From Nereocystis luetkeana (Eukaryota > Sar > Phaeophyceae > Laminariales > Laminariaceae), in assembly GCA_031213475.1 (NCBI GenBank), contig JARUPZ010000036.1:1488001-1552000 (forward strand): a stretch of 64,000 nucleotides of DNA, given 5' to 3'. Below the pieces are notes generated by a model, which ran no database searches, was not told the origin of the DNA, and saw only the letters and a list, made by a program, of their open reading frames with translations. Position numbers and translations under genes: made by a program. Shown here piece after piece: positions 1-64,000 of the stretch (positions are counted from its first letter, which is position 1; every line of letters begins with the position of its first letter).

Positions 1-1091
1 GGTGAGGGGAGATACGAGGGAGGGGCGTCGTTGCTACCTTGTCAGGATTTTTTATTTTATTTTCTGTCCTGACAATGTTGTTGCTATTGGAATTACTGGT
101 ACACACGGCTATCTAAAATATAGGGCATGCCTTACGTTTTAAGCTGAGTGAAGCCGAAGATCCTACAGAAAAGATCAACCGGAAATCCGTGCCTACCCGA
201 CCGAGGATGCCCGTTTCTTTTGAGCCTTTTCAACAACAGCGCACACAGCAGTTGACGACGTTTACTCATACTCATCCGCGCGAGTTCCTAGGGAGAGCTA
301 CTCTGTGTTACCCCTGGGGGCGACGAGGTGAGATATAAGCCAAGCAGGCGTTACCGCTTGCCGGTAGGGGGGTTACGGTAGCTCTTGACGCTTGGACCCT
401 TCCTTGTTGGTACGCTTCTGAATAGGAGCCTTCCTGGCCCGCGCGAGACTGTGATGGCCATGGCTGTGATTACGTACTCTGTTGTGGGTGAAGGGGGCAG
501 CCTTTCGTTTGTTGTTTAGGTTTATTGCCCCGGGTCCGATGGATTAGCTTGCTTCGTAATGGCCGAGATGCGGCAAACAAGTCGTTTCATTCACAGAGCG
601 GATAGCGTGAAAACAAAACAGAGAACGATCAGGCTTCCGCACAGGAGATTTTATTCTTTTTCGAGAGGGCGGCACCGATGAGAAGGCGCGGGGTGGTGGT
701 GGCGCTAAACGACTTTATTTTTGTTACTACTTTTACTTTTTAGCTCAACTCGTGGGGAAGTTTTACACTCGACGGAGTTCTGGATAGGCCGTGGTCACAG
801 GCACTCCCCCTATAAGGTTTATCGTTCATAGGGTTCAGCATTCCCACTGCTCAACTTTTTTTTCACATCGACATGCAGACTGATGAAGGTCTCTGAAAAT
901 ATGAAGTTTGTTCTTCTCGCAGGCGAAAGGGCAAAAACAATCGCGGGTTGCTCCGTTGCAAGTCGGACGTTGATGCCACCCATCTTTCGTTCCTTTTAGA
1001 TGGGCGTTGCCGCTTTTCACATGAAACGGGCGCTAGTTTAATAAGTTGTACGCATGCCTCGATTGCCGTGGTCCTGTGTCGTCCACCCCAG
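1..1091. other. No gene recognised; probable intron side of the dehydrogenase gene
   Basis: I searched both strands for the upstream exons of the dehydrogenase (Rossmann glycine motif, YxxxK active site) and found none. The stretch ends in a usable 3' splice site (AG at 1090-1091), so part of it is probably intron. The 5' exons would lie outside the window. Confidence 0.4.
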
Positions 1092-1251
1092 GGTTGAAGA
1101 GATCAAGCAGCGGACACCAATGGGCCGATGGGCGGATGCGGACGAAGTGAGCGGGTTGGTGGCGTTCCTGTGCATGAAAGGCGCCGGCTACATCACGTCG
1201 CAGGTCATCTCGGTGGACGGTGGCTTCACGGCCAACGGTTGGATGACCTAA
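1092..1251 (+). CDS. Terminal exon of a tropinone-reductase-like short-chain dehydrogenase/reductase (partial)
   Basis: The frame reads into the C-terminal part of a classical short-chain dehydrogenase/reductase, an NAD(P)-dependent oxidoreductase. The visible motifs are RTPMGRW, then [12 protein letters not shown], then [13 protein letters not shown] and a short NGW tail before TAA at 1249-1251. In this family the segment forms the last helix and strand of the Rossmann fold, and VDGG is the near-invariant end signature. The Rossmann glycine motif and the Ser-Tyr-Lys active site are absent because they lie on earlier exons. I place the exon start at 1092 because AG at 1090-1091 follows a C-rich tract and the homologous reading begins there. 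The open frame continues upstream to 1054 but loses family character. The closest match is the tropinone-reductase group, but the substrate cannot be told from this exon. Confidence 0.85.
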
Positions 1252-4200
1252 CCTCGATGGCAGTAGGGGTTGGTTCGGCGACCATGCCCGAAGGGGGACG
1301 TTTTCTACAGTAGTAGTGTGAAATGGCGATCCAAAGCCGCGGGGTTTTGAAGGCAAGAGTCGAAAATATTGGAGCCAGGTAACCGTATAACCTGTGGTTC
1401 CTCTTGTCTAGTTGGCCACGGCGTCAGCTTCGTGGCGAAGAAGCCCTTCACCCGCCATATAGGTTTCTATTATACCGATCACACTGCAGGGCAACGGCGC
1501 GACGCCGGGTCCTTTCGACGCTAAGCATGTAAGCATCCAAGGCTGGTGTGAAATGGCGGGGGGGGGTAGGCGGGGTGGTGCGGAGTTGATGTCCTTTCCG
1601 CACCCAACGCGCTGGTACGATATTGTTTGAGACGCCGATCGTTTTTGGGAAGGTTGCGGCAGGTCAAGGATGACGCAAAAGAACCGTAGCGACAAGATCT
1701 ACCATCCCCCTGAAAGATTCCTCGCCGTGTTCGTGTTCAGTCTTGCCCTTCTCCAAAACGCCGAGGAACGTGGTCTCCTGCGGGAAGGCTTGCCATCCGG
1801 AGAAAAGCTTGGCGGCACGGCCGACCAGCATTATTCTAGCAGGCGTTGCTTTGTTTATTCTTACTTCGAGTCGCGAAAAGTCTCGACGACGAAATACCTA
1901 TAATCTTTATTCATACGTATGTTAATCCTCCCGCGCTTTTGGCTTGCTTCGCAAACTACCGCCCACCAGGGAGGAATCGCATCCACGAGCTCTCTTCCAC
2001 CTCCCTCCGCTCTCTCCCCACGAGCTTCTTCCCAACAACACTAGGATCTAAATTATGAAGCTACCATTGGAAGAAGTAGTTTCGCGTTGGTTTCATCATC
2101 ACACAAGTGAGTAGTACTATGTAGTACATGCGTCGAACAGTCTGATTGGAGATACGGCTCAGATAACGGCCGCATTTAACCTGCGGGAGGCACCGAATCG
2201 CCCTCGCTGTACTAGCCGGCCCCGTAGGCAACGTCCATAAGCACATGCTGACACCGCGCGGACGAGTTTCTTCTACCCGTCATCTCTTCGCGCATAGTGT
2301 ACGCTATAACTGGCCCGAGAAATCTACCGTTTTGTTTTCGCCAAAACCAGGAAAAAAAAGAAGCATCGCCTCTTCCCTCATGGACCAAGGCTCCGTCCTT
2401 GCGTTGTGTTGTTTCTGTCGCTCCTCGAGTCAAGCACCTCCAACGCTCGTCGACTTTGCTTGCGTCGAGATGCGCTTTGGTGCTCGCGAACGTTTTCCGC
2501 GCCTGCGCAGGGTGCCTTGCCCGTTTGGCTACCCTATAGCCCGTGGATAGGGCCGTACCTCGGTGGGAACTAGCACGGTGGATTATTCTTCGCCTATTAA
2601 TAGTACCTCCTCCACTCCTACAAACCCATCGTCTGCTGTATGTGGTCCCAACTCACAGGGCGAAGATACGTCTGAGGGTTTCGATCAACGCAAGAGGTAA
2701 ACGTATGAAAACATCGTTATGTCATTTCATCATGGTTTTGGTTGTGGACACTCACGCTACACATTGTCAGGTGGCAGACGGAATAAGAAGAATGGAAACA
2801 CGAAGCGCGAAGCTAGCGGCGAGAGGAAAATCGCCCCCCTGATGGGCGTTCTGGCCTACCGCGATAGCACCCGTGACACCACCTCTGCGCCTACAAACGT
2901 ACAAGACAAGCTATTTAGGATGCCAGCTACCACATCTGTATTGAGACTACGAGCTTAGAAGGTAGTTACGCGATCCTACAATACCTGTTCATACACACCA
3001 AGAGTGTAGACTGCTCCATACCGCAGCACGTAGCTGTCATACAGCGAGCTCGGTAGCTTACTAACATGGCCTGCTTCTTGTCACACCTGCGGGTGTGTGC
3101 GACCGAGAAATCATCAACAGGTTATGGACCTCGTTTCAGCCAGCCGCTAGAACCGAATGCAAGGGGAGCCTACCACCTTTGGTCCCAGACTTCCTGCATG
3201 GCGATTGAGACGAACGACTGGTTGTTTCAGTGTAAAGGATCTCGGAACGCACCCCATGGAAGATGTTGAACGTTTTCAAAAAGCGAGTATTGCAACCCTT
3301 TGGGGTGGGAACATTGGTACTACGTAGGAAGTCCATAAATTCGGAGGTTTCCCATCAACTTCTTGACGCACGCACGACGTGCAGCAACAAGGTCTTCGTT
3401 CATAGCACCAGCTGTTTTGCGCGGTGAGTGCCCTCCAGGCTAGGGGTGTTGAGGTTCGCTGATGACTTGGCTTATGGACAGTTGTTTCCACGGGCGAGGA
3501 TACGACTGCAGCGTAACGCGTTGCAGACAGAGATGGAAATCCGCACGCGCGACGTGTGGTAGTAAACTCTGGAATCAATACATCCGCGCTCTGATATTCA
3601 AAGTCTTAAGCCGATGATATTGGTTACGTAGTATTATTATTTTTTGTATGTATGTGATACTCCGTCTAGCCTATGGGATTGTTCGTTAGGCCTCTCAAAG
3701 TCTGTTTTCCAGTACGGTAAACTGGCAAAGGTCTTCATGCGAGGAACATGAGCAATTCGGGCACGTCCCGACCGTGGCACGGACTTGTCTACGGTGACGG
3801 CGGCACTGGTGTTGCAGGTGGCGGTTTCTGCTTGTCCACGACGACCAAAACAGAGCTCATGGAGGAGGTTGGCAGCGTGCCGCCCGAAGTCGAGAGTACG
3901 AGTAAGCACACCGTCATCACCAATCGGACCTCAAAGCGTTCGCACGAAGCACTACGTGGAAATGCGACTAGCGAGTAGTCTGTTAGCGGTTTCCGACTTG
4001 GTAGGTTATTGGCTAGTATTGATGTCAAAGTAACTATCCATAGTACGACCCCTCGATGGAGGCGGCATAGCCAAAATGCTACCCAACTATCAAGTCGAGT
4101 CACCCAGCAAACTTGGTTCCCGTTTCCATGCTGCAACAACGTTCATTGTTTGTTGAGGCGTCGCAACAGCGTCGACCCTGCCCTGCTTCGATAACAAGGG

Positions 4201-6796
4201 GGGCCACCCCTTCTACAGCTGTCGCAACGATTACCACGCATAACCTGACAACGTAAGACGAGTAAATGTGACTGTTGCGACAGGTTTAAACCATTGACGA
4301 ACATTCTAACTGGCCGAAACATACCGTACACGGGCCTGGGAACCTGGACGGGCCTCAACATACATATACTTCGCACCAAACAACCATCCCCGGTACAAAG
4401 TTGATCCGCACGTCAAGCACGACGGCAACATGGGCCGAAGGGTTTGCCTCTGAAATTTTTCCTTTTAAATAGATAGTTGTATGCATCTGAAGTACACTAT
4501 ATTTTCACACTACGATTGCTTTGTAAAGCCCGAAGGGTAGGTGAGCCCAAGACAGGCGTGTCTTGGTACGCGGCATGGTATATTTGTGCTAAAACTTACA
4601 ACTGTAAAATGTGATAGGTGGTACTCCCAATAACGACGATCCAGCACACCTAACGAGGATGATGTTCAGTGACTCCAGGCGATGTTTCGGCAGTCTCAAA
4701 CGACCAATGGTATCGCGGCAATTCAAGAAGACTTTCTCCCACGGTTACCCTAAGCTGATAACTGTGGCCCGGTCACCACATGCGCCTTTCCGCCGACCCC
4801 GCGTTGCTGTTACGTCGATTTTGGAAGCTCCGGCTGTTCCATCACACACAGTGATGTAGCGAAATATGCTTTACGGTAGTCCCAAGCGAATGTGTTTGCA
4901 GCGATGGTGCTAAGGTCTACTGGGTGACCCCACGTTGACGTAGCCCCTGATTTTATTGATGTCCCGACAGACCCTATCGCATTTTCATGATCAAACATGG
5001 GAATCCGCCGTCGAAGTTGTTGTTGTGGGAAATATTTTTTTCAAAATCAGCCGCGGACTCATTTTGGTGTCATCGGGGCGGGTCGGGGCCCCCGTTTAAA
5101 TATTATAGACATCGTACGCGCGCTATCTGGCTGTAAGCGCGGCAATCTTTGCACGTAGCACTCGGCGTCAACGTGCGTGGTCATGCTGTGTACAGTGCAT
5201 TGCTCCTGCCCGAGACCACCCCCTGATGGTATAATATCCTTCTGTCCAGCGGGCATGCTAAGCTCCGCGTGGGCCTTGCTTACGTACGGCGCAGCCGCCC
5301 GTGTAATGCCTTGCCTTGCCGCAATTGTGGCTGAAAATACAAGCTGGATCAACATGAGACTGCCGTCGCCGTCGCGATTGTGTCACCTCCTCCCGTCTTG
5401 CTCCGTGACAGCTCGTCCAGGTAAAGGTCGTGTCACAGGGACTGAATACTCGTGACGCCCAAGTCTGGTTCCTTCCAGGCTATCTGCTTGACGCCTGGGG
5501 ACTCTCCTCCTGCTAAACCGTGGCAAACGATGGCCGTGAACTGCTTTTTACTCCGACTCGATCAGTAGGTTGTGCGCTCGAACGAGCTCGTGGATGCAGC
5601 TGTCGGGATATTGTCCCGAAGAAATGATCTTAATTACGAGTACCTCCCGTGTAGCGCCGATCGTCTCGTCATTGATGATCTTGACTCGAGTAATTTCACC
5701 GGCTTTTCGCTCGTCGCCGTGCGTTCCGCGTCTGCCCTCTGCGTGTTTGATCACCAACAGAGCCGCCGATTTTCTGTCACGAACAAAAAGTGTGGACCAA
5801 AATATCCTGGTTGGCTCAATGGAATGCAGCATAGTGCTGATCGAGGGACGCTTGCGGTGTAGTCGTCACCACTGCTGTGGTGATGCTGATCGATCTGGTT
5901 TGCCCCTCTGGAGCTGTACAGTGCTGTAAGCCCATCGTACTCGTACATGCTACACAAAACCGGCACAAAACCAAGGGGTGTGACTGCCAACATTGTATGC
6001 ATGTAAGGAATGAGCAACTTTTTTATGGGTACCGATACGGCTTCAACGTATCCCTACAAATGTCGACAAAACTACCTGGTACGCGAGTAGTCATAGCGAT
6101 ACTCGGGACAACAAGGTCATGACTTGCAGTCCATGCGTCCAACTCGTAAACCACGGGCACCACGACCGACCTGGAATTAATTGGCTTCGATGATTGATCG
6201 TTTGTTCAGTACAGCTGCTGTAGAGTCGTCTTCAAAATCTAGGGGGAAAGATAACATATGGGAAGAAACAGGCACGTAGCTGAAATTACGCCGGGACAGA
6301 AACGCGTAAGCATTCTGATATTCTTCAGTCTTGGCCAAGGGTTTACCCAATCACTCAGTGGAAGCCGTGTTAACCTTCAATGCAGCGTCAATACTCCAAC
6401 ATATACCCATGATGGGGCGGGGAGCGAATGCGATAAAACTGTGTGTCATGAGACCATATTGAGGAAATACGAAGGACATATTGCAGTATCAGGCCTTCTC
6501 CAGAAAATCTTATGGTTCGCGGCGATATTGGCACGCACCATGCATTGAGTTGAGTAGACAGTCAGCAGCTACATACCTTGCTAATACCTTGTTGCGTGCA
6601 ATGTAGCCATGCGGCATAAACTAGTTACAATATATCCGGTGCGTATACACTATGCTGATATTTTAACGCCATGGTAAGGTCCTTCTGTGTGGGACTGTGC
6701 GATGTTCATGTTCAATACCATTTCATCTCATAGGCAACAGCAACCACATCACGGAAACATCTATATTAATTAGAGGTTGCGTCCATTGCTGCACGA
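1252..6796. other. No supported gene
   Basis: Only short frames occur here, several of them open on both strands over the same bases (for example 5548-5929). I saw no family motif, no consistent splice model and no repeat shared with the rest of the window. Single footprint-like palindromes occur at 2597 (TATTAATA), 3896 and 5639 (TACGAGTA), 5938 (TACTCGTA) and 6073 (TACCTGGTA). Confidence 0.4.
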
Positions 6797-7336
6797 ATGA
6801 AGAATGAACAATACATGCAAAGAGTTACCATAGGCCATGACGCAAGCATAGCAGTGACTGGTACCGGTATGTTATTGTTCGGTCGACGGCGAACAAAGGT
6901 GAAGAGCAAGCGGCGACGCGAGAAGGAAAAACGGTATGCAACAGGAGCAACTGCAAACTACTTAGTAAAACTAATACACATCGCAGGAAGCCACACCACT
7001 AGTTTTACAGTGGGTATGACCGCGCTATCGGGCGGGGTGCCCATGAATGACGACGCTTGGGGGCACTTCGGCGATCAGCCCATCAGGTGTGGAGGAGGTC
7101 GGCAAGCACAAAGGGGAGGGGGGGAGGACGCTCTAGACGAGTCTGCTGGGGATTCGGGGGATAACTACGTACAGGTATCAATTCGGTGTATCTACGGGGA
7201 GTTGGAGCCTGCCCGCTGCATGCCGAAGCGTGTGGGTCGCCTCGTCAGTGGGCCTGTCGACCCAGAGCCCTGCCTCGCGAGCTGCTCGGAGTGGCCAGTG
7301 AGAAGCCGACCTCCCCAACCGGCGGAAGCTGGCTAG
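6797..7336 (+). CDS. Unassigned 179-residue open frame
   Basis: This ATG-started frame is one of the longer ones in the GC-rich left part. The translation has a basic patch (RRRTKVKSKRRREKEK, residues about 30-46) and then a Gly/Asp-rich stretch (residues about 100-120). I recognise no domain. Runs such as GGGRQAQRGGGED come from G-rich low-complexity DNA, which weakens the case. It could be one exon of a gene, a relic, or chance. No TATA-like or splice signal decides between these. Confidence 0.12.
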   Translation: MKNEQYMQRVTIGHDASIAVTGTGMLLFGRRRTKVKSKRRREKEKRYATGATANYLVKLIHIAGSHTTSFTVGMTALSGGVPMNDDAWGHFGDQPIRCGGGRQAQRGGGEDALDESAGDSGDNYVQVSIRCIYGELEPARCMPKRVGRLVSGPVDPEPCLASCSEWPVRSRPPQPAEAG

Positions 7337-9915
7337 AAGGTTGCCCATGGCCGAGCCGGGGTGGAAGTGGGTGGTAATGAGAGATGCCCCGAAGTTCGCC
7401 GACCTCTTTCAGCGGGGCGTCCCTGGATCTGAGATTGCCAGTTACGTGACAAGTGCCGTTTGCTGCAGGTCCGAGTTCATCATGTGTATGGTGCGTGCCC
7501 TTGGGGGAGCCCACTTTTTTTGTTTCTCCTGTGCTCCCTATGCAGCGAAATGACATCGAGTGGTGGGGCTATAGCCAGGCTGTGCGGATCCCGCCTATTC
7601 CACAGCCCCCGAGTGCGTAGGTCTACGCCGCTTGTGACCCTCCCTCCCATTCGCTCGGCCCGGCTGTAACAATCCGGGTCACTTAAAATGCTACCTCCAA
7701 TGCGTCCTGCCTCGTGTGCCAGGCTCGGCAGTGGAGTTCTGGGCAGCGGAGGGGGAGTGTTGGAGCTGCCTCTCAACACGCGTGAAGGACGTGGTATCCT
7801 CGCCCTCGAGGAAGACGTACCTCCCGGTACTCGCGCCGGAGCGTCGTACTCCATGCACCACCTGTCTCCGAGTGTCGCCCAGGAAGGCACTGAGGCACAT
7901 CCCAATCCCAGTCCCCCCCCCCTCCCCTGGTACCCTAAGGGACTATCCATCTATAAATAGTGCCTCACCGTTTGGTAACGTAGACCCGCTGCCGTTCCTT
8001 GCGGCTCCTCTCTTGGTATATAATTCTCCCAACTCGTCTCCCCCCAATCCGCTGGTTCGCATCCCTCCGGGCTCCACTGGCCCGCCTCCCTCGCTGTTTC
8101 TGTCTTCTCAGCTAGGTTATCTCTCTCTACCACCCCCTCACCTCCCCCGGTCCTCGAACGAGGGCGGCCGCCCCTGAGTCTGGGGCTTCACTCCCGTCTC
8201 GGGCCGGGTCCTCTCCCCGCACTGAATCCTCGAGACTCCATCCCAGATCTTCCCGGCTGGCAGCGCCTATCCCTTGCGACCGATTCCCCCTCCTTCGCTG
8301 TCAAGTATAGATACTTCCTTCTCGGGTGTTTCAGAGGTGACCACGGGCCTTCTCTGGGGGGGACCCGATTGTCCCACTGGCGCGGCATCCCCCTTCCCAG
8401 CTGTCTGGCGGCTCTCTATGGCGCGTGGAACAGCGCCTTCCAGCACAAGTTGTTCCCACATTAACTGGTCACTTTCCGGCCCCGAGCCCGCTTCCTCCGG
8501 TGGAGCCTCCATCACCGCCACCAAAAGAAACAGCACGCCACCTTAGTACAACGTGGGTTGAACCCGAGCGTCTGTCTGGTTTGGCGATCCCCCCACTCAG
8601 CATCGAGACCGGACAAATAGCACCAGTATTGGATTGGACTTCAAAACCTCCGACTGGTATTTGAACCAACCTGTCCTGTGGTCGGAGCCCGAGCAGACAG
8701 CACACGATAGTGGCCGACAGCCGCTTCCCATTCATTGGGCCGGGTACATCGTCATATATATGCCCTCCGACACAGGCCCAGAGCGCAGCTGAGTTGTCTA
8801 CAACAACGGTTCACGCCAGGAAAAAACGGGCAGCCACAGTTGGCAGGTGCACACACTCGTTTGAACATCTTCCGAACCGGGGCTTGGCCGCGCCAAACTC
8901 ACTCCTGCAGGAGACTAGACTGTGGTACACCCTTTCTGGCCTGCTAACACACCGGAGGGCCGCAGGAAGACTCGCGCTGGCGGAGATCGGCGTCATATTC
9001 CTCATTCTCCCGTGGCTGATGGCGTACACAAAAGGAGGGACACCAGGCAGCGACAGACCTCCCAAAACACTTCGAGGCGAAGCTTGACTGTTCGTCGTCG
9101 GTGTGTCGTTGGGCAGGAGGGTTAAAAGTCGCAGTGCGCATCCTTCAATCAGAGCCGCTCTAAGCAGGAACCGAGGAAACGTGGAACCCGCTGGTGACCA
9201 AACTCTCGCACGAAGACCCCCCCGCCGCTTCCGCGCTAGAAAGCACCACACTACTGGCGAGCCCTACCAAGTTAGTGGACGGAAGTGCTCTCTCGTGGCG
9301 CCCGAACGATAAGTACGCTTCCTATATAGGTGCTCTTCGAAATCGTCAGCCCCCGCAGCGCTCTATCGCCCCTCGGAATGCTGGTCAACGGTTCGCACGT
9401 CTCCTGCTCGCATTATCCACAAGTACATCGGACCGGAGAAATTTGGTCAGGGCATGACTGGCGAACGTCTGCAGCAGAACGCCGACGAACCGGAGACCCG
9501 TTCTACGACAGAGGTAGCACATTTCCGCTATTTTGTTTCTGAAAGACGCGGTTCATTGACCCCAAATCGTCGGAATGTCAATCTTGATTTCGAAAAAAAC
9601 ATATTGCAGACTTGGGCCATGGGGTTGTTCGCCGCGATCCATTTGATTTTTGCTGAAGTCAGTTTTCGGATGAGGAATGGAGCACCTTAAACGAGGAGCC
9701 TCAGAAAAACTAGGGTGAAGCTCTACCGTAGAACGCCTCCGGATGCGCTCCCACAGAAATTCTGGCAGATTTCCTTGCAGTCCAGCCTCACCTTATTTTG
9801 GGGGAAGTGTCGGCCGGTTTATGTAGGGATTGGTGCTGCGATTGGTGCTTCGGTAGAGGGGTCGTTTTTATGTCCGATAATTTCAGCCGATCAGAGTCAC
9901 TGGGTCGAGTGACTA
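7337..9915. other. GC-rich stretch with proline-rich open frames, no gene supported
   Basis: Frames at 7716-8177 and 8710-9087 are open for more than 120 codons and rich in Pro and Ser, but the antisense frames are open too (7480-7950, 8811-9251). No motif is recognised. C-rich and G-rich runs (about 7911-7925) explain much of the openness. This could be a decayed retroelement gag region, but nothing in the sequence proves it. Confidence 0.3.
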
Positions 9916-10020
9916 TTACGGGGGACCATAGTTAACAGGACCTATGGTATACATAAAAACCTATATGCTTAACCGTTTTTACTAACAATATTTGGTCCTG
10001 TTAACTATGCCCCCCCGCAA
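9916..10020 (-). mobile_element. TA-flanked MITE, copy 1 (Tc1/mariner type)
   Basis: This is the reference copy of a 12-copy family of about 105 bp. It has inverted ends of about 28 bp starting TTACGGGGGACC and a target TA on both sides (9914-9915 and 10021-10022). It has no coding capacity. The interior is asymmetric, so copies can be oriented; this copy is in the reverse orientation. The TA duplication and short inverted ends place it with Tc1/mariner-mobilised MITEs. The mobilising transposase is not in the window. Confidence 0.9.
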
Positions 10021-10292
10021 TACAACGTTTCTCTGCAGGCTAAAGTTTTCGAAGCGTTTTTGTTTTCGCGATACGCACCGCCATGGGGTTGGTTCTTGCT
10101 CTGCCAAAAAAATGTTTTGTTTCCAATTATAAGTGAGGTACAGAGCCACTAACCAGAGTGGGGTAGACGCGGTGACAAAAGTGGGGATATCCCCCTTTGC
10201 GTAGCACCAGTCTTGGCATGATGTGCAGGCGGCTAAATACCGCTGGGGCTAGGCGACAATGGTAGTCGTGACTTGAAATATCCAATCGCTAG

Positions 10293-11643
10293 GTGAGGAA
10301 GTTTGGGGTCGCGGTATCTGGAGGGGCGGGGCACGTGAGGCTGAGGGAGTTTGCGGTACACAACACGGGCAACGGGCTCTTTCTCGCCGACTCTTCTGGC
10401 GTCCAACTCGGTTTGCAGGACGTCGGTACTTGCGGAAGTGGTCAACTGCGTGCCAGCGCTCACGCCTTTTGTGCCCAAGCGCTATGGTGCGAGACCAACG
10501 GGAGTAGTATTACTTCGGATGGCTTCCGAGGGGACCCGGACGATCGCTTGCGTCAGTAGGGTAAAGAAGGGGGGACCTCTGAGGCCTGCGATGGATTGCC
10601 TGGCGTTTCAACCGGAGCTGATGAATTCCCGAGATAAGTTCAAAGGAGGAGGGCGGGAAGCCTTCGTAAACATGTACGGCATTCCTCTCGAGCTTATCCC
10701 TTTTAGAACCGCAGTCCCGTTTTGGGGACACACGACTTCATTTTCAAGTAGTTTGTCCCCAAAACGGTACTGCGGTTCTAAAGGGGTTATAGGGTCCACA
10801 GCCAATACGGGCATAGCTAATACTTTCCTCTATAATGGTACGAGTTAATAGGCGACGCCGGCGTCGCAGCCAACCCCGTCAAGGCCGTGGTGGTGGGTTC
10901 GAACGGGTACACTACTGTAGTGACCGCTTCGTGCACCGGAGGCATGTTGACCTCTGGTGTCCTTAAGTCGGCTTCCTCTTCTTCTGCGCCGAATCCCCAC
11001 TCCATCCTTTGCTCAGAGACGCTGCCCACCGCCTCTCTCTTTGGAGCCCCTTGTGTGTCTCGAATCGCTTTCAGATTCCTCCCGAGATGGGGAAATGATG
11101 CTCGAACAAACCCGCTCCTTGCTCGGGGTTCCAACGGGCCGGTAAGGTCCCAATCCTGACCCAAAAAGCAGCGGAAACTTTTCTTGCCTCCTCTCACGGC
11201 AACTGTAACCCCCCGCCTCCCAGGAAATACAAGCTTGGGCTTGCTAATAATGGGGCTGCAATTTCAGCTGATCACCCGGACAGCCCTCCTTGAATAATTT
11301 ATTGTGCTTCTGCCGCTCCCGGTATCTCGAAGGTTGTTCGTACATGCCCCCACTGCGCCCCGTTGCTTGCTCTCCTCCATCCTACGAAGGACAAAACCTT
11401 ATCCAAGCCACGCCCAAGGAATCGTTTCTTCTTATTATCGAGGGATTTTATATCGACGAAGGCGGCCGATTGCTTGTGAGGCACGTCAGCGGGGCAGCGC
11501 ACGAGGTGGTCCGTGCTTCCATTTCTCGCTACCCCCACCTCGAGCTGAACGGTGTGCTTCTTGATGCCGATGCGGACGTCGACGCTTCCCAGGAACAAAA
11601 ACTTCTCCGCTGCCCTACTAACTCCCGGAACCCTACACGGTAG
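10293..11643 (+). other. Cluster of unassigned open frames, one split by a MITE
   Basis: Frames at 10293-10560, 10351-10848 and 10887-11159, and one ending at 11643 (usable ATG near 11344), have protein-like composition. Examples are FLLIIEGFYIDEGGRLLV in the last and VVVGSNGYTTVV in the third. They are in different frames, the antisense is also open (10817-11197, 11299-11598), and a piggyBac-type MITE interrupts the second at 10698. I recognise no family. They may be exons or relics of one element, but I cannot show that. Confidence 0.15.
10698..10786. mobile_element. piggyBac-type hairpin MITE, copy a
   Basis: This is an 89-bp near-perfect hairpin with ends CCCTTTTAGAACCGCAG, arms of about 37 bp and a short loop. 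It is flanked by TTAT on both sides (10694-10697 and 10787-10790). Sister copies are flanked by TTAA, the target of piggyBac transposases, and CCC(T)n termini fit that superfamily. It has no coding capacity. Confidence 0.8.
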
Positions 11644-13138
11644 GGGTAACCTGGTCCACCGGGTCGGTCACGCTGCGCGCACAGCTTCTCTGGACTAACT
11701 GCCAGAAACGATACGCCCGCAAAAATCGGGCGCCCCCCCTTTGGGGGGGAGTAACGAGAGGCCTCACCAAGGTCTGCTACGGGAGTCAGCAGGGGAATGA
11801 GCTAGCACCTGCCTATGGGTGCGACTGACGGACTCGTCCCAGGCCATACCTGCCTCAGAGTCCGTGGACGTGGAAACGGGTTGGTTTAATTAAGTCAAGG
11901 GATACGTGGCGGCGACGTACCCTTGCTGCGATGATGGATCGACTGCCTCTACCTCCGAGCCGCGAAAAGGACATCATCGAGCTTGTTCGAGCCATGTGCC
12001 CTTCGACGGGCGGAGCCACGAATGTTATACCCTCCCGGTGAAATCTTCAAACGTTTTGGAGGAGAAGGTAGTAGACTCATCGAGCAGCCGGCGGAACGTG
12101 TAGTGGAGTGGAGGGGTGGAGGGTCTCTAGCCAAAAAGGGGATCTCGGAAAACCACCTTTTGCAGGTAGTCTCGGTTTCCACACAGGCAGGTAGTCATCG
12201 AGGAGGGTACCTGGGTTCAAACTCTAACTGCAGGGTCATCAGGAGGCCAGGAGAAACAAGCGGGAGGGAAAGGGTGGTATACGTACACCCTTGGCTTGGG
12301 ACTGGGGCCTGAATGTAGTTTAGAAGGCAAACACACTGTGTGGAGTAGTATGTCATACTCCAGTTCGTAGTACTGGAAACAGAAAGACACGTAATATCAA
12401 TGTCAAGCGGGATGCAGGTAGAGAAAGTTCGTGTACAAACAAGCGAGAATAGTTGGCCTGAAGTACTCGTTCCTTGTTAGATTTCGTTTTGGGTTTTTTT
12501 CTTCCTATTAATAGTGGTCACGAGAGATCGAGATTTATCGCTGAACGTTGTCGAAGGGCAAAATTAATAATTTATAACAGTGACACTACATTTATGAACC
12601 GTAGGGAGTTGAAAACATACCAAGACACAGATAAAGGCTCGTCCAAGAAGGTTATACAACAACAGGGCTGGCAGACTGACATAAGTTTTACCAGGTGCAT
12701 ATGTACTACCAGGTACCGGTAGTTTTTAAAGGAGGTAGTTGCTCACAGGTGCCCGGTACTGGGCCAAGTGTACTACCGTGTTTATGCTGCACTTACCCTG
12801 GCTGCTCTAAAAACGAATTGTCGTGAGTACAACAGGAACAGTGTGATACTCGACTAAACAATGCTATCTTCTAGTATTAATAGTTCACAGCAGCAGCAAA
12901 CAAAACAAGGGCGCGGCGCGGCAGCGGCGATACAACAAATCTCAGGATTGATAATAGTGACAAAGCAACCAGACAGGACCATGGACAACTAAGTGTGTAG
13001 ACATCCAGTAGTCTTCTTCTTCTTCTGGAGGGTAGGCGGACACGGAACACCTCGGCCGCTAATTGTGACATTGGGGCGGGAAGAACGCATTGCACGTACG
13101 TACCAACAGAGTAGGTATCACGTTGAACACGTGTTTGT

Positions 13139-13172
<34 letters not shown>

Positions 13173-14462
13173 GAGAAGGACTGTCTGTCCTGAGAGCGGG
13201 GTTTACCCTCGGGTATAGCTTCGTAGGCACTTTTTGGCACCCAGAGATACAGCCACGCAGGAGAAGCTGAGCCTCACCAAGCGTGAGCGATCTGTGGTAC
13301 GACTAGTACCAACTAAGGTATAACGTCATACTCGTACAAGTATTGCGAGCGTGATACTCAACTTGCCGTGTAGCTCGATGCTAAATATTTCACCCCCAAC
13401 ATGGCAGCGCCTGCTTGCTGCAGTACGTACGGCCTGTCTCGTAATCGTAACGTTTTTCAACTTAAAAAAATAAAATTGACACAAGAAATTGCATACCACG
13501 TACGTGAACAATAATAATACCTGATACCCTGGTACACACCTACCTGGTACATACATGCGGTTGCCGGCAATACTATTAATACCTGGACTGAGCAAATAAT
13601 CACCCGCAATACGGGCGATCCGCTTCTAGCTGTACGGGAAACGGGAGAGAGTTTTCGAGGGCATCGTCGATCGAATATTTCGCTACAGGTTCGAGAGTGA
13701 CGAGGAGGACGTATTTGTAGCCGTCTTTTTCCAGCGCTGGGGTCGATTCCCTGGCTGGGTGAAAACACTCCGGCGGGAAATCGAGAATAGGGTAGGAACT
13801 GGGACGGGCGCGTAGGTAGCTTAACGGTTACATCAAGTTTTCACATACTGTAGCGCTGTTTGGACTACTCTAATACGTATCAACATTCAATGGCACGTGA
13901 TTGTCCGATAAGGCAGTACGAATGAATGTGGACATCTAGCGGCCCGACTACTGGTGGTACTGCCACATTTTTCTGGGGGGGCGCATGTGTACGCATGTAT
14001 GTGTAGTATGTTTTGTGGATGATACCAATCAATGTAGATGACTATGGTACCAGGAAACTGGTACCTGGTATATATTTTTTTCAAAATAAAGCGTACATTC
14101 ATTATGTGGGCATCGGTGCCGGCTTTTTGTTTCCGCCCCTTCCCTCGTATTTGCTTTTCAGCTGCAAGCCACGCCAACGCGACAGACACCACATCACCAT
14201 CAATCACCCCGGGCAAGCAATCACTCTTAACAAGAATTGTTTGTCGGAACCGGTTTAACGAATATATATGATACGCGGCAGTACTACCCTCTAGTAGTAC
14301 CCACCTGGTACATAGTCTGATATGGTATTGCCTACTTTGCTGGGCTTGATTGGAGCATATATCTGTTTTTGCGGTGGTAGTGGTGTCTTTGCGTTCCGCT
14401 TTCATCCCTTTGCCGATTACCCGAACTTACTCGTTCTTGTCTCTCCTTCGCATCGATCCGTT
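11644..14462. other. No gene recognised; transition to AT-rich, palindrome-rich DNA
   Basis: From about 12.3 kb the composition changes. TA-bounded palindromes become frequent (12508, 12707, 12880, 13328, 13541, 13573, 14062), and long frames are mostly shadows of simple repeats such as the GTT tract at 13141. No exon is supported. Confidence 0.4.
13141..13172. repeat. (GTT)n microsatellite
   Basis: About ten uninterrupted GTT units. They account for the Cys or Asn runs in overlapping open frames. Confidence 0.95.
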
Positions 14463-14785
14463 TTTTCCACACAATGGCACCATGAACATATTCCCCCGAG
14501 TTCCCAAAGTTAAGGAAGTTCCCACGAGAATCCACGGTATACCATGGTGCCCCATAGCGGCCCGTGGTGCACCCCACGGGAAACTGTGGGGCATCCCACC
14601 GGAGCCCACGGTGTCCCGCGGAATGTTATTTCTTCCCGTGAGATCGGAGTACCCTTGGCACTCTATGCATACCGTGTTCGATACCGCGGCATCCCCCGGA
14701 CGAACACTTTCCCGCGGGAAATCCCAGTATATTTCTCGTATAGTACTCCATGGGAATTCCCACGGCAAGGATTCCATTATTTTGA
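14463..14785. repeat. Degenerate quasi-palindromic repeat field (TTCCCryggGAA / CCATGG / CCCACGG)
   Basis: Short GC-rich palindromic words recur every 15-40 bp: TTCCCACGAGAA, CCATGG, CCCACGGG, CCGCGG, TTTCCCGCGGGAAA (about 14709) and CCATGGGAATTCCC. A fragment of the same type recurs at 45075-45115. It looks like a decayed array of a short repeat. Open frames on both strands here (14350-14838, 14427-14873) follow from the repeat. Confidence 0.5.
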
Positions 14786-15238
14786 TTATAGTGTACCCCA
14801 AAACAGCATTAAAGGCAACTACTGCTGCAGTAGTATAGAGGTACTGCGGGAGGCAAGGCTGCCTGACACACACATGTCATGCCGTCTGTATAGGCCCTGA
14901 ACAGTGAGCGCTCGCGAAAAAAAAACGGAAACAGAACGAAGTCCTGCCGCACTCAAAACACACCAGTCGCACGGGAAGTAAATGCGAGCCCAACTCGAGA
15001 TGGCTCGCGACAAGGCTAGCTCAAAATTTTGCGCTTCTTCTACAGACCCCGGGGACGTGGAGAACGGTAACAGTTCTCGCAATCAGTAACGCAAAAGCAC
15101 GACTGAAACAGGCAGACACAGTCGTAGAGTGATGGGAGCCTGTACCCACCGCTGCGTCTTTTAAGTTGCTTCGCTCCCCATGTTTTTTTGGCGTTTCGCG
15201 CTAAATAAACGAGTTTAATCGCCCATTTTTTTTTCTTG

Positions 15239-16650
<1,412 letters not shown>

Positions 16651-17309
16651 AAAGTGCGGCCTTATAGCAGCAGTAATGTGCGTGGGTATACCCACAGACA
16701 GGCTGTGATACAGAGGAGACAGAGACAACAAAATCATCGCTAAGATGTCCAGGGCACGTACCAGGTATCGCAAACAAATAAATGTAAGGCCAGCATACCT
16801 GGCACGGCAGAAGATAATGAGGTGTTGGCTATTAAAACGGTGGAAGTAGAGAATGATGGAAGAAGAACACGCGACCAAAGATAGAAGCGGAACCGAAAGA
16901 GAGAAACATAAGAGACCAGAAGAAGGAAAACACTATTCATAACAACACGTGACGTAGAAGAAGAAGATAATGTGTAAGGAATTTTTTAGGGAGAAACAAG
17001 ATAAAAGAAAAAAATACGAAATATTACTAGTAACGAACTGCTACTGCTGTACCAGGAGCAGGGCGACAAGACAAAACAAACAAACGACACCACAATCCTA
17101 AATATTCAAGGGCAAACAAACGCCGGGGGATTTTTCTGGGTGAAAATACGAAGAACGTTTTTTTCAGTTTGTTCTACGAGTACTCAATTTTAATATACCC
17201 CCCTGTCTGGACCTCGGAAATTGGTGTGTGATTGTTATTTTTTATTATGCACCTATATTCAACTCAGCGATAAAAGTATATTGCCATCCCTGCTATTATT
17301 GCTACGTAT
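16651..17309. other. Nothing recognised
   Basis: A-rich intervening DNA with one TACCAGGTA palindrome (16759) and one TACGAGTA (about 17177). No coding or repeat family was recognised. Confidence 0.5.
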
Positions 17310-17435
17310 CTACTGCAGTCGAGCCGGGAACTCCCCCTCTCTTCCCCCCTCCCTTGCTCAGTCCCGAAAGGGATGCGGGGTCATTGGTCAGAAGACTGGG
17401 GCAAGCAGCACATGAGTACGCCCCCCCCCCCCTCC
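17310..17435 (+). pseudogene. 3' end of a LINE (family 1), strongly 5'-truncated
   Basis: The frame ending in SRKGCGVIGQ and TGASST before a TGA, followed by a long C run, matches the C-terminus and tail of the LINE on the minus strand at 49176-49330 (SRKGC..NGQ.T). Only about 125 bp remain. Strong 5' truncation is usual for LINE insertions. Confidence 0.6.
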
Positions 17436-17960
17436 CCGCCCGCATTAATTAGTGCCAAGGGTTAGTCTCGCTGCGGCAATCGCACTGTCTGTGTCGCTCT
17501 GCCGTTATCCTCGTCTCCTTGTCATGCCATTTCCTCATGAAGGCTTCCACTCCATCCTCGATTCGCCGGAACCATCTGCCGGCCTTCTGTGCTGCCCTGT
17601 GCCCCCCTTCAGACATGACGCCGAACGCCTTAGGGCCGGGGGTCGCAAACCCATAAGTTTTTTAGTCCAGAAGCGTCTTCCATCTGTCGGAATTTTTCGT
17701 TGATAACCAAAACACGGGCTTCCAAATGACGAGAAAGGTTTTCGTACTCCAGGTTCACAAGGAAAACCGCACGTACATTTCAGGCAACGGATGGAGGATA
17801 GATGGCGGGAGCTCACAAAACGTCGTGACAAACGCCTCATCGTCTTACACCTCATAAAACATATATGTTGATTCAGAACACCCGCCGGTCGTTCCCCATT
17901 GGACTTCGTTTCCAGGGGCTGCAGGTCTCTCGAACCGTCGTGGTCGCGTCGAAGCCATCA

Positions 17961-18067
17961 AACGGGGGACCATATTAAATAGGACCTTCAGTGAATACAA
18001 AAAGCTATATATTTACCTATTTTTACTAACAACATTATTTGGTCCTATTTACTATGGTCCCCCGTAA
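17961..18067 (-). mobile_element. TA-flanked MITE, copy 2
   Basis: Inverted ends GGGGGACCATA...TATGGTCCCCCGTAA with the family interior in reverse orientation. Base changes at the left end have removed the clean TA on that side. Confidence 0.85.
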
Positions 18068-18167
18068 ATAGTTTTTTCTCACTACTATGATAATGAGAGC
18101 AACGAAAGATCTAAAGCCACCAGCAGCGATTCTCTGCCCGCCGCCGACGCACGTTTCGAGCGCACAG

Positions 18168-18244
18168 CAGAACTCCCCTCACACAGCATCCACATGGAGG
18201 GCGTGCAGAACTCTTCTCACACACCCTCCACATAGAGGGCGGTG
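18168..18244. repeat. Two tandem units of about 38 bp
   Basis: Each unit begins CAGAACTC, continues CTCACACA and ends with a GAGGGCG block. The two copies differ at a few positions. Confidence 0.8.
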
Positions 18245-18558
18245 CTCGAATTCGAGGCTGTGTTGATCGCCGTTTCTTGTGGCTTCTGGGCAAGACACCC
18301 GTAGAGACATCTTAATCTGTGGCCGTAGGCCGGTCTTGACGAGGCTTGCTTGTGTGTGGGTGTGTGAGTGTGTTTTTTTTTTTTGAGTGGGGTACTGCTG
18401 TAGCATCATCAGGCACATACATGCTGAGGTAGAGGTGCATCTGCCTATTATTTTCTGAGGGTCTTCGTTCAAGGAGCTCAATCTATAACTCACCCACAAA
18501 GGAATTTATTTGAGAAACACGGTGTACGCTTAGCGCGATGAACAATCCCGGGACCCCA

Positions 18559-18560
<2 letters not shown>

Positions 18561-18600
<40 letters not shown>
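18561..18600. repeat. (AT)20 microsatellite
   Basis: Uninterrupted AT dinucleotides following a GGACCCCAGG context. Confidence 0.95.
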
Positions 18601-18606
<6 letters not shown>

Positions 18607-19019
18607 CGAACGTGATTACGACGATGTAGGGATAGCCTCTCAGCCGAGGAGCCCCGCCCCACCAGTCAAAAACGTTATGGCCAGAAAGTGATACCTCTGC
18701 CGCTGTAGCATAGCACGCGTCTGTTGCCATGTATCGACCTCGAGTGACACATACATAGCTCCGGTTCATTCGCCTAGGTCCCAAGGTCCCGTGCGTTGTA
18801 TGGAGGACACCCTTCCCTTCCCTGTGTGGTGGTCTCTTGATGGCATTTTTTGTTATTATGTGCCAGGAAACACAAAATCTTAAAACCGAGTTGTTTCAGG
18901 CCAAAGTCAGGCATTTTTTCCCAGACTATTATTAAGACAAAGCACGGGGTACGGGGGTGGGGGGGGGGGTGAACGGGCTACACTACGAGTACGAGTATCC
19001 CCAATATTACAAAAAAAAA

Positions 19020-19753
19020 ACAGGGGATGGGGAAGAAAATGTGCCTGCGGCCTCAAAATCTTCCTCGGAGTCCCTTATCCAGTCCCGCTCCTGCCCCCCG
19101 TAGTAGCCCCTATCTCTGATCATCTCCCGTAACGCCGTCCTCCTCCGCAGGCGCTCCCCTCCCATGCATGCCATGACGTCCACTATTATATCCTTCGTAT
19201 GCCTACCGCCGCTTTCGTTGGTTTCGGAGTCTATGCTGACGTGTTGACAAGATCGTTGACGTAAAGGATAATGAGCGGCCTTCGCGCTTCCGTTCCCGCC
19301 AATCGAGGCATCGGAGGACCATCTTCTTGTGGTGGGCTCCCGTAGCCTGTAGGAATCGGTCTTCTTCGGACTCCATCGCGTGACGCACCGCAGAGCAGAG
19401 TCTCGACTACCTCGGCTTTCAACATCCGCATCTTCAGGGGCAAGCACACACCCCGGCGGCCATAGATTCTCCTCCTAGATCGGTCGAAGCACGCCTGTTC
19501 CCTCTGGAGTCGACGTGTGCTTCACTTCGACACTGCGAAGGTCCCCATTCATTGCTGCTGACAACTCCGCCCAAGTGCACAGGGTCGACCGTCTGTTTGT
19601 ATACCTGACCGGCTGCAGAGACGGCGCTTGCCATATCTTCGTCTCATCTATTGTTGTTCGCACAGGCGCATGGTGTCCGTCTTGACCGACGAGACCGTCA
19701 GCTCGGTACTGTAGTCTACCGATCCGACGTGCTACTACTTCGGGTGGTAACAT
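19020..19753 (-). pseudogene. Decayed LINE reverse transcriptase, C-terminal half (family 2-like)
   Basis: Reading the minus strand and switching frames recovers the order seen in LINE reverse-transcriptase thumb and C-terminal regions. First comes AAGQVYKQT followed by a HLGGV block (consensus FVYLGG), then LKMRMLKAEVVETLL, then a basic KREGRSLSF stretch. After that come VNDLVNTS, a GGERLRR stretch and GGQERDWIRDSEEDF. The pieces lie in at least three frames with stops, so it cannot encode a working enzyme. The catalytic palm (YxDD) is missing. The functional ancestor copied its RNA into target DNA. Naming the clade would need a protein search. Confidence 0.65.
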
Positions 19754-21047
19754 AAGGGCCGCTTAGACACCAATCAATACGGATAGCAATCGGCTCTTGA
19801 ATTTACGTCGAGAGTAAGTAGTATTAACAGTGATTGCAGGCAGTGTTGATGATGACGCCAACCGTGAGTTTTCTTTTATTCAAGAGCATTTCAATTTGAA
19901 ACCACGTTTGTTTGTTCTTAGTGCATCTTTCCTCTTTCTCTCTCGACATATTTTCGAGGCTTTTTCGAGACCTGGTGCGTGCTCAGTCGGTCAGGCAGCG
20001 GAGGGAAACGGCAAACGTTCGGAGTGGATTTCCCAACAAGAAAAAGTTGTGGTGGCTACAAATCCACAAAAAAAATAAATCAACTCGGCATCAATGGGTC
20101 AAACAGCATGGCTGGGCCAGATGGCGCTTCAAATTTCTTCCCCTGCAACAACAAAGGTCTCCCGAAATATTCTCGGCCTACGTACATATATTATGTATGG
20201 TGAAACGGGCCCAATAACGTATTTTAGCGCTTTTAACGACCCCGCACATACATTTATTTGTGTCGAAAAATAAATGGCGCTGAGCTAAAAAATAACGGTT
20301 TTATGGATGTACCAGTTTGTGCGGCAAGTGGCACACAGCCTCCGGCGGATGATACGCTGCGCGCAAATTTATATGACGAAAACGTTTATGTATGTACATA
20401 CGAGAGCGCCAGCGCAACCCGTAACCAGCACGCGGCACTGCCCCACCATTTTTGTTTGTATGTTTCTCTCAGCTTGAAGCTTGAAGCCGTGGTATTAGTA
20501 CATACCAGGTACGTGTATGTACGCACCATTTTTATAGAGGAGCATTTATTTTGAGAATTTTTCTTTTATACTGGTAAGTGGTACGGACCTTTTGGGCCTT
20601 TCCCATCCACAAGGCGCAGTAGAGACGCAACTACCTCTCCGCAGGAGCCACCCGAGGCTCACTATTAATAGCCACCCTAGTCCACCCACAGGCGCGCCCC
20701 ACCGGGCTACCCTGCTCCCATGTAGGCAATAATAGCGGTATCGCCCACAGCCACGAATTAGAAACAAAAAATACTAGCCGCCCAGTCATTCTGCCTTCTG
20801 CCTACACAAGGGATTATACATTATTAATCTGATGTCTTCGATGTGATGGGATCCGTGCGAACAAAAGTATGATACATCGATTCCATATAAATGCGTATAT
20901 ATACCACTCAGTGCCGAAACGTAAGCCCCCATTTGTGTACCAGGTATCAATTATCAGTCTAAACGGTCCTTATACGTTTCGCAACATGGTGCTACTTGTT
21001 TATAACATCTTTATCGCAAGGTACACACTCAGTCAGATAGATGGCCA
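19754..21047. other. Nothing recognised apart from short palindromes
   Basis: AT-rich spacer with TACCAGGTA at 20505 and 20938 and TATTAATA at 20664. No gene or repeat family was recognised. Confidence 0.45.
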
Positions 21048-21260
21048 TCACGCGTGCCTGTCGTATCTAGTATGATGACATGGCTTTGCATTGCCCACTG
21101 CAGTGCACACTGCACACGTGGCAACGTAGTATCTCTGTGGCGTAGCTTTGTGACCACAGAACTTGTATCCCTTCTAGGATTGAAGAATCGGCACGGACAC
21201 TGGTTGTGCTGGATGTCGACGGGTAGAAAGAACGGTTTAATGTGAAGAACACACACACAC
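21048..21260 (+). mobile_element. (AC)-tailed retroposon family C, complete copy 2
   Basis: The element begins TCACGCGTGCCTGTCG and ends GAAGAAC followed by (AC)n. It is bounded by a 9-bp duplication AGATGGCCA (21039-21047 and 21261-21269). A short non-coding body, a simple-sequence 3' tail and a target duplication together make this a SINE-like retroposon. The head does not look like a tRNA. Four more copies occur (16563, 28958, 31345, 35843). Confidence 0.85.
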
Positions 21261-21269
21261 AGATGGCCA

Positions 21270-22032
21270 GCCCCGTTTTATTTGGTCTGGGACTCGCCGT
21301 GATGCCTCTAGGGGTTTGAATCGCCGTGATGCCTTTAGGGGGTTTGAATGTTAGAGCTTCAAGTTTCGAACAATGTTCGCTCTATTGCCAAATGCCATAT
21401 ATCTCTGGTAGCACCACGTGAACGAAAAAAAAAACCGAGCGGCCCTTGTTGGTTGAACACGGTGCGACTTGTTGCTGGTGCTGTACTTCGCACTTCGAAC
21501 GCTGGCACGACAAGAAGAGCACAGCAGTTGGAATCTACTTACGATACTGGTAAGATTATATTATGTATAAATGTATAAATGGTATAATTGTGTGTTGAGT
21601 TGTTGCTATTAAATATTAATATTATTTCATGACGGACGAATTGCACCCACAGCAGCAGCAGCAGTCTGTGCGTGTGTCAAGAAAAAAGTGAAAGACGACA
21701 ACTGAGATAATAATGGTTGCTGTGTTCTTGCCTTCCATAGGTTCGTGTACCATCTGAGGACACACTTTTGAGGGGGGGTTGGACCTTCATCTCTACCAAA
21801 ATATACGAGTACCAAAATTATTTTTGCTGCTTTATACCAGGTACCAGGTATCATACTTCGCACGTTGGCACGACGAGAGCACAATATATAATAACAGTTG
21901 CTGGAACTGATTATATGCCGACAATATTTTATGTATCTATTTGTATCGAGGTGTCATTATTATTTCACAACGGGCCAAATTGCACCCAGCCTGTGCGTGT
22001 GCCAAAAAAATATGAAGGAAGACGACAACTAT
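21270..22032. other. Nothing recognised
   Basis: No coding signal. There is a CAG run near 21650, tandem TACCAGGTACCAGGTA at 21836 and a TACGAGTA near 21803. Confidence 0.4.
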
Positions 22033-22156
22033 CTCGGGGGACCATAGTTAATAGGACCAAATATTGTTATTAATAGTAAAACTGGTTAAATACATGGTAC
22101 CTGGTAGGTTTTTATGTATACCATAGATAGGTCCTACTAACTATGCCCCCCCGTAA
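22033..22156 (+). mobile_element. TA-flanked MITE, copy 3, carrying two micro-insertions
   Basis: The copy has the family ends GGGGACCATAG...CCCCCCGTAA and a TA at 22157. Compared with sister copies it carries TATTAATA at 22068-22075 where they have a plain TA, and TACCTGGTA at 22098-22106. These are discussed as excision footprints. Confidence 0.9.
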
Positions 22157-22730
22157 TAGGATGTTGCTTTGTTTTTGCCTTCCATCGGTTCGTACCATCT
22201 GAGGGCACTTTTTTACGGGTACAGAGTTTTTTTTTTTTTTTTCTCTAGCGCCCCGGAGAGCGAGAGGATACCCCTGTCCATACTTATTTCTCAAGTTTTT
22301 TTTTGTGTACCGGTTCGGACCCGCGCGGTTCGTTTTTTCCACCTTTGATTTGTTTGTCGGGCCTGTCTGTGACCGTCATCAAAGTGCGGTCTACCTTCGA
22401 GGATGTATGTAGGCACCCGAGTCTAGCTATAATCTCCCCCGACTCAGGTAGTGTAGGAGTTGAACCACCAAAAAACCTATCAACGGTGTCCTCAGCTTGA
22501 CTCAGTACACGAGTCACCCTACCCATCTGGGCGTTCGTCCAGAGAGGGGGGGTCGATAGAGGCTGGACCTTCATCTCTTCTACCAATAATATACGAATAC
22601 CAAACACATTCTTAGACTCTTCTTCTGGTTGTTGTGCTTTTTTTTATGTTGTTGACTTGACTGTGTGTTATTTATTTCTGCATAACGAACGTACGCAAAA
22701 CAAACCCGTTTTTTTTTTACCTATATTTTT

Positions 22731-22853
22731 CCGGGGGACCATAAAAGTAAATAGGACCAAATGAATATTGTTAGTAAAAATGAGTATACAAAAAAAGAGG
22801 ATTTTGTGAGTATACCGTGTGTCCCATTTATTTACTATTAGGATCTCTCGTAA
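22731..22853 (+). mobile_element. TA-flanked MITE, copy 4 (diverged)
   Basis: The left end CCGGGGGACCATA and the interior ATATTGTTAGTAAAAATG match the family. The right end is worn (GGATCTCTCGTAA). Confidence 0.8.
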
Positions 22854-22957
22854 TAATACTGCAGCACAGGCTCACGAATAAAGGAGAAATAACAAAGTAA
22901 GAGCATTTTACCCTTCAGGATGATTGCTGATTGCTCTATAATTTCTACCTGGTACCG

Positions 22958-23304
22958 TTTTTTTTTTTTTTTTCCTCTTCCCATTCATTATCTTCGCACA
23001 TCCTCTTCTCTCTCTCCTCTTCCCCCTCGTAACTCAGATCCGGGGTCACATAGCAGGCTCTTCTCCCCCCTTCCCGCTACGGTACGTGCCTTCATTTTTA
23101 TCGCGAGAAGATTTCAGCCTTTTCTTCCCTCGTCGACTCGCATCGAATTGTGCCTACCCACGCTGCAAGGCGCTCTCAACAATTGAATCTTTTTTTTTAT
23201 TTTATTTTTGCAAATAATGTCAAAGTCCGACCCACCTGGGTCTCGAACCCAGGACTCAAACAAGTAGAATTCGAGGTTAACCACTTGAACCACCGGGGCG
23301 ACCG
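22958..23304 (-). mobile_element. SINE family A, copy b, full length
   Basis: Read on the minus strand it has a tRNA-like head (GGTCGCCCCGGTGGTTCAAG, then GGGTTCGAGACCC as the B-box region), a TTTGCAAA seam, the conserved body and a poly-A tail (T run 22958-22973). A- and B-box-like elements imply RNA polymerase III transcription, and mobilisation would rely on a LINE. It is not a functional tRNA gene because no complete cloverleaf is visible. Confidence 0.88.
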
Positions 23305-23413
23305 GCTCTGTAGCGTTGTTTTGTGGCACAGAACTTGTGTCCCTCTACGGAATCACGACATACAATGAAAGCCTCCATTCATATTCATAGCAAGCAACGT
23401 AGTTCTGTTACGA

Positions 23414-23777
23414 GAATGAGGCTTAGATTGGGTAGGCGATCGGTCAACCTTTTACCCCTCATAGCCCAACGGACTATTAATAAGACCTTCACAAATAAAT
23501 GGCGACGACGGCAGAACATGGATGGGTTGTCGGTCGTGAGTTCTGAGTTCGAATCTCACGTCCGCCATGAAATCGCTTTATGAAGAAAAGTGAGTTTCCT
23601 CATGTCAAGAATCTGAAAAATGCTTCTGGATCCCCAGAAATCGGAACCGCGTGTTGGTGGCACGTCGACCCGTAAAATCCGGTCCGTTCCAGGGGGGAAA
23701 AGTGTTATGAGGCTTAGATTGGGTAGGCGATTGGTTAACCTTTTACGTTTAGCCCAACGGACTAATACCTTCACAGT
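23414..23777 (+). repeat. Direct repeat of about 75 bp, two copies about 295 bp apart
   Basis: ATGAGGCTTAGATTGGGTAG through CCCAACGGACT and a CCTTCACA block occurs at 23414-23492 and again at 23707-23777. The first copy has TATTAATA after GGAC where the second has TAATA. The intervening DNA has a tRNA-like GAGTTCGAATCTCAC block (about 23549). Confidence 0.8.
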
Positions 23778-23873
23778 TCACCAGGCCCAAATACTACTGC
23801 ATACGATAGAAATACTGGAATATATATTTCCTGGCAATGGTAGGTTTATCTATACGATGACGGGCCCAGACTA

Positions 23874-23985
23874 TTAGGGGGACCATATGAGATAGTTAAT
23901 ATGACCTGTTATACTTAAAACCTTTATAGTTGACCATTTCTACTAACAATGTTGGGTACTATTAACTATATATTGTCCCCCATAA
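23874..23985 (-). mobile_element. TA-flanked MITE, copy 5 (diverged)
   Basis: Ends TTAGGGGGACCATA...TTGTCCCCCATAA are flanked by TA at 23872 and 23986. The interior is recognisable but worn. Confidence 0.8.
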
Positions 23986-24338
23986 TATTAATACAAATAA
24001 ATATTAATTCTCGTCGTGTGGAGTTTTTGGTTGGCGGGCCTAAACGTACTGCGCTGCTGTATTCATTCGCTATAGCTGGTAGGCTGTAGGCTGTATGACC
24101 TGAGCCGGTGGGTGTGCCTCTCTACTCGTAGGCTACTTTTCTGCAAGAAAAAAGGTGTAACATCGCAGTCCAAGCTACCCGGCATATTTAGTACGCACCT
24201 TGTTGGGATCAACATACACACATACATGATGACGTACTCATCATGTAGAAAATGAAAGAAGGCAGTCAAAAGTTGAAGGCAGAAGAACCCGAACAAAAAC
24301 AAAGGTGTCACTCCATTCCAAGGAGTTTGTTGCGAAAA

Positions 24339-24655
24339 GGTCGCCCCGGTGGGCTAGCTGCACCGTATCCCTCGAACTCTGCCAAGCATGGATGCTGGAG
24401 TTCGAATCCCACGTGGGGCCAACATTGGAGTATATTTTTGCAAAATTACATACAAAACGGAATCAACTAATCACTCTCGAGCGCTTATTATTAGCAGCGT
24501 AGGTATAGGCGCAATTCGACGCGAGTCCAGGAAGGAAGAAAAGGCTGAGTGAGGTCTTCTCTCGAAATATAAAAACATGCAAGGCAAGAACCGTATGAGT
24601 GCGTAGGAGGGATAAGAGCCCGCTCTGTGACCCAGGGTCTGAGTCCTACTTACAT
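24339..24655 (+). mobile_element. SINE family A, copy g, with a different tRNA-like head
   Basis: The head GGTCGCCCCGGTGGGCTAGC, a CTGGAGTTCGAATCCCAC B-box block and a TTTGCAAAAT seam precede a diverged body that still holds GCGCAATTCGACGCGAGTC and the GCAAGGCAAGAACCGT stretch. The longer head with a variable-arm-like segment suggests a Leu or Ser tRNA source, unlike copies b, d and e. Confidence 0.75.
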
Positions 24656-24798
24656 ATAATAGTTACGACTAAAAATAATACAACCAGACCGAGTGGGGAG
24701 CCCCCGCAGTAAAGAAACATGATGTTGAGAAATATAGGCTCAGATCGGCAAGGACAGCAAAAAAAAATCACAGACAGGTCAACAGGAGGACCAGCTCT

Positions 24799-25049
24799 TT
24801 TGTTTTTTTTTTTTGCTCATCCCATTCATTATTTTCGCACATCTCTCTCTCCTTCCAACTCGTAACTCAGATCCGGGGTCACATAGCAGGCTCTTCTACC
24901 CCCTTCCCGCTACGGTACGTGCCTTCATTTTTATCGCGAGAAGATTTCAGCCTTTTCTTCCCTCGTCGACTCGCATCGAATTGTGCCTACCCACGCTGCA
25001 AGGCGCTCTCAACAATTGAATCCTTTTTTATTTTTATTTTTGCAAATTT
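24799..25049 (-). mobile_element. SINE family A, copy c: body only, flanked by AGCTCT
   Basis: A poly-T run and the complete body end at TTTGCAAAT without the tRNA head. AGCTCT occurs on both sides (24793-24798 and 25050-25055), consistent with insertion as an already headless or 5'-truncated copy. Confidence 0.85.
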
Positions 25050-25655
25050 AGCTCTGAATCCTTTTAATACCAAGGACGCGATAGAGTTAGGTAAATGTGG
25101 TAAAGAAAGAAGACATTGAACATGAGCACCAGAGGCCAGATCGACACCCACCAGCCGCGCAGAGGAGAGGGAAAAAGGGGATAGGAACGAAAAAACGAAA
25201 ACAAAAGAAAGTGCTCGCGTCTACGTATGGCAGTGCGTATGTAGAAGCTCGTATGTACCTGGGCCCTAACTTCTGTTGGTATGAATATGACACGCTTTCC
25301 CCCACTTCCCAAATACGCATGTTTCTTTATAATAAATAAAATACCCCTTATTTATTCACCGTACGTATTAAAAGATTATGTGGAAAAGGTACACAGCAAT
25401 ACGAAATATACGCACTGCACGTATAGGGTACGACGGCGGTGTATAATCTATAATATGTTTTTACCAAATCCATAATACCGACAATCAGGCATTGACGTGA
25501 AGATGAATAAACTGAAATCATTACGGTCTTTTCGTGATGCCTACCTGGACCAGGTATGATTTTTTTCGAGATACCCCACCGACCGACCCAAAATATTCGC
25601 GTATTTCAATTATTAATAGCGTATTTTCCATTTGAAAATAATGTATATAAACACT

Positions 25656-25791
25656 ATAACGGGGATCCATACAAGTAAATAGCACAAAATATTGCTACTA
25701 TTAATAATAGTAAAAATAGGTTAATATACACCTGGTAGTTTTTTTTTCTATACCATAGGTCCTACCTGGTATTAACTATGGCCCCCCGTAA
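25656..25791 (+). mobile_element. TA-flanked MITE, copy 6, carrying micro-insertions
   Basis: Family ends and interior are present. GGTCC-TACCTGGTA-TTAAC (palindrome 25763-25771) replaces the GGTCCTATTAAC of sister copies, and a TATTAATA at about 25702 lies in the left interior. Confidence 0.88.
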
Positions 25792-25908
25792 TATTAGTTT
25801 TATTAATAGTAGCATCATTATGAATAGTTGCAGTACTGAAGTAGCGTGTTTAAATATGCACACCGGATATAGTATTTACCAGGTATATACGCACGTACTG
25901 GGCATATA

Positions 25909-26107
25909 CTAGAACCGCAGTCCCGTTTTGGGTACAATCCACTCAAAATCCAAGCAAGTTGTCCCCAATTGCCCCCAAAACGAAACTGCAGTCCTAAAAA
26001 GGGTTAACCCTTTTAGAACTCCAGTCTCGTTTTGTGGACAATTGGGGACAAATTACTTGGAATTTGAGTACCTTGTCCCCAAAACGAAACTGCAGTCCTA
26101 AAAAGGG
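25909..26107. mobile_element. Two abutting piggyBac-type hairpin MITEs (copies b and c) sharing one TTAA
   Basis: Copy b (25909-26003, left end truncated) and copy c (26008-26107) meet at GGGTTAACCC, so a single TTAA (26004-26007) serves both. Copy c is closed by TTAA at 26108. Both have the GTCCCCAAAACG hairpin arms of the family. A much-decayed sixth copy may follow at 26363-26440. Confidence 0.82.
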
Positions 26108-26111
26108 TTAA

Positions 26112-26909
26112 GGGTGATGTGGGAATATACTACTTGTAGTAGCTCCGGATCCTCGGAATTCTGGTCCACAACTAACGGAATAATATTGCGTGTACCTGCG
26201 TGTACCGGTATTTTTCAGCTGGTCCAGATTGCACGACGAGGGGTAGACAATACAATTTGATACAGTAACAACAGCAATCACACACAAAGGTTAAGCACCG
26301 GCGAGCGCCCAACGCGCCGTTCGGGTTTGCTATTGTCCCGTTTATCCTTTGTCCTCCCTTTCTTTTTAGGACCGCAAACAGCAGTATACTCAATTCAAAA
26401 TCCAAGCACAACTGCCGTATGGTGTTACAACCCCGAAAAAACGTGCTTGGTTGCATGCAGTGGTAATAAATATCGACATCCTCTACGAGTACAACCATTT
26501 AAAAAACATACATGCCGGCGCATGTTTTTTTGCCTTGATCGCGACCTCAAGAGAGAAATGCCCAAAAGATACCCAGAAAATGCCCCAAAATTGAATCACG
26601 AATACACGAATTTACCCCGCACTGCTCATGGTTAGATAGAGTGTGTCACAGGTGGCCGGGCTGACCGTTGTAGGACAGACCACATCAATCAAGAAAGATG
26701 AAATGTGTGGTTGGATTTTGAATGCGTAATAAAGCGCCCGGGGAGTAGCTGAGTTGGTGGCGGTGTGCGTTGCCTTGTAACCACACTCCCCCCGGTGGCA
26801 TCCAACCCCTAGACATCATCAGAGTAAGCTAGAGCGGCGGTGTAGAGGTGAAGGTCGAACCTCTATCAAGCCTTCCCCTTCACTACCTCGCTTGAGCGGT
26901 CTCACAAAC
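26112..26909. other. No gene; possible decayed MITE and a tRNA-like patch; 5' flank of the next gene
   Basis: 26363-26440 resembles copy b of the hairpin MITE without clear ends. 26738-26815 has an A-box-like TAGCTGAGTTGG but no convincing cloverleaf. The last 60 bases would be the 5' leader of the membrane-protein model. Confidence 0.3.
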
Positions 26910-28358
26910 ATGCCTTTCGTCTCTAGGCCTGCTGCTGTGGTGCTGCTATCCTGCTGCCTGGCTTTCGGTATCCTCCTCGGGTTCACGGGCTTTACGGCGA
27001 AGGACTCGCGCCCCACGGCGACCGCGGCCGCGAACGCTGCTCTGCGCGGGTTCAACGAGGAGGAGGAGGAGGAGGAGGAGGAGGTGAGCGTTATAGACAG
27101 CAGTGCGAGGTTGCACCACCGCAACTCTGTCCTGGGTGCTGGCATTGGCACGAGACCGGGGATTGACATCTGGTAAATTAGATGTGCCGAGATATGCTTT
27201 CGGTACACACAATTAATGATACCGGCCGATCTGGTCCCGCGGCGTGTCCACAGCAGTCAGTCGATCAACATGTAGTTATACCGTATGATATGAACATGCA
27301 TGTGCCGTATAACTATACATGTGAGTTTGGCGGGGTTTTCATGCTGCCCAGGAGGGAGCAACCGGGGGTTTACCGTAGCCATACACCCTCGTCACTCTGT
27401 CAACCTGTTACTAGTGCACACGGGAGGATGGGAAGCAGTAGTCGAAGGGGAAGGGGGAGCGAGGGCGCCGCGATGCTCTGCTTTCAGATGATGAAAAACG
27501 ATTTAAATCACAGACTTGATACGACGTAAAACCGAATGGGTTGTTTTTAGTCCCCCTCCTCCCTATTTACTACTGGAGTTTCACGCACTTTTCGTTGTAG
27601 CTGTATTTTGAAAACAGCGCTGTGCAAACCAGTACCTGGTACGTACCAGTATTTATATTATCAACCAGTATTTATATTATCATTAATAATATTTTCATCT
27701 GGTAGAGGTTTACGTCTTACATATACTTTCCCGTAAGCAAGCAACCGTCTCCCTGGGTGTTGAACGTTTGTCCTTTTCTATTTTTCAATATCACTCATTT
27801 ACCCTTTGCGCCTGTCGGTTAGCCACCTTTCCTGGTGTTGTACGAGCCTGCGGCATCGGTAGCGCGGGCGCTATCCTCCTCTGCAGTGGTATTTGGTTGG
27901 CACCCTTTGCCGTCCGTCGACGCATCGTTTGTACGAGTACGTACACGCCATGTGTATATCCTGACCAGTATACGCGCACTGAAAACTTTGTTTCCTCTCG
28001 TTGTCACAACGCTGTCAGTTTGTTGCCAGCGAAACCCCCGATATTTTACTTTGAACCTGAACTAGAACTCACCACAAACACCCTTCCCCCAATTCAGACC
28101 CGGCGAGCCCTGACAACTGACGGGTCGTTCAAGCTGGACATCGAGGATTCGCTCCAGCAAGGTGAGTCTCGGGGGCTTGCCCCCCCGCCACCTCACGTAA
28201 CAAACGCACTATTTTATTACTCGTACTTGCATATCGATCGTTTCCGACAAGAAACCATTGATAATAATAGTCCGCCTGTGTTGTAGTCGCAAGCCGACGT
28301 GTTCGCGCTGGATCTCCATTTCATGATGTTCTACTATCAACAGATGCCCGCTGTCTTG
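26910..28358 (+). CDS. Three-exon model: single-pass membrane or secreted protein (partial, unknown function)
   Basis: Exon 1 (26910-27083) starts at ATG in a good context (CAAACATGCC). It encodes a short leader, then a hydrophobic segment AAVVLLSCCLAFGILLGF (residues 8-25), an Ala/Thr-rich stretch and nine Glu before a strong donor GAG|GTGAGC. Exon 2 (28098-28161) follows TTCAG and ends CAAG|GTGAGT, encoding TRRALTTDGSFKLDIEDSL and QQ. Exon 3 (28294-28358) follows CGCAAG and encodes ADVFALDLHFMMFYYQQMP. Exon phases agree (0 then 1), and third positions are GC-rich in exon 1. The N-terminus fits a signal anchor as in type II Golgi proteins, or a signal peptide. Exon 3 runs into a SINE whose GTAGGT could act as donor. 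No downstream exon was found and I recognise no family. Without splicing, exon 1 would end at 27176. Confidence 0.45.
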
Positions 28359-28630
28359 GTAGGTGGTCCGCGTGCCTACCACGATCAATTTCGAACGTCT
28401 CACCAAGAAGTGCAGACTCGTTTACTCGTGGGGACTTTCACTCGCATAAAAATTGTTCAGCGGAAATCGCGAGAGGGCGAGGCAGCTAAACCGACGAGCA
28501 GTCGGAATGGTGAACCCTACTGCGTGATAAAAAAGGAAGGCATGTACCGGGGGAAGAAACGAAAGACGACCCCTGTGACCACGGCTTGCCCAGGCGCCGC
28601 TGAGGGTAAAATTGGAAAGTAAAAGTGAAT
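28344..28630 (+). mobile_element. SINE family B, copy a
   Basis: A head GCCCGCTGTCTTGGTAGGTGG, then CCGCGTGCCTACC and a worn B-box, are followed by a body shared with the copies at 29234 and 30858 (GGCACGTACCGGGGG-like, ACCACGGCTTGCCCAG, TTGGAAAGTAAAAGTGA). Confidence 0.8.
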
Positions 28631-28842
28631 ACAGAAAACAAGCCTTTACTGCCCTACTATTAATAGGTACCAGGTACAAGGTACGAGAGTTAAACTTGCC
28701 TGGTCGCCAGCACGAGTACTTAAGTGTACGTGAGGGATATATTGATACTGATAGTAGACATGACCACATTCGATACGATGGTTGGTTGGCACACGTACCA
28801 CTTAGGTACGACCCAAAAGGATTCTTGTACTATTATTATTAA

Positions 28843-28929
28843 CTTTGAGAACCGCAGTTCCGTTTTGGGGACAAACCACTTGAAATTTGAGTGGTTTGTC
28901 CCCACAACGGGACTGCGGTTATAAAGGGG
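28843..28929. mobile_element. piggyBac-type hairpin MITE, copy d
   Basis: 87-bp hairpin flanked by TTAA at 28839-28842 and 28930-28933. One arm end is worn (CTTTGAGAACCGC) and the other intact (TAAAGGGG). Confidence 0.85.
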
Positions 28930-28957
28930 TTAATACCTCGTACAGCAGTAGCAGTGC

Positions 28958-29060
28958 CTTCACATTAAACCGTTCTTTCTTTTACCCGTCGACATCCTGC
29001 GCAACCAGTGTCCGTGCCGATTCTTTCATCCTATTAATAGAGAGATACAAGTTTGAGTTT
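28958..29060 (-). mobile_element. (AC)-tailed retroposon family C, copy 3 (fragment) with a TATTAATA insertion
   Basis: CTTCACATTAAACCGTTC through GTGTCCGTGCCGATTC matches the family. The position reading AATCCTAGAGAGG in copy 5 reads ATCC-TATTAATA-GAGAG here (29032-29039). Confidence 0.82.
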
Positions 29061-29068
29061 TGTATTAT

Positions 29069-29173
29069 TTACGGGGGACCTTAGTTAATAGGACCAAATA
29101 TTGTTAGTAGATATGGTAAAATATATAGGTTTTAATTTACCCCATATGTCCTGTTATCTATGGCCCCCCGTAA
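29069..29173 (+). mobile_element. TA-flanked MITE, copy 7
   Basis: TTACGGGGGACCTTAG...CCCCCCGTAA with the full family interior. Confidence 0.9.
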
Positions 29174-29233
29174 TAATAGTCACCAAACTATGCCACTCAG
29201 ATACTATTATTAATAATGTCAAGTACATACACG

Positions 29234-29540
29234 TCCCCGGTGGCTTGATAGGTGGTCCGCGTGCCTATCAAGATCAATTTTGTGGGTTCAAGTCTCACCG
29301 AGTGCATGCTCGAAGGGCCTTTTCCCTGCTTAAAAATTGATTAGCGGATAGCGCGAGAGCGTGAGTTAGCTACTTTCGATGAAAATCGTCGAGCAGTGGG
29401 AATGCTGAACCCTTTGCGCGACAAAAAAAAAAGGCACGTACCGGGGGGGGGAAGGGTAGGCACCCGTGACCACGGCTTGTCCAGAAGTTTGTTGAGGGTA
29501 AAACCTCCTACGAGTCACGCTGGAAAGTAAAAGTGATGAT
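29234..29540 (+). mobile_element. SINE family B, copy b (best preserved)
   Basis: A-box-like GGTGGCTTGATAGGTGG and B-box GTGGGTTCAAGTCTCACC are spaced as in a tRNA. They are followed by the body AGCAGTGGGAATGCTGAACC, ACCACGGCTTGTCCAGAAG and TGGAAAGTAAAAGTGATG, then an A-rich end. Polymerase III-type promoter elements are inferred from the boxes. Confidence 0.82.
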
Positions 29541-29619
29541 TTAAAAATAAATAAATACATAAATAAAAATAGTTATCCAGTAAGCAGAGTAGACAAAGCA
29601 ATGCCATGTCGTCATACTG

Positions 29620-30060
29620 ATGGCTGGTGGGGAGAACCCGAGACCAGGCGGACAGTTCAAGACTTGGCTTAGATGCATAGTCGAAGACCTTGGGGAGTTC
29701 CGAGCCACCGAAGGGTCAACGGAAGTTGCCCCCTTGGTGTTTGGAGTTGAGACCGCGTTGTGGTCCACGGCAGCCAAAAAGGCGGGGAAGTGGTACCGGG
29801 GGATCCTTGAAGCAGTCGAGCGGTTCATGGTGAGGTGGCACGAGGCTGAGGCTGAGATGAGTAGGCAGCGCCGCGCATCCGCCGAGGATGGTGTCCAAGG
29901 GAATGAGGGGGGGGGGGGGGGGCAACAGGAGAAGTGGCAGAAAACCCGGTCAAGGGAAAGCGGAGAGGGGGGGAACAGGAGGGGTAGAACGGAAACGGCG
30001 GTAGACGAAAGTAGGAAGGAGATGGCAGACAGGGTAGCTAGGCACCAGGCCGACCATTAG
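29620..30060 (+). pseudogene. LINE C-terminal fragment (family 2)
   Basis: A 146-residue open frame reads GGQFKTWLRCIVEDL, then EFRATEGSTE, APLVFGVETALW, KKAGKWYRGILEAVERFM and RWHEAEAEMSRQRR, ending ADRVARHQADH before TAG. This is the region after the thumb of a LINE reverse transcriptase in a family I have met but cannot name. A relic of the same module is at 58830-58960, and the upstream RT part of a related element is at 19020-19753. No palm or endonuclease domain precedes it, so it is a 5'-truncated copy. The frame is open but very unlikely to be a gene on its own. Confidence 0.65.
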
Positions 30061-30857
30061 TAGGAAGTAGAACATGTCTGCTACTAGTGCCACCAACTGG
30101 TTCAGCTGGTTCGAACGTGGTCTTCCCTTGTCTTCTCTGATTGTTTAGTTTTTGTCTTTCTTGCGCTGATTCTCCGTGGTTCTCATTTTATTTCTTTCTC
30201 TTCCTTTTTTCGATTGATAAGCCGTATTGAAGGAGTCGTGTGGCGTGGGTTGATGGCGAACCTGCTCTGCTTGTTTCGTATTGTCTGACGCCAAGGGGCT
30301 GGGCATAGTTGACGAACGCAGGGCGGAGGCTGCAGTCTGGGTACATAGCAAGGTACTAGGCGGGCTAGCAGGGAGAACCTGGCAAGACTACACGTAACAC
30401 GAACTGCTGCCGCTACCTGGAGGGTGCTTTGGGCTTTGGTCTGCCTTTCCTTTTTTCATTGCTTGGTTCTTTGTCTGTTTACAAGTAGTGGTGTTTTTGT
30501 TCTTCTTTCTTTCTTTTCCAGCTCGTTCTTTTTCAAGTGTCTGCCACCTCGCCTGCTCGGGGGGGGGCACGACTGTTTGTTTCTTCCTTATTTTAGTTTT
30601 CTTCTTTCATTTTTTCTTCTTCTCTTTCGATTTGTCTTGTTCGTTTCTGTTTTCTCTTTGTTCGTTTCTGTTTTCTCTTTGATTGTTCCGTTTCGCTTCT
30701 CTATTGCTTAGATTGTGTATGCTGAGAGATTACACCAAAAACATACAAAAAATCAGGAAGCAAAGATAAAAATCGAAGGAGACAGATTCATCAAACGACA
30801 ACGATTGGTTGATTCGACACCTGGTCACACTGCCCCCTGTACGATAAAAGTTTCGGT
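30061..30857 (+). other. T-rich stretch, probable 3' untranslated region of the LINE fragment
   Basis: Pyrimidine-rich DNA with short TTCGTTTCTGTTTTCTCTTT duplications. Open frames full of Phe, Leu and Ser (30424-30711) are shadows of the T-rich composition. Confidence 0.4.
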
Positions 30858-31165
30858 AGTGAAGGTGGGCCGTGCGCCTACTATGATCGATTTCGTGGGT
30901 TCGACTCTCACGGAGTGCATACACGTACTCGTATGTAAACACTAATTTCTTCCGTACAAATTGATTGGGGGAATGCGCGAGAGCGAGAGTCAGCAACTAA
31001 TTTTCGATAGAAAAGGACGAGCAGCGGAAATGCTGAACCCTCTGCTCGGTGAAAACGAAGGCACGTACCGGGGGAGAGAAGGGACGGCAGCTGTAACCAC
31101 GGCTTGCCCAGAAGATCGTTGAGGGTTGAACTTCCTACAAGAAAAAAGGAAACTTCCTTTGTGTG
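30858..31165 (+). mobile_element. SINE family B, copy c
   Basis: GGTGGGCCGTGCGCCTACTA and GTGGGTTCGACTCTCACGG boxes precede the shared body. A TACTCGTA lies just after the head (about 30924). Confidence 0.8.
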
Positions 31166-31199
31166 CAGAAACATGTAGTTGACTCAAGTAATATGCCTA

Positions 31200-31301
31200 T
31201 TACGGGGGGCCATAGTTAGGACCAAATATTGTTAGTAAAAATGCATAAACATATAGGTTTTTATTTATACCATAGGTCCTGTTAACTATAGCCCCCCGTA
31301 A
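31200..31301 (+). mobile_element. TA-flanked MITE, copy 8
   Basis: TTACGGGGGGCCATAG...TATAGCCCCCCGTAA, flanked by TA on both sides. Confidence 0.92.
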
Positions 31302-31344
31302 TAGTATCCCCTACTACATTTCGTTTCTGTCTTTCATAGAATGT

Positions 31345-31562
31345 GTCTGTCGTCGTATTTAGTGTGATGGCATAGCATTGCATTGCCCACTGCTGCTGTG
31401 CTTACTGCATACCGGTACCTGGCAACGTATTATCTCTGTGGCGTAGCTTTGTGACCACATAACTTGTATTTCTTCTAGGATTGAAGAATCGGCACGGACA
31501 CTGGTTGTGCTGGATGTCGACGGGTAGAAAGAACGGTATAATGTGAAGAACAGCACACACAC
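31345..31562 (+). mobile_element. (AC)-tailed retroposon family C, copy 4
   Basis: TGTCTGTCGTCGTATTTAG through GGATGTCGACGGGTAG and TGTGAAGAAC with a short ACACACAC tail. It carries TACCGGTA at about 31410 where copy 2 has ACACG. Confidence 0.85.
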
Positions 31563-32018
31563 GGGGGAGTGTGGTTCTACAGGAGTTCCAAATGGTTTTA
31601 CTGTCAATGATAGTTACGAAAGCTATTATACTACAATATCGATACCGTACGAAATATCATGGTTGATCGGGTCTGATTAGGGTTGCATTTCAGAACTAAC
31701 CTTACGGATTCGTCTCGTATACCTGGTACACAGGTAGTTTCACTCAACCATACTTGGAGTTTCGATAAGTCATGACGTGATGACCTCTCCTCTCCTATTC
31801 CCCCTTCCCCACCCCCCACCCCACTCGTCTGCGCTAATGGAAAAGACGTTTCGTGTCGACGAAATGTGTCCGTCGACGGAATGTGTCTGTGCTGTCTTTT
31901 CATTCAGTATTTGTTGAACCGTTCTTTTCCTCGCCAAGTACCGGTTGTTGGCGTTGTTGTTGTTGTTCTCGCAGAAGAAGGAGTCCGGGGCCACACAAAG
32001 GTGCTGTAGCCCTATTAA

Positions 32019-32107
32019 CCCTTTTAGAACCGCAGACTCGTTTCGGGGACAAACCACTCAAATTTCAAGTAGTATGTCCCCAAAACGGGACTGCGGCTCT
32101 AAAGGGG
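32019..32107. mobile_element. piggyBac-type hairpin MITE, copy e (best preserved)
   Basis: 89 bp with ends CCCTTTTAGAACCGCAG and CTGCGGCTCTAAAGGGG and perfect TTAA flanks (32015-32018 and 32108-32111). Confidence 0.9.
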
Positions 32108-32194
32108 TTAATAGCAATATCCGAAAAACGATAAAAAATCGAAATTCGGCTGCCTAAAAAAAAACGCAGAGACACCGAAGGCGCTTTATGACAA

Positions 32195-32298
32195 TTACGG
32201 GGGGCCATAGTTAACAGGACCAAACATTGTTAGTAAACATGGTTAAACATATTGTTTTTTTGTGTACCATAGGTCCTGTTAACTATGGTCCCCCGTAT
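32195..32298 (+). mobile_element. TA-flanked MITE, copy 9
   Basis: TTACGGGGGGCCATAGTTAA...TTAACTATGGTCCCCCGTA; the ends pair almost perfectly. Confidence 0.92.
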
Positions 32299-32618
32299 TA
32301 ACTACCAGGTACTTCTTATGTCCACCCCGTGTCGTCCTGACCGTCCTGATTCCTTTTCCTAGAGTCCTATTAATAGAAATACACGAATTCTGTGGTCACA
32401 GGCTGTGAGACACCCACCCCCCCCCAAACAATAGCACAAAACCATGCCTATCTTCTTATCGCCGCAGCAGCCACATAGTCGTAGAGTGGTCTAGAATATT
32501 TTTTCAGCACATAACACGCACGGACTCCTTCGTCAGAGAGTTAATGTGAGAACAACAACAATACGCTGCTGTTCAATTTTGCTATGTCTTGCCCTACCCG
32601 TGGTCTAGATGTTCGTTA

Positions 32619-32723
32619 TTACGGGGGACCTTATTTCATAGGACCTATGGTATACATAAAAACCTATATATTTAACCATTTTTAGTATTAATGTTTGGTC
32701 CTATTAACTATGGTCCCCCGTAA
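32619..32723 (-). mobile_element. TA-flanked MITE, copy 10
   Basis: TTACGGGGGACCTTATTTC...TATGGTCCCCCGTAA with TA on both sides (32617 and 32724). Confidence 0.92.
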
Positions 32724-33747
32724 TACGATAAGACTATCAATATTTCGCTTACCATCCGACAATGTGCGGTATGATCTTCAACATTGATCACTCATGACAA
32801 TTAGTTTCCTATTGTGGGTCATAGTTGGGCTATTAATAGTCGCCTCCGTTGAACACGGGGTGTTACCCGTGTCCCCGCAGCTCTCCTCAATACCAGGGAG
32901 GGGTATCTACGATAGGGCGTGTTTTGAACAGATGAAAATATCGAATTTTCACGAAAAGTGATGACAATTCGATTCGATTCGTAAAGAGCTGAATTAGATT
33001 CTTTGAAGTTTTTGCGGCCCATAAGACGAGAGATGGCCTAAAAAGCCATTATTCCTCTGTGGTATTTTGAACATGAAAACAGCAATGATCATACGCAAGC
33101 TTACACATTTTTGTTGTTGTTCTCACATTAGCTCTCTGACGAAGGAGTCCGTGCTGCGTGGTCACACAAATGTGCGCGAGCCCTAGGAAGATCCGAAAAA
33201 CCACAAAAAATTGAGATTCGGCTGCCTAATAATACACGAGACGAAGAAAGCGCACACAAGATAAAACCAATGTGCAAACTGAACTATGATATGGCCGCGG
33301 GTATATCCTCTCAACTATAACATAACAGAGTATCCCCGTTCCCACCACTAACCAACTCGTGGCTGCGGACTACAGCGGATGCTGTCTGAAGTGCTGCCTG
33401 CACCGTACGAAACGCACGGTAGTCGTGAAAACGAAAGAGGAACACACCTGCCTGCTATCTGGAGTGCTGTCAGTGTGAAGACTCGCGGATATGCAGTGAA
33501 AAAAGGAGCAATCGAACCTTACTCCCACACGAATATCAACGATCGCCATCTCTTCCTAGACTGTCTGACACAAAAAGGTGCAGCACAGTTATGATACCAC
33601 GTCCCTGATAATTGCGTAGGTTATTCCCCATGAAGGGTATACAACTCGTTAAACAAGTACCGGTAGATACTATTCTGCCTCGTGAAAAACAATACCAGGA
33701 AAACACAAACTATGACTGCTTCTCTCGTGATGGTAGTGTGCGTGCAG
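32724..33747. other. No supported gene
   Basis: One frame (33379-33594, 71 codons) has mixed composition but no motif, splice support or repeat relation. TATTAATA at 32831. Confidence 0.35.
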
Positions 33748-34030
33748 ATCATGGGTCTCCGTGCACCGTCTTCCTGCCGCTCTTCATGGCCGCCTCATCG
33801 CCTTGGCTCAATCCACCCGCTCCTTTGCGCGTGCACTCGTTGCCATTCCCTTCCAGTCGTTTCCCTTTCTCCGTCATCCTGAAAAACAAAATGCTCCCCG
33901 CACTTGCGGTTCTGATCTGGAAAATAAAAATTCTCGCGCAGGGGGAGGTCAATCTGTCTCTTCCCCGCACGTCGACGCTCAGTCTCCCTCCTCCCTCGTC
34001 GTCGAATCTAGCCTCCTACCGGCGCAATAG
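33748..34030 (+). CDS. Candidate terminal exon, unknown product
   Basis: GTGCAG at 33742-33747 could be an acceptor. The frame that follows is open for about 94 codons to TAG (34028-34030) and favours C or G at third positions. The product reads HRLPAALHGRLIALAQSTRS, then a basic-hydrophobic stretch and a Ser/Gly-rich tail with no recognised domain. A second frame over the same bases (33612-34040) is also open and has an ATG. Neither can be preferred firmly, and chance remains possible. Confidence 0.2.
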
Positions 34031-35095
34031 ACTGCCGTAGTGTGGCCTGTGGTGGCGCCTGCCTCCGCGCACGGACACCCCGATTGACCATTGCTGCTCT
34101 GCCGCAGCTGCCTAAAAAAGACGCGCGAATCGTAGGTCTCCGTGCCTGACGCACCACGTACGACCCAACTCTACTGCCGCCTGAGCCTCGCGGCCACAGG
34201 CAGCAGCAAGAAGGTATCACTCCTTGAGGGTGAGTCCGGCCTTACACCCGCCAGAGAGACCTACCCCACTCGCTATTAGCCTGATAGGGCATGCCTCGCA
34301 ACATTCCTTGCCGAGGCAGCGAGGGGAACGGAGAGACATATACTCTGGTAATACATATTGGGCGCGCCGGGACCAGCCTTTTTCGATACGACCTCACATA
34401 GGACAGGTCAGCATGAAAAACAAAGCTGAGCCCTGTGATCTCACAACGACTTCCCTGTATTACACATTTTCCCCACCCCATTTTTTTAATCACGTGGTTT
34501 CGAAGCCCCCCCCATTGCTCCCCGTACGCCCCCCCCAGGGGGAGGAGGAGGCATCACTAAAACCCAAAAAAGAAAAAAATGCAGGACATAACTTTGTATT
34601 GTCTTGGACCGTCCTGTAATCACAGCGCTCCGGTTTATTTTTCTTTCCCACCCTTTTTTTATGCGAGGCGCTCGTAGAAACTGGTACTATCGGTACATAA
34701 TGAATGGTTTATATACCGATCGGAGCATTTTTCCGACTGCCGTATCGGATGTGTCAGAGACCTTGGTTCATTGTCCTCCTTTTCATCAATATGCGATCTG
34801 TTTCGTGCTCGTTACTTTGTCGATCTACCTATTGCTCCATATATATGCATTTGCTCGTATCCTATTAATACCCGAAAAAGGCTATTTGGTCCAATGTGCC
34901 CGGGCAGCAAGCAGGAATAATGTGCTTCATTATGTTGTTTAGAGATTACTGTCGCCGCAGACGCCTGGTTTTCGCCAAGGGGAGGACGCTGTCATATTCT
35001 TTCTCTGTCCCTGTCTGTTTCGTGATTCACATGAACCAAATCCCACAGACGTTTGCGGGGGTACCAGGTCTGTACGTTTATGTTCCATAATCTTC
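34031..35095. other. No supported gene
   Basis: Mixed composition with poly-C and poly-A runs. The frames at 34224-34619 and 34604-34942 lack motifs. TATTAATA at 34863. Confidence 0.35.
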
Positions 35096-35424
35096 TTGCT
35101 CATCCCATTTATTTTCTTCGCACATCTTCTTCTCTCTCCTTCCAACTCGTAACTCAGATCCGGGGTCACATAGCAGGCTCTTCTACCCCCTTCCCGCTAC
35201 GGTACGTGCCTTCATTTTCATTACGAGAAGGTTTCAGCCTTTTCTTCCCTCGTCGACTCGCATCGAATTGTGCCTACCCACGCTGCAAGGCGCTCTCAAC
35301 AATTGAATCCTTTTTTATTTTATTTTTTGCAAATAAAGTCAAATGTCCGACCCACCTGGGGCTCGAACCCAGCACTCAAACAAGTAGAATTCGAGGTTAA
35401 CCACTTGAACCACCGGGGCGACCG
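35096..35424 (-). mobile_element. SINE family A, copy d, full length
   Basis: On the minus strand: head GGTCGCCCCGGTGGTTCAAG, B-box GGGTTCGAGCCCC, TTTGCAAA seam and body. It is nearly identical to copies b and e. The poly-A tail is almost gone (ends GAGCAAGAAG). Confidence 0.88.
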
Positions 35425-35607
35425 ATAGATACGTGACGTTATATTGCTACCGGATTCTGCTCCTAGCGGAGACGTGTACGAGGTACCGACATGATTTATG
35501 CCCGACTCCGTTATGTATTGCGATTGAGCTTCAACGATACGAGCTATTATGAAACAGGTTTGCTACTCGTAATTGCATTTGATTTAGGGTTGAGGCGAAG
35601 TATGCCA

Positions 35608-35662
35608 ATTTTTTTGCCGGTACAGCAAAAAAAAGTATGCCAATTTTTTTGCCGGTACAGCA
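35608..35662. repeat. Tandem duplication of about 34 bp
   Basis: GTATGCCAATTTTTTTGCCG followed by GTACAGCAAA occurs twice head to tail. Confidence 0.9.
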
Positions 35663-35842
35663 AATCAATGTATCGGACCGATACACGGAAAAAAACGATG
35701 AAGTTCATCGCATCCCAGGCGTGTTCACCTCTCGTTCCTGGGGTCAGCTCGAGCAGCTTCGATTCTATCTGCCCGTCGAAATCCAACACAACCAGTGTTG
35801 AAACTGAAACAAATGCTATAAACTAACGTCTCAGCAGCAGTG

Positions 35843-36075
35843 GGCGTGTTCTTCACATTAAACCGTTCTTTCTACCCGTCGACACCCAGCACAACCAGTG
35901 TCCGTGCCGATTCTCCAATCCTAGAGAGGTACAGCAGTACTCCTACAAGTTCTGTGGTCGCGAAACTACGCGACAGACATCCTACCGTGGCACGTATGCA
36001 GTGCGCACAGCAGTAGTATATAGACAATGCGATGCCAGATATCATCATACTAGATGTGACAGGCACGACATAAAC
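35843..36075 (-). mobile_element. (AC)-tailed retroposon family C, copy 5
   Basis: GTGTTCTTCACATTAAACCG through ATCATCATACTAGATGTGAC is the full-length body in minus orientation with only a trace of tail. About 60 bp upstream, CCCGTCGAAATCCAACAC (35770) is a partial echo of the same 3' end. Confidence 0.82.
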
Positions 36076-36183
36076 ATTCTATTAAAGCGAGAACACGAAA
36101 GAAAACAAAGAAAAACAAGAGCAATAACGAACAAATCGAAAGAGAAAAATAAAACAGCCGAAGGCATTGACACCCCGCCTATA

Positions 36184-36290
36184 TTCGCCAGATAGACGAG
36201 ATTTCGTTTGTAACCTCCGAGAGATTCCGTGTGTCTCGCCAGATAGACGAGATTTCGTTTGCAACCTCCGAGAGATTCCGTGTGTCGTAC
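36184..36290. repeat. Two tandem units of about 53 bp
   Basis: TCGCCAGATAGACGAGATTT through GAGAGATTCCGTGTGTC is repeated with one internal change, followed by TACCAGGTA. Confidence 0.92.
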
Positions 36291-37926
36291 CAGGTATCCC
36301 CTAATTTCGCTCTCACTTTTAGTAATACCTGGTAGTAATTTATTCAACGTATACGAGCCAGATATGATGATGACGACAGCCTGAATGGAACATTATAAAA
36401 CATAACACATCTATGCTGGTGACGGGTAATGTAAACGGCAGTTGGGAACCGCCGTATGTATGGCAGTTGAGCACACCGCGAGCTGGTTCCAGACGGGAGC
36501 GTAACACTCCACTTGCAGGCTAAAAAACAAGAACGCGTACGTAAGTATGCAACTCAAGCATATTATACCTCGTAGCTTCAATAAAAGCGACGACGAACGA
36601 CGAAGATGGTGTGGTGACGTCGTGACCCCAAACCACCGCAGTGTCGATTGATTTGCTCAGCTGGAAGCTGATGGTGAGCAGAAGTGGAGTGGGGGCGGTG
36701 CGCGTGTGCGCCTACAGCTCGCAACTAAAGTAGAAACCCAACAGGGAAACACCCCCTTACTTGTATTAAGTTCAATAAAAAAAGCACTGAGACCCCGGTT
36801 TTACCGCAACGATCAATATATCTCTTTGGGTACGCACTCGTGACCTAAGCTGTTATTATCGTCCTCTATTAATAGTATCCACGTGACCGCATCAACAAGT
36901 ACGGTGAATGGGGAACATCAGCTGATGTTGGTGTGCGAGCTGTAGTAGCTCGTGAGATACGTGAACACGTCGTAGTACTCGCGGAGGCGTTTTTGCATAC
37001 CGGGTACCCGGTAGGGATTCTAAAACCCATACCAGGGTACCTGGTATGATTCTCCAAGCTATACATACATCGGTCGAAGACGTCGAGTAATTCGTTGCTG
37101 GACCTGTTGACATGATGTATCAACACGGGGAAGACGTTCGTGACACCTGTTTGGTTCTGGAAGCTGTACAAGGCTTCTATATACGTACGTATATAAGAAC
37201 ACGCAAACGTCGTGACGGCTTTTTCATTCTAGGAAATTTGGTAGGGGTGTTCTTGATGACCTTGCACAAGCGCGTCGTGATGGCTTTTTTTTTATTTCAC
37301 TTTATTTTCGCCCGTAATTTCGAGGCGAAACTACTCGTGCCGAAATTCGTTGAAAAAAGTTGAAACGTGCCTCACTTTCATGAGAACGACCAACACGGCG
37401 CGTTTTTGTATAGACATGAAGAACGACCCTGCCAAACTTTGTTTCCCCACTGACGTTGTTCTAGGCTGCCAAAGTTTGAATCCCGAAAACACCCGGGGTA
37501 TTTCGCTGGAACCAGCTCGTGCGTATTTGATATTTCATTCCGCACCAAGACGATTCTTTAGACGAGTACCAGGTATTCAAAGGGTGGCCGAATGAGCAAA
37601 CTTCCCTACCTAAGGCCCTGTACCATCTCCCGCTTGGCACGCTGAGTCCTCCCGGACCTTCGTAATTTAGTTGTATCGTAGTCTCACCCGTACCCGAACA
37701 TGAGCCCGCCGACTTGACACTGGTTATGTAGTTTGCCGCTGGCAGGGCCCACCCAACACACGCCGACCCCACTTGACCCATCCTAATTTGTTTTGGCCTG
37801 GCCTTCCTTTGTAAACCGTCTTTTTGCCTTTGCCGTACCCGACAACTCACTTTCCACATCTTTTTTGTCGCTGCCGCCCCCGCCGAACATCCGTTCCGCC
37901 GCAAAATCGAAAAAAAAACTCCGTGA
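36291..37926. other. No supported gene
   Basis: Footprint-like palindromes at 36329, 36866, 37040 and 37568. A frame at 37112-37363 has no motif. The DNA just before 37927 may be intron of the acidic-protein gene. Confidence 0.35.
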
Positions 37927-38193
37927 CATTTGTACGAAGAATCCCTGGCGTCTGTTCTGTGGCCGGAGTTTGACGGCGAAACCGGCGGACTCTGGGGCCC
38001 GGACGACGAAGAGCGGCTGCAGCTCCAACTAGACGGCAATGAGGACGTCGCCGCTGACGGAGAAGCCGGCTTCTGGGGTGCGGACCTCGACGAAAGGGAG
38101 GATCTGGCCGATGCTCTGCTCAACGGCAACTGGGATCGCCTCATGGAAATCGACGACGAGGACGAGTCGTTCTCCTTCTCTTTCGCAATGTAG
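37927..38193 (+). CDS. Acidic protein, probable terminal exon, unknown function
   Basis: An 88-codon open stretch ends at TAG (38191-38193) and looks coding. Third positions are mostly G or C, and codons often start with G in runs of Asp, Glu and Gly. The product has two related blocks, GGLWGPDDEERLQLQLDG (about residues 19-36) and GFWGADLDEREDLADALLNG (about 48-67). It ends with a strongly acidic MEIDDEDESFSFSF tail. No ATG opens the frame; a TGA lies just upstream (37924-37926). It should therefore be joined to an earlier exon, for example through an AG near 37938. I recognise no family. Aspartate/tryptophan-rich repeats could mean a binding or activation segment, but that is guesswork. The 353-codon antisense frame (37461-38522) is discussed among the rejected items. 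Confidence 0.4.
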   Translation, partial: HLYEESLASVLWPEFDGETGGLWGPDDEERLQLQLDGNEDVAADGEAGFWGADLDEREDLADALLNGNWDRLMEIDDEDESFSFSFAM

Positions 38194-41100
38194 TGTGCCT
38201 TTTCGGCATGACGTGTGCCTCTTACGAAATAAATGCCGTGTGCGAAATGCCGTGTGCCTCTAGCGGAATGTGTATTAGTAGTGCGAGTTTTTTCTTCGAA
38301 ATATAGCGTGCCGTTAGCACTACTTCTGTTCGTTTCCCCCTTATTCACTGGGAGCCGTCGTTCGTCTCGTCGACCCTTTGTTTGTAGGGTATTGCCGAGT
38401 GCGTCCTGTGGACTCCTTGTTTGAAGGTCTTTCTGAGTCAAGGTTTCCCGCAGAGTTGACCGCATCGCGGGAGATATCCTCAGAAGAGGGTGCATGCTCA
38501 CGCACTTCGTAGTGGCCGCCAAGTCTTTTTGCGCTTTACCAGGTACTCGATTCAGCGGCCAGTTTTCACCGTGCTGGTCACTTGATTACCCTACGAGCAT
38601 CGTCTGGGAGTAGTTCGCGACTTCCGCGTTTGGCAACGGGGATGATGCTGCCGTGCGGTGCACGCCATACACTTCGTGGGAGAACCGTAAAAAAAACGTA
38701 GCTAAGTGTCGGCACACACCGAGGTTTGGTAAAGTGCCCTACCAGGTATCAACTAAGGATATCATGGGTGTATTCTGAACATAATAACCTGTACGCGTAA
38801 AACAAGCTTGAGTGGAAGACGGACCCGGCCAGCGTGGTTCCGGAGAAAACAGGCTCTCTGGGGGGCGACGGGGTGGCCGTGCCGGATGATTGTTTGGGAA
38901 TATTGTTGCACACGAGGGATTCACTCGTAGTTGGCTACTTACGTACTTGGTGTATGGGGCTAGGGAGAAATATTGCCGGAATAATGTTTTGTTACCCAAC
39001 CACTTACGAGTGAGTGGGGGGCTGGGGAGTATTGTCACACTTACTTCAGGAACTCCATTTTTGTCGGATAAAGGTAGTGTCGGGTATATGTCGCCCGCCC
39101 CTTGCTCGACGATATATGACAAGCTGGCACGCCTATGGGATTATCCTTTGTTGCGATACATGGTGATGAGTTGATATACCATACCAGTATTATATTAATA
39201 GTGAAAGTTGCGACTCATTTTGTTTCAAGGGCGTTGATTAGACCAAACGAGTGTTGGTGTCCGTTTTGAGTGCCGGTCATTGAGCTCAAGTTCGGAGTGG
39301 ACATGGTGAGTGTTGGCGAGGGCCTCCTTTTGTGGCCGTTTTACTGATGTTGTGGACGTATTGGCACAGCAGCAGTGAAGTACTACATCAGCAGTAGTAA
39401 TATTTTTGCAGCTGCTAGAAGCCATGATGAGGACATGGTGTGGCTCCTCGAGCCCGTTGTCTTTTTCTTGCCTGTGGATTGCGCTGGGTTGTGTATCTAG
39501 TGAACAACTATCGGTAAAATACACACTCGATAGTGGTGAGTGGAATTCAAGCTGTCGAATCACTCGAGTAAATATATCCTCACGCAGGTTTGGTGTGCGC
39601 TACGTATTGGATTCGCACAGCAATGCTCGCGTGGGTTCGTTCTGGGGTTTTGTAGCATAGTTTGTCGCGGGGGGTGGAGGGGTTGGAGGTGGCAGGACCT
39701 CTTACCGAGATTCTCGCCCTTCTTCACGATTGTTAACTCTTGATATTACTGGTAGGCGTTTCTTGGTCGAAGGCCGACAGTTTTGGCAGGCAGGCAGCTT
39801 CGAGCTATTCTGGCACAGTCTTGAAATTTGATCGACGTTTTTTCACATCCACCCAGTGTGTATTGTTGTCAGCCATTGAGGGTTTTTCATATTGTGCGCG
39901 ATTGTAATAAATGATGCTGGTGGTTAGGGCAAAGCGCCCTGCACCGGTCACCCCTGCGGCCGACACGCTCTGGATGGATGGATCTACGAATATATAACTG
40001 CATATGACGCGTTCGTGGCGTGTTTTTTTCACGTATCGTGTCTCCGTCGTCAGCATCGGTTTCTTTCGTGGGGCAGATCTATCCGTCTCATACTAACTTT
40101 TTTTTTTTGCATTTTTAATAGACATGTTTTGTTTCGTCCGCACGTGTTTGTGCCACGGATACTACGTTTACTGGCAGCTCTGTGGTTTGGTGATGGCATT
40201 ACACACGGACCAATACAGGCAGCACCCGTTCTATAGTTCTACTAATACTATTACTTCTATACTGTATACGCACCGTACGTGTACACAAATCTACTGCTGT
40301 TAACGCTCACTGTTGGGATACGGCAGCAGGGACGATGATACACTCTTCGTTTTTCTCGGGGGCTTCGAGGAATCGCGTTTTACTGTTTTTTTCGTCGACG
40401 GTTACCACCGCGCAACAATCGATGCTCTGGTCACCCCTACCTGGTATATATTTACGAGCACAAGATTGTCGTGTCTTCACCTGGTAGGATCGTGGTGAAC
40501 GCCTCGCACCCAAAACGACAGCAGCAGGACAGCCGGCGACGGCCTTTCCGTCTAATATATACTGAAATGCCTCGGCTTGTTTTTTTGCTCCTTCCTTGCG
40601 GCTTTGCAGTATATACCTCCTTGCGAAAGTTAAGTCAGATCTCGCCTAGCCGCTCACTCCCCCAATCCTCTGCGCTTCACGCGTTTCTTGGCGTAGTTAA
40701 ATCGATGAGGCGATGAGGTCACCACCACCATCGATCTGCAACTTGTGACCCTAACCTCGAGCATTCGCCGTTGCACAGGAGGACTTAGTATATCAATCGA
40801 TTTATTGTTCCAATTTACAGTCCGTCGCCCTGATGGTCTACCAGTAGTGGGTAGCCTCGAAAATCACTGCGCTGGAGTCGGGGTTTTAAATCTTGATACC
40901 AATTTTTAATTTTCTCAAATGACGCCAACTACTACTGTCGAGAGCGCCTGTAGTCGCAGTGGTGGAGCCGAGTGTCGAGACTTCAAGGATATGAGGGTGT
41001 TGTCGTAGTCGAAGATGTTGAGCTCGACGTCGCTGCGAAGAAAGAAAGCATATCTGATGCTTGTAGAAGCGCTGCTCGTAGTTACTATTGTAGTTGAAGA

Positions 41101-41597
41101 AGTGCAGTAGCGGTGCTGGTAGTCAAGTAATGGTGATACCGTCTATGCGGCCTACTCGTAGTCGGGTGATGACGTCGAAGGCGCTTGTACCATGGCAGCA
41201 GGGGGTTCATCTAAGCCATGATGTTGGTACGTACTAGCACGAGTTTCCCGCGTGAGAGTGTGAAACCGGATTCCTTACACGTACGTGCTACGCGCGTGCA
41301 TTTGCGCCAACAATCGCCTTACCCGTTTCGCGCGTGAAAGCGTCAAGGCAGTTCTCTTTGTGGTAACCCTTTCGAATAAACTTGATGAACGTCGATGTCG
41401 ATGCAGTCGGGTCGATGCTGATCTTTTTATGGTTGTAGAGAAAACGATCTTCTGATTTGTTGGAGAAAGTATTGATATCCCTCCGTGTTAACATCTTCAC
41501 ATCCATATTGCACTCAAAAACTTTTTACCTGGTATCTTCGAAAGCAGAACTTGACGAACTCACAGAGAGACGTTGTTCCGTGGTGCCAGTCGACGTT
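38194..41597. other. No supported gene
   Basis: Mixed DNA with footprint-like palindromes at 38538, 38740, 39192, 40439 and 41528. Frames such as 38890-39174 show no motif. GA/TC-skewed and GTAGT-rich stretches lie near 40950-41180. Confidence 0.35.
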
Positions 41598-41627
41598 CCG
41601 GACCGGACCGGACCGGACCGGACCGGG
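41598..41627. repeat. (CCGGA)6 minisatellite
   Basis: Six CCGGA units in a row after GACGTT. The motif creates the Asp-Arg-Thr-Gly-Pro pattern in overlapping frames. Confidence 0.95.
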
Positions 41628-41717
41628 TAGATCAAAGAGCGAGGCTCATACTTATTCCAGTGATGCAAGTGCCGAGCCTCTGTCACTGCGGAGAGAAATG
41701 GCAGAGAAGGCACCGAA

Positions 41718-41903
41718 ATGTTTGTGAAAATCACGTTTGATCAAGAATTATATTATTTGGAGAAGGCCCTTGAGGCGAACGAAATAAAATTATTAAGAGA
41801 AGAGATAGAAAACGTAGGAGAAAAGACGGAAGAACGAAACGGAGAAGAGGAGTGGAGAGGAGACGAGACGAGGAGCGAGGACGTGGGCGTGGCCGATACT
41901 TGA
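41718..41903 (+). CDS. Unassigned 61-residue acidic open frame
   Basis: An ATG-started frame gives MFVKITFDQELYYLEKALEA followed by Glu/Lys/Arg-rich sequence, probably helical or coiled-coil, ending GVADT before TGA. The purine-rich second half is low-complexity GA DNA. No motif was recognised. It could be a small gene, an exon or chance. Confidence 0.15.
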   Translation: MFVKITFDQELYYLEKALEANEIKLLREEIENVGEKTEERNGEEEWRGDETRSEDVGVADT

Positions 41904-42302
41904 TCATCTCGGGACAATGCCCATGCTACGGGTAGATGTAGTCTACCGTAGCCCGTAATGTTCCCTGCAATGTTCTCTGCAGTGTTCCGTGATATTAATA
42001 TTATTAGTAACGTTCAGCATCGTTACCGATGATGATGCATACCTGGTACCTGGTATGGATATACCGTACCTGGTACTATTTAATACGAGTAAGACAGACT
42101 CGTGATCTATCCGAGTACGTACGCATTACATTTGCCCGAATATCCATATTAAGATATCCGTATACTCGTAACTCGTAACCATGCGTAGCGACCGCCCACC
42201 TCGTAGATACGTATGGATCTCAACGCCCATACTATTAATATAATAACGTGGGTAGGCAAGACTTCGACGAGGGACCAAAGTGCTACCTTTCTCGCGATAC
42301 AA

Positions 42303-42440
42303 CTGCAAGGCACGTACTCGTACCGTAGTGGGGGGGGGGGGGGAGCCTACTATGTGACCCCGGATCCGATTTACGACTACATCTACTCGTATATATACCA
42401 GGTAGGAGGGAGAGAGAAAAGAAGGGCGACGGCAGAAACG
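42303..42440 (+). mobile_element. SINE family A, copy h: 3' fragment with micro-insertions
   Basis: GGCACG-TACTCGTA-CCGTAG matches GGCACGTACCGTAG of other copies with an added TACTCGTA (42315-42322). A G14 run, AGCCTACTATGTGACCCCGG and a GGGAGAGAGAAAAGAAGGGC end complete the fragment. A TACCAGGTA (42397) and a second TACTCGTA (about 42382) are also embedded. Confidence 0.78.
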
Positions 42441-42902
42441 TAAAAGCCTAGGAACTCGCGCAGTATGATATTATTTGTAACTGTCGTCAACTTGTGCGCG
42501 TTGATGGAGTGGACGGCACTTACTTGTTGGTGTTGACTCATCGGCAGTACATTTCTTCGGCCACAAGACAGGCTCTAATTATTCTATGACGTTCACTCAG
42601 CTCGAAATCCCCCCCGGAATGCAACAGACCACAGCAGCAGCAGCAGCGGCGGCAAAGAACAACACAGCAAAAACAGAAGGACCGCAGCAGCAGCAGCAGA
42701 ACTAACAGCGGTCACTCCAACCTATAGTCTCACTGTGCAAGGGCGTACAGCTGGACCCTCTTAGGTTTAGGTCAGCGCTGGTGCTATAAATTATAATAAT
42801 GCTGTTGCTCATTGTATGTGCTGGTTTGGTGAACGTCGAAAAAAACCGGCTTTCAGCCAGCTCGAAGCGGGCCCCACAAAGGAACCAACTAACTCTAAGG
42901 CT

Positions 42903-43367
42903 CATTCTTATCGGAGAGCGTTTTTTCCAAAATTTCCAAAGTTTGGAAATAATTGGAGATATGTATCGATATACGGAGGCGTTCTGTCGCTATTCATGAA
43001 ATTCTCCAGAAGAAGCAAAAATATCAAGTTCGTTAACATTCCAATATTTATTTGGAAAATGACAGGAAAATATGGAAACTTGAATAATAATTGCGCGAAA
43101 AAAATGTCGAAAATTTGGAAAAAAAAACTCTCCGATAAAAATGACGGAGAGCGTTTTTTCCAAAATTTCCAAAGTTTGGAAATAATTGGAGATATGTATC
43201 GATATGCGGAGGCATTCTGTCACTATTCGTGAAATTCTCCAGAAGCAAAAATATCAAGTTCGTTAACATTCCAATATTTGGAAAAAAAACAGGAAAATAT
43301 GGAAGATTGAAAAATTGCGCGAAAAAAATGTCGAAAAATTGGAAAAAAAAGCTCTCCGATAAGAATG
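42903..43367. mobile_element. Tandemly duplicated foldback MITE, units of 241 and 224 bp
   Basis: The outer ends CATTCTTATCGGAGAGC and GCTCTCCGATAAGAATG are a perfect 17-bp inverted repeat. The same inverted ends meet in the middle (CTCTCCGATAAAAATG/ACGGAGAGC at 43143/43144). Each unit contains TTTCCAAAGTTTGGAAATAA and AACATTCCAATATTT. Non-coding; open frames here are A-rich shadows. Confidence 0.75.
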
Positions 43368-43448
43368 GCCCTAAGCACAACAGAAACACCGCAGCAACAA
43401 ACACAGCAGCACTGCAGCAGCAGCAGCAGCGGTCACCTCTAGCCTTGG

Positions 43449-44665
43449 TCATGGTGCCTCATAGAGGGGAGGACACAGGGGTGTCGATGCTGGCCAGGGC
43501 AAGATTTTCTTGTTGCTTACCTCATGATGAGCTCAATTAGGGTACAGGAACAAAGTGAGATCGGGACCAAGCTGTCCCCTGAAGGATGTATCTTCATACA
43601 TGACATGTACAATCTTCTTGAAGCTTCCGTTACGTCACGTGCTCTCATACTCGTAGTGCGTAACTTCCTGTCTCCTCATACTGACGCAATCTACGGGGGT
43701 GTTTCCGTGAGTAACACGCCACGCGCTCTTATACTGGTACATATTTCTCCGCTTTATAGCTGCTGGTACGTGATACCATCACATTAACCTACCCTGAACA
43801 ATCGTAGATGCAAACCACGCGACGATCAAAGGTGACGACCACGTCATCCCAGAAATTGGAAAGGGTAGTCGAAGATGCGGCTATTCGAAACTAAGTACAT
43901 AAAGCTATAAGATACCTTACACCTCGTATTGAATCTTGTCGCCTCATGCGTGGAACAAACACGTTCTGCGAGGAGACGAAGCTACGATACACCAACGGCA
44001 AGCGGGCTACGAACCGGGGCGCGAGGATGCCAAAAAATAAGTCCGAAAGGCGCAAGCGGAGAAAGTAACAAACAATAGATTCAACCGTGGACGCTGCGAT
44101 GCATAAAATCAATGTCCTGAGCTTGAACTTGAAAAGGCTGTGTAGCGCGGGCCAATGGTCGGACCAAGCGAAAATCAACAGGTGCCACCCGAAGGAAGGC
44201 GCGAAGAAAAACTTGAAGGCTGATGCTTACAAGCTGCGCTGTTGGAGATTTAGTTCAGGAAGATAGCTTGGAAAAAGGTGCGCCAGGCTCAGCGGTGACG
44301 TAGTCCTGCCGACGACGCTTAATTTCATGGTGCCTCATAGAGGGGAGGACGCAGGGATGTCGATGCTGGCCAGGGCATGTTTCTTCTTGCCCAAGTTCTT
44401 CTTGTTGCTCATCTCATGGAGAGCTCAATTAGGGTACAGGAGCAGAGTGAGATCGGGAGGAGACAGTTAAGTATCAGACTGTCCCCTGAACCATGTATCT
44501 TCATAAATGTACCATCTCCTTGACGTTTCCGTTACTGCATAACTCGTGACGTGGTCTACGTAGCTGCCTACCTCCTCACACTGATGCAATCTACGGAGAC
44601 GTTTCCGTGAATAACACGTCAGGCGCTCTCATACTGGTACATATTTCACCACTTTATAGCTACTT
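43449..44665. repeat. Segmental duplication: about 340-bp copies at 43449-43790 and 44328-44665
   Basis: CATGGTGCCTCATAGAGGGG through the ACTGGTACATATTTC and CTTTATAGCT blocks occurs twice in direct orientation, 879 bp apart, with scattered differences and one insertion. The second copy is cut by MITE copy 11. Sequence after that MITE (44774-44820) resembles 42735-42790, so the duplicated unit may be longer. Confidence 0.85.
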
Positions 44666-44667
44666 TT

Positions 44668-44772
44668 TTACGGTGGGCCATAGTAAATAGGACCTACGAT
44701 ACACAGAAAAACCTATATATTTATATATTTTTACTAACAGCATTTGGTCCTATTTACTATGGTCCCCCGTAA
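44668..44772 (-). mobile_element. TA-flanked MITE, copy 11
   Basis: TTACGGTGGGCCATAG...CTATGGTCCCCCGTAA, with TA on the right. Confidence 0.9.
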
Positions 44773-46869
44773 TAGTGGTACGCATCTAGCTGGGACCTCT
44801 TGGAGTTGTTCAGCGCTGGTGCTGTGCTGCTGTTTTTTGTCTGCATTCGTTTGTAATGTGTGTAGGTTCAGTGGACGTCTAGAAATTGGCACCGGGCAGC
44901 TTGAAATTATGTTATTCTACATACCTGGTATGTCATAGTGAGTTGAGAAATGAGTAGGGAAGGGACCATAGCTGAAAAAACGTGCGTGGCAACTGGTAAA
45001 TATATGCGAACGGGGAAGGCGTCACTAGCGCTGCCTGAAGTTCAGGGTTCTACACTATCTGACTTTTGCCGTGGCATTGCCATGGTACCACCCATGGCAT
45101 ACCATGGCATCCCAAGCCAGCCGCTGCAACACGCAGTGAGATGAAGATAGTTGAAGATGCCTTTAATACGTCGGCCTGGAAAGAGGTACCTGGTAGACGA
45201 ATGCAGGGGGAAAGGTGAAGTGGGCATGTGGGTCAACTCTTCCAGATATAATTCGCAAGGGTGGGTCGTGACTTCTAATCTCATCGCCTTCGCAATGTAT
45301 GTGTTCTTTTCGAAAGTGCGCGCTGGAGACAATACGAATGCGTATGATAGTGTGCCTCTAGACACCAGTAGCGTTTGGCGATGGGGGGGGGGCGGAGCTG
45401 ACTGATACTACAGTAATAAGTCCACGAGATTTCATGAACTCCAAAAAAATACATTTAGCTGAGTGGTCTAGCAGGTGGTCTTATATAATCAACAGAGTGG
45501 GTGTGCCGGAAAGAACGATGCGAATGCATACACACACCCTGTCGAGAAACCATGGGCCAAAACACTGACGGGGCAGGGGTTTTCGGATATTCTTTCGTGG
45601 GTCTCAACGTCAAGGCTTTGCCCAGGCCCTACGGTGCTGAGCGAGTGGATGCTCCGGTGCCGGGGCGTTTCAGACGTAGAGGGGACACGCCCCGGCGAAG
45701 AAACCGCGCTGAAAGACGGTCATAGATCCGCCGACTAAAAACGGATCAGATCAGGTTAAGGACAAACATTGGTATATTTTTATACAAGGGAGGCTTCGCC
45801 GCGGCGGGCTGACGCCCGGCGGCGGCTCCGCGCATGCTCGTAATGGCTGAACGCGTACCGGTATGCAACTCGAGGCTGTTAGTGCGGCAATACTGCCAAG
45901 GGGTGCATTTTATTAAAGATATATTTGAGGGAAATGAAAGAAAACGCTGGAAACACAGAAAAAACGGCCGTTGCCATCCGCCATCCAGCACAACAACACA
46001 TACATACATAATAACTCGTTCGTACAGCAGCAAGCAGGATTTGTTTTCAAAGTGTCACGTACGAGACGCTCGGTATCCGTACTGTATACTTCGTGTGCAG
46101 CCAGCCACGAAACAGTTTAATAGTTGAGCAGCAGTCGATCAAGCTAAACGGCAGTGCGAAGCGCCGGCGAATACGTTGGTGCAGCTAACTCAGCCGCAGC
46201 AAGCAGCAGCAGCAATCAGCAGCATAGCGTCCGGGTACGTATCGTACGAAAATTACGCTGGCACGAGGCCTTCGCCGAGACGCCAAACAAATATCAATCA
46301 CGAGACGATACTGGTACATCTTCCGAAGCAGATGGGTCCGTCTTTCAACTTCAAGATGCGGAGACACATCCCCGAGAGGGGGGTGACGTGCAAAATAACC
46401 ATTCTCACGGCGGCTAACAGCAAAAACATATCGCAGACATAGCAAGGGCAGCAACAGAACAGCACAGTAGTAGCACGTGCATAGTAGCAGGACCAGAGCA
46501 GCGAGAGAGCAGCGGCAGGAACAGCCGCAGTAGCACACCATGCACGCCCGAGGCTTCCCCTAGCACATCAGTCGAGGAAGGGGAGCCCGGTGGCGCACGA
46601 GGAGGAAAGGCATAATACTATATCCCAGGCCTACCTACTCCGTGAGGCGGATTGCGTGAGCAGCAGCAGCAGCAACAGTAGAATAGCACAGCAGCTGCAC
46701 GAAGCAGCAGCAGCAGAGCAGCGGCAGTAACAGCAGCAGTATGATAGCACATCACGCACGCCCGAAGTCGTTCTCGGCAAATCAGTCGAGGCAGGGAAGC
46801 ACCGTGGGGCACGACGAGGGAAGGTAAGAGGGCGTCCCCGATGGAGTTACTTTGTACTGAGTGAATCTC
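44773..46869. other. No supported gene; CAG-rich
   Basis: Contains CCATGGCA repeats (45075-45115), CAG/AGC runs around 46199 and 46655-46735 and several frames without motifs. TACCTGGTA at 44922 and 45188. Confidence 0.35.
46497..46825. repeat. Direct repeat of about 115 bp, two copies about 215 bp apart
   Basis: AGCAGCGG-AG-AACAGC through CACGCCCGA, AATCAGTCGAGG and GGGAAGG-like blocks occur at 46497-46610 and 46710-46825, with AGC-triplet runs at the left of each. Confidence 0.7.
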
Positions 46870-46915
46870 GTCCCTACTAAAGTCAAGTTGTGGGTTCGAG
46901 TCTCACCGAGTGCGT
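46870..46915 (+). mobile_element. SINE family B, copy d: fragment around the B-box
   Basis: TTGTGGGTTCGAGTCTCACC followed by GAGTGCGTA matches the family B head; the body is not recognisable. Confidence 0.5.
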
Positions 46916-47200
46916 ATTCTTTTCGTCTCTACAGCAGTAGGAACGGCGAGGAAAGACATAATCATACCCTCGAGGGTCAGCAGCGAAACATGTTGCAGGG
47001 TGAGCTTAACGCGCACATACATGCATCGATGTACTCATTCATAACTTCTTTTTTTCTTGGCGGTTACGTAAGAATACAAAACGCCTTCACAACACAACCA
47101 CAACTCCACGATGCATGTGATATAGTCTGCCAGTGCTGTGTGTACAAACTTGTCAAGTTTTCGTAGACACCGTTAGTACCTCCACCGCCGTACCGCTCCT

Positions 47201-47475
47201 TGTTGAGTATGCTCGGAGGACTGCTGTATGTATCGCACAGTCTTGTGCGGTGGAATACCTATATGGTAGGAAGGCTTGTTTATGCCGGGGGGTTTTGGTA
47301 TTGGGTGAAACCGTCACTACGACGACCCACCGACGTCAGAGGTGGACACGTTTGCAATCTCTGTCTCCACGTTCGTCCGATATAATCCAACACGAGAGTC
47401 CTTCCAAAGACCATCATGAGTTCTGTTTACCTCGCCTAACTACGTAAGGCCTGAGACGCCCCAGAGTATCGATCA
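47201..47475 (+). repeat. 5' LTR of the copia element
   Basis: 275 bp, preceded by CTCCT. It includes GTTCGTCCGATATAATCC, in which TATAAT may be the promoter element, and ends GTATCGATCA. Confidence 0.88.
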
Positions 47476-48071
47476 CGCTAGCTAGATCCGTCGAGACTCT
47501 GTGGGCTAGGGGCAGTGATTAGAGCGAACCTCGTCTCAAAGATGGAGGCAATCCTGGAAGCTAGTTTGCCTGAAATACAATCGAGAATGGACGAGCCTGC
47601 GGCTCTGACGGTGGCGCGATCGTCGACGAAGAGGTCGCTCCAACAAGAGTACTCGTAGAGGCGAGAGTGTAGAAACCGGAACGCCAGTGGTGAACGTGGA
47701 ATGACGGGTGGTGACGATGGGGGTAAGGGCTGGGGGCGGTACCGAAAGAGTGGATGGGGGAACGGAGGATTTGGCCAGGGGGAACAGCAGCAGCAGCAGC
47801 AGTATCTACCGCAGCAGTACATGCAGCAGCTTTATCAGTGGCGGTATCTGCGGCATCAGCGTCAGCAGTATCAGCGGCAGCAGGAACAGGAGCATCCGCT
47901 GAGGCATGTAACAGCCTGTAGTGGTGGTAGCAACAGCAGTGGCAGCCGGTGTAGCGCGAGCCTGGCCGCAGTGGTAATGGTAGAGGCCAAACGGGACATT
48001 TTGTACTTCGAGACAAGTCTGAGCGTGGTCTTGCTGGTCAATCGGCTGTAGCGATCTCTTTTCGAAGGGTA
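47476..48071 (+). pseudogene. Decayed gag region of the copia element
   Basis: An ATG near 47541 opens MEAILEASLPEIQSRMDEPA, which is interrupted after about 38 codons. A Gln-rich stretch follows in another frame (CAG runs 47785-47885, GEQQQQQQYLPQQYMQQLYQ). The position between the LTR and the protease is where gag belongs. A zinc knuckle is not visible. Confidence 0.4.
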
Positions 48072-48410
48072 TGGATGTGCGATAACGGTGCAAGCGATCA
48101 CATAACAGGAGATGCTACAAACGTATTCGATCGCAAGGCGCCCTCTAAGGGTCAGGAATGGGTCACGATTGGTGATGGTACAGTCAAAAAGGTTATTTTT
48201 GCACTGTGATGCCGACGTAGGCGTACAGTTGCCGCGAGTGCATGTAGTGGAAAGCCTTACAATCAACCTATTCTCCCTGCACGCAGTTCAGGCCAAGCAT
48301 GCCGTCACACTAGATTCGACTGGAGTGCATCTCTTGAAAGGAAAAATCGCTTTCCCTCGTGGTATCGAAGGTTCCTTACGTGCTACCAGGCTTGCCCCTC
48401 ATACCCAGTG
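48072..48410 (+). pseudogene. Copia-type aspartic protease region, frameshifted
   Basis: W-M-C-DNGA-SDHITGD begins at 48072 and matches the copia protease block W..DSGASDHMTGD. The active-site triad DSG reads DNG here (48081-48089). WVTIGDGT follows, then after a frameshift near 48190 VESLTINLFSLHAV and GVHLLKGKIAFPRG, the segment leading to integrase. In a live element this enzyme cleaves the Gag-Pol polyprotein. The frameshift and the altered active site make this copy inactive. Confidence 0.8.
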
Positions 48411-48473
48411 AAGATAGCTGCAGTCACTTCAGTATCCCCCCCTGTATCTCCCCCATTCCCGCCCCCGGCTGCG

Positions 48474-48755
48474 GTAGAGCCGAATGGAGTATATGTGGAA
48501 GATTCTGTCCCGCCCCCGCCTACTACTGTAGAGCTTAATGGAGTGCATGTGGATGATTTTCTCCCGCCGCCGCCTACTACTACTGTAGAGATGAATGGAG
48601 TGCATGTGGATGATATTCTCCCGCCTCCGCCTACTACTGTAGAGATTAATGGAGTGCATGTGGATGATATTCTCCCGCCCCCGTCTTCAGCACGAGTAGA
48701 GTTAAAAGGAATAAGTGAAGGGGCTTCTCCCGCCTCCGCGTACAAGAAGAAAAAC
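48474..48755 (+). repeat. In-frame coding minisatellite of 54/57-bp units
   Basis: Four full units and a partial fifth encode VE-NGVHVDDILPPPPTT, differing by one Thr codon in length. All length differences are multiples of three, so the frame was under selection or the array is young. It lies between the protease and pre-integrase parts of the copia element, where a spacer rich in Pro is otherwise found. Confidence 0.9.
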
Positions 48756-48955
48756 AAGTGATGCTTTACGACCCCAGGGCGAGTTTTCCCCCACGCCCAC
48801 TGTAGAACAGTGTGCAGAGCCTACGATATTGGTTCCCCCCTCGATCTCCCCGGTCCCCCCCACGCCTCCTGTTGCTGAACTCGGGATGGCCGTTGCGGTA
48901 ATGGCCCCTAGCAAACGGGAATGTTTAATCGATAAGAGCCCTGTCTTAGAGGTAG

Positions 48956-49090
48956 ACGTCAATACCTTTCATGTCATTGATGCCGATGCCAACGAATCTA
49001 TTACGAGGGCAAGGGCGAAACGAGAGGATGTTGTCCGCGTCACGGGAGAACTGGTTTCCAACGCTGTATGGGTGAAGGCGCCGGAGGCCA
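48956..49090 (+). pseudogene. Degenerate gag-pre-integrase (zinc-binding) domain of the copia element
   Basis: DVNTFHVIDADANESITRAR then VVRVTGELVSNAVW follows the spacing of the copia pre-integrase HHCC domain (FH...AHAN...GEL..C..C). The second His has become Asp, and the two Cys are lost. It is a relic directly upstream of the LINE insertion. Confidence 0.6.
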
Positions 49091-50107
49091 GAGCGCGAGT
49101 TTTGAAGTCGGTGTTCTCGCAGGGCATAATGCTTGCGTTCCCTCGCACCTCGCTGGTGGCATCGCCGCTGGCAGCGGGGGGGCGGGGGGGGGTGACGCAC
49201 TCATGTGTTGCTTGCCTTAGTCATTTGACCATTGACCACGCATCCCTTTCGAGATGGAGCACCGTTCCTACGCCTAATATACACCTCCAACAATTGGGCG
49301 CTCAATACTTTGCTCCAATATATTACATAGAAACGTTTTGCTAATCTTATCCCCTTCCTGTTTGGCCGCTTGTGGCCACCATCTATCTTCTAGGATAGCG
49401 ATCCTTTTTCTCGCTGCTATATAGTGTATCAGACTCCTCCATGTTACATTCGGCTATTTCCCTCATCTACTCTTCTACAGAAACACATCCCGTTCCTCTT
49501 TGTATATTTCACATTCTCCTACAATGTGAAATCTACTCTCCATTGCTTTGCCACTCGGGCACACCTGTGCATCTATTTCCTCCTCCTCCCGGCTGCTGGT
49601 ATACTTCGAAGTACCATTTTCTTCTTTCTGGCATGTCCTGGTCACCTACACGAAAGCGCAGTTTCAGTGTTTTCGCGAAGTTCATTCAATTTGGGCCGTG
49701 CAAACACGGAATCTTTCCTATTCCTTCCCTCAAATCCCTCGTTTATCTCTAGGTGGTTTTTCCGATTCCACCTTGTTTCGTAGCGCTAGCCTTTCCCTTC
49801 TTCCTATCCTTTCTTCTTCATCTGCCTTGTACTTCCCAAACATCCCGGCGGACATCACCTCTTCTTGATTTCCCCCCATATCCTTCAATACGTTCTCAAC
49901 TACGCTACCCCACGTTATTCCAGCTCGCCCTTTCGTGACTTTCTCCCATACAGCTCTATCAACAATTAATTGCTGGCGACCTCTTGTTTGGCACGTCTCC
50001 TACTTGATGTTGCCAGTTCAACTTTCGCGTACCTCTATTTGTCTTGAGTGGGTTCATTCCCAGTTCTGCTCTAATTACTGAAATAGTAGTCGTAATTGAG
50101 CATCTAA

Positions 50108-50128
50108 GGGTTAGGGTTAGGGTTAGGG
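50108..50128 (+). repeat. Interstitial telomere-type array, (GGGTTA)n, about 3.5 units
   Basis: Four GGGTTAGGG-phased units sit exactly between the left target duplication (ATCTAAGG, 50102-50109) and the SINE head. The homologous position on the other side of the SINE lacks them. Confidence 0.9.
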
Positions 50129-50380
50129 TCCGGTCGCCCCGGTGGTTCAAGTGGTTAACCTCGAATTCTACTTGTTTGAGTCCTGGGTTCGAGCCCCAGG
50201 TGGGTCGGACCTTTGACTTTATTTGCAAAAATCAAAATAAAAAAGGATTCAATTGTTGAGAGCGCCTTGCAGCGTGGGTAGGCACACTTCGATGCGAGTC
50301 GACGAGGGAAGAAAAGGCTGAACTCTTCTCGCGATAAAAATGAAGGCACGTACCGTAGCGGGAAGTGAGCGGGAAGAGCC

Positions 50381-50574
50381 TGTTCGAATATGCTTGTTCA
50401 GTATTTTGACGGTTTCATGACTCTTCGGTATATTGGCTTATCATGAATTATTTGGTGGTTCCTTCTGTGGGTGTACGTGATACCCACACGACCACTTCCA
50501 TCTGTATCTACTCTGCCGGGAGAATAATACTAAAAGCTGACGCATCATCTTTCTTCGCCTGGGACTTATCAACA
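50381..50574 (+). repeat. 5' LTR of the small LTR element
   Basis: TGTTCGAATATGC...GGGACTTATCAACA, preceded by GAGCC. Confidence 0.9.
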
Positions 50575-50607
50575 CTTTAGAGTTCGCAACGTTGAGAACC
50601 TAGGCTC

Positions 50608-51021
50608 ATGGGTGACGAAGTAGAAGATCTTCGGATGCTGGTATTAGAGCAGGGCCTCGCCCTCGAGGGGCTGCAGCGGGCGGCCGCAGACGCAGAGGAG
50701 CGTCGACGGTCGATTCACGCGGAGATCCTCGAGATGATGGCACAGATGGGGTCCGGTAGACAGCAACAGCTATCTACCGCAGTTGGAGCAGGGAGTAATG
50801 CTTCAACGCCAGCGTCGGAACACTCCGACGTTGGCAACGGGAGCCGGGAGGGGGAACGCGCTTCCGCGGAAGATGTCCACCTGGGTGGAAAAGGGTGCGG
50901 AAGCTGTGTTGGTGCTCTCGGAGTATGCCAGAGACATGACGGCGTGCTAACTGAAGGAGAAAAAGCCCTGCGGTGGAAGCATAACCGTAGGCGCCTCCGT
51001 GGGGAGTGGCACGGAGGATAA
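50608..51021 (+). CDS. Gag-like coiled-coil frame of the small LTR element
   Basis: The first ATG after the LTR (34 bases downstream) opens a 137-codon frame. Residues 1-48 (DEVEDLRMLVLEQGLALEGL, RAAADAEERRRS, AEILEMMAQM) show heptad spacing typical of a coiled coil, as found at the N-terminus of many retrotransposon Gag proteins. The rest is Gly/Ser-rich and then basic, without a zinc knuckle. Position and start context suggest a remnant or minimal Gag. It may still be translated, since the frame is intact, but enzyme functions are missing. Confidence 0.45.
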   Translation: MGDEVEDLRMLVLEQGLALEGLQRAAADAEERRRSIHAEILEMMAQMGSGRQQQLSTAVGAGSNASTPASEHSDVGNGSREGERASAEDVHLGGKGCGSCVGALGVCQRHDGVLTEGEKALRWKHNRRRLRGEWHGG

Positions 51022-52091
51022 CAAGTCGTGCGAAATTGTACGTGCGCACCCCACTCAGGGACATTGTGGTGGGGCTAGGAGCTGTGGCGATGGAAGACTA
51101 ATCTGCACATTTTCGCGTGAAGTCGCACGGTGAGCCAGGCCGTGTGCACCCGGTCACCCATGTGGCATGGTCGGGAAAGCCGCGTACGAGATGCGCGCAC
51201 TCGACTGCGGTGCGGTAGTGGTCGAGGGAGTGGACGTGGGGGGAATCGGGTGCTGCTGCAGCAGTACTATTAGCAACGAAGGAGAACACGTCTGCATCGG
51301 CAACAAGTCGCGTGACACAGCAGTCGCGTGCACACGACGACAGCAGCAGCAGAACAGCAGCAGCGGGAGGTCAGGAACAGCAGCAGCAGCCGCGGAAGGT
51401 CAGCAGCAGCAGCAGCAGCGGGGGGTCGTGGATGGGGCAAGCGTGGTTGGATCGTCCGCTGGATCCCTTTGAGGGTCCAGCAACACGCGGGGCGAGGGGA
51501 TAGCGTCTGCACTCGTAATGGTGGGGTCTTCGATCCGCTGTTACATCGTGAGGTTTTTTTCTTTTTTTTCACGACGAGGGTAGAAAATCGTAAATTGATT
51601 CGTAGTACGTACTGGTACGAGTACGTATGAAATGTGGGATGAAATTCATAGTGGATGGCACGTACGCAAGTATCGTTTGGACTTATTTTTCTGGATGATA
51701 CACATGCATACCCCCCGTCCCCCACCTGGTAGTTGAAAAGCCGTATTTTTGTGTTTTGGTTAGAAATGTTACTGCCGCATATATCCACAGCGCTTCGTTG
51801 CGCTCCGTGTTCGATGTGGGCAGGCCCAGACGAGCAACTGGACAAACACATTACGTTAATATCGCATTTTTCAAAGGTTTGGAGGGAGTCGGTGTCAAGG
51901 GTGTATTTATGATGCGGGAAGGTCGTGCAATGGACGGACAGGTATCTCGTCAGCTTGAGCCTTTTTAGTGACGTGGCAACTTCGCGGGCGGGAGGTTATG
52001 TCTTTAGTCTCTCTGGTGGGTATTCGTGGGAGTAGTTTTCTCTTGCGATTGTATACATCTGTCGTCGGTCGAAATACGTTTTTGATCGTAC
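51022..52091 (+). other. Interior of the small LTR element, CAG-rich, no domain recognised
   Basis: CAG/AGC runs at 51345-51420 and short frames on both strands. No pol motif was found. Confidence 0.5.
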
Positions 52092-52650
52092 AAATGGAGA
52101 TACCCTGGTATGTCATTTTCGACTGGGTTTAGATTCGTTCCGGGTAAAGAAAGTCGTATTCGATATCTACCGTTGCGACGTGTAAGGGAATACTAAATTA
52201 TACCTGGTACCTGGTATGGCGGTTATCATTCTTGCTGGGTAAGTGGTAAATGATATGTGTATCGTTTATCACTGGTTACGGAGATCAGGATGGTATGGAT
52301 TATATTTTGTATCCCGGGAGAGTCGTGAATGGTACGAAGAAGGTATAGTATCGTCTACTATTGTAGGTTCATCAAATGGAGATGTGTCATTTTCGACTAG
52401 GTGTGGATTCGTTCCGTTTAATAAGTCGTGTATGATAAAAATCCGTTTGCGACGTGTTAGGGATACAATTATATGGTAATCATCGTTTTCTTCCCGGGTA
52501 AGTGGTAGATGATATGTAGGATATGTATAATTTGCCACTGGATACGGGTTTCTGGATGATCGTACGGAGTATATATACTTTTTATCCCTGGAAAGTCGAA
52601 AAGGGTAGGGAGGCCATTTTGATAGGTATAATATCGTCTACTCGACGGTA
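52092..52650. repeat. Imperfect tandem duplication of about 280 bp inside the small LTR element
   Basis: CAAATGGAGAT...TGTCATTTTCGACT, then GATTCGTTCC, GCGACGTGT and GGGTAAGTGGTA-ATGATATG occur in both halves (from about 52092 and about 52374). The first half carries TACCCTGGTA (52101-52110) and TACCTGGTACCTGGTA (52201-52216), where the second half has none and a plain TA, respectively. Confidence 0.8.
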
Positions 52651-53505
52651 TACGTAGCTTCTTTTTTGTCTGGAGTTTTGCAATGTAATTTCATGTTCAA
52701 ATCAAACAGTCTAAGATCTTATGGAGATATAGACAGGACCAGAAGGTGACTGGTGGAACTGATATTTATTGATTTGTCGGATTGGCGAATGAAGAGTACG
52801 TGGTGGGTGCGCATCTTGAGCAGGGGTGTTCCGCAGATAGATGCGGTGTTGGTGGATACTGATTTTATTGGGTCTTTCAGGAATCTGTCTTTGTGCTGTC
52901 TAGTGGTGACAGAACAAGGGAGGGTATGCATATTCATGATGATTGGTTGTTCTATCACCATTGTTTTTTCGAACTTGATGGGAGATGAAAATCTTGTTCG
53001 CGAGTTGGGAGATGAAATATTGTGGGTATACCAGTATGATTATTCATGATTGAGGGTGATGAAAATCTCGGTACACGAGTAGGAAGAAGGCGAATTATTT
53101 CAGGGAACAAGGATAGCTAGTGAACTGAACCAGGAACAGGGAGTGTTGTTCTTTTTGGTTCTGACACGAACGGATATTGTTTCGGGAATAATAGTACGCG
53201 CCGGGCAAACTCTATAGGGAAAGATAGTTTATGGCGGGAGTAGTTGGCACAGGGAGACTTGTTTCCCGGGGGAACGGAGTCCCTCTCATGCGCTATATAA
53301 TTTATCTATCGCTTTAGTTTTTGTTTTTACGGCATTGAACTGTTGCAAAGGAGATCTGCAATAGGTTCATACGGGAGGGAGGGGTTTTTGCTTGTAAGGC
53401 ACAGGTTTCCTCTTGAAATATTTTAGTTGGTGTTTGATCATGGAGATGAGTTTTATTCGGTTATCTTGAACTGTCGTTGCTGTTTCGCTGAAAAAGCAGG
53501 GAGTG

Positions 53506-53698
53506 TGTTCGAATATGCTTGTTCAGTATTTTGACGGTTTCATGACTCTTCGGTGTATTGGCTTATTATGAATTACTTGGTGGTTCCTTCTGTGGGTGTA
53601 CGTGATACCCACACGACCACTTCCATCTGTATCTACTCTGCCGGGAGAATGATACTAAAAGCTGACGCATCATCTTTCTTCGCCTGGGACAATCAACA
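53506..53698 (+). repeat. 3' LTR of the small LTR element
   Basis: Same ends as the 5' LTR, followed by the GAGCC duplication. Confidence 0.9.
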
Positions 53699-54449
53699 GA
53701 GCCTGCTATGTGACCCCGGATCTGAGTTCCGAGTTGGAAGGAGGGAGAGAAGAAGTTGTGCGAAGATAATAAATGGGATGAGCAAAAAAATAAAATATAA
53801 AAATCTAAGGATTTCTTTAGCTACTGTCGTCTGTACTGTTTCCAACTGTTTTACGAGTTTCGCGTTCCCTTCCCATACGTCTCCTGCATAATATCCTAGC
53901 TTTAGTACTATCACATTCATCAGGATATATCCCTTAATCCTGGTGTCAGGGTGCGAGTCTGTTAGGATCGTATCCATCTTGCCTACGTGTGCTTTACCCT
54001 TTTATATTACGTTTGCTATATGTGTATCCCAAGAGCAGTCTTTTGATATCTCTACGCCAAGGTACGTATACTGGTCTAGAATCGGCAATTCATCTTTTCC
54101 CCCACCGCAGCCACCGCCGCCTGCTGAGATGGTTTTATCACGCACTTGGGTGTGTGTCCGATGTTGGTTTTGATGTTGTGTTTAATAGTAGTTGTATATG
54201 TTGCTTTGGCTAGAATGGAGAAGTAGGGTTGCGTTGAATCAAATTGGGTGGATATACGAGAGTGTTTTAAAAGGGATCATTATTTGATTGGGGAATCTTT
54301 TGAGGTACAAAGAAAATGCGGATTGGAGGAGGTGATTAGTATCACGTCCGAGTGAGGAACATTTTACGTGACAGATGGATAATCTGAACATTGTTGACGT
54401 AAGCGTGGGAGTATTTGTGTAATTTGCGTTTTTAAGAGTTTTGGTATTA

Positions 54450-54562
54450 TTACGGGAGACCATAGTTAACAGGACCTATGGTATACATAAAAAACTATAC
54501 CAGGGTATGTTTAACCATTTTTACTAACAATATTTGGTCCTGTTAACTATGGCCCCCCGTAA
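54450..54562 (-). mobile_element. TA-flanked MITE, copy 12, inside the copia element
   Basis: TTACGGGAGACCATAG...CTATGGCCCCCCGTAA with TA on both sides (54448 and 54563). It carries TACCAGGGTA (54498-54507) where copies 1 and 10 have a plain TA. Confidence 0.92.
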
Positions 54563-54898
54563 TATTCATTTCACAGATATAGTTTGGGGTTAACAGGTAG
54601 GAAGATTTTGTTGTTATTGGTTAAAAGACTGTCGTTTTAAATTGGCAGTTTAATAAGGTTTGGGTTCTGAGACTGAGAACCTTTATAATTGTCGTTTTAC
54701 CTGGCAATGGTGATGATATACCGACGTTCTTAAAAGGGATTGTCCAGCATGGGGGCTCTTGTAGTTCAAGCATGTTGTTTGGTTTCATTTGGCTTTGGTT
54801 TATTTTATTCCCGTGCTGTCAGGGGGCTTCCCACGCGTTGTTTCCCTTCTTATATATATATGAATGGGTTTAATATGCCGTACACCGAGCAGGGGGGC

Positions 54899-55178
54899 TG
54901 TTGAGTATGCTCGGAGTACTGCTGTATGTATCGCACAGTCTTGTGCGGTGGAATACGTATATTTATGGTAGGAAGGCTTGTTTATGCCGGGGGGATTATG
55001 GTACAGGGTGGAACCGTCACTGCGACGAACGACCGGCGTCAGAGGTGGGCACGTTTTCACTCTCGCTCTCCTCGTTCGTCCGATATAATCCAACACGAGA
55101 GTCCTTCCAAAAACCATCATGAGTTATGTTTACCTCAACTAACTGCGTAAGGCCTGTCACGCCCCAGAGTACCAATCA
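54899..55178 (+). repeat. 3' LTR of the copia element
   Basis: 280 bp starting TGTTGAGTATG after a polypurine tract and ending ACCAATCA before CTCCT. Confidence 0.88.
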
Positions 55179-55627
55179 CTCCTGTTGCGGGGTAGGTTCA
55201 TCCTATTCGGTCGACACCAAAGACCCCGTCTTCTCTGCCTTACGGTGTATGGTCGCCCGACGTGCACAGCAGCGTAACAGGCTCGCGACGCTCGTTTCGC
55301 GACCATATACTAGCCTATGAATCTCAACAGTTGTGCGCAAAACTCGTGCTTTCATACGTAAAATAGCCCGAATCGGAATTTCGACACTCGTTTCTGACAC
55401 GCCCAACCCTCAACACACAAGCAACGGCGGAGCATGACACCCGCCACCCCAGCTCATATTCCCCATACCCTTGCCGCCATGAGCTGCCAAAAGCCGCGGA
55501 GGATGCGGCCTCTCCCGTTTCGGCCAAAGGAGAAGAGGTCCAATCTGGGTGCTGGCATCGAAAACTGAATATTTTTACAATCACGAGCAAGCATACATGT
55601 CGGTTGACGGCACATGTACCCCTTGGC

Positions 55628-56025
55628 GGGCAGTCGTTAAGGACATCCCAATGCTCAAAACGATTATATTTCAGAGAAGGCTTGACGGGCCGAAGGTAGG
55701 CCAGACGGGGCAAAGGTAGGCCGTCAACCAAAATATTTGGCCACGAGACTGTGATAAGTCAAGTATGGCCCACTCAACTAGTCCAACTCACAGCTGACAT
55801 TTTTATGAAAAAGTTTGTGTAATAAAAGAGCACAGCTCATCCGACCACAGCTGTCAAGGACATCCCAATGGTGATAACTATCATATTTTAGAAGGGGGTT
55901 TGACGGACCACGCGTAGGCCTGACGGGGCAAACGTAAGCCGTCAAACAAATTCTTCGGCCACGAGGCTGTTATAAATCAAATATCGACCACTCAACTGGT
56001 CCCACTCACAGCCGACGTACTCACA
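55628..56025. repeat. Two tandem copies of about 180 bp, period about 220 bp
   Basis: AAGGACATCCCAATG, then TTGACGG..C, GACGGGGCAAA-GTA-GCCGTC, GGCCACGAG-CTGT and CACTCAACT-GTCC-ACTCAC occur in order in 55628-55805 and again in 55850-56025. Confidence 0.85.
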
Positions 56026-57384
56026 CTCGGCCAGCCGGCAGCCAGGACACGGCGCGAGCACGCCCGAGGCCGTCCCCGACACAGTCGGGATCGGGGGTCA
56101 CGATGAGGCAGCTTCGTCCCGTGGTGTGAACCTCATCCCGCGCTAGCACGAACAACACAAAAAAATACGTCCTAGAAACCCTGAGAAGCGGTGAGAGCAC
56201 AGGGCCAACACCATCGTACTTATATATATAGAGGAATGGATCCCACATGCGGCGTGATTATTTAGACTGCGCTGGATCTGAAACATAAGACGCGTTTGGA
56301 TTACGAGTACAGCAACAGTAGTAGATCGTTGGTGAGACAAGCTACTTGGCAATTATTCGTAGCGTGCGTGTGCAGTTATATGTACCTGGTAAGCGTGTGG
56401 ATGTGTGGATACTGCCGTTTGACTGATAGAAGGACGTACTCGTGGGAACTACCGGTGCCCTGGTGTGTGGTATTGGGAGTGAGGATGTGCGGATACTGAC
56501 AGTTGTTGTTTGGTTGATAGAAATACGTGCTCGTAGGAACGGCCGGTATGTGATGTTCAGTTGGGAGTCGCAGCGGCAAGCAATAAGGAGGGGTGATAAG
56601 TCATCGAGGAAAGCTGGTGTTCGTGCCGTCGTCTGCCGTGGGTTTACGGATTGCGAAATGTGTGGTGTCGTCGTCGTTCTATTGATAAGTAAGTTTAGCA
56701 TGTTCCTTGTTTGAGAGCAAGCGTTCGTGTAGGCGTGTGAGCAATGATTGGTCATTGATGTAGACTGGTGTTTGACTGTCGTCTGGGTGGGTGTAAGGAC
56801 GGCGATATGTGTGGCGTCGTCGTCCCTGTGTACTGTCCGTAACATATATATATCCAAGTTTCTTGTCTCAGCTATCCGTTATTGTACGCGTTTGTCAGCT
56901 GCTGTAGGTGCCACCAGGGGATATAAACGTATGTGAGGAAAAAAGATAGAACCACCGTTGTGTTGAGTTGGGTGTTTCAAGGGCCATAACAGTATAAGCC
57001 GAAGGGAGGCTTGTCGAGGCGGAGACCAATGCCGAAACAGGGTGGCAGTTCGTCGTATCGTTCGACTGAGGTATGCGTTGCCATCGTCTGTAGATTAGGT
57101 GAAGGTCTGGGTGGTCGTCGTCGCTGATTACGCCACTATGTGCCGGGATCAATGTGCATCGCCATCGGCTTCATCGTGCAGGTCCTGGCGGAGAGGAGTG
57201 CTTAGAAAAACCGATCTAAGTGTTGCACGGTACAAACGTGCAGTAGGACCAAATGCAGCGGTCAGACGACAACATGTTTTTGATTCTGCGAAAAAAAAAC
57301 GAAGTGGGCATCAAAGCTCAACAACTCTATTTTCAATATAAGTGGGCGCCAGGGCTATCTATATAAAATGAATAGGTACTGCTG
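56026..57384. other. No supported gene; short GTCGTC/GTGTGG repeats
   Basis: Units of about 85 bp (GTGTGGATACTG-CGTTTGACTG...) repeat near 56395-56560, which opens a 171-codon antisense frame (56342-56857) with no family character. TACCTGGTA at 56383. Confidence 0.35.
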
Positions 57385-57528
57385 TTAGGAGGCCTTCCAG
57401 CCACCCTGGTCCCAGGCACCCCACCGGTAAGGGTACCAAGAGCAGCTCATCTGCATGATATTGGCCAGCGGAAACACCAATAGGGCAGCAAAACACAGAG
57501 CCAGGAGCGTAATTCGGGCAGGTCCCAT
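57385..57528 (-). CDS. Putative 47-residue secreted or membrane-anchored peptide
   Basis: The minus-strand ATG (57526-57528) opens MGPARITLLALCFAALLVFP, a textbook signal peptide or anchor (short polar start, hydrophobic core, Ala/Pro end). It is followed by a Met/Cys segment and an aromatic tail WYPYRWGAWDQGGW before TAA at 57385-57387. The frame also extends upstream without an ATG. No family was recognised. It could be a small secreted peptide, a first exon read into intron, or chance. No regulatory signal is visible. Confidence 0.25.
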   Translation of the reverse strand: MGPARITLLALCFAALLVFPLANIMQMSCSWYPYRWGAWDQGGWKAS

Positions 57529-57670
57529 TTGTGACACTAGGCGCGCGCAGCAGCCGCGACTGTGCTGGGTGCCGGGGTGGACTTGTGGACTATAGTAATA
57601 CAACATGCCTTGTTTGTTCTTCTGCTGCTGCTGTTGTTGATGTCTCTTGCCTCAAGGCGCTTTTGATTGT

Positions 57671-58175
57671 CCGCGTGATAGAAACGGATACAGGTAGTAT
57701 GTCTCTAATACGTAGAATTTATTTTCTGAGAATTTTGATGAATAATGCAGACAGAAAAGTGCAGGCAGAAGCAAATATTCAATCAAGTATAAAAACGGCT
57801 TCGGCTATCTGGCAAAGCTTTAAGGGGCCCTATCACTTTGGTTAAAATTGGAAAACTCACGTTCGCTTGAAATAATAAAAGGGATGGAACAAAAACAAAA
57901 AGCGAGTCTGGCGTTCATATCACCATTATTCCACGTGATAGAAACGGATACCGGTAGTATGTCTCTATACTACTACGCAAAATATATTTTCTGAGAATTT
58001 TCTGAATAGTGCAGACAGAAGCAAATATTCAATCAAGTATAAAAACGGCTTCGGCTATCTGGCAAGGGACCCCTATCACTTTGGTCAAAACTAAAAAACT
58101 CACGTCCGCTTGGAATAATAAAGGGGATTGAACATAAACAAAAAAAGCGAGTCTGGCGTTCATATCACCATGGGG
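57671..58175. repeat. Two tandem copies of about 250 bp
   Basis: CGTGATAGAAACGGATAC then TCAAGTATAAAAACGGCTTC and GCGAGTCTGGCGTTCATATC are shared by 57678-57926 and 57933-58172, with small indels including a CTTTAAG-containing difference after GGCAA. Confidence 0.9.
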
Positions 58176-58222
58176 GTACTGCTGCAGGTTCTTTCAAATT
58201 TGTTTGGGCCTAAAGTTACACC

Positions 58223-58575
58223 GGGCGCCCCGATGGCCGAGTGATACTATCGAATGCTACTATTATTACAAGAGTTGGTGCTGGAGTTCGAACCCCAGGT
58301 AGTTCGAACTTTTGATATTATTTGCAAGGACGAACATAAAATGGAATCAACTGCTGAGAGCGCCTACAAAAGTAGTGTGGGCAGGCGCAATTCGAAGCGA
58401 GTCGACGAGATAAGAGAAAGGACCGAAGGCTTCTAGCGTGATAAAAATGCAAGGCAAGAACTGTTACAGTAGTGGGGGGGGGGGGGAGAAAGCCCTGCTT
58501 TGTGACTCTGGATCTGAGTTACAGCTAGGAAGGAAAGAGAAAAGAAGGGCGCAGATAATATATGGGATGGAAATA
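58223..58575 (+). mobile_element. SINE family A, copy f, with a third head type
   Basis: The head GGGCGCCCCGATGGCCGAGT, a long variable stretch and B-box GGAGTTCGAACCCCAGG precede the TATTTGCAA seam. The body has diverged (GAGAGCGCCTACAAAAGTAG, a G15 run, CTGGATCTGAGTTACAG). Confidence 0.78.
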
Positions 58576-58829
58576 CTAAAAACATTAAAGCTCCGTGAAC
58601 ATACCCTTTGCGAAGAAACAGCTGATATCCTCACGTTGGTTAGAACCTTTCAAGTCAAAGTTTTCAACTTATAACGGTGCTCCGACCATCCCGGGCAAGC
58701 GAAGGAGATTTCAAACTTCCAATAGAAAAACATATGTACATTACACCGAGGGAATCATCAACGGAGAGCTTCCTGGTTTTCGTTCGCACTTAGTCTACCC
58801 TTAGAGGCGGTGGGTGTTGCGGCCCACGA

Positions 58830-58960
58830 GGGCAAAGGGTGGCAAGTGGCGTGCAGGGGAGGTGTTGGAGGCGGCAGACCGTTTCACGGTGATATGTCAT
58901 GAGGAGGTGCTCGACGGAGACTATGCCACGCTCAATATATCAGCAAGATGGGCTTCAAGG
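58830..58960 (+). pseudogene. Relic of the LINE family 2 C-terminal module
   Basis: KGGKWRAGEVLEAADRFTV then ICHEEVLD aligns with KKAGKWYRGILEAVERFMV and RWHEAEAE of the fragment at 29620-30060. Only about 45 codons remain, without start or stop logic. A C-rich tract at about 59080 may mark the old 3' end. Confidence 0.5.
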
Positions 58961-59099
58961 GGAACATGACCAACAGGGGGGGACGGCCCCGTACTGGTGT
59001 CGCGCTCTGGACGGGAACCAGAGTGATTAGAAGAAGAAGATAGTCAAGCATGCACGCGGATCGGAATCCCAGTCGCTACCCCCCCCCGCCCCCCCTCCT

Positions 59100-60551
59100 C
59101 TAATAGTATGTCGGAAGAAAAATATAAAATAAATGTTGCGTCTTTCTGTTCGTCTCACACTCTCACACGCCTACAGAGACTTCTCCATGTAGTACGTGTC
59201 TCTGACGTCTAATACTATTGCTACTACTGCTCGGTTTTCAACTCTCTCGATTTGTTCTCCGTATATGCGTGTTTTTTGTATGTGGAACCCATGTGTCGTC
59301 TAACCTGCACGTACCCGGAGATCATCGCAAAGCTATCCCATATAGGTGGCACCAACTCATCAGATCACAAAAACCTTAATCTCTCTTATCTCTTATCGTA
59401 CAACTGTGACGGCAGATCTCCTGTGATCTCATCAGCAGGATCTCGGTACAATCCTTCGTTCACGGACGGACTATGATTGGTAATGTTGCCCCGAGACCAT
59501 CTGATGCACCACAAGATGCGTCACGCGCATTTGCCACATCATATCTCGTTCCAGACTCGTCGTCGAGTCTGCATCCAAACACCTGGTCTGTGTATCCATA
59601 TCACGCATCATGCAAGAGAGAAACTGTTGCAGTTCTCGAGTCGAATATATACCCACTCCTACTTGATGTTGACAACTATTAATAAGCTTCAAGCCCGCGA
59701 TGGTTTTGTTTTGTTTTTTACGCCGCAAGATCCAGAACCGGAGTTTGCGACAGACCCTGGACGAGCTCAACCGTCGGAGCCGCCTCACAGGTAGATTCTG
59801 AAACCCCCGCCTCGCATGTGTAAGGTGAGGTCAAGAAGAACGGTGCTGTCCTCGACTCCCACGGCTGGAAGAATCGTCTCCGCGCTCTGTGAAGGAACCA
59901 TCGCCTCGTAGTTACCTTTTTCGGATGAGGAGAAGAGCATCGGAGCGAGCCTCGAGCAAGTGGGCGTTCAAACACTTCGGGTGCTGCGTTTTTAGTAGGA
60001 GGCGGCTTCAAATATTATATCACTCCGCGAGGATCGGGCATCTCCGTCGCTGTCTGCTGGGTCCAACTTGCCGTCTGGTTGATCAACGACAGGAACCCGG
60101 TGAGACCAGGCTGCCCCGTCGACCCCGCAGGCCGTACGTTGTTCTAGTTGTCGACCTCAACAGATCAAACCTCCAATGCTAGTACGCATGTAGACGATGT
60201 CATCACACCAGCGGTGTAGGATGCGGGTGAATCTAAGGGTTCGTTTTCCTCCACCCCCAATCTGTTTCGTCGCCACTGCCGATACTGAGACAACCCAACC
60301 CATCGTTGGAGTCGTTGTCGTATCGTGACGCTGATGCTTCACCATTGTACCGTGATGTCGCAGCCGTGGCGGTGACATGTGCCGATTTTGCGTGGTGTAC
60401 CCCGGTTTACCGGATCACCTGATCAGCAGAACAATACTGAAAATTTAGGGCATTCTTAGGGTCATCGTAATCAGAGGCCTCTACGCAAAACGTGTTCGAC
60501 CCAATGTAGCACTCGAGTAATTTGCTCTTTTCGGAGAAGGCCACTGGCTGA
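59100..60551. other. No supported gene
   Basis: Frames on both strands (59471-59794, 59718-60011, 60407-60772) are open but carry no recognised motif. Confidence 0.35.
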
Positions 60552-60797
60552 TCCTTATCCCCTGTCTCGTATACCGTAGGAACGTTCGTTGCACCCGCGA
60601 CCTGGCAGGAAATGATTCGTGATCTTCTTAACCTGCCCATGCCAGATGAGCTCGCTCGGCAGGCAGCGATGGTTTCCCAGAATGGTGATGAAACTGTATC
60701 AGCATATATATGCGATTTTGTACATTTTTGTCGCAGTTCCAAGCTGCTGTCGACCGTGTCGATCGTAAACATACTTCAAAATACTTGGCTTAGATGA
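60552..60797 (+). pseudogene. Possible retrotransposon Gag (capsid-type) fragment
   Basis: An 81-residue frame reads ATWQEMIRDLLNLPMPDELA, RQAAMVSQNGDETVSAYICD and FVHFCRSSKLL. The order W..m..ll, then ar..a.vsQ...EtVs.Yi..F, follows the retrotransposon gag (Ty3-type) domain pattern. A TGA closes the frame upstream (60549-60551), no ATG precedes the domain and no pol follows, so it would be a relic. The antisense frame 60407-60772 is open too. A profile search would settle it. Confidence 0.35.
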
Positions 60798-63700
60798 TGA
60801 TTGCTTTGTCACGTCAGGGCTTGAAACAAAATGTGCGCTGTCCGATGCTCAACAGAAGCCAGTGACGTCGCTGAAATAAGCTATTGAGACAGTGTGCTCG
60901 CCGCCACGAGGCTGCTGGGATAGCAGTTGGCATCACCACCTTAGCGCTCTGTACCAACCAAAATGCATCACCGTCCACTTGATCAATGATTGTCTTGAGC
61001 CCCAATCCTCCCCACATAATCGTACAGGACGGGAGAGAGGTGGATAATCTTCGGGAAAAAGGCCCCTCTGCCTCTGCTTCTGTCTCTGCCCTCGAACCCG
61101 CTGTGAACCGTCCCGTGCGCGTATGCACCCACCCCACATGCCAATCGAAGCGATGAGCGCACTATCGAACGCTGGTTTACGCTCTGTCACGAGCAACGGG
61201 AAGCTGCTTCACAAGGTCCGTCTTCTACGCAGAAGGCCAGTTACACGTGCATGCCGTAGCAACATTACCCCAAACACAGACCGAACTCGCAGCGGCACGC
61301 GCCGAAATCGTTGCTCCGTTACTTCGAGCTGTTGTTGTTGACTCCACGTTCACCGTTAAACAACAGTCAGCAAATTTAGATATTTGTGTCTAGCATTGTC
61401 CTGTCTTATCATTGTCCCGGCAAGTGTGTCACCGCGGATACGCTCCATTCCAACAGCAAGCCTCCCGGTAAATTGTTACGGCACTACCTATACACCGCTG
61501 AACTCGGCAGGGGCTCGGGGCCAGCATCGCTGTAGCGCCCGGCCAGGTGGATGGACCAAGATCAACACAAAAAGAGAAAAAAAAAAAACAGAGGTGTCAT
61601 TGTATGTACGCCATACTCGGTGGTCCTCCCCAAGTCTTTATGTCGTTTACTTGTTATGGTTTGCGCAAGAATCTGCATGCCTACACATCAGTAGTACATC
61701 AAGGAATGTGCCATGATATTCCCAACGCACCACAGGTTGATTGAGCACACCTATTAGCCGGATTGATGCCTGTACTACCAAGTATGTGCTTGGCGATGCA
61801 CCGAGGCGCTGGTCTACCACGGTAGCGATTTACACGTGTCGCTCACCAGTACGCTCAGGTTTGCTTCATGAGTAGCTCTGCGTAGATTTCCGCTCTGGTC
61901 AACAGCTTCGCTTTCAAACTCAGTTCCCGCTCGATCTCCCATACTCGGCGGCCTTTTGGACAAGCCGTCGCCACATGTCGCCTCTTCTCTCCCGCGATGT
62001 ATGCCTTGGGGTAGAACGCGGACAGGGGCCATCCTGCATTCCTACTGTTTATCGACGTTCCAAGAATGCTGCCAACTTACACTCTTGCAGTTTCAGCAAC
62101 AGAAGCACCCCCCACCGGGGTCGAAGTACCATCCACCGACGGTCGAACCAATGAGTATGCCATCCTATTGACTGTCTGGTACTTAACAGGCATCGCTCTC
62201 ACTTGCTAAACAATTCTGTCCTTAGATGGATTCGAGTGTTCTCCAATTATGGTCCGTGTCCCCCACGATTGTATTCAGCTATATAACCCTTCCACTGCGA
62301 GGAGAACTGCCCCCCCCCCCCCCCCCGCAGTACATAACTCCGGTCACGATTCATCATTCTGAGACATTCTTCACAGGTCGGGCGACGGGAGGACCAGTGG
62401 TAGCGATGAAACATGTTCCTTTAACGACTATATTCATGACGGTCGCAGTCGAAGGCTCGCCAGTGACTGGAGGGAGGTGCAAAGGTAGTGGCCGAGGTAG
62501 ACCTTCCTCCCGTTCGACGATGTTGTTGGCGGAGGCGGCAGTGGCGGCTGCGACAGCACTAGCCCTTCCCAAGGTAGACATTGCACGCGCCGCTACTACT
62601 GCCATGCTCTCCCTCCTTGGCGTTTCTACGGCTGGTAATATAGGCTGGCAGTGCTGTAGACGACGTGTTTGCTGTATTCTTGATCAATGTTAGAGTTACC
62701 CGCCAGACAGCGGTGCGATGTAAAAGACGTTTCGCAGTTTCCCAGAGTATCCCAACGTGCATCCACCTTCAACGGCATATATATACCAGGTATAACCAAA
62801 ACAAACTGCAGTGCTACATACAGCAAACACCGGATCAGTAAGCAAGGCACAGTACAGCTAATGCGTTTCCGTCCTGTCCAACAATCTCCTCGATGGTGCA
62901 ATTTATTTGGTCATCGGCCTGGTTCGTCTCCTCTGACCTTTGAGTCACCCCACCGTAGGGGTTGCACTTTTTAGGCCAAAGGTTTCAGACCAGTTGGGTT
63001 CCTTAAGTGAGGAACTACGAGTTGGGATGAAATATTTCTCGTATATTCGCTTTAGGACTACTGTCGTAGCGCATACAAGTGCCGGTCGGGTGGCACGAAC
63101 GAATTTCTCCCAAGTAGTATGTCGGGTGAGAGATTGAGCTCCTAATGTGAGGGCCCCAGGAACTTCTGGTGCACCCCTACTTGTGGGATGGCTCCTTTCA
63201 ATACAGCCCAGCCCGCCTTTACGACTTATTTTTCATCATGCCAGCACAGGACTCGGAACATGTGCGCGTCCCTAAGTATTTCTGCTCCATCTCCCACTTT
63301 CTCCCTTCATTGTACCATTCCTCGCCTAGCTATACGTGTACCAGTCTGACGAAAAAAGAAGGGCCTCATTTAAATAACTTGGAAAAAATAGAGGAAATAC
63401 TTTGAATCAGAAGAGGTGAATTCAAAAGCCTCCAAGAAGAGCACCTACCTGCTCAAATTTGTTCTCAAGTTTCCTCTTTTTTCCCCAGTTTTTTATGTGT
63501 GTATACTCAGCACACCAATACTCGGAGACAATTTTTTGGTTTCCCTGGGTTAAGGAGCAAAGACAATATAATGGCAATCGGATATTTGTTGCCAGGCAGT
63601 TATTCAAATGGCTAGAATTGCCGAGAATGGCATCGATCGAAAAACAAAAATGGTCTGTACGAGCTCTCTCTGTAAATCGCCCCAAACTTCCTTACTGACT

Positions 63701-64000
63701 GGGAAAATTGAGCGAAAAGCAGATACTGTAGGCGGGGCGTGGTAACGAAGCATCCTCGGGTCAGCCAATAGTTATTTTACGCCTGTGGTCTCTCTGTATG
63801 GTGATACGCATATTAACGATTTTTAGGTGTACGATGGCCAGTACCCCATGATCTTATTTCACAAAGGGCCTGAGATTTTGTTTTTCGAAAGGCCGGTATA
63901 TTTTTGGTGAGACTGGTATGTGCTTCGTCCTGCTGTGAGCGCGAGGTCCCGCCACCTGCCCAATTTCTCCCTTTTACTTTTTCCGAGCAATCGCGTCGAG
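60798..64000. other. No supported gene
   Basis: Frames at 60814-61137 (minus), 61384-61716 and 62226-62693 (plus) are open without recognised domains. The last is Ala/Val-rich with an antisense frame open over the same bases. A C16 run lies near 62311, and TACCAGGTA occurs at 62785. Confidence 0.35.

Follow-up and report, generated by a model that had tools for sequence, protein, structure and literature searches.

The window, a stretch of 64,000 nucleotides of Nereocystis luetkeana DNA, contains exactly 35 exact matches to the palindrome TACCWGGTA, 15 of them reading TACCAGGTA and 20 reading TACCTGGTA. One lies at 6073 and the others at 12707-62784, which is the number and layout that an earlier note on this DNA had claimed. 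Among 20 of the window's ORFs Pfam gave nothing above a curated cut-off, and neither a tRNA (ARAGORN with the bacterial code) nor an Rfam hit reaching the gathering score was obtained. Positions are given here without strand. Exact matches to TACCAGGTA stand at 16759-16767, 20503-20511, 20938-20946, 25877-25885, 28668-28676, 36288-36296, 37567-37575, 38537-38545, 38740-38748, 42396-42404 and 62784-62792; another, at 12707-12715, overlaps a TACCGGTA at 12714 and has a TACCAGGTG nearby at 12689, and that at 32303-32311 adjoins the end of a copy of the repeat MITE-A. TACCTGGTA is matched exactly at 6073-6081, 13541-13549, 14062-14070, 22946-22954, 27633-27641, 31720-31728, 36326-36334, 40438-40446, 41526-41534, 42067-42075, 44922-44930, 45187-45195 and 56383-56391. 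Three pairs overlap as 16-mers, namely TACCAGGTACCAGGTA at 21835-21850 (sites 21835 and 21842) and TACCTGGTACCTGGTA at 42040-42055 (sites 42040 and 42047) and again at 52201-52216 (sites 52201 and 52208). A C/G-centred tandem, TACCGGGTACCCGGTA, occupies 36998-37013, and at 37030-37046 TACCAGGGTACCTGGTA joins a length variant to the exact site at 37038.

Four further places were read from alignments of MITE-A copies. A TACCTGGTA at 22098-22106 lies within the copy at about 22035-22158 (minus strand TACCAGGTACCATGTA) and is part of a 10-base addition relative to empty sisters. The copy at about 25659-25793 carries a variant at its centre (25729-25737, minus strand TACCAGGTGTA) and, at 25763-25771, the best filled site of the window, a TACCTGGTA whose seven inserted bases are missing from the other 45 aligned copies. 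In the copy at about 54450-54564 the length variant TACCAGGGTA occupies the second central TA (54498-54507).

Abundance and target preference

The claimed over-representation of the word was borne out. Simulated Markov sequences of order 1 to 4 gave means of 0.5 to 1.7 and a maximum of 6 (60 runs per order), and the 465 Mb assembly contains TACCWGGTA 182,395 times vs 1,744 for the reversed word used as control; this genome-wide count had been named beforehand as a refuting test, and it did not refute the reading. There were 92 sites in 200 kb around the window, 10 in 40 kb of five other contigs and 137 in a 304 kb sample. Neither nine-letter word was found as a whole word in the open-access literature searched. 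The earlier note had also seen an A/T choice at the centre of the word. However, TACCAGGTA and TACCTGGTA are reverse complements, that is, one word on two strands, and the choice was dropped as evidence. The informative point is the scarcity of C or G at the centre, with 9 such sites vs 137 CCWGG-centred ones in 304 kb, and a symmetrical core with an A/T centre is what two annealed equal overhangs would be expected to give.

A or T stands seven bases out (±7) on both sides of 123,968 of the 182,395 sites (68%), compared with 4,745 of 16,750 among all TAs in 304 kb (28%) and 520 of the 1,744 reversed control words. At the preferred TA, A also stands at a distance of six bases, and the letter directly adjoining it is not T. 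In tandems the partner word itself supplies T or A, which slightly helps the ±7 count (22 of 274 half-sites in 304 kb); by arithmetic, 217 of the 252 half-sites outside tandems have A/T there. At site 25763 and at the MITE-A centre the alignments have A/T at ±7 already in the empty sisters. The length variants bear the same signature, in small numbers, in 20 of 20 half-sites of TACCAGGGTA, 73% of 30 of TACCGGTA and 78% of 18 of TACCCGGTA; it was not seen for TACAGTA, TACGAGTA, TATTAATA or TACCCGGGTA. These data support the conclusion that the TA target is chosen and that insertion recurs at chosen TAs. An origin from splice donors (CAG|GTA) was ruled out, with A after GTA in only 4 of 70 cases.

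The five-base core is dominant in 304 kb (137 sites), with TACCGGTA (15) and TACCAGGGTA (10) as minor forms. The shared flanks of TACCAGGGTA, TACCGGTA and TACCCGGTA, again in small numbers, and six products at MITE-A centres are as variable products of the same event should be, and support a product length that varies as that of repair products does. Tandem 16-mers, which are repeat hits on one TA, number 15,917 genome-wide vs 2 for the control. They are mostly on the same strand (40 of 59 plus-strand places listed, counted by hand; 9 of 11 in 304 kb). Variants with one mismatch have it at an outer TA position in 82 cases vs 36 at the inner CC/GG.

Filled and empty copies

Whether the word is inserted or ancestral was read from repeat copies with and without it. 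A repeat alignment crosses 15 of the 137 sites, and within the 304 kb the other 122 have none. At site 25763 sister copies have a single TA in 10 alignment rows within the window, in which a pair may appear twice; 35 alignments cross the site in 304 kb, and the best among the best 4 of these 35 is identical in 30 of 30 letters after the word is collapsed. Among the 15 alignable sites, a clean seven-base difference was found at positions 125762, 177781, 204799 and 234093 of the C36 block. Position 122097 (window 22098) differs by 10 bases, the tandem at 70755 and 70762 and the site at 83181 lie inside MITE-A, and the alignments at 76439, 132302, 142395, 208568, 223091, 226527 and 236258 are uninformative. 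Position 177781 belongs to a second repeat family, in which exactly seven letters are missing from 2 of 3 aligned sisters, one of which has TA there. Thus the claim that the sister copy has a single TA held at 25763 but not at 22098, where ten bases and not seven separate filled from empty; it is proven for some sites only, because most of the 137 have no sister copy.

For MITE-A, 90 matches were reduced to 47 non-overlapping copies by removing those at most 60 bases from a better one, and 46 were retained; the copy with the 70755/70762 tandem does not belong to these 46. The word or a variant fills central TAs in 8 of the 46, with six different products in both strand orientations. Copies outside this list of eight, which was read from the alignment, were taken as empty, and an empty copy is nearest or tied (to two decimals) in 8 of 8 cases, one filled copy (C36_78618) being only 70% like the query. 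Because each filled copy has such an empty neighbour, the fillings at the central TAs are repeated insertions. An extra CCTG near another TA in copy C36_49160 was left out of the filled count. Deletion of an ancestral word was ruled out, since the centre lacks the word in 38 MITE-A copies and empties are nearest or tied to the eight filled ones. Alignments in which the word was ancestral had been named as a refuting outcome, and those that could be made did not refute insertion. At the few sites with sisters, filled and empty copies differ as by insertion into TA with duplication of TA; wherever a comparison was possible, the word is thus a TA-duplicating insertion and not ancestral.

Search for a parent element

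Where the next letters are not TA, TACCAGG (66 cases) and TACCTGG (70 cases) have no common continuation in 304 kb except the TACCAGGGTA variant. An inverted-repeat scan of the 304 kb (first seven bases exact, 40-2500 bp) returned isolated pairs only, and TACCWGG inverted-repeat pairs in the window and in the 304 kb resembled scattered scars and yielded no parent element. In the genome no match to Pfam PF13358 (DDE_3) was obtained at E <= 0.001 (30 candidates scored), and PF03184 (DDE_1) had 28 matches. The 3.0-3.5 kb read at each of four DDE_1 loci showed no paired TA-CCAGG/TA-CCTGG ends. As a side observation, one of the DDE_1 loci (L041) contains one exact scar and another (L042) three. When viral contigs were scanned for the 16-mer, nine stretches turned up, each containing two or three of the words, and no record was dense in them; two protein queries had no relatives there, and the MITE pattern did not occur.

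Discussion

In this study, the genome-wide number, the target preference and the likeness in flanks of the length variants were directly observed, as were, at sites with sister copies, the seven-base TA insertion and its recurrence. The sites are probably footprints left on excision by a cut-and-paste transposon that targets TA, leaves five bases (CCWGG) and works in a Tc1/mariner-like manner. We infer the element, its ends, a five-base overhang and a repair step as follows. The transposon would insert at a preferred TA, which is thereby duplicated, and would leave by staggered cuts with five-base 3' overhangs. Two overhangs (CCAGG vs CCAGG, or CCTGG) could then pair by CC/GG with one central mismatch and be joined to TA-CCWGG-TA, and less tidy joining would give TACCGGTA, TACCCGGTA, TACCAGGGTA and TACCAGGTGTA. 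Because each cut-and-paste jump leaves one more scar without necessarily raising the number of elements, scars in very large numbers could stem from a few long-lived elements. Scars at the order of 10^5 with no visible source count against excision footprints, as do the lack of a recognised parent element in the sequence searched, the missing DDE_3 match and a core longer than is stated for Tc1/mariner. Same-strand tandems are also in excess of what independent insertion would give, and simple decay would not lead one to expect the outer TA to be more variable than the inner CC/GG. In addition, at the one site compared between two individuals the scar was not polymorphic and was common to both.

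Membership in Tc1/mariner is a candidate assignment by analogy with Sleeping Beauty-type footprints. Sleeping Beauty, according to PMC7827188, cuts three bases inside and has 3-base 3' overhangs, and its footprints are identical to the overhangs, a relation that we also read into the present scars. PMC4378557 lists TACAGTA/TACTGTA as its footprints, and in PMC2874221 the footprint is printed as TAG(T/A)CTA. The scars resemble those of Sleeping Beauty and Tc1/mariner in the TA target and its duplication and in a short palindromic, A/T-centred core between two TAs (PMC4378557, PMC7827188). They differ in having a five-base CCWGG core instead of three bases, in reaching ~180,000 copies in one genome, and in that no parent element is known and the genome has no DDE_3 match. 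A statement in PMC7913693 puts the Tc1/mariner footprint core at 2-4 bp, and the dominant core here, at 5 bp, lies outside this range. Of the earlier proposal of Tc1/mariner scars, insertion where copies could be compared, genome-wide occurrence, recurrence at chosen TAs and variable length stand, but a CCWGG-ended element was not found in 304 kb and DDE_3 was unmatched. Stowaway MITEs of grasses, according to PMC1925063, likewise leave short pieces of their terminal repeats between TAs, and several different footprints occur at one site; those are 1-4 bp remnants at single loci, whereas one five-base product dominates genome-wide here. The pogo and Tc1/mariner elements Passer and ZB also leave short footprints, of 0-4 bp and 0-3 bp (PMC9976928, PMC7913693), which are shorter and more varied than the scars here, and these elements are known to be active.

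An alternative, which we consider unlikely, is that no transposon is involved and that TA is opened enzymatically, for instance by a domesticated transposase or by a nuclease working with a polymerase, CCWGG being added with TA duplication in one step. The number and uniformity of the products (182,395), the choice of target and the lack of a recognised parent element in 304 kb would fit such an enzyme, and DDE_1 frames are present in the low number reported above. However, no enzyme is known to add CCWGG at TA in one step, and CCAGGG and CCAGGTG at MITE-A centres look like variable retention of an end. Moreover, the sequence read for the element search was ~0.3 of 465 Mb, so that a low-copy element would be missed.

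It is very improbable that selection keeps the word frequent as a functional palindrome to which a protein binds, be it a regulatory, replication or chromatin factor. HIP1 of cyanobacteria is such a highly iterated short palindrome in very high number. A strict palindrome that is less variable in its inner letters than in its outer TA, with flanks symmetrical around it, is in keeping with binding by a protein. This explanation is already weakened by the seven-base insertion seen against sisters: a HIP1-like word is ancestral and kept, and here empty sisters with a single TA show that the word is inserted at chosen TAs and duplicates its target. The A/T of the flanks pre-exists in the readable empty sisters, products that differ in length and centre have similar flanks (in small numbers), and the density derived from the genome count is ~0.39 sites per kb.

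There is similarly little reason to expect that a few repeats gained the word and were then amplified. MITE-A copies do bear it, and one flank set (TGTCTCCTACCAGG or its reverse complement) recurs, by hand count, in 7 of ~100 places listed, once with a one-letter difference. However, the flanks of the window's 35 sites mostly differ from one another, the majority of sites in 304 kb have no aligned repeat across them, and every filled MITE-A copy has an empty one nearest or tied. Spread inside other repeats is thus weakened as the main cause and likely makes a minority contribution. Programmed life-cycle excision, with elements kept in the germline and the assembled DNA coming from cells after their removal, would account for uniform junctions and for many scars with no elements, but it is likewise very improbable: known ciliate junctions keep a single TA, and scars in some repeat copies with others empty also fit ordinary transposition.

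If the sites are excision footprints, some 10^5 cut-and-paste events can be counted in one genome, together with the targets they preferred and the way they were repaired, although the element that caused them is still rare or has been lost. It could then be tested how a cut-and-paste family jumps often without piling up copies, and what share of a lineage's small-insertion mutation stems from a transposase. If no element exists, the sites point to an unknown way of inserting DNA. It is tempting, if doubtful, to speculate that a mobile process using TA with A/T at ±7 has made ~180,000 seven-base insertions, its only lasting product, be it through a long-lived, low-copy transposon family with an undescribed five-base overhang or an enzyme acting without a transposon. 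Insertions of seven bases change the reading frame and produce a palindrome that recurs; taking every site as one insertion, they sum to ~1.3 Mb.

Abundance of the word

The earlier note's count of 35 exact matches to TACCWGGTA in the window was correct and the positions agree (TACCAGGTA, n = 15; TACCTGGTA, n = 20; these are reverse complements). In windows simulated with Markov models of order 1, 2, 3 and 4 (60 runs each), means of 0.55, 0.48, 0.77 and 1.72 copies were obtained, with a maximum of 6, and the runner-up among the TA-N5-TA words in the window has 7 copies. The claimed excess holds throughout the assembly (465,085,209 bases in 1987 contigs; the window is C36:1488001-1552000), where 182,395 words were counted versus 1,744 for our control, the reversed pattern, an approximately 105-fold difference. 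The 200 kb surrounding the window contain 92 sites and five other contigs, sampled at 8 kb apiece, contain 10; adding the window brings the sample to 304 kb and its sites to 137. Therefore, the excess is not local. Judging by its size and gene structure, the genome is probably that of a eukaryote.

Filled and empty copies of repeats

The MITE family MITE-A is palindromic, measures about 105 bases, has ends TTACGGGGG and duplicates TA. Ten window copies (between 9914 and 54569) were aligned, and a larger alignment comprises 46 copies from the 304 kb, 12 of those in the window. Eight of the 46 are filled at the central TAs, while 38 lack the word there. The products are TACCTGGTA (twice), TACCAGGGTA (twice, at adjacent TAs) and, once each, TACCAGATA, TACCAGGTGTA, TACCAGGTACCATGTA and TACACCTGGTA; the copy carrying TACACCTGGTA has a similarity to the query of just 70%. 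For all eight filled copies the nearest neighbour is an empty copy (in two cases tied with a filled one at two decimals), and the word centre occurs in both orientations at the same TA. Thus, judged by these alignments, the central TA of MITE-A is a repeatedly struck target.

It had been proposed that sister copies without the word carry a single TA. This was borne out at 25763, where one MITE-A copy has seven extra letters, but not at 22098, where the difference is ten bases. With the word at 25763 collapsed to TA, the sequence aligns with 35 other places, the top alignment being identical in 30/30 letters. A second repeat family shows a seven-letter difference from two of three sisters (position 177781 of the C36 block). 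Repeat alignments cross 15 of the 137 sites in the 304 kb, and beyond these clear cases they are ambiguous or uninformative. At the testable sites, the word is an insertion.

Target preference and tandem words

Seven bases outside the TA, A or T was observed at 65/70 half-sites (one side of a word) inside the window and at 174/204 outside it (binomial p ~2e-21 versus 54%). Six bases out, A is favoured (52%), and T is avoided immediately outside the TA (~6%). Genome-wide, 123,968 of the 182,395 sites (68%) have A/T at ±7 on both sides, compared with 520/1,744 (30%) for the control word and 4,745/16,750 (28%) for all TAs of the 304 kb. The empty sisters of 25763 and of the MITE-A centre already possess these ±7 bases, so here they belong to the target and not to the insert. 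The TA target is chosen.

Sixteen-letter tandems number 15,917 in the whole genome versus 2 for the control, so the TA of a scar is itself often a new target. A scar offers T at −7, A at −6 and G at −1, the preferred letters. A hand count of the 59 plus-strand places listed gives 40 tandems in the same-strand and 19 in the opposite arrangement, and in the 304 kb 9/11 are same-strand; thus re-insertion and some duplication probably both contribute. Among the first ~100 places listed, on contig C1, a hand count finds one flank set, TGTCTCCTACCAGG..., at 7 (in one of them with a single letter changed), so part of the words was copied within a dispersed repeat.

Parent element and proposed mechanism

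In the 304 kb, no inverted-repeat element with TACCWGG-type ends was recognised, nor a common continuation of TACCWGG except the TACCAGGGTA variant. The transposase profile DDE_3 gave zero genome matches at E ≤ 0.001 (30 candidates scored). DDE_1 gave 28, several within open frames. Paired TACCWGG ends were absent from 3.0–3.5 kb at each of four DDE_1 loci, two of which contain exact scars (one at L041, three at L042). At another of the four, L043 (C34:4446900-4449900), other, long inverted repeats (CACCCATCGGAGAGAT...) possibly represent another transposon family. The sequence searched for a parent amounts to a small fraction of the genome. This pattern would be left by a long-lived element of low copy number, since jumping produces a scar each time without necessarily raising the number of copies. 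A process without any transposon would look the same; we consider such an origin of the words unlikely.

For an excised element, Sleeping Beauty offers a model: its first nick lies three bases inside the element, and its footprints equal the resulting 3-base 3' overhangs (PMC7827188), i.e., TACAGTA and TACTGTA (PMC4378557; printed as TAG(T/A)CTA in PMC2874221). By the same logic, we infer that a five-base overhang, with CC pairing to GG around one central A/A or T/T mismatch, would yield TA-CCWGG-TA. However, Tc1/mariner footprints are given as 2–4 bp (PMC7913693), and the five-base core lies outside that range. In the available excerpts, footprints are described per locus or from assays (PMC7913693, PMC9976928, PMC1925063, PMC4378557, PMC7827188, PMC2874221, PMC12477816), and these excerpts of the footprint literature contain no report of a genome-wide mass of one footprint. 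Both nine-letter words are absent as whole words from the 5.39 million open-access papers searched.

Length variants and other TA-bounded words

The flank signature is common to three variants of the word, with A/T at −7 in 100% of 20 half-sites for TACCAGGGTA, 73% of 30 for TACCGGTA and 78% of 18 for TACCCGGTA, and A at −6 in about half of each, all small numbers. Constant flanks with changing length are what variable joining of one broken target would give; for a protein-binding palindrome, constant outer flanks despite changing inner length are hardly expected.

The flanks of TACAGTA, TACGAGTA, TATTAATA and TACCCGGGTA lack the ±7 signature. Three such words are in excess in the 304 kb: TACAGTA/TACTGTA, of the Sleeping Beauty type (120 versus 47.6 expected), TACGAGTA/TACTCGTA (65 versus 12.7; 23 window sites, one tandem at 18984-18997) and TATTAATA (62 versus 16 expected; 23 in the window). 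A MITE-A copy with its TA turned into TATTAATA appears in 10 alignment rows (window 22068-22075 and 29032-29039). Potentially, TATTAATA may be a footprint of MITE-A itself (two bases per end).

Age, polymorphism and other repeats

In the 304 kb, 36 words depart from the exact one by a single mismatch at one of the four inner CC/GG positions, versus 137 exact words (at most ~5% per position before chance subtraction); the outer TA positions have more such variants, 82. MITE-A copies have a mean identity to the query of 88%. The scars thus probably arose later than most MITE-A copies, and in line with this some sit within such copies. Loss of an ancestral word from the other MITE-A copies was rejected, as it would demand dozens of exact losses.

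A single site was comparable between two individuals, and the word is present in both (position 663 of contig JALZWC010000131.1 and its counterpart in C125), a result that bears neither way on activity. This contig is filed under a Saprospiraceae MAG, yet its bases 95-1226 match C125 at 98%; by this match, bases 1-1230 are DNA of the window's organism or a very close one. Beyond them it runs on into a PKD-domain protein, and it is probably chimeric or misbinned.

The window also contains a second palindromic repeat of ~97 bases with ends like TTAACCC/GGGTTAA (10694-10795, 25900-26115, 28837-28938 and 32015-32116) and a perfect (TG) array of 546.5 units at 15470-16562, flanked by dispersed-repeat pieces.
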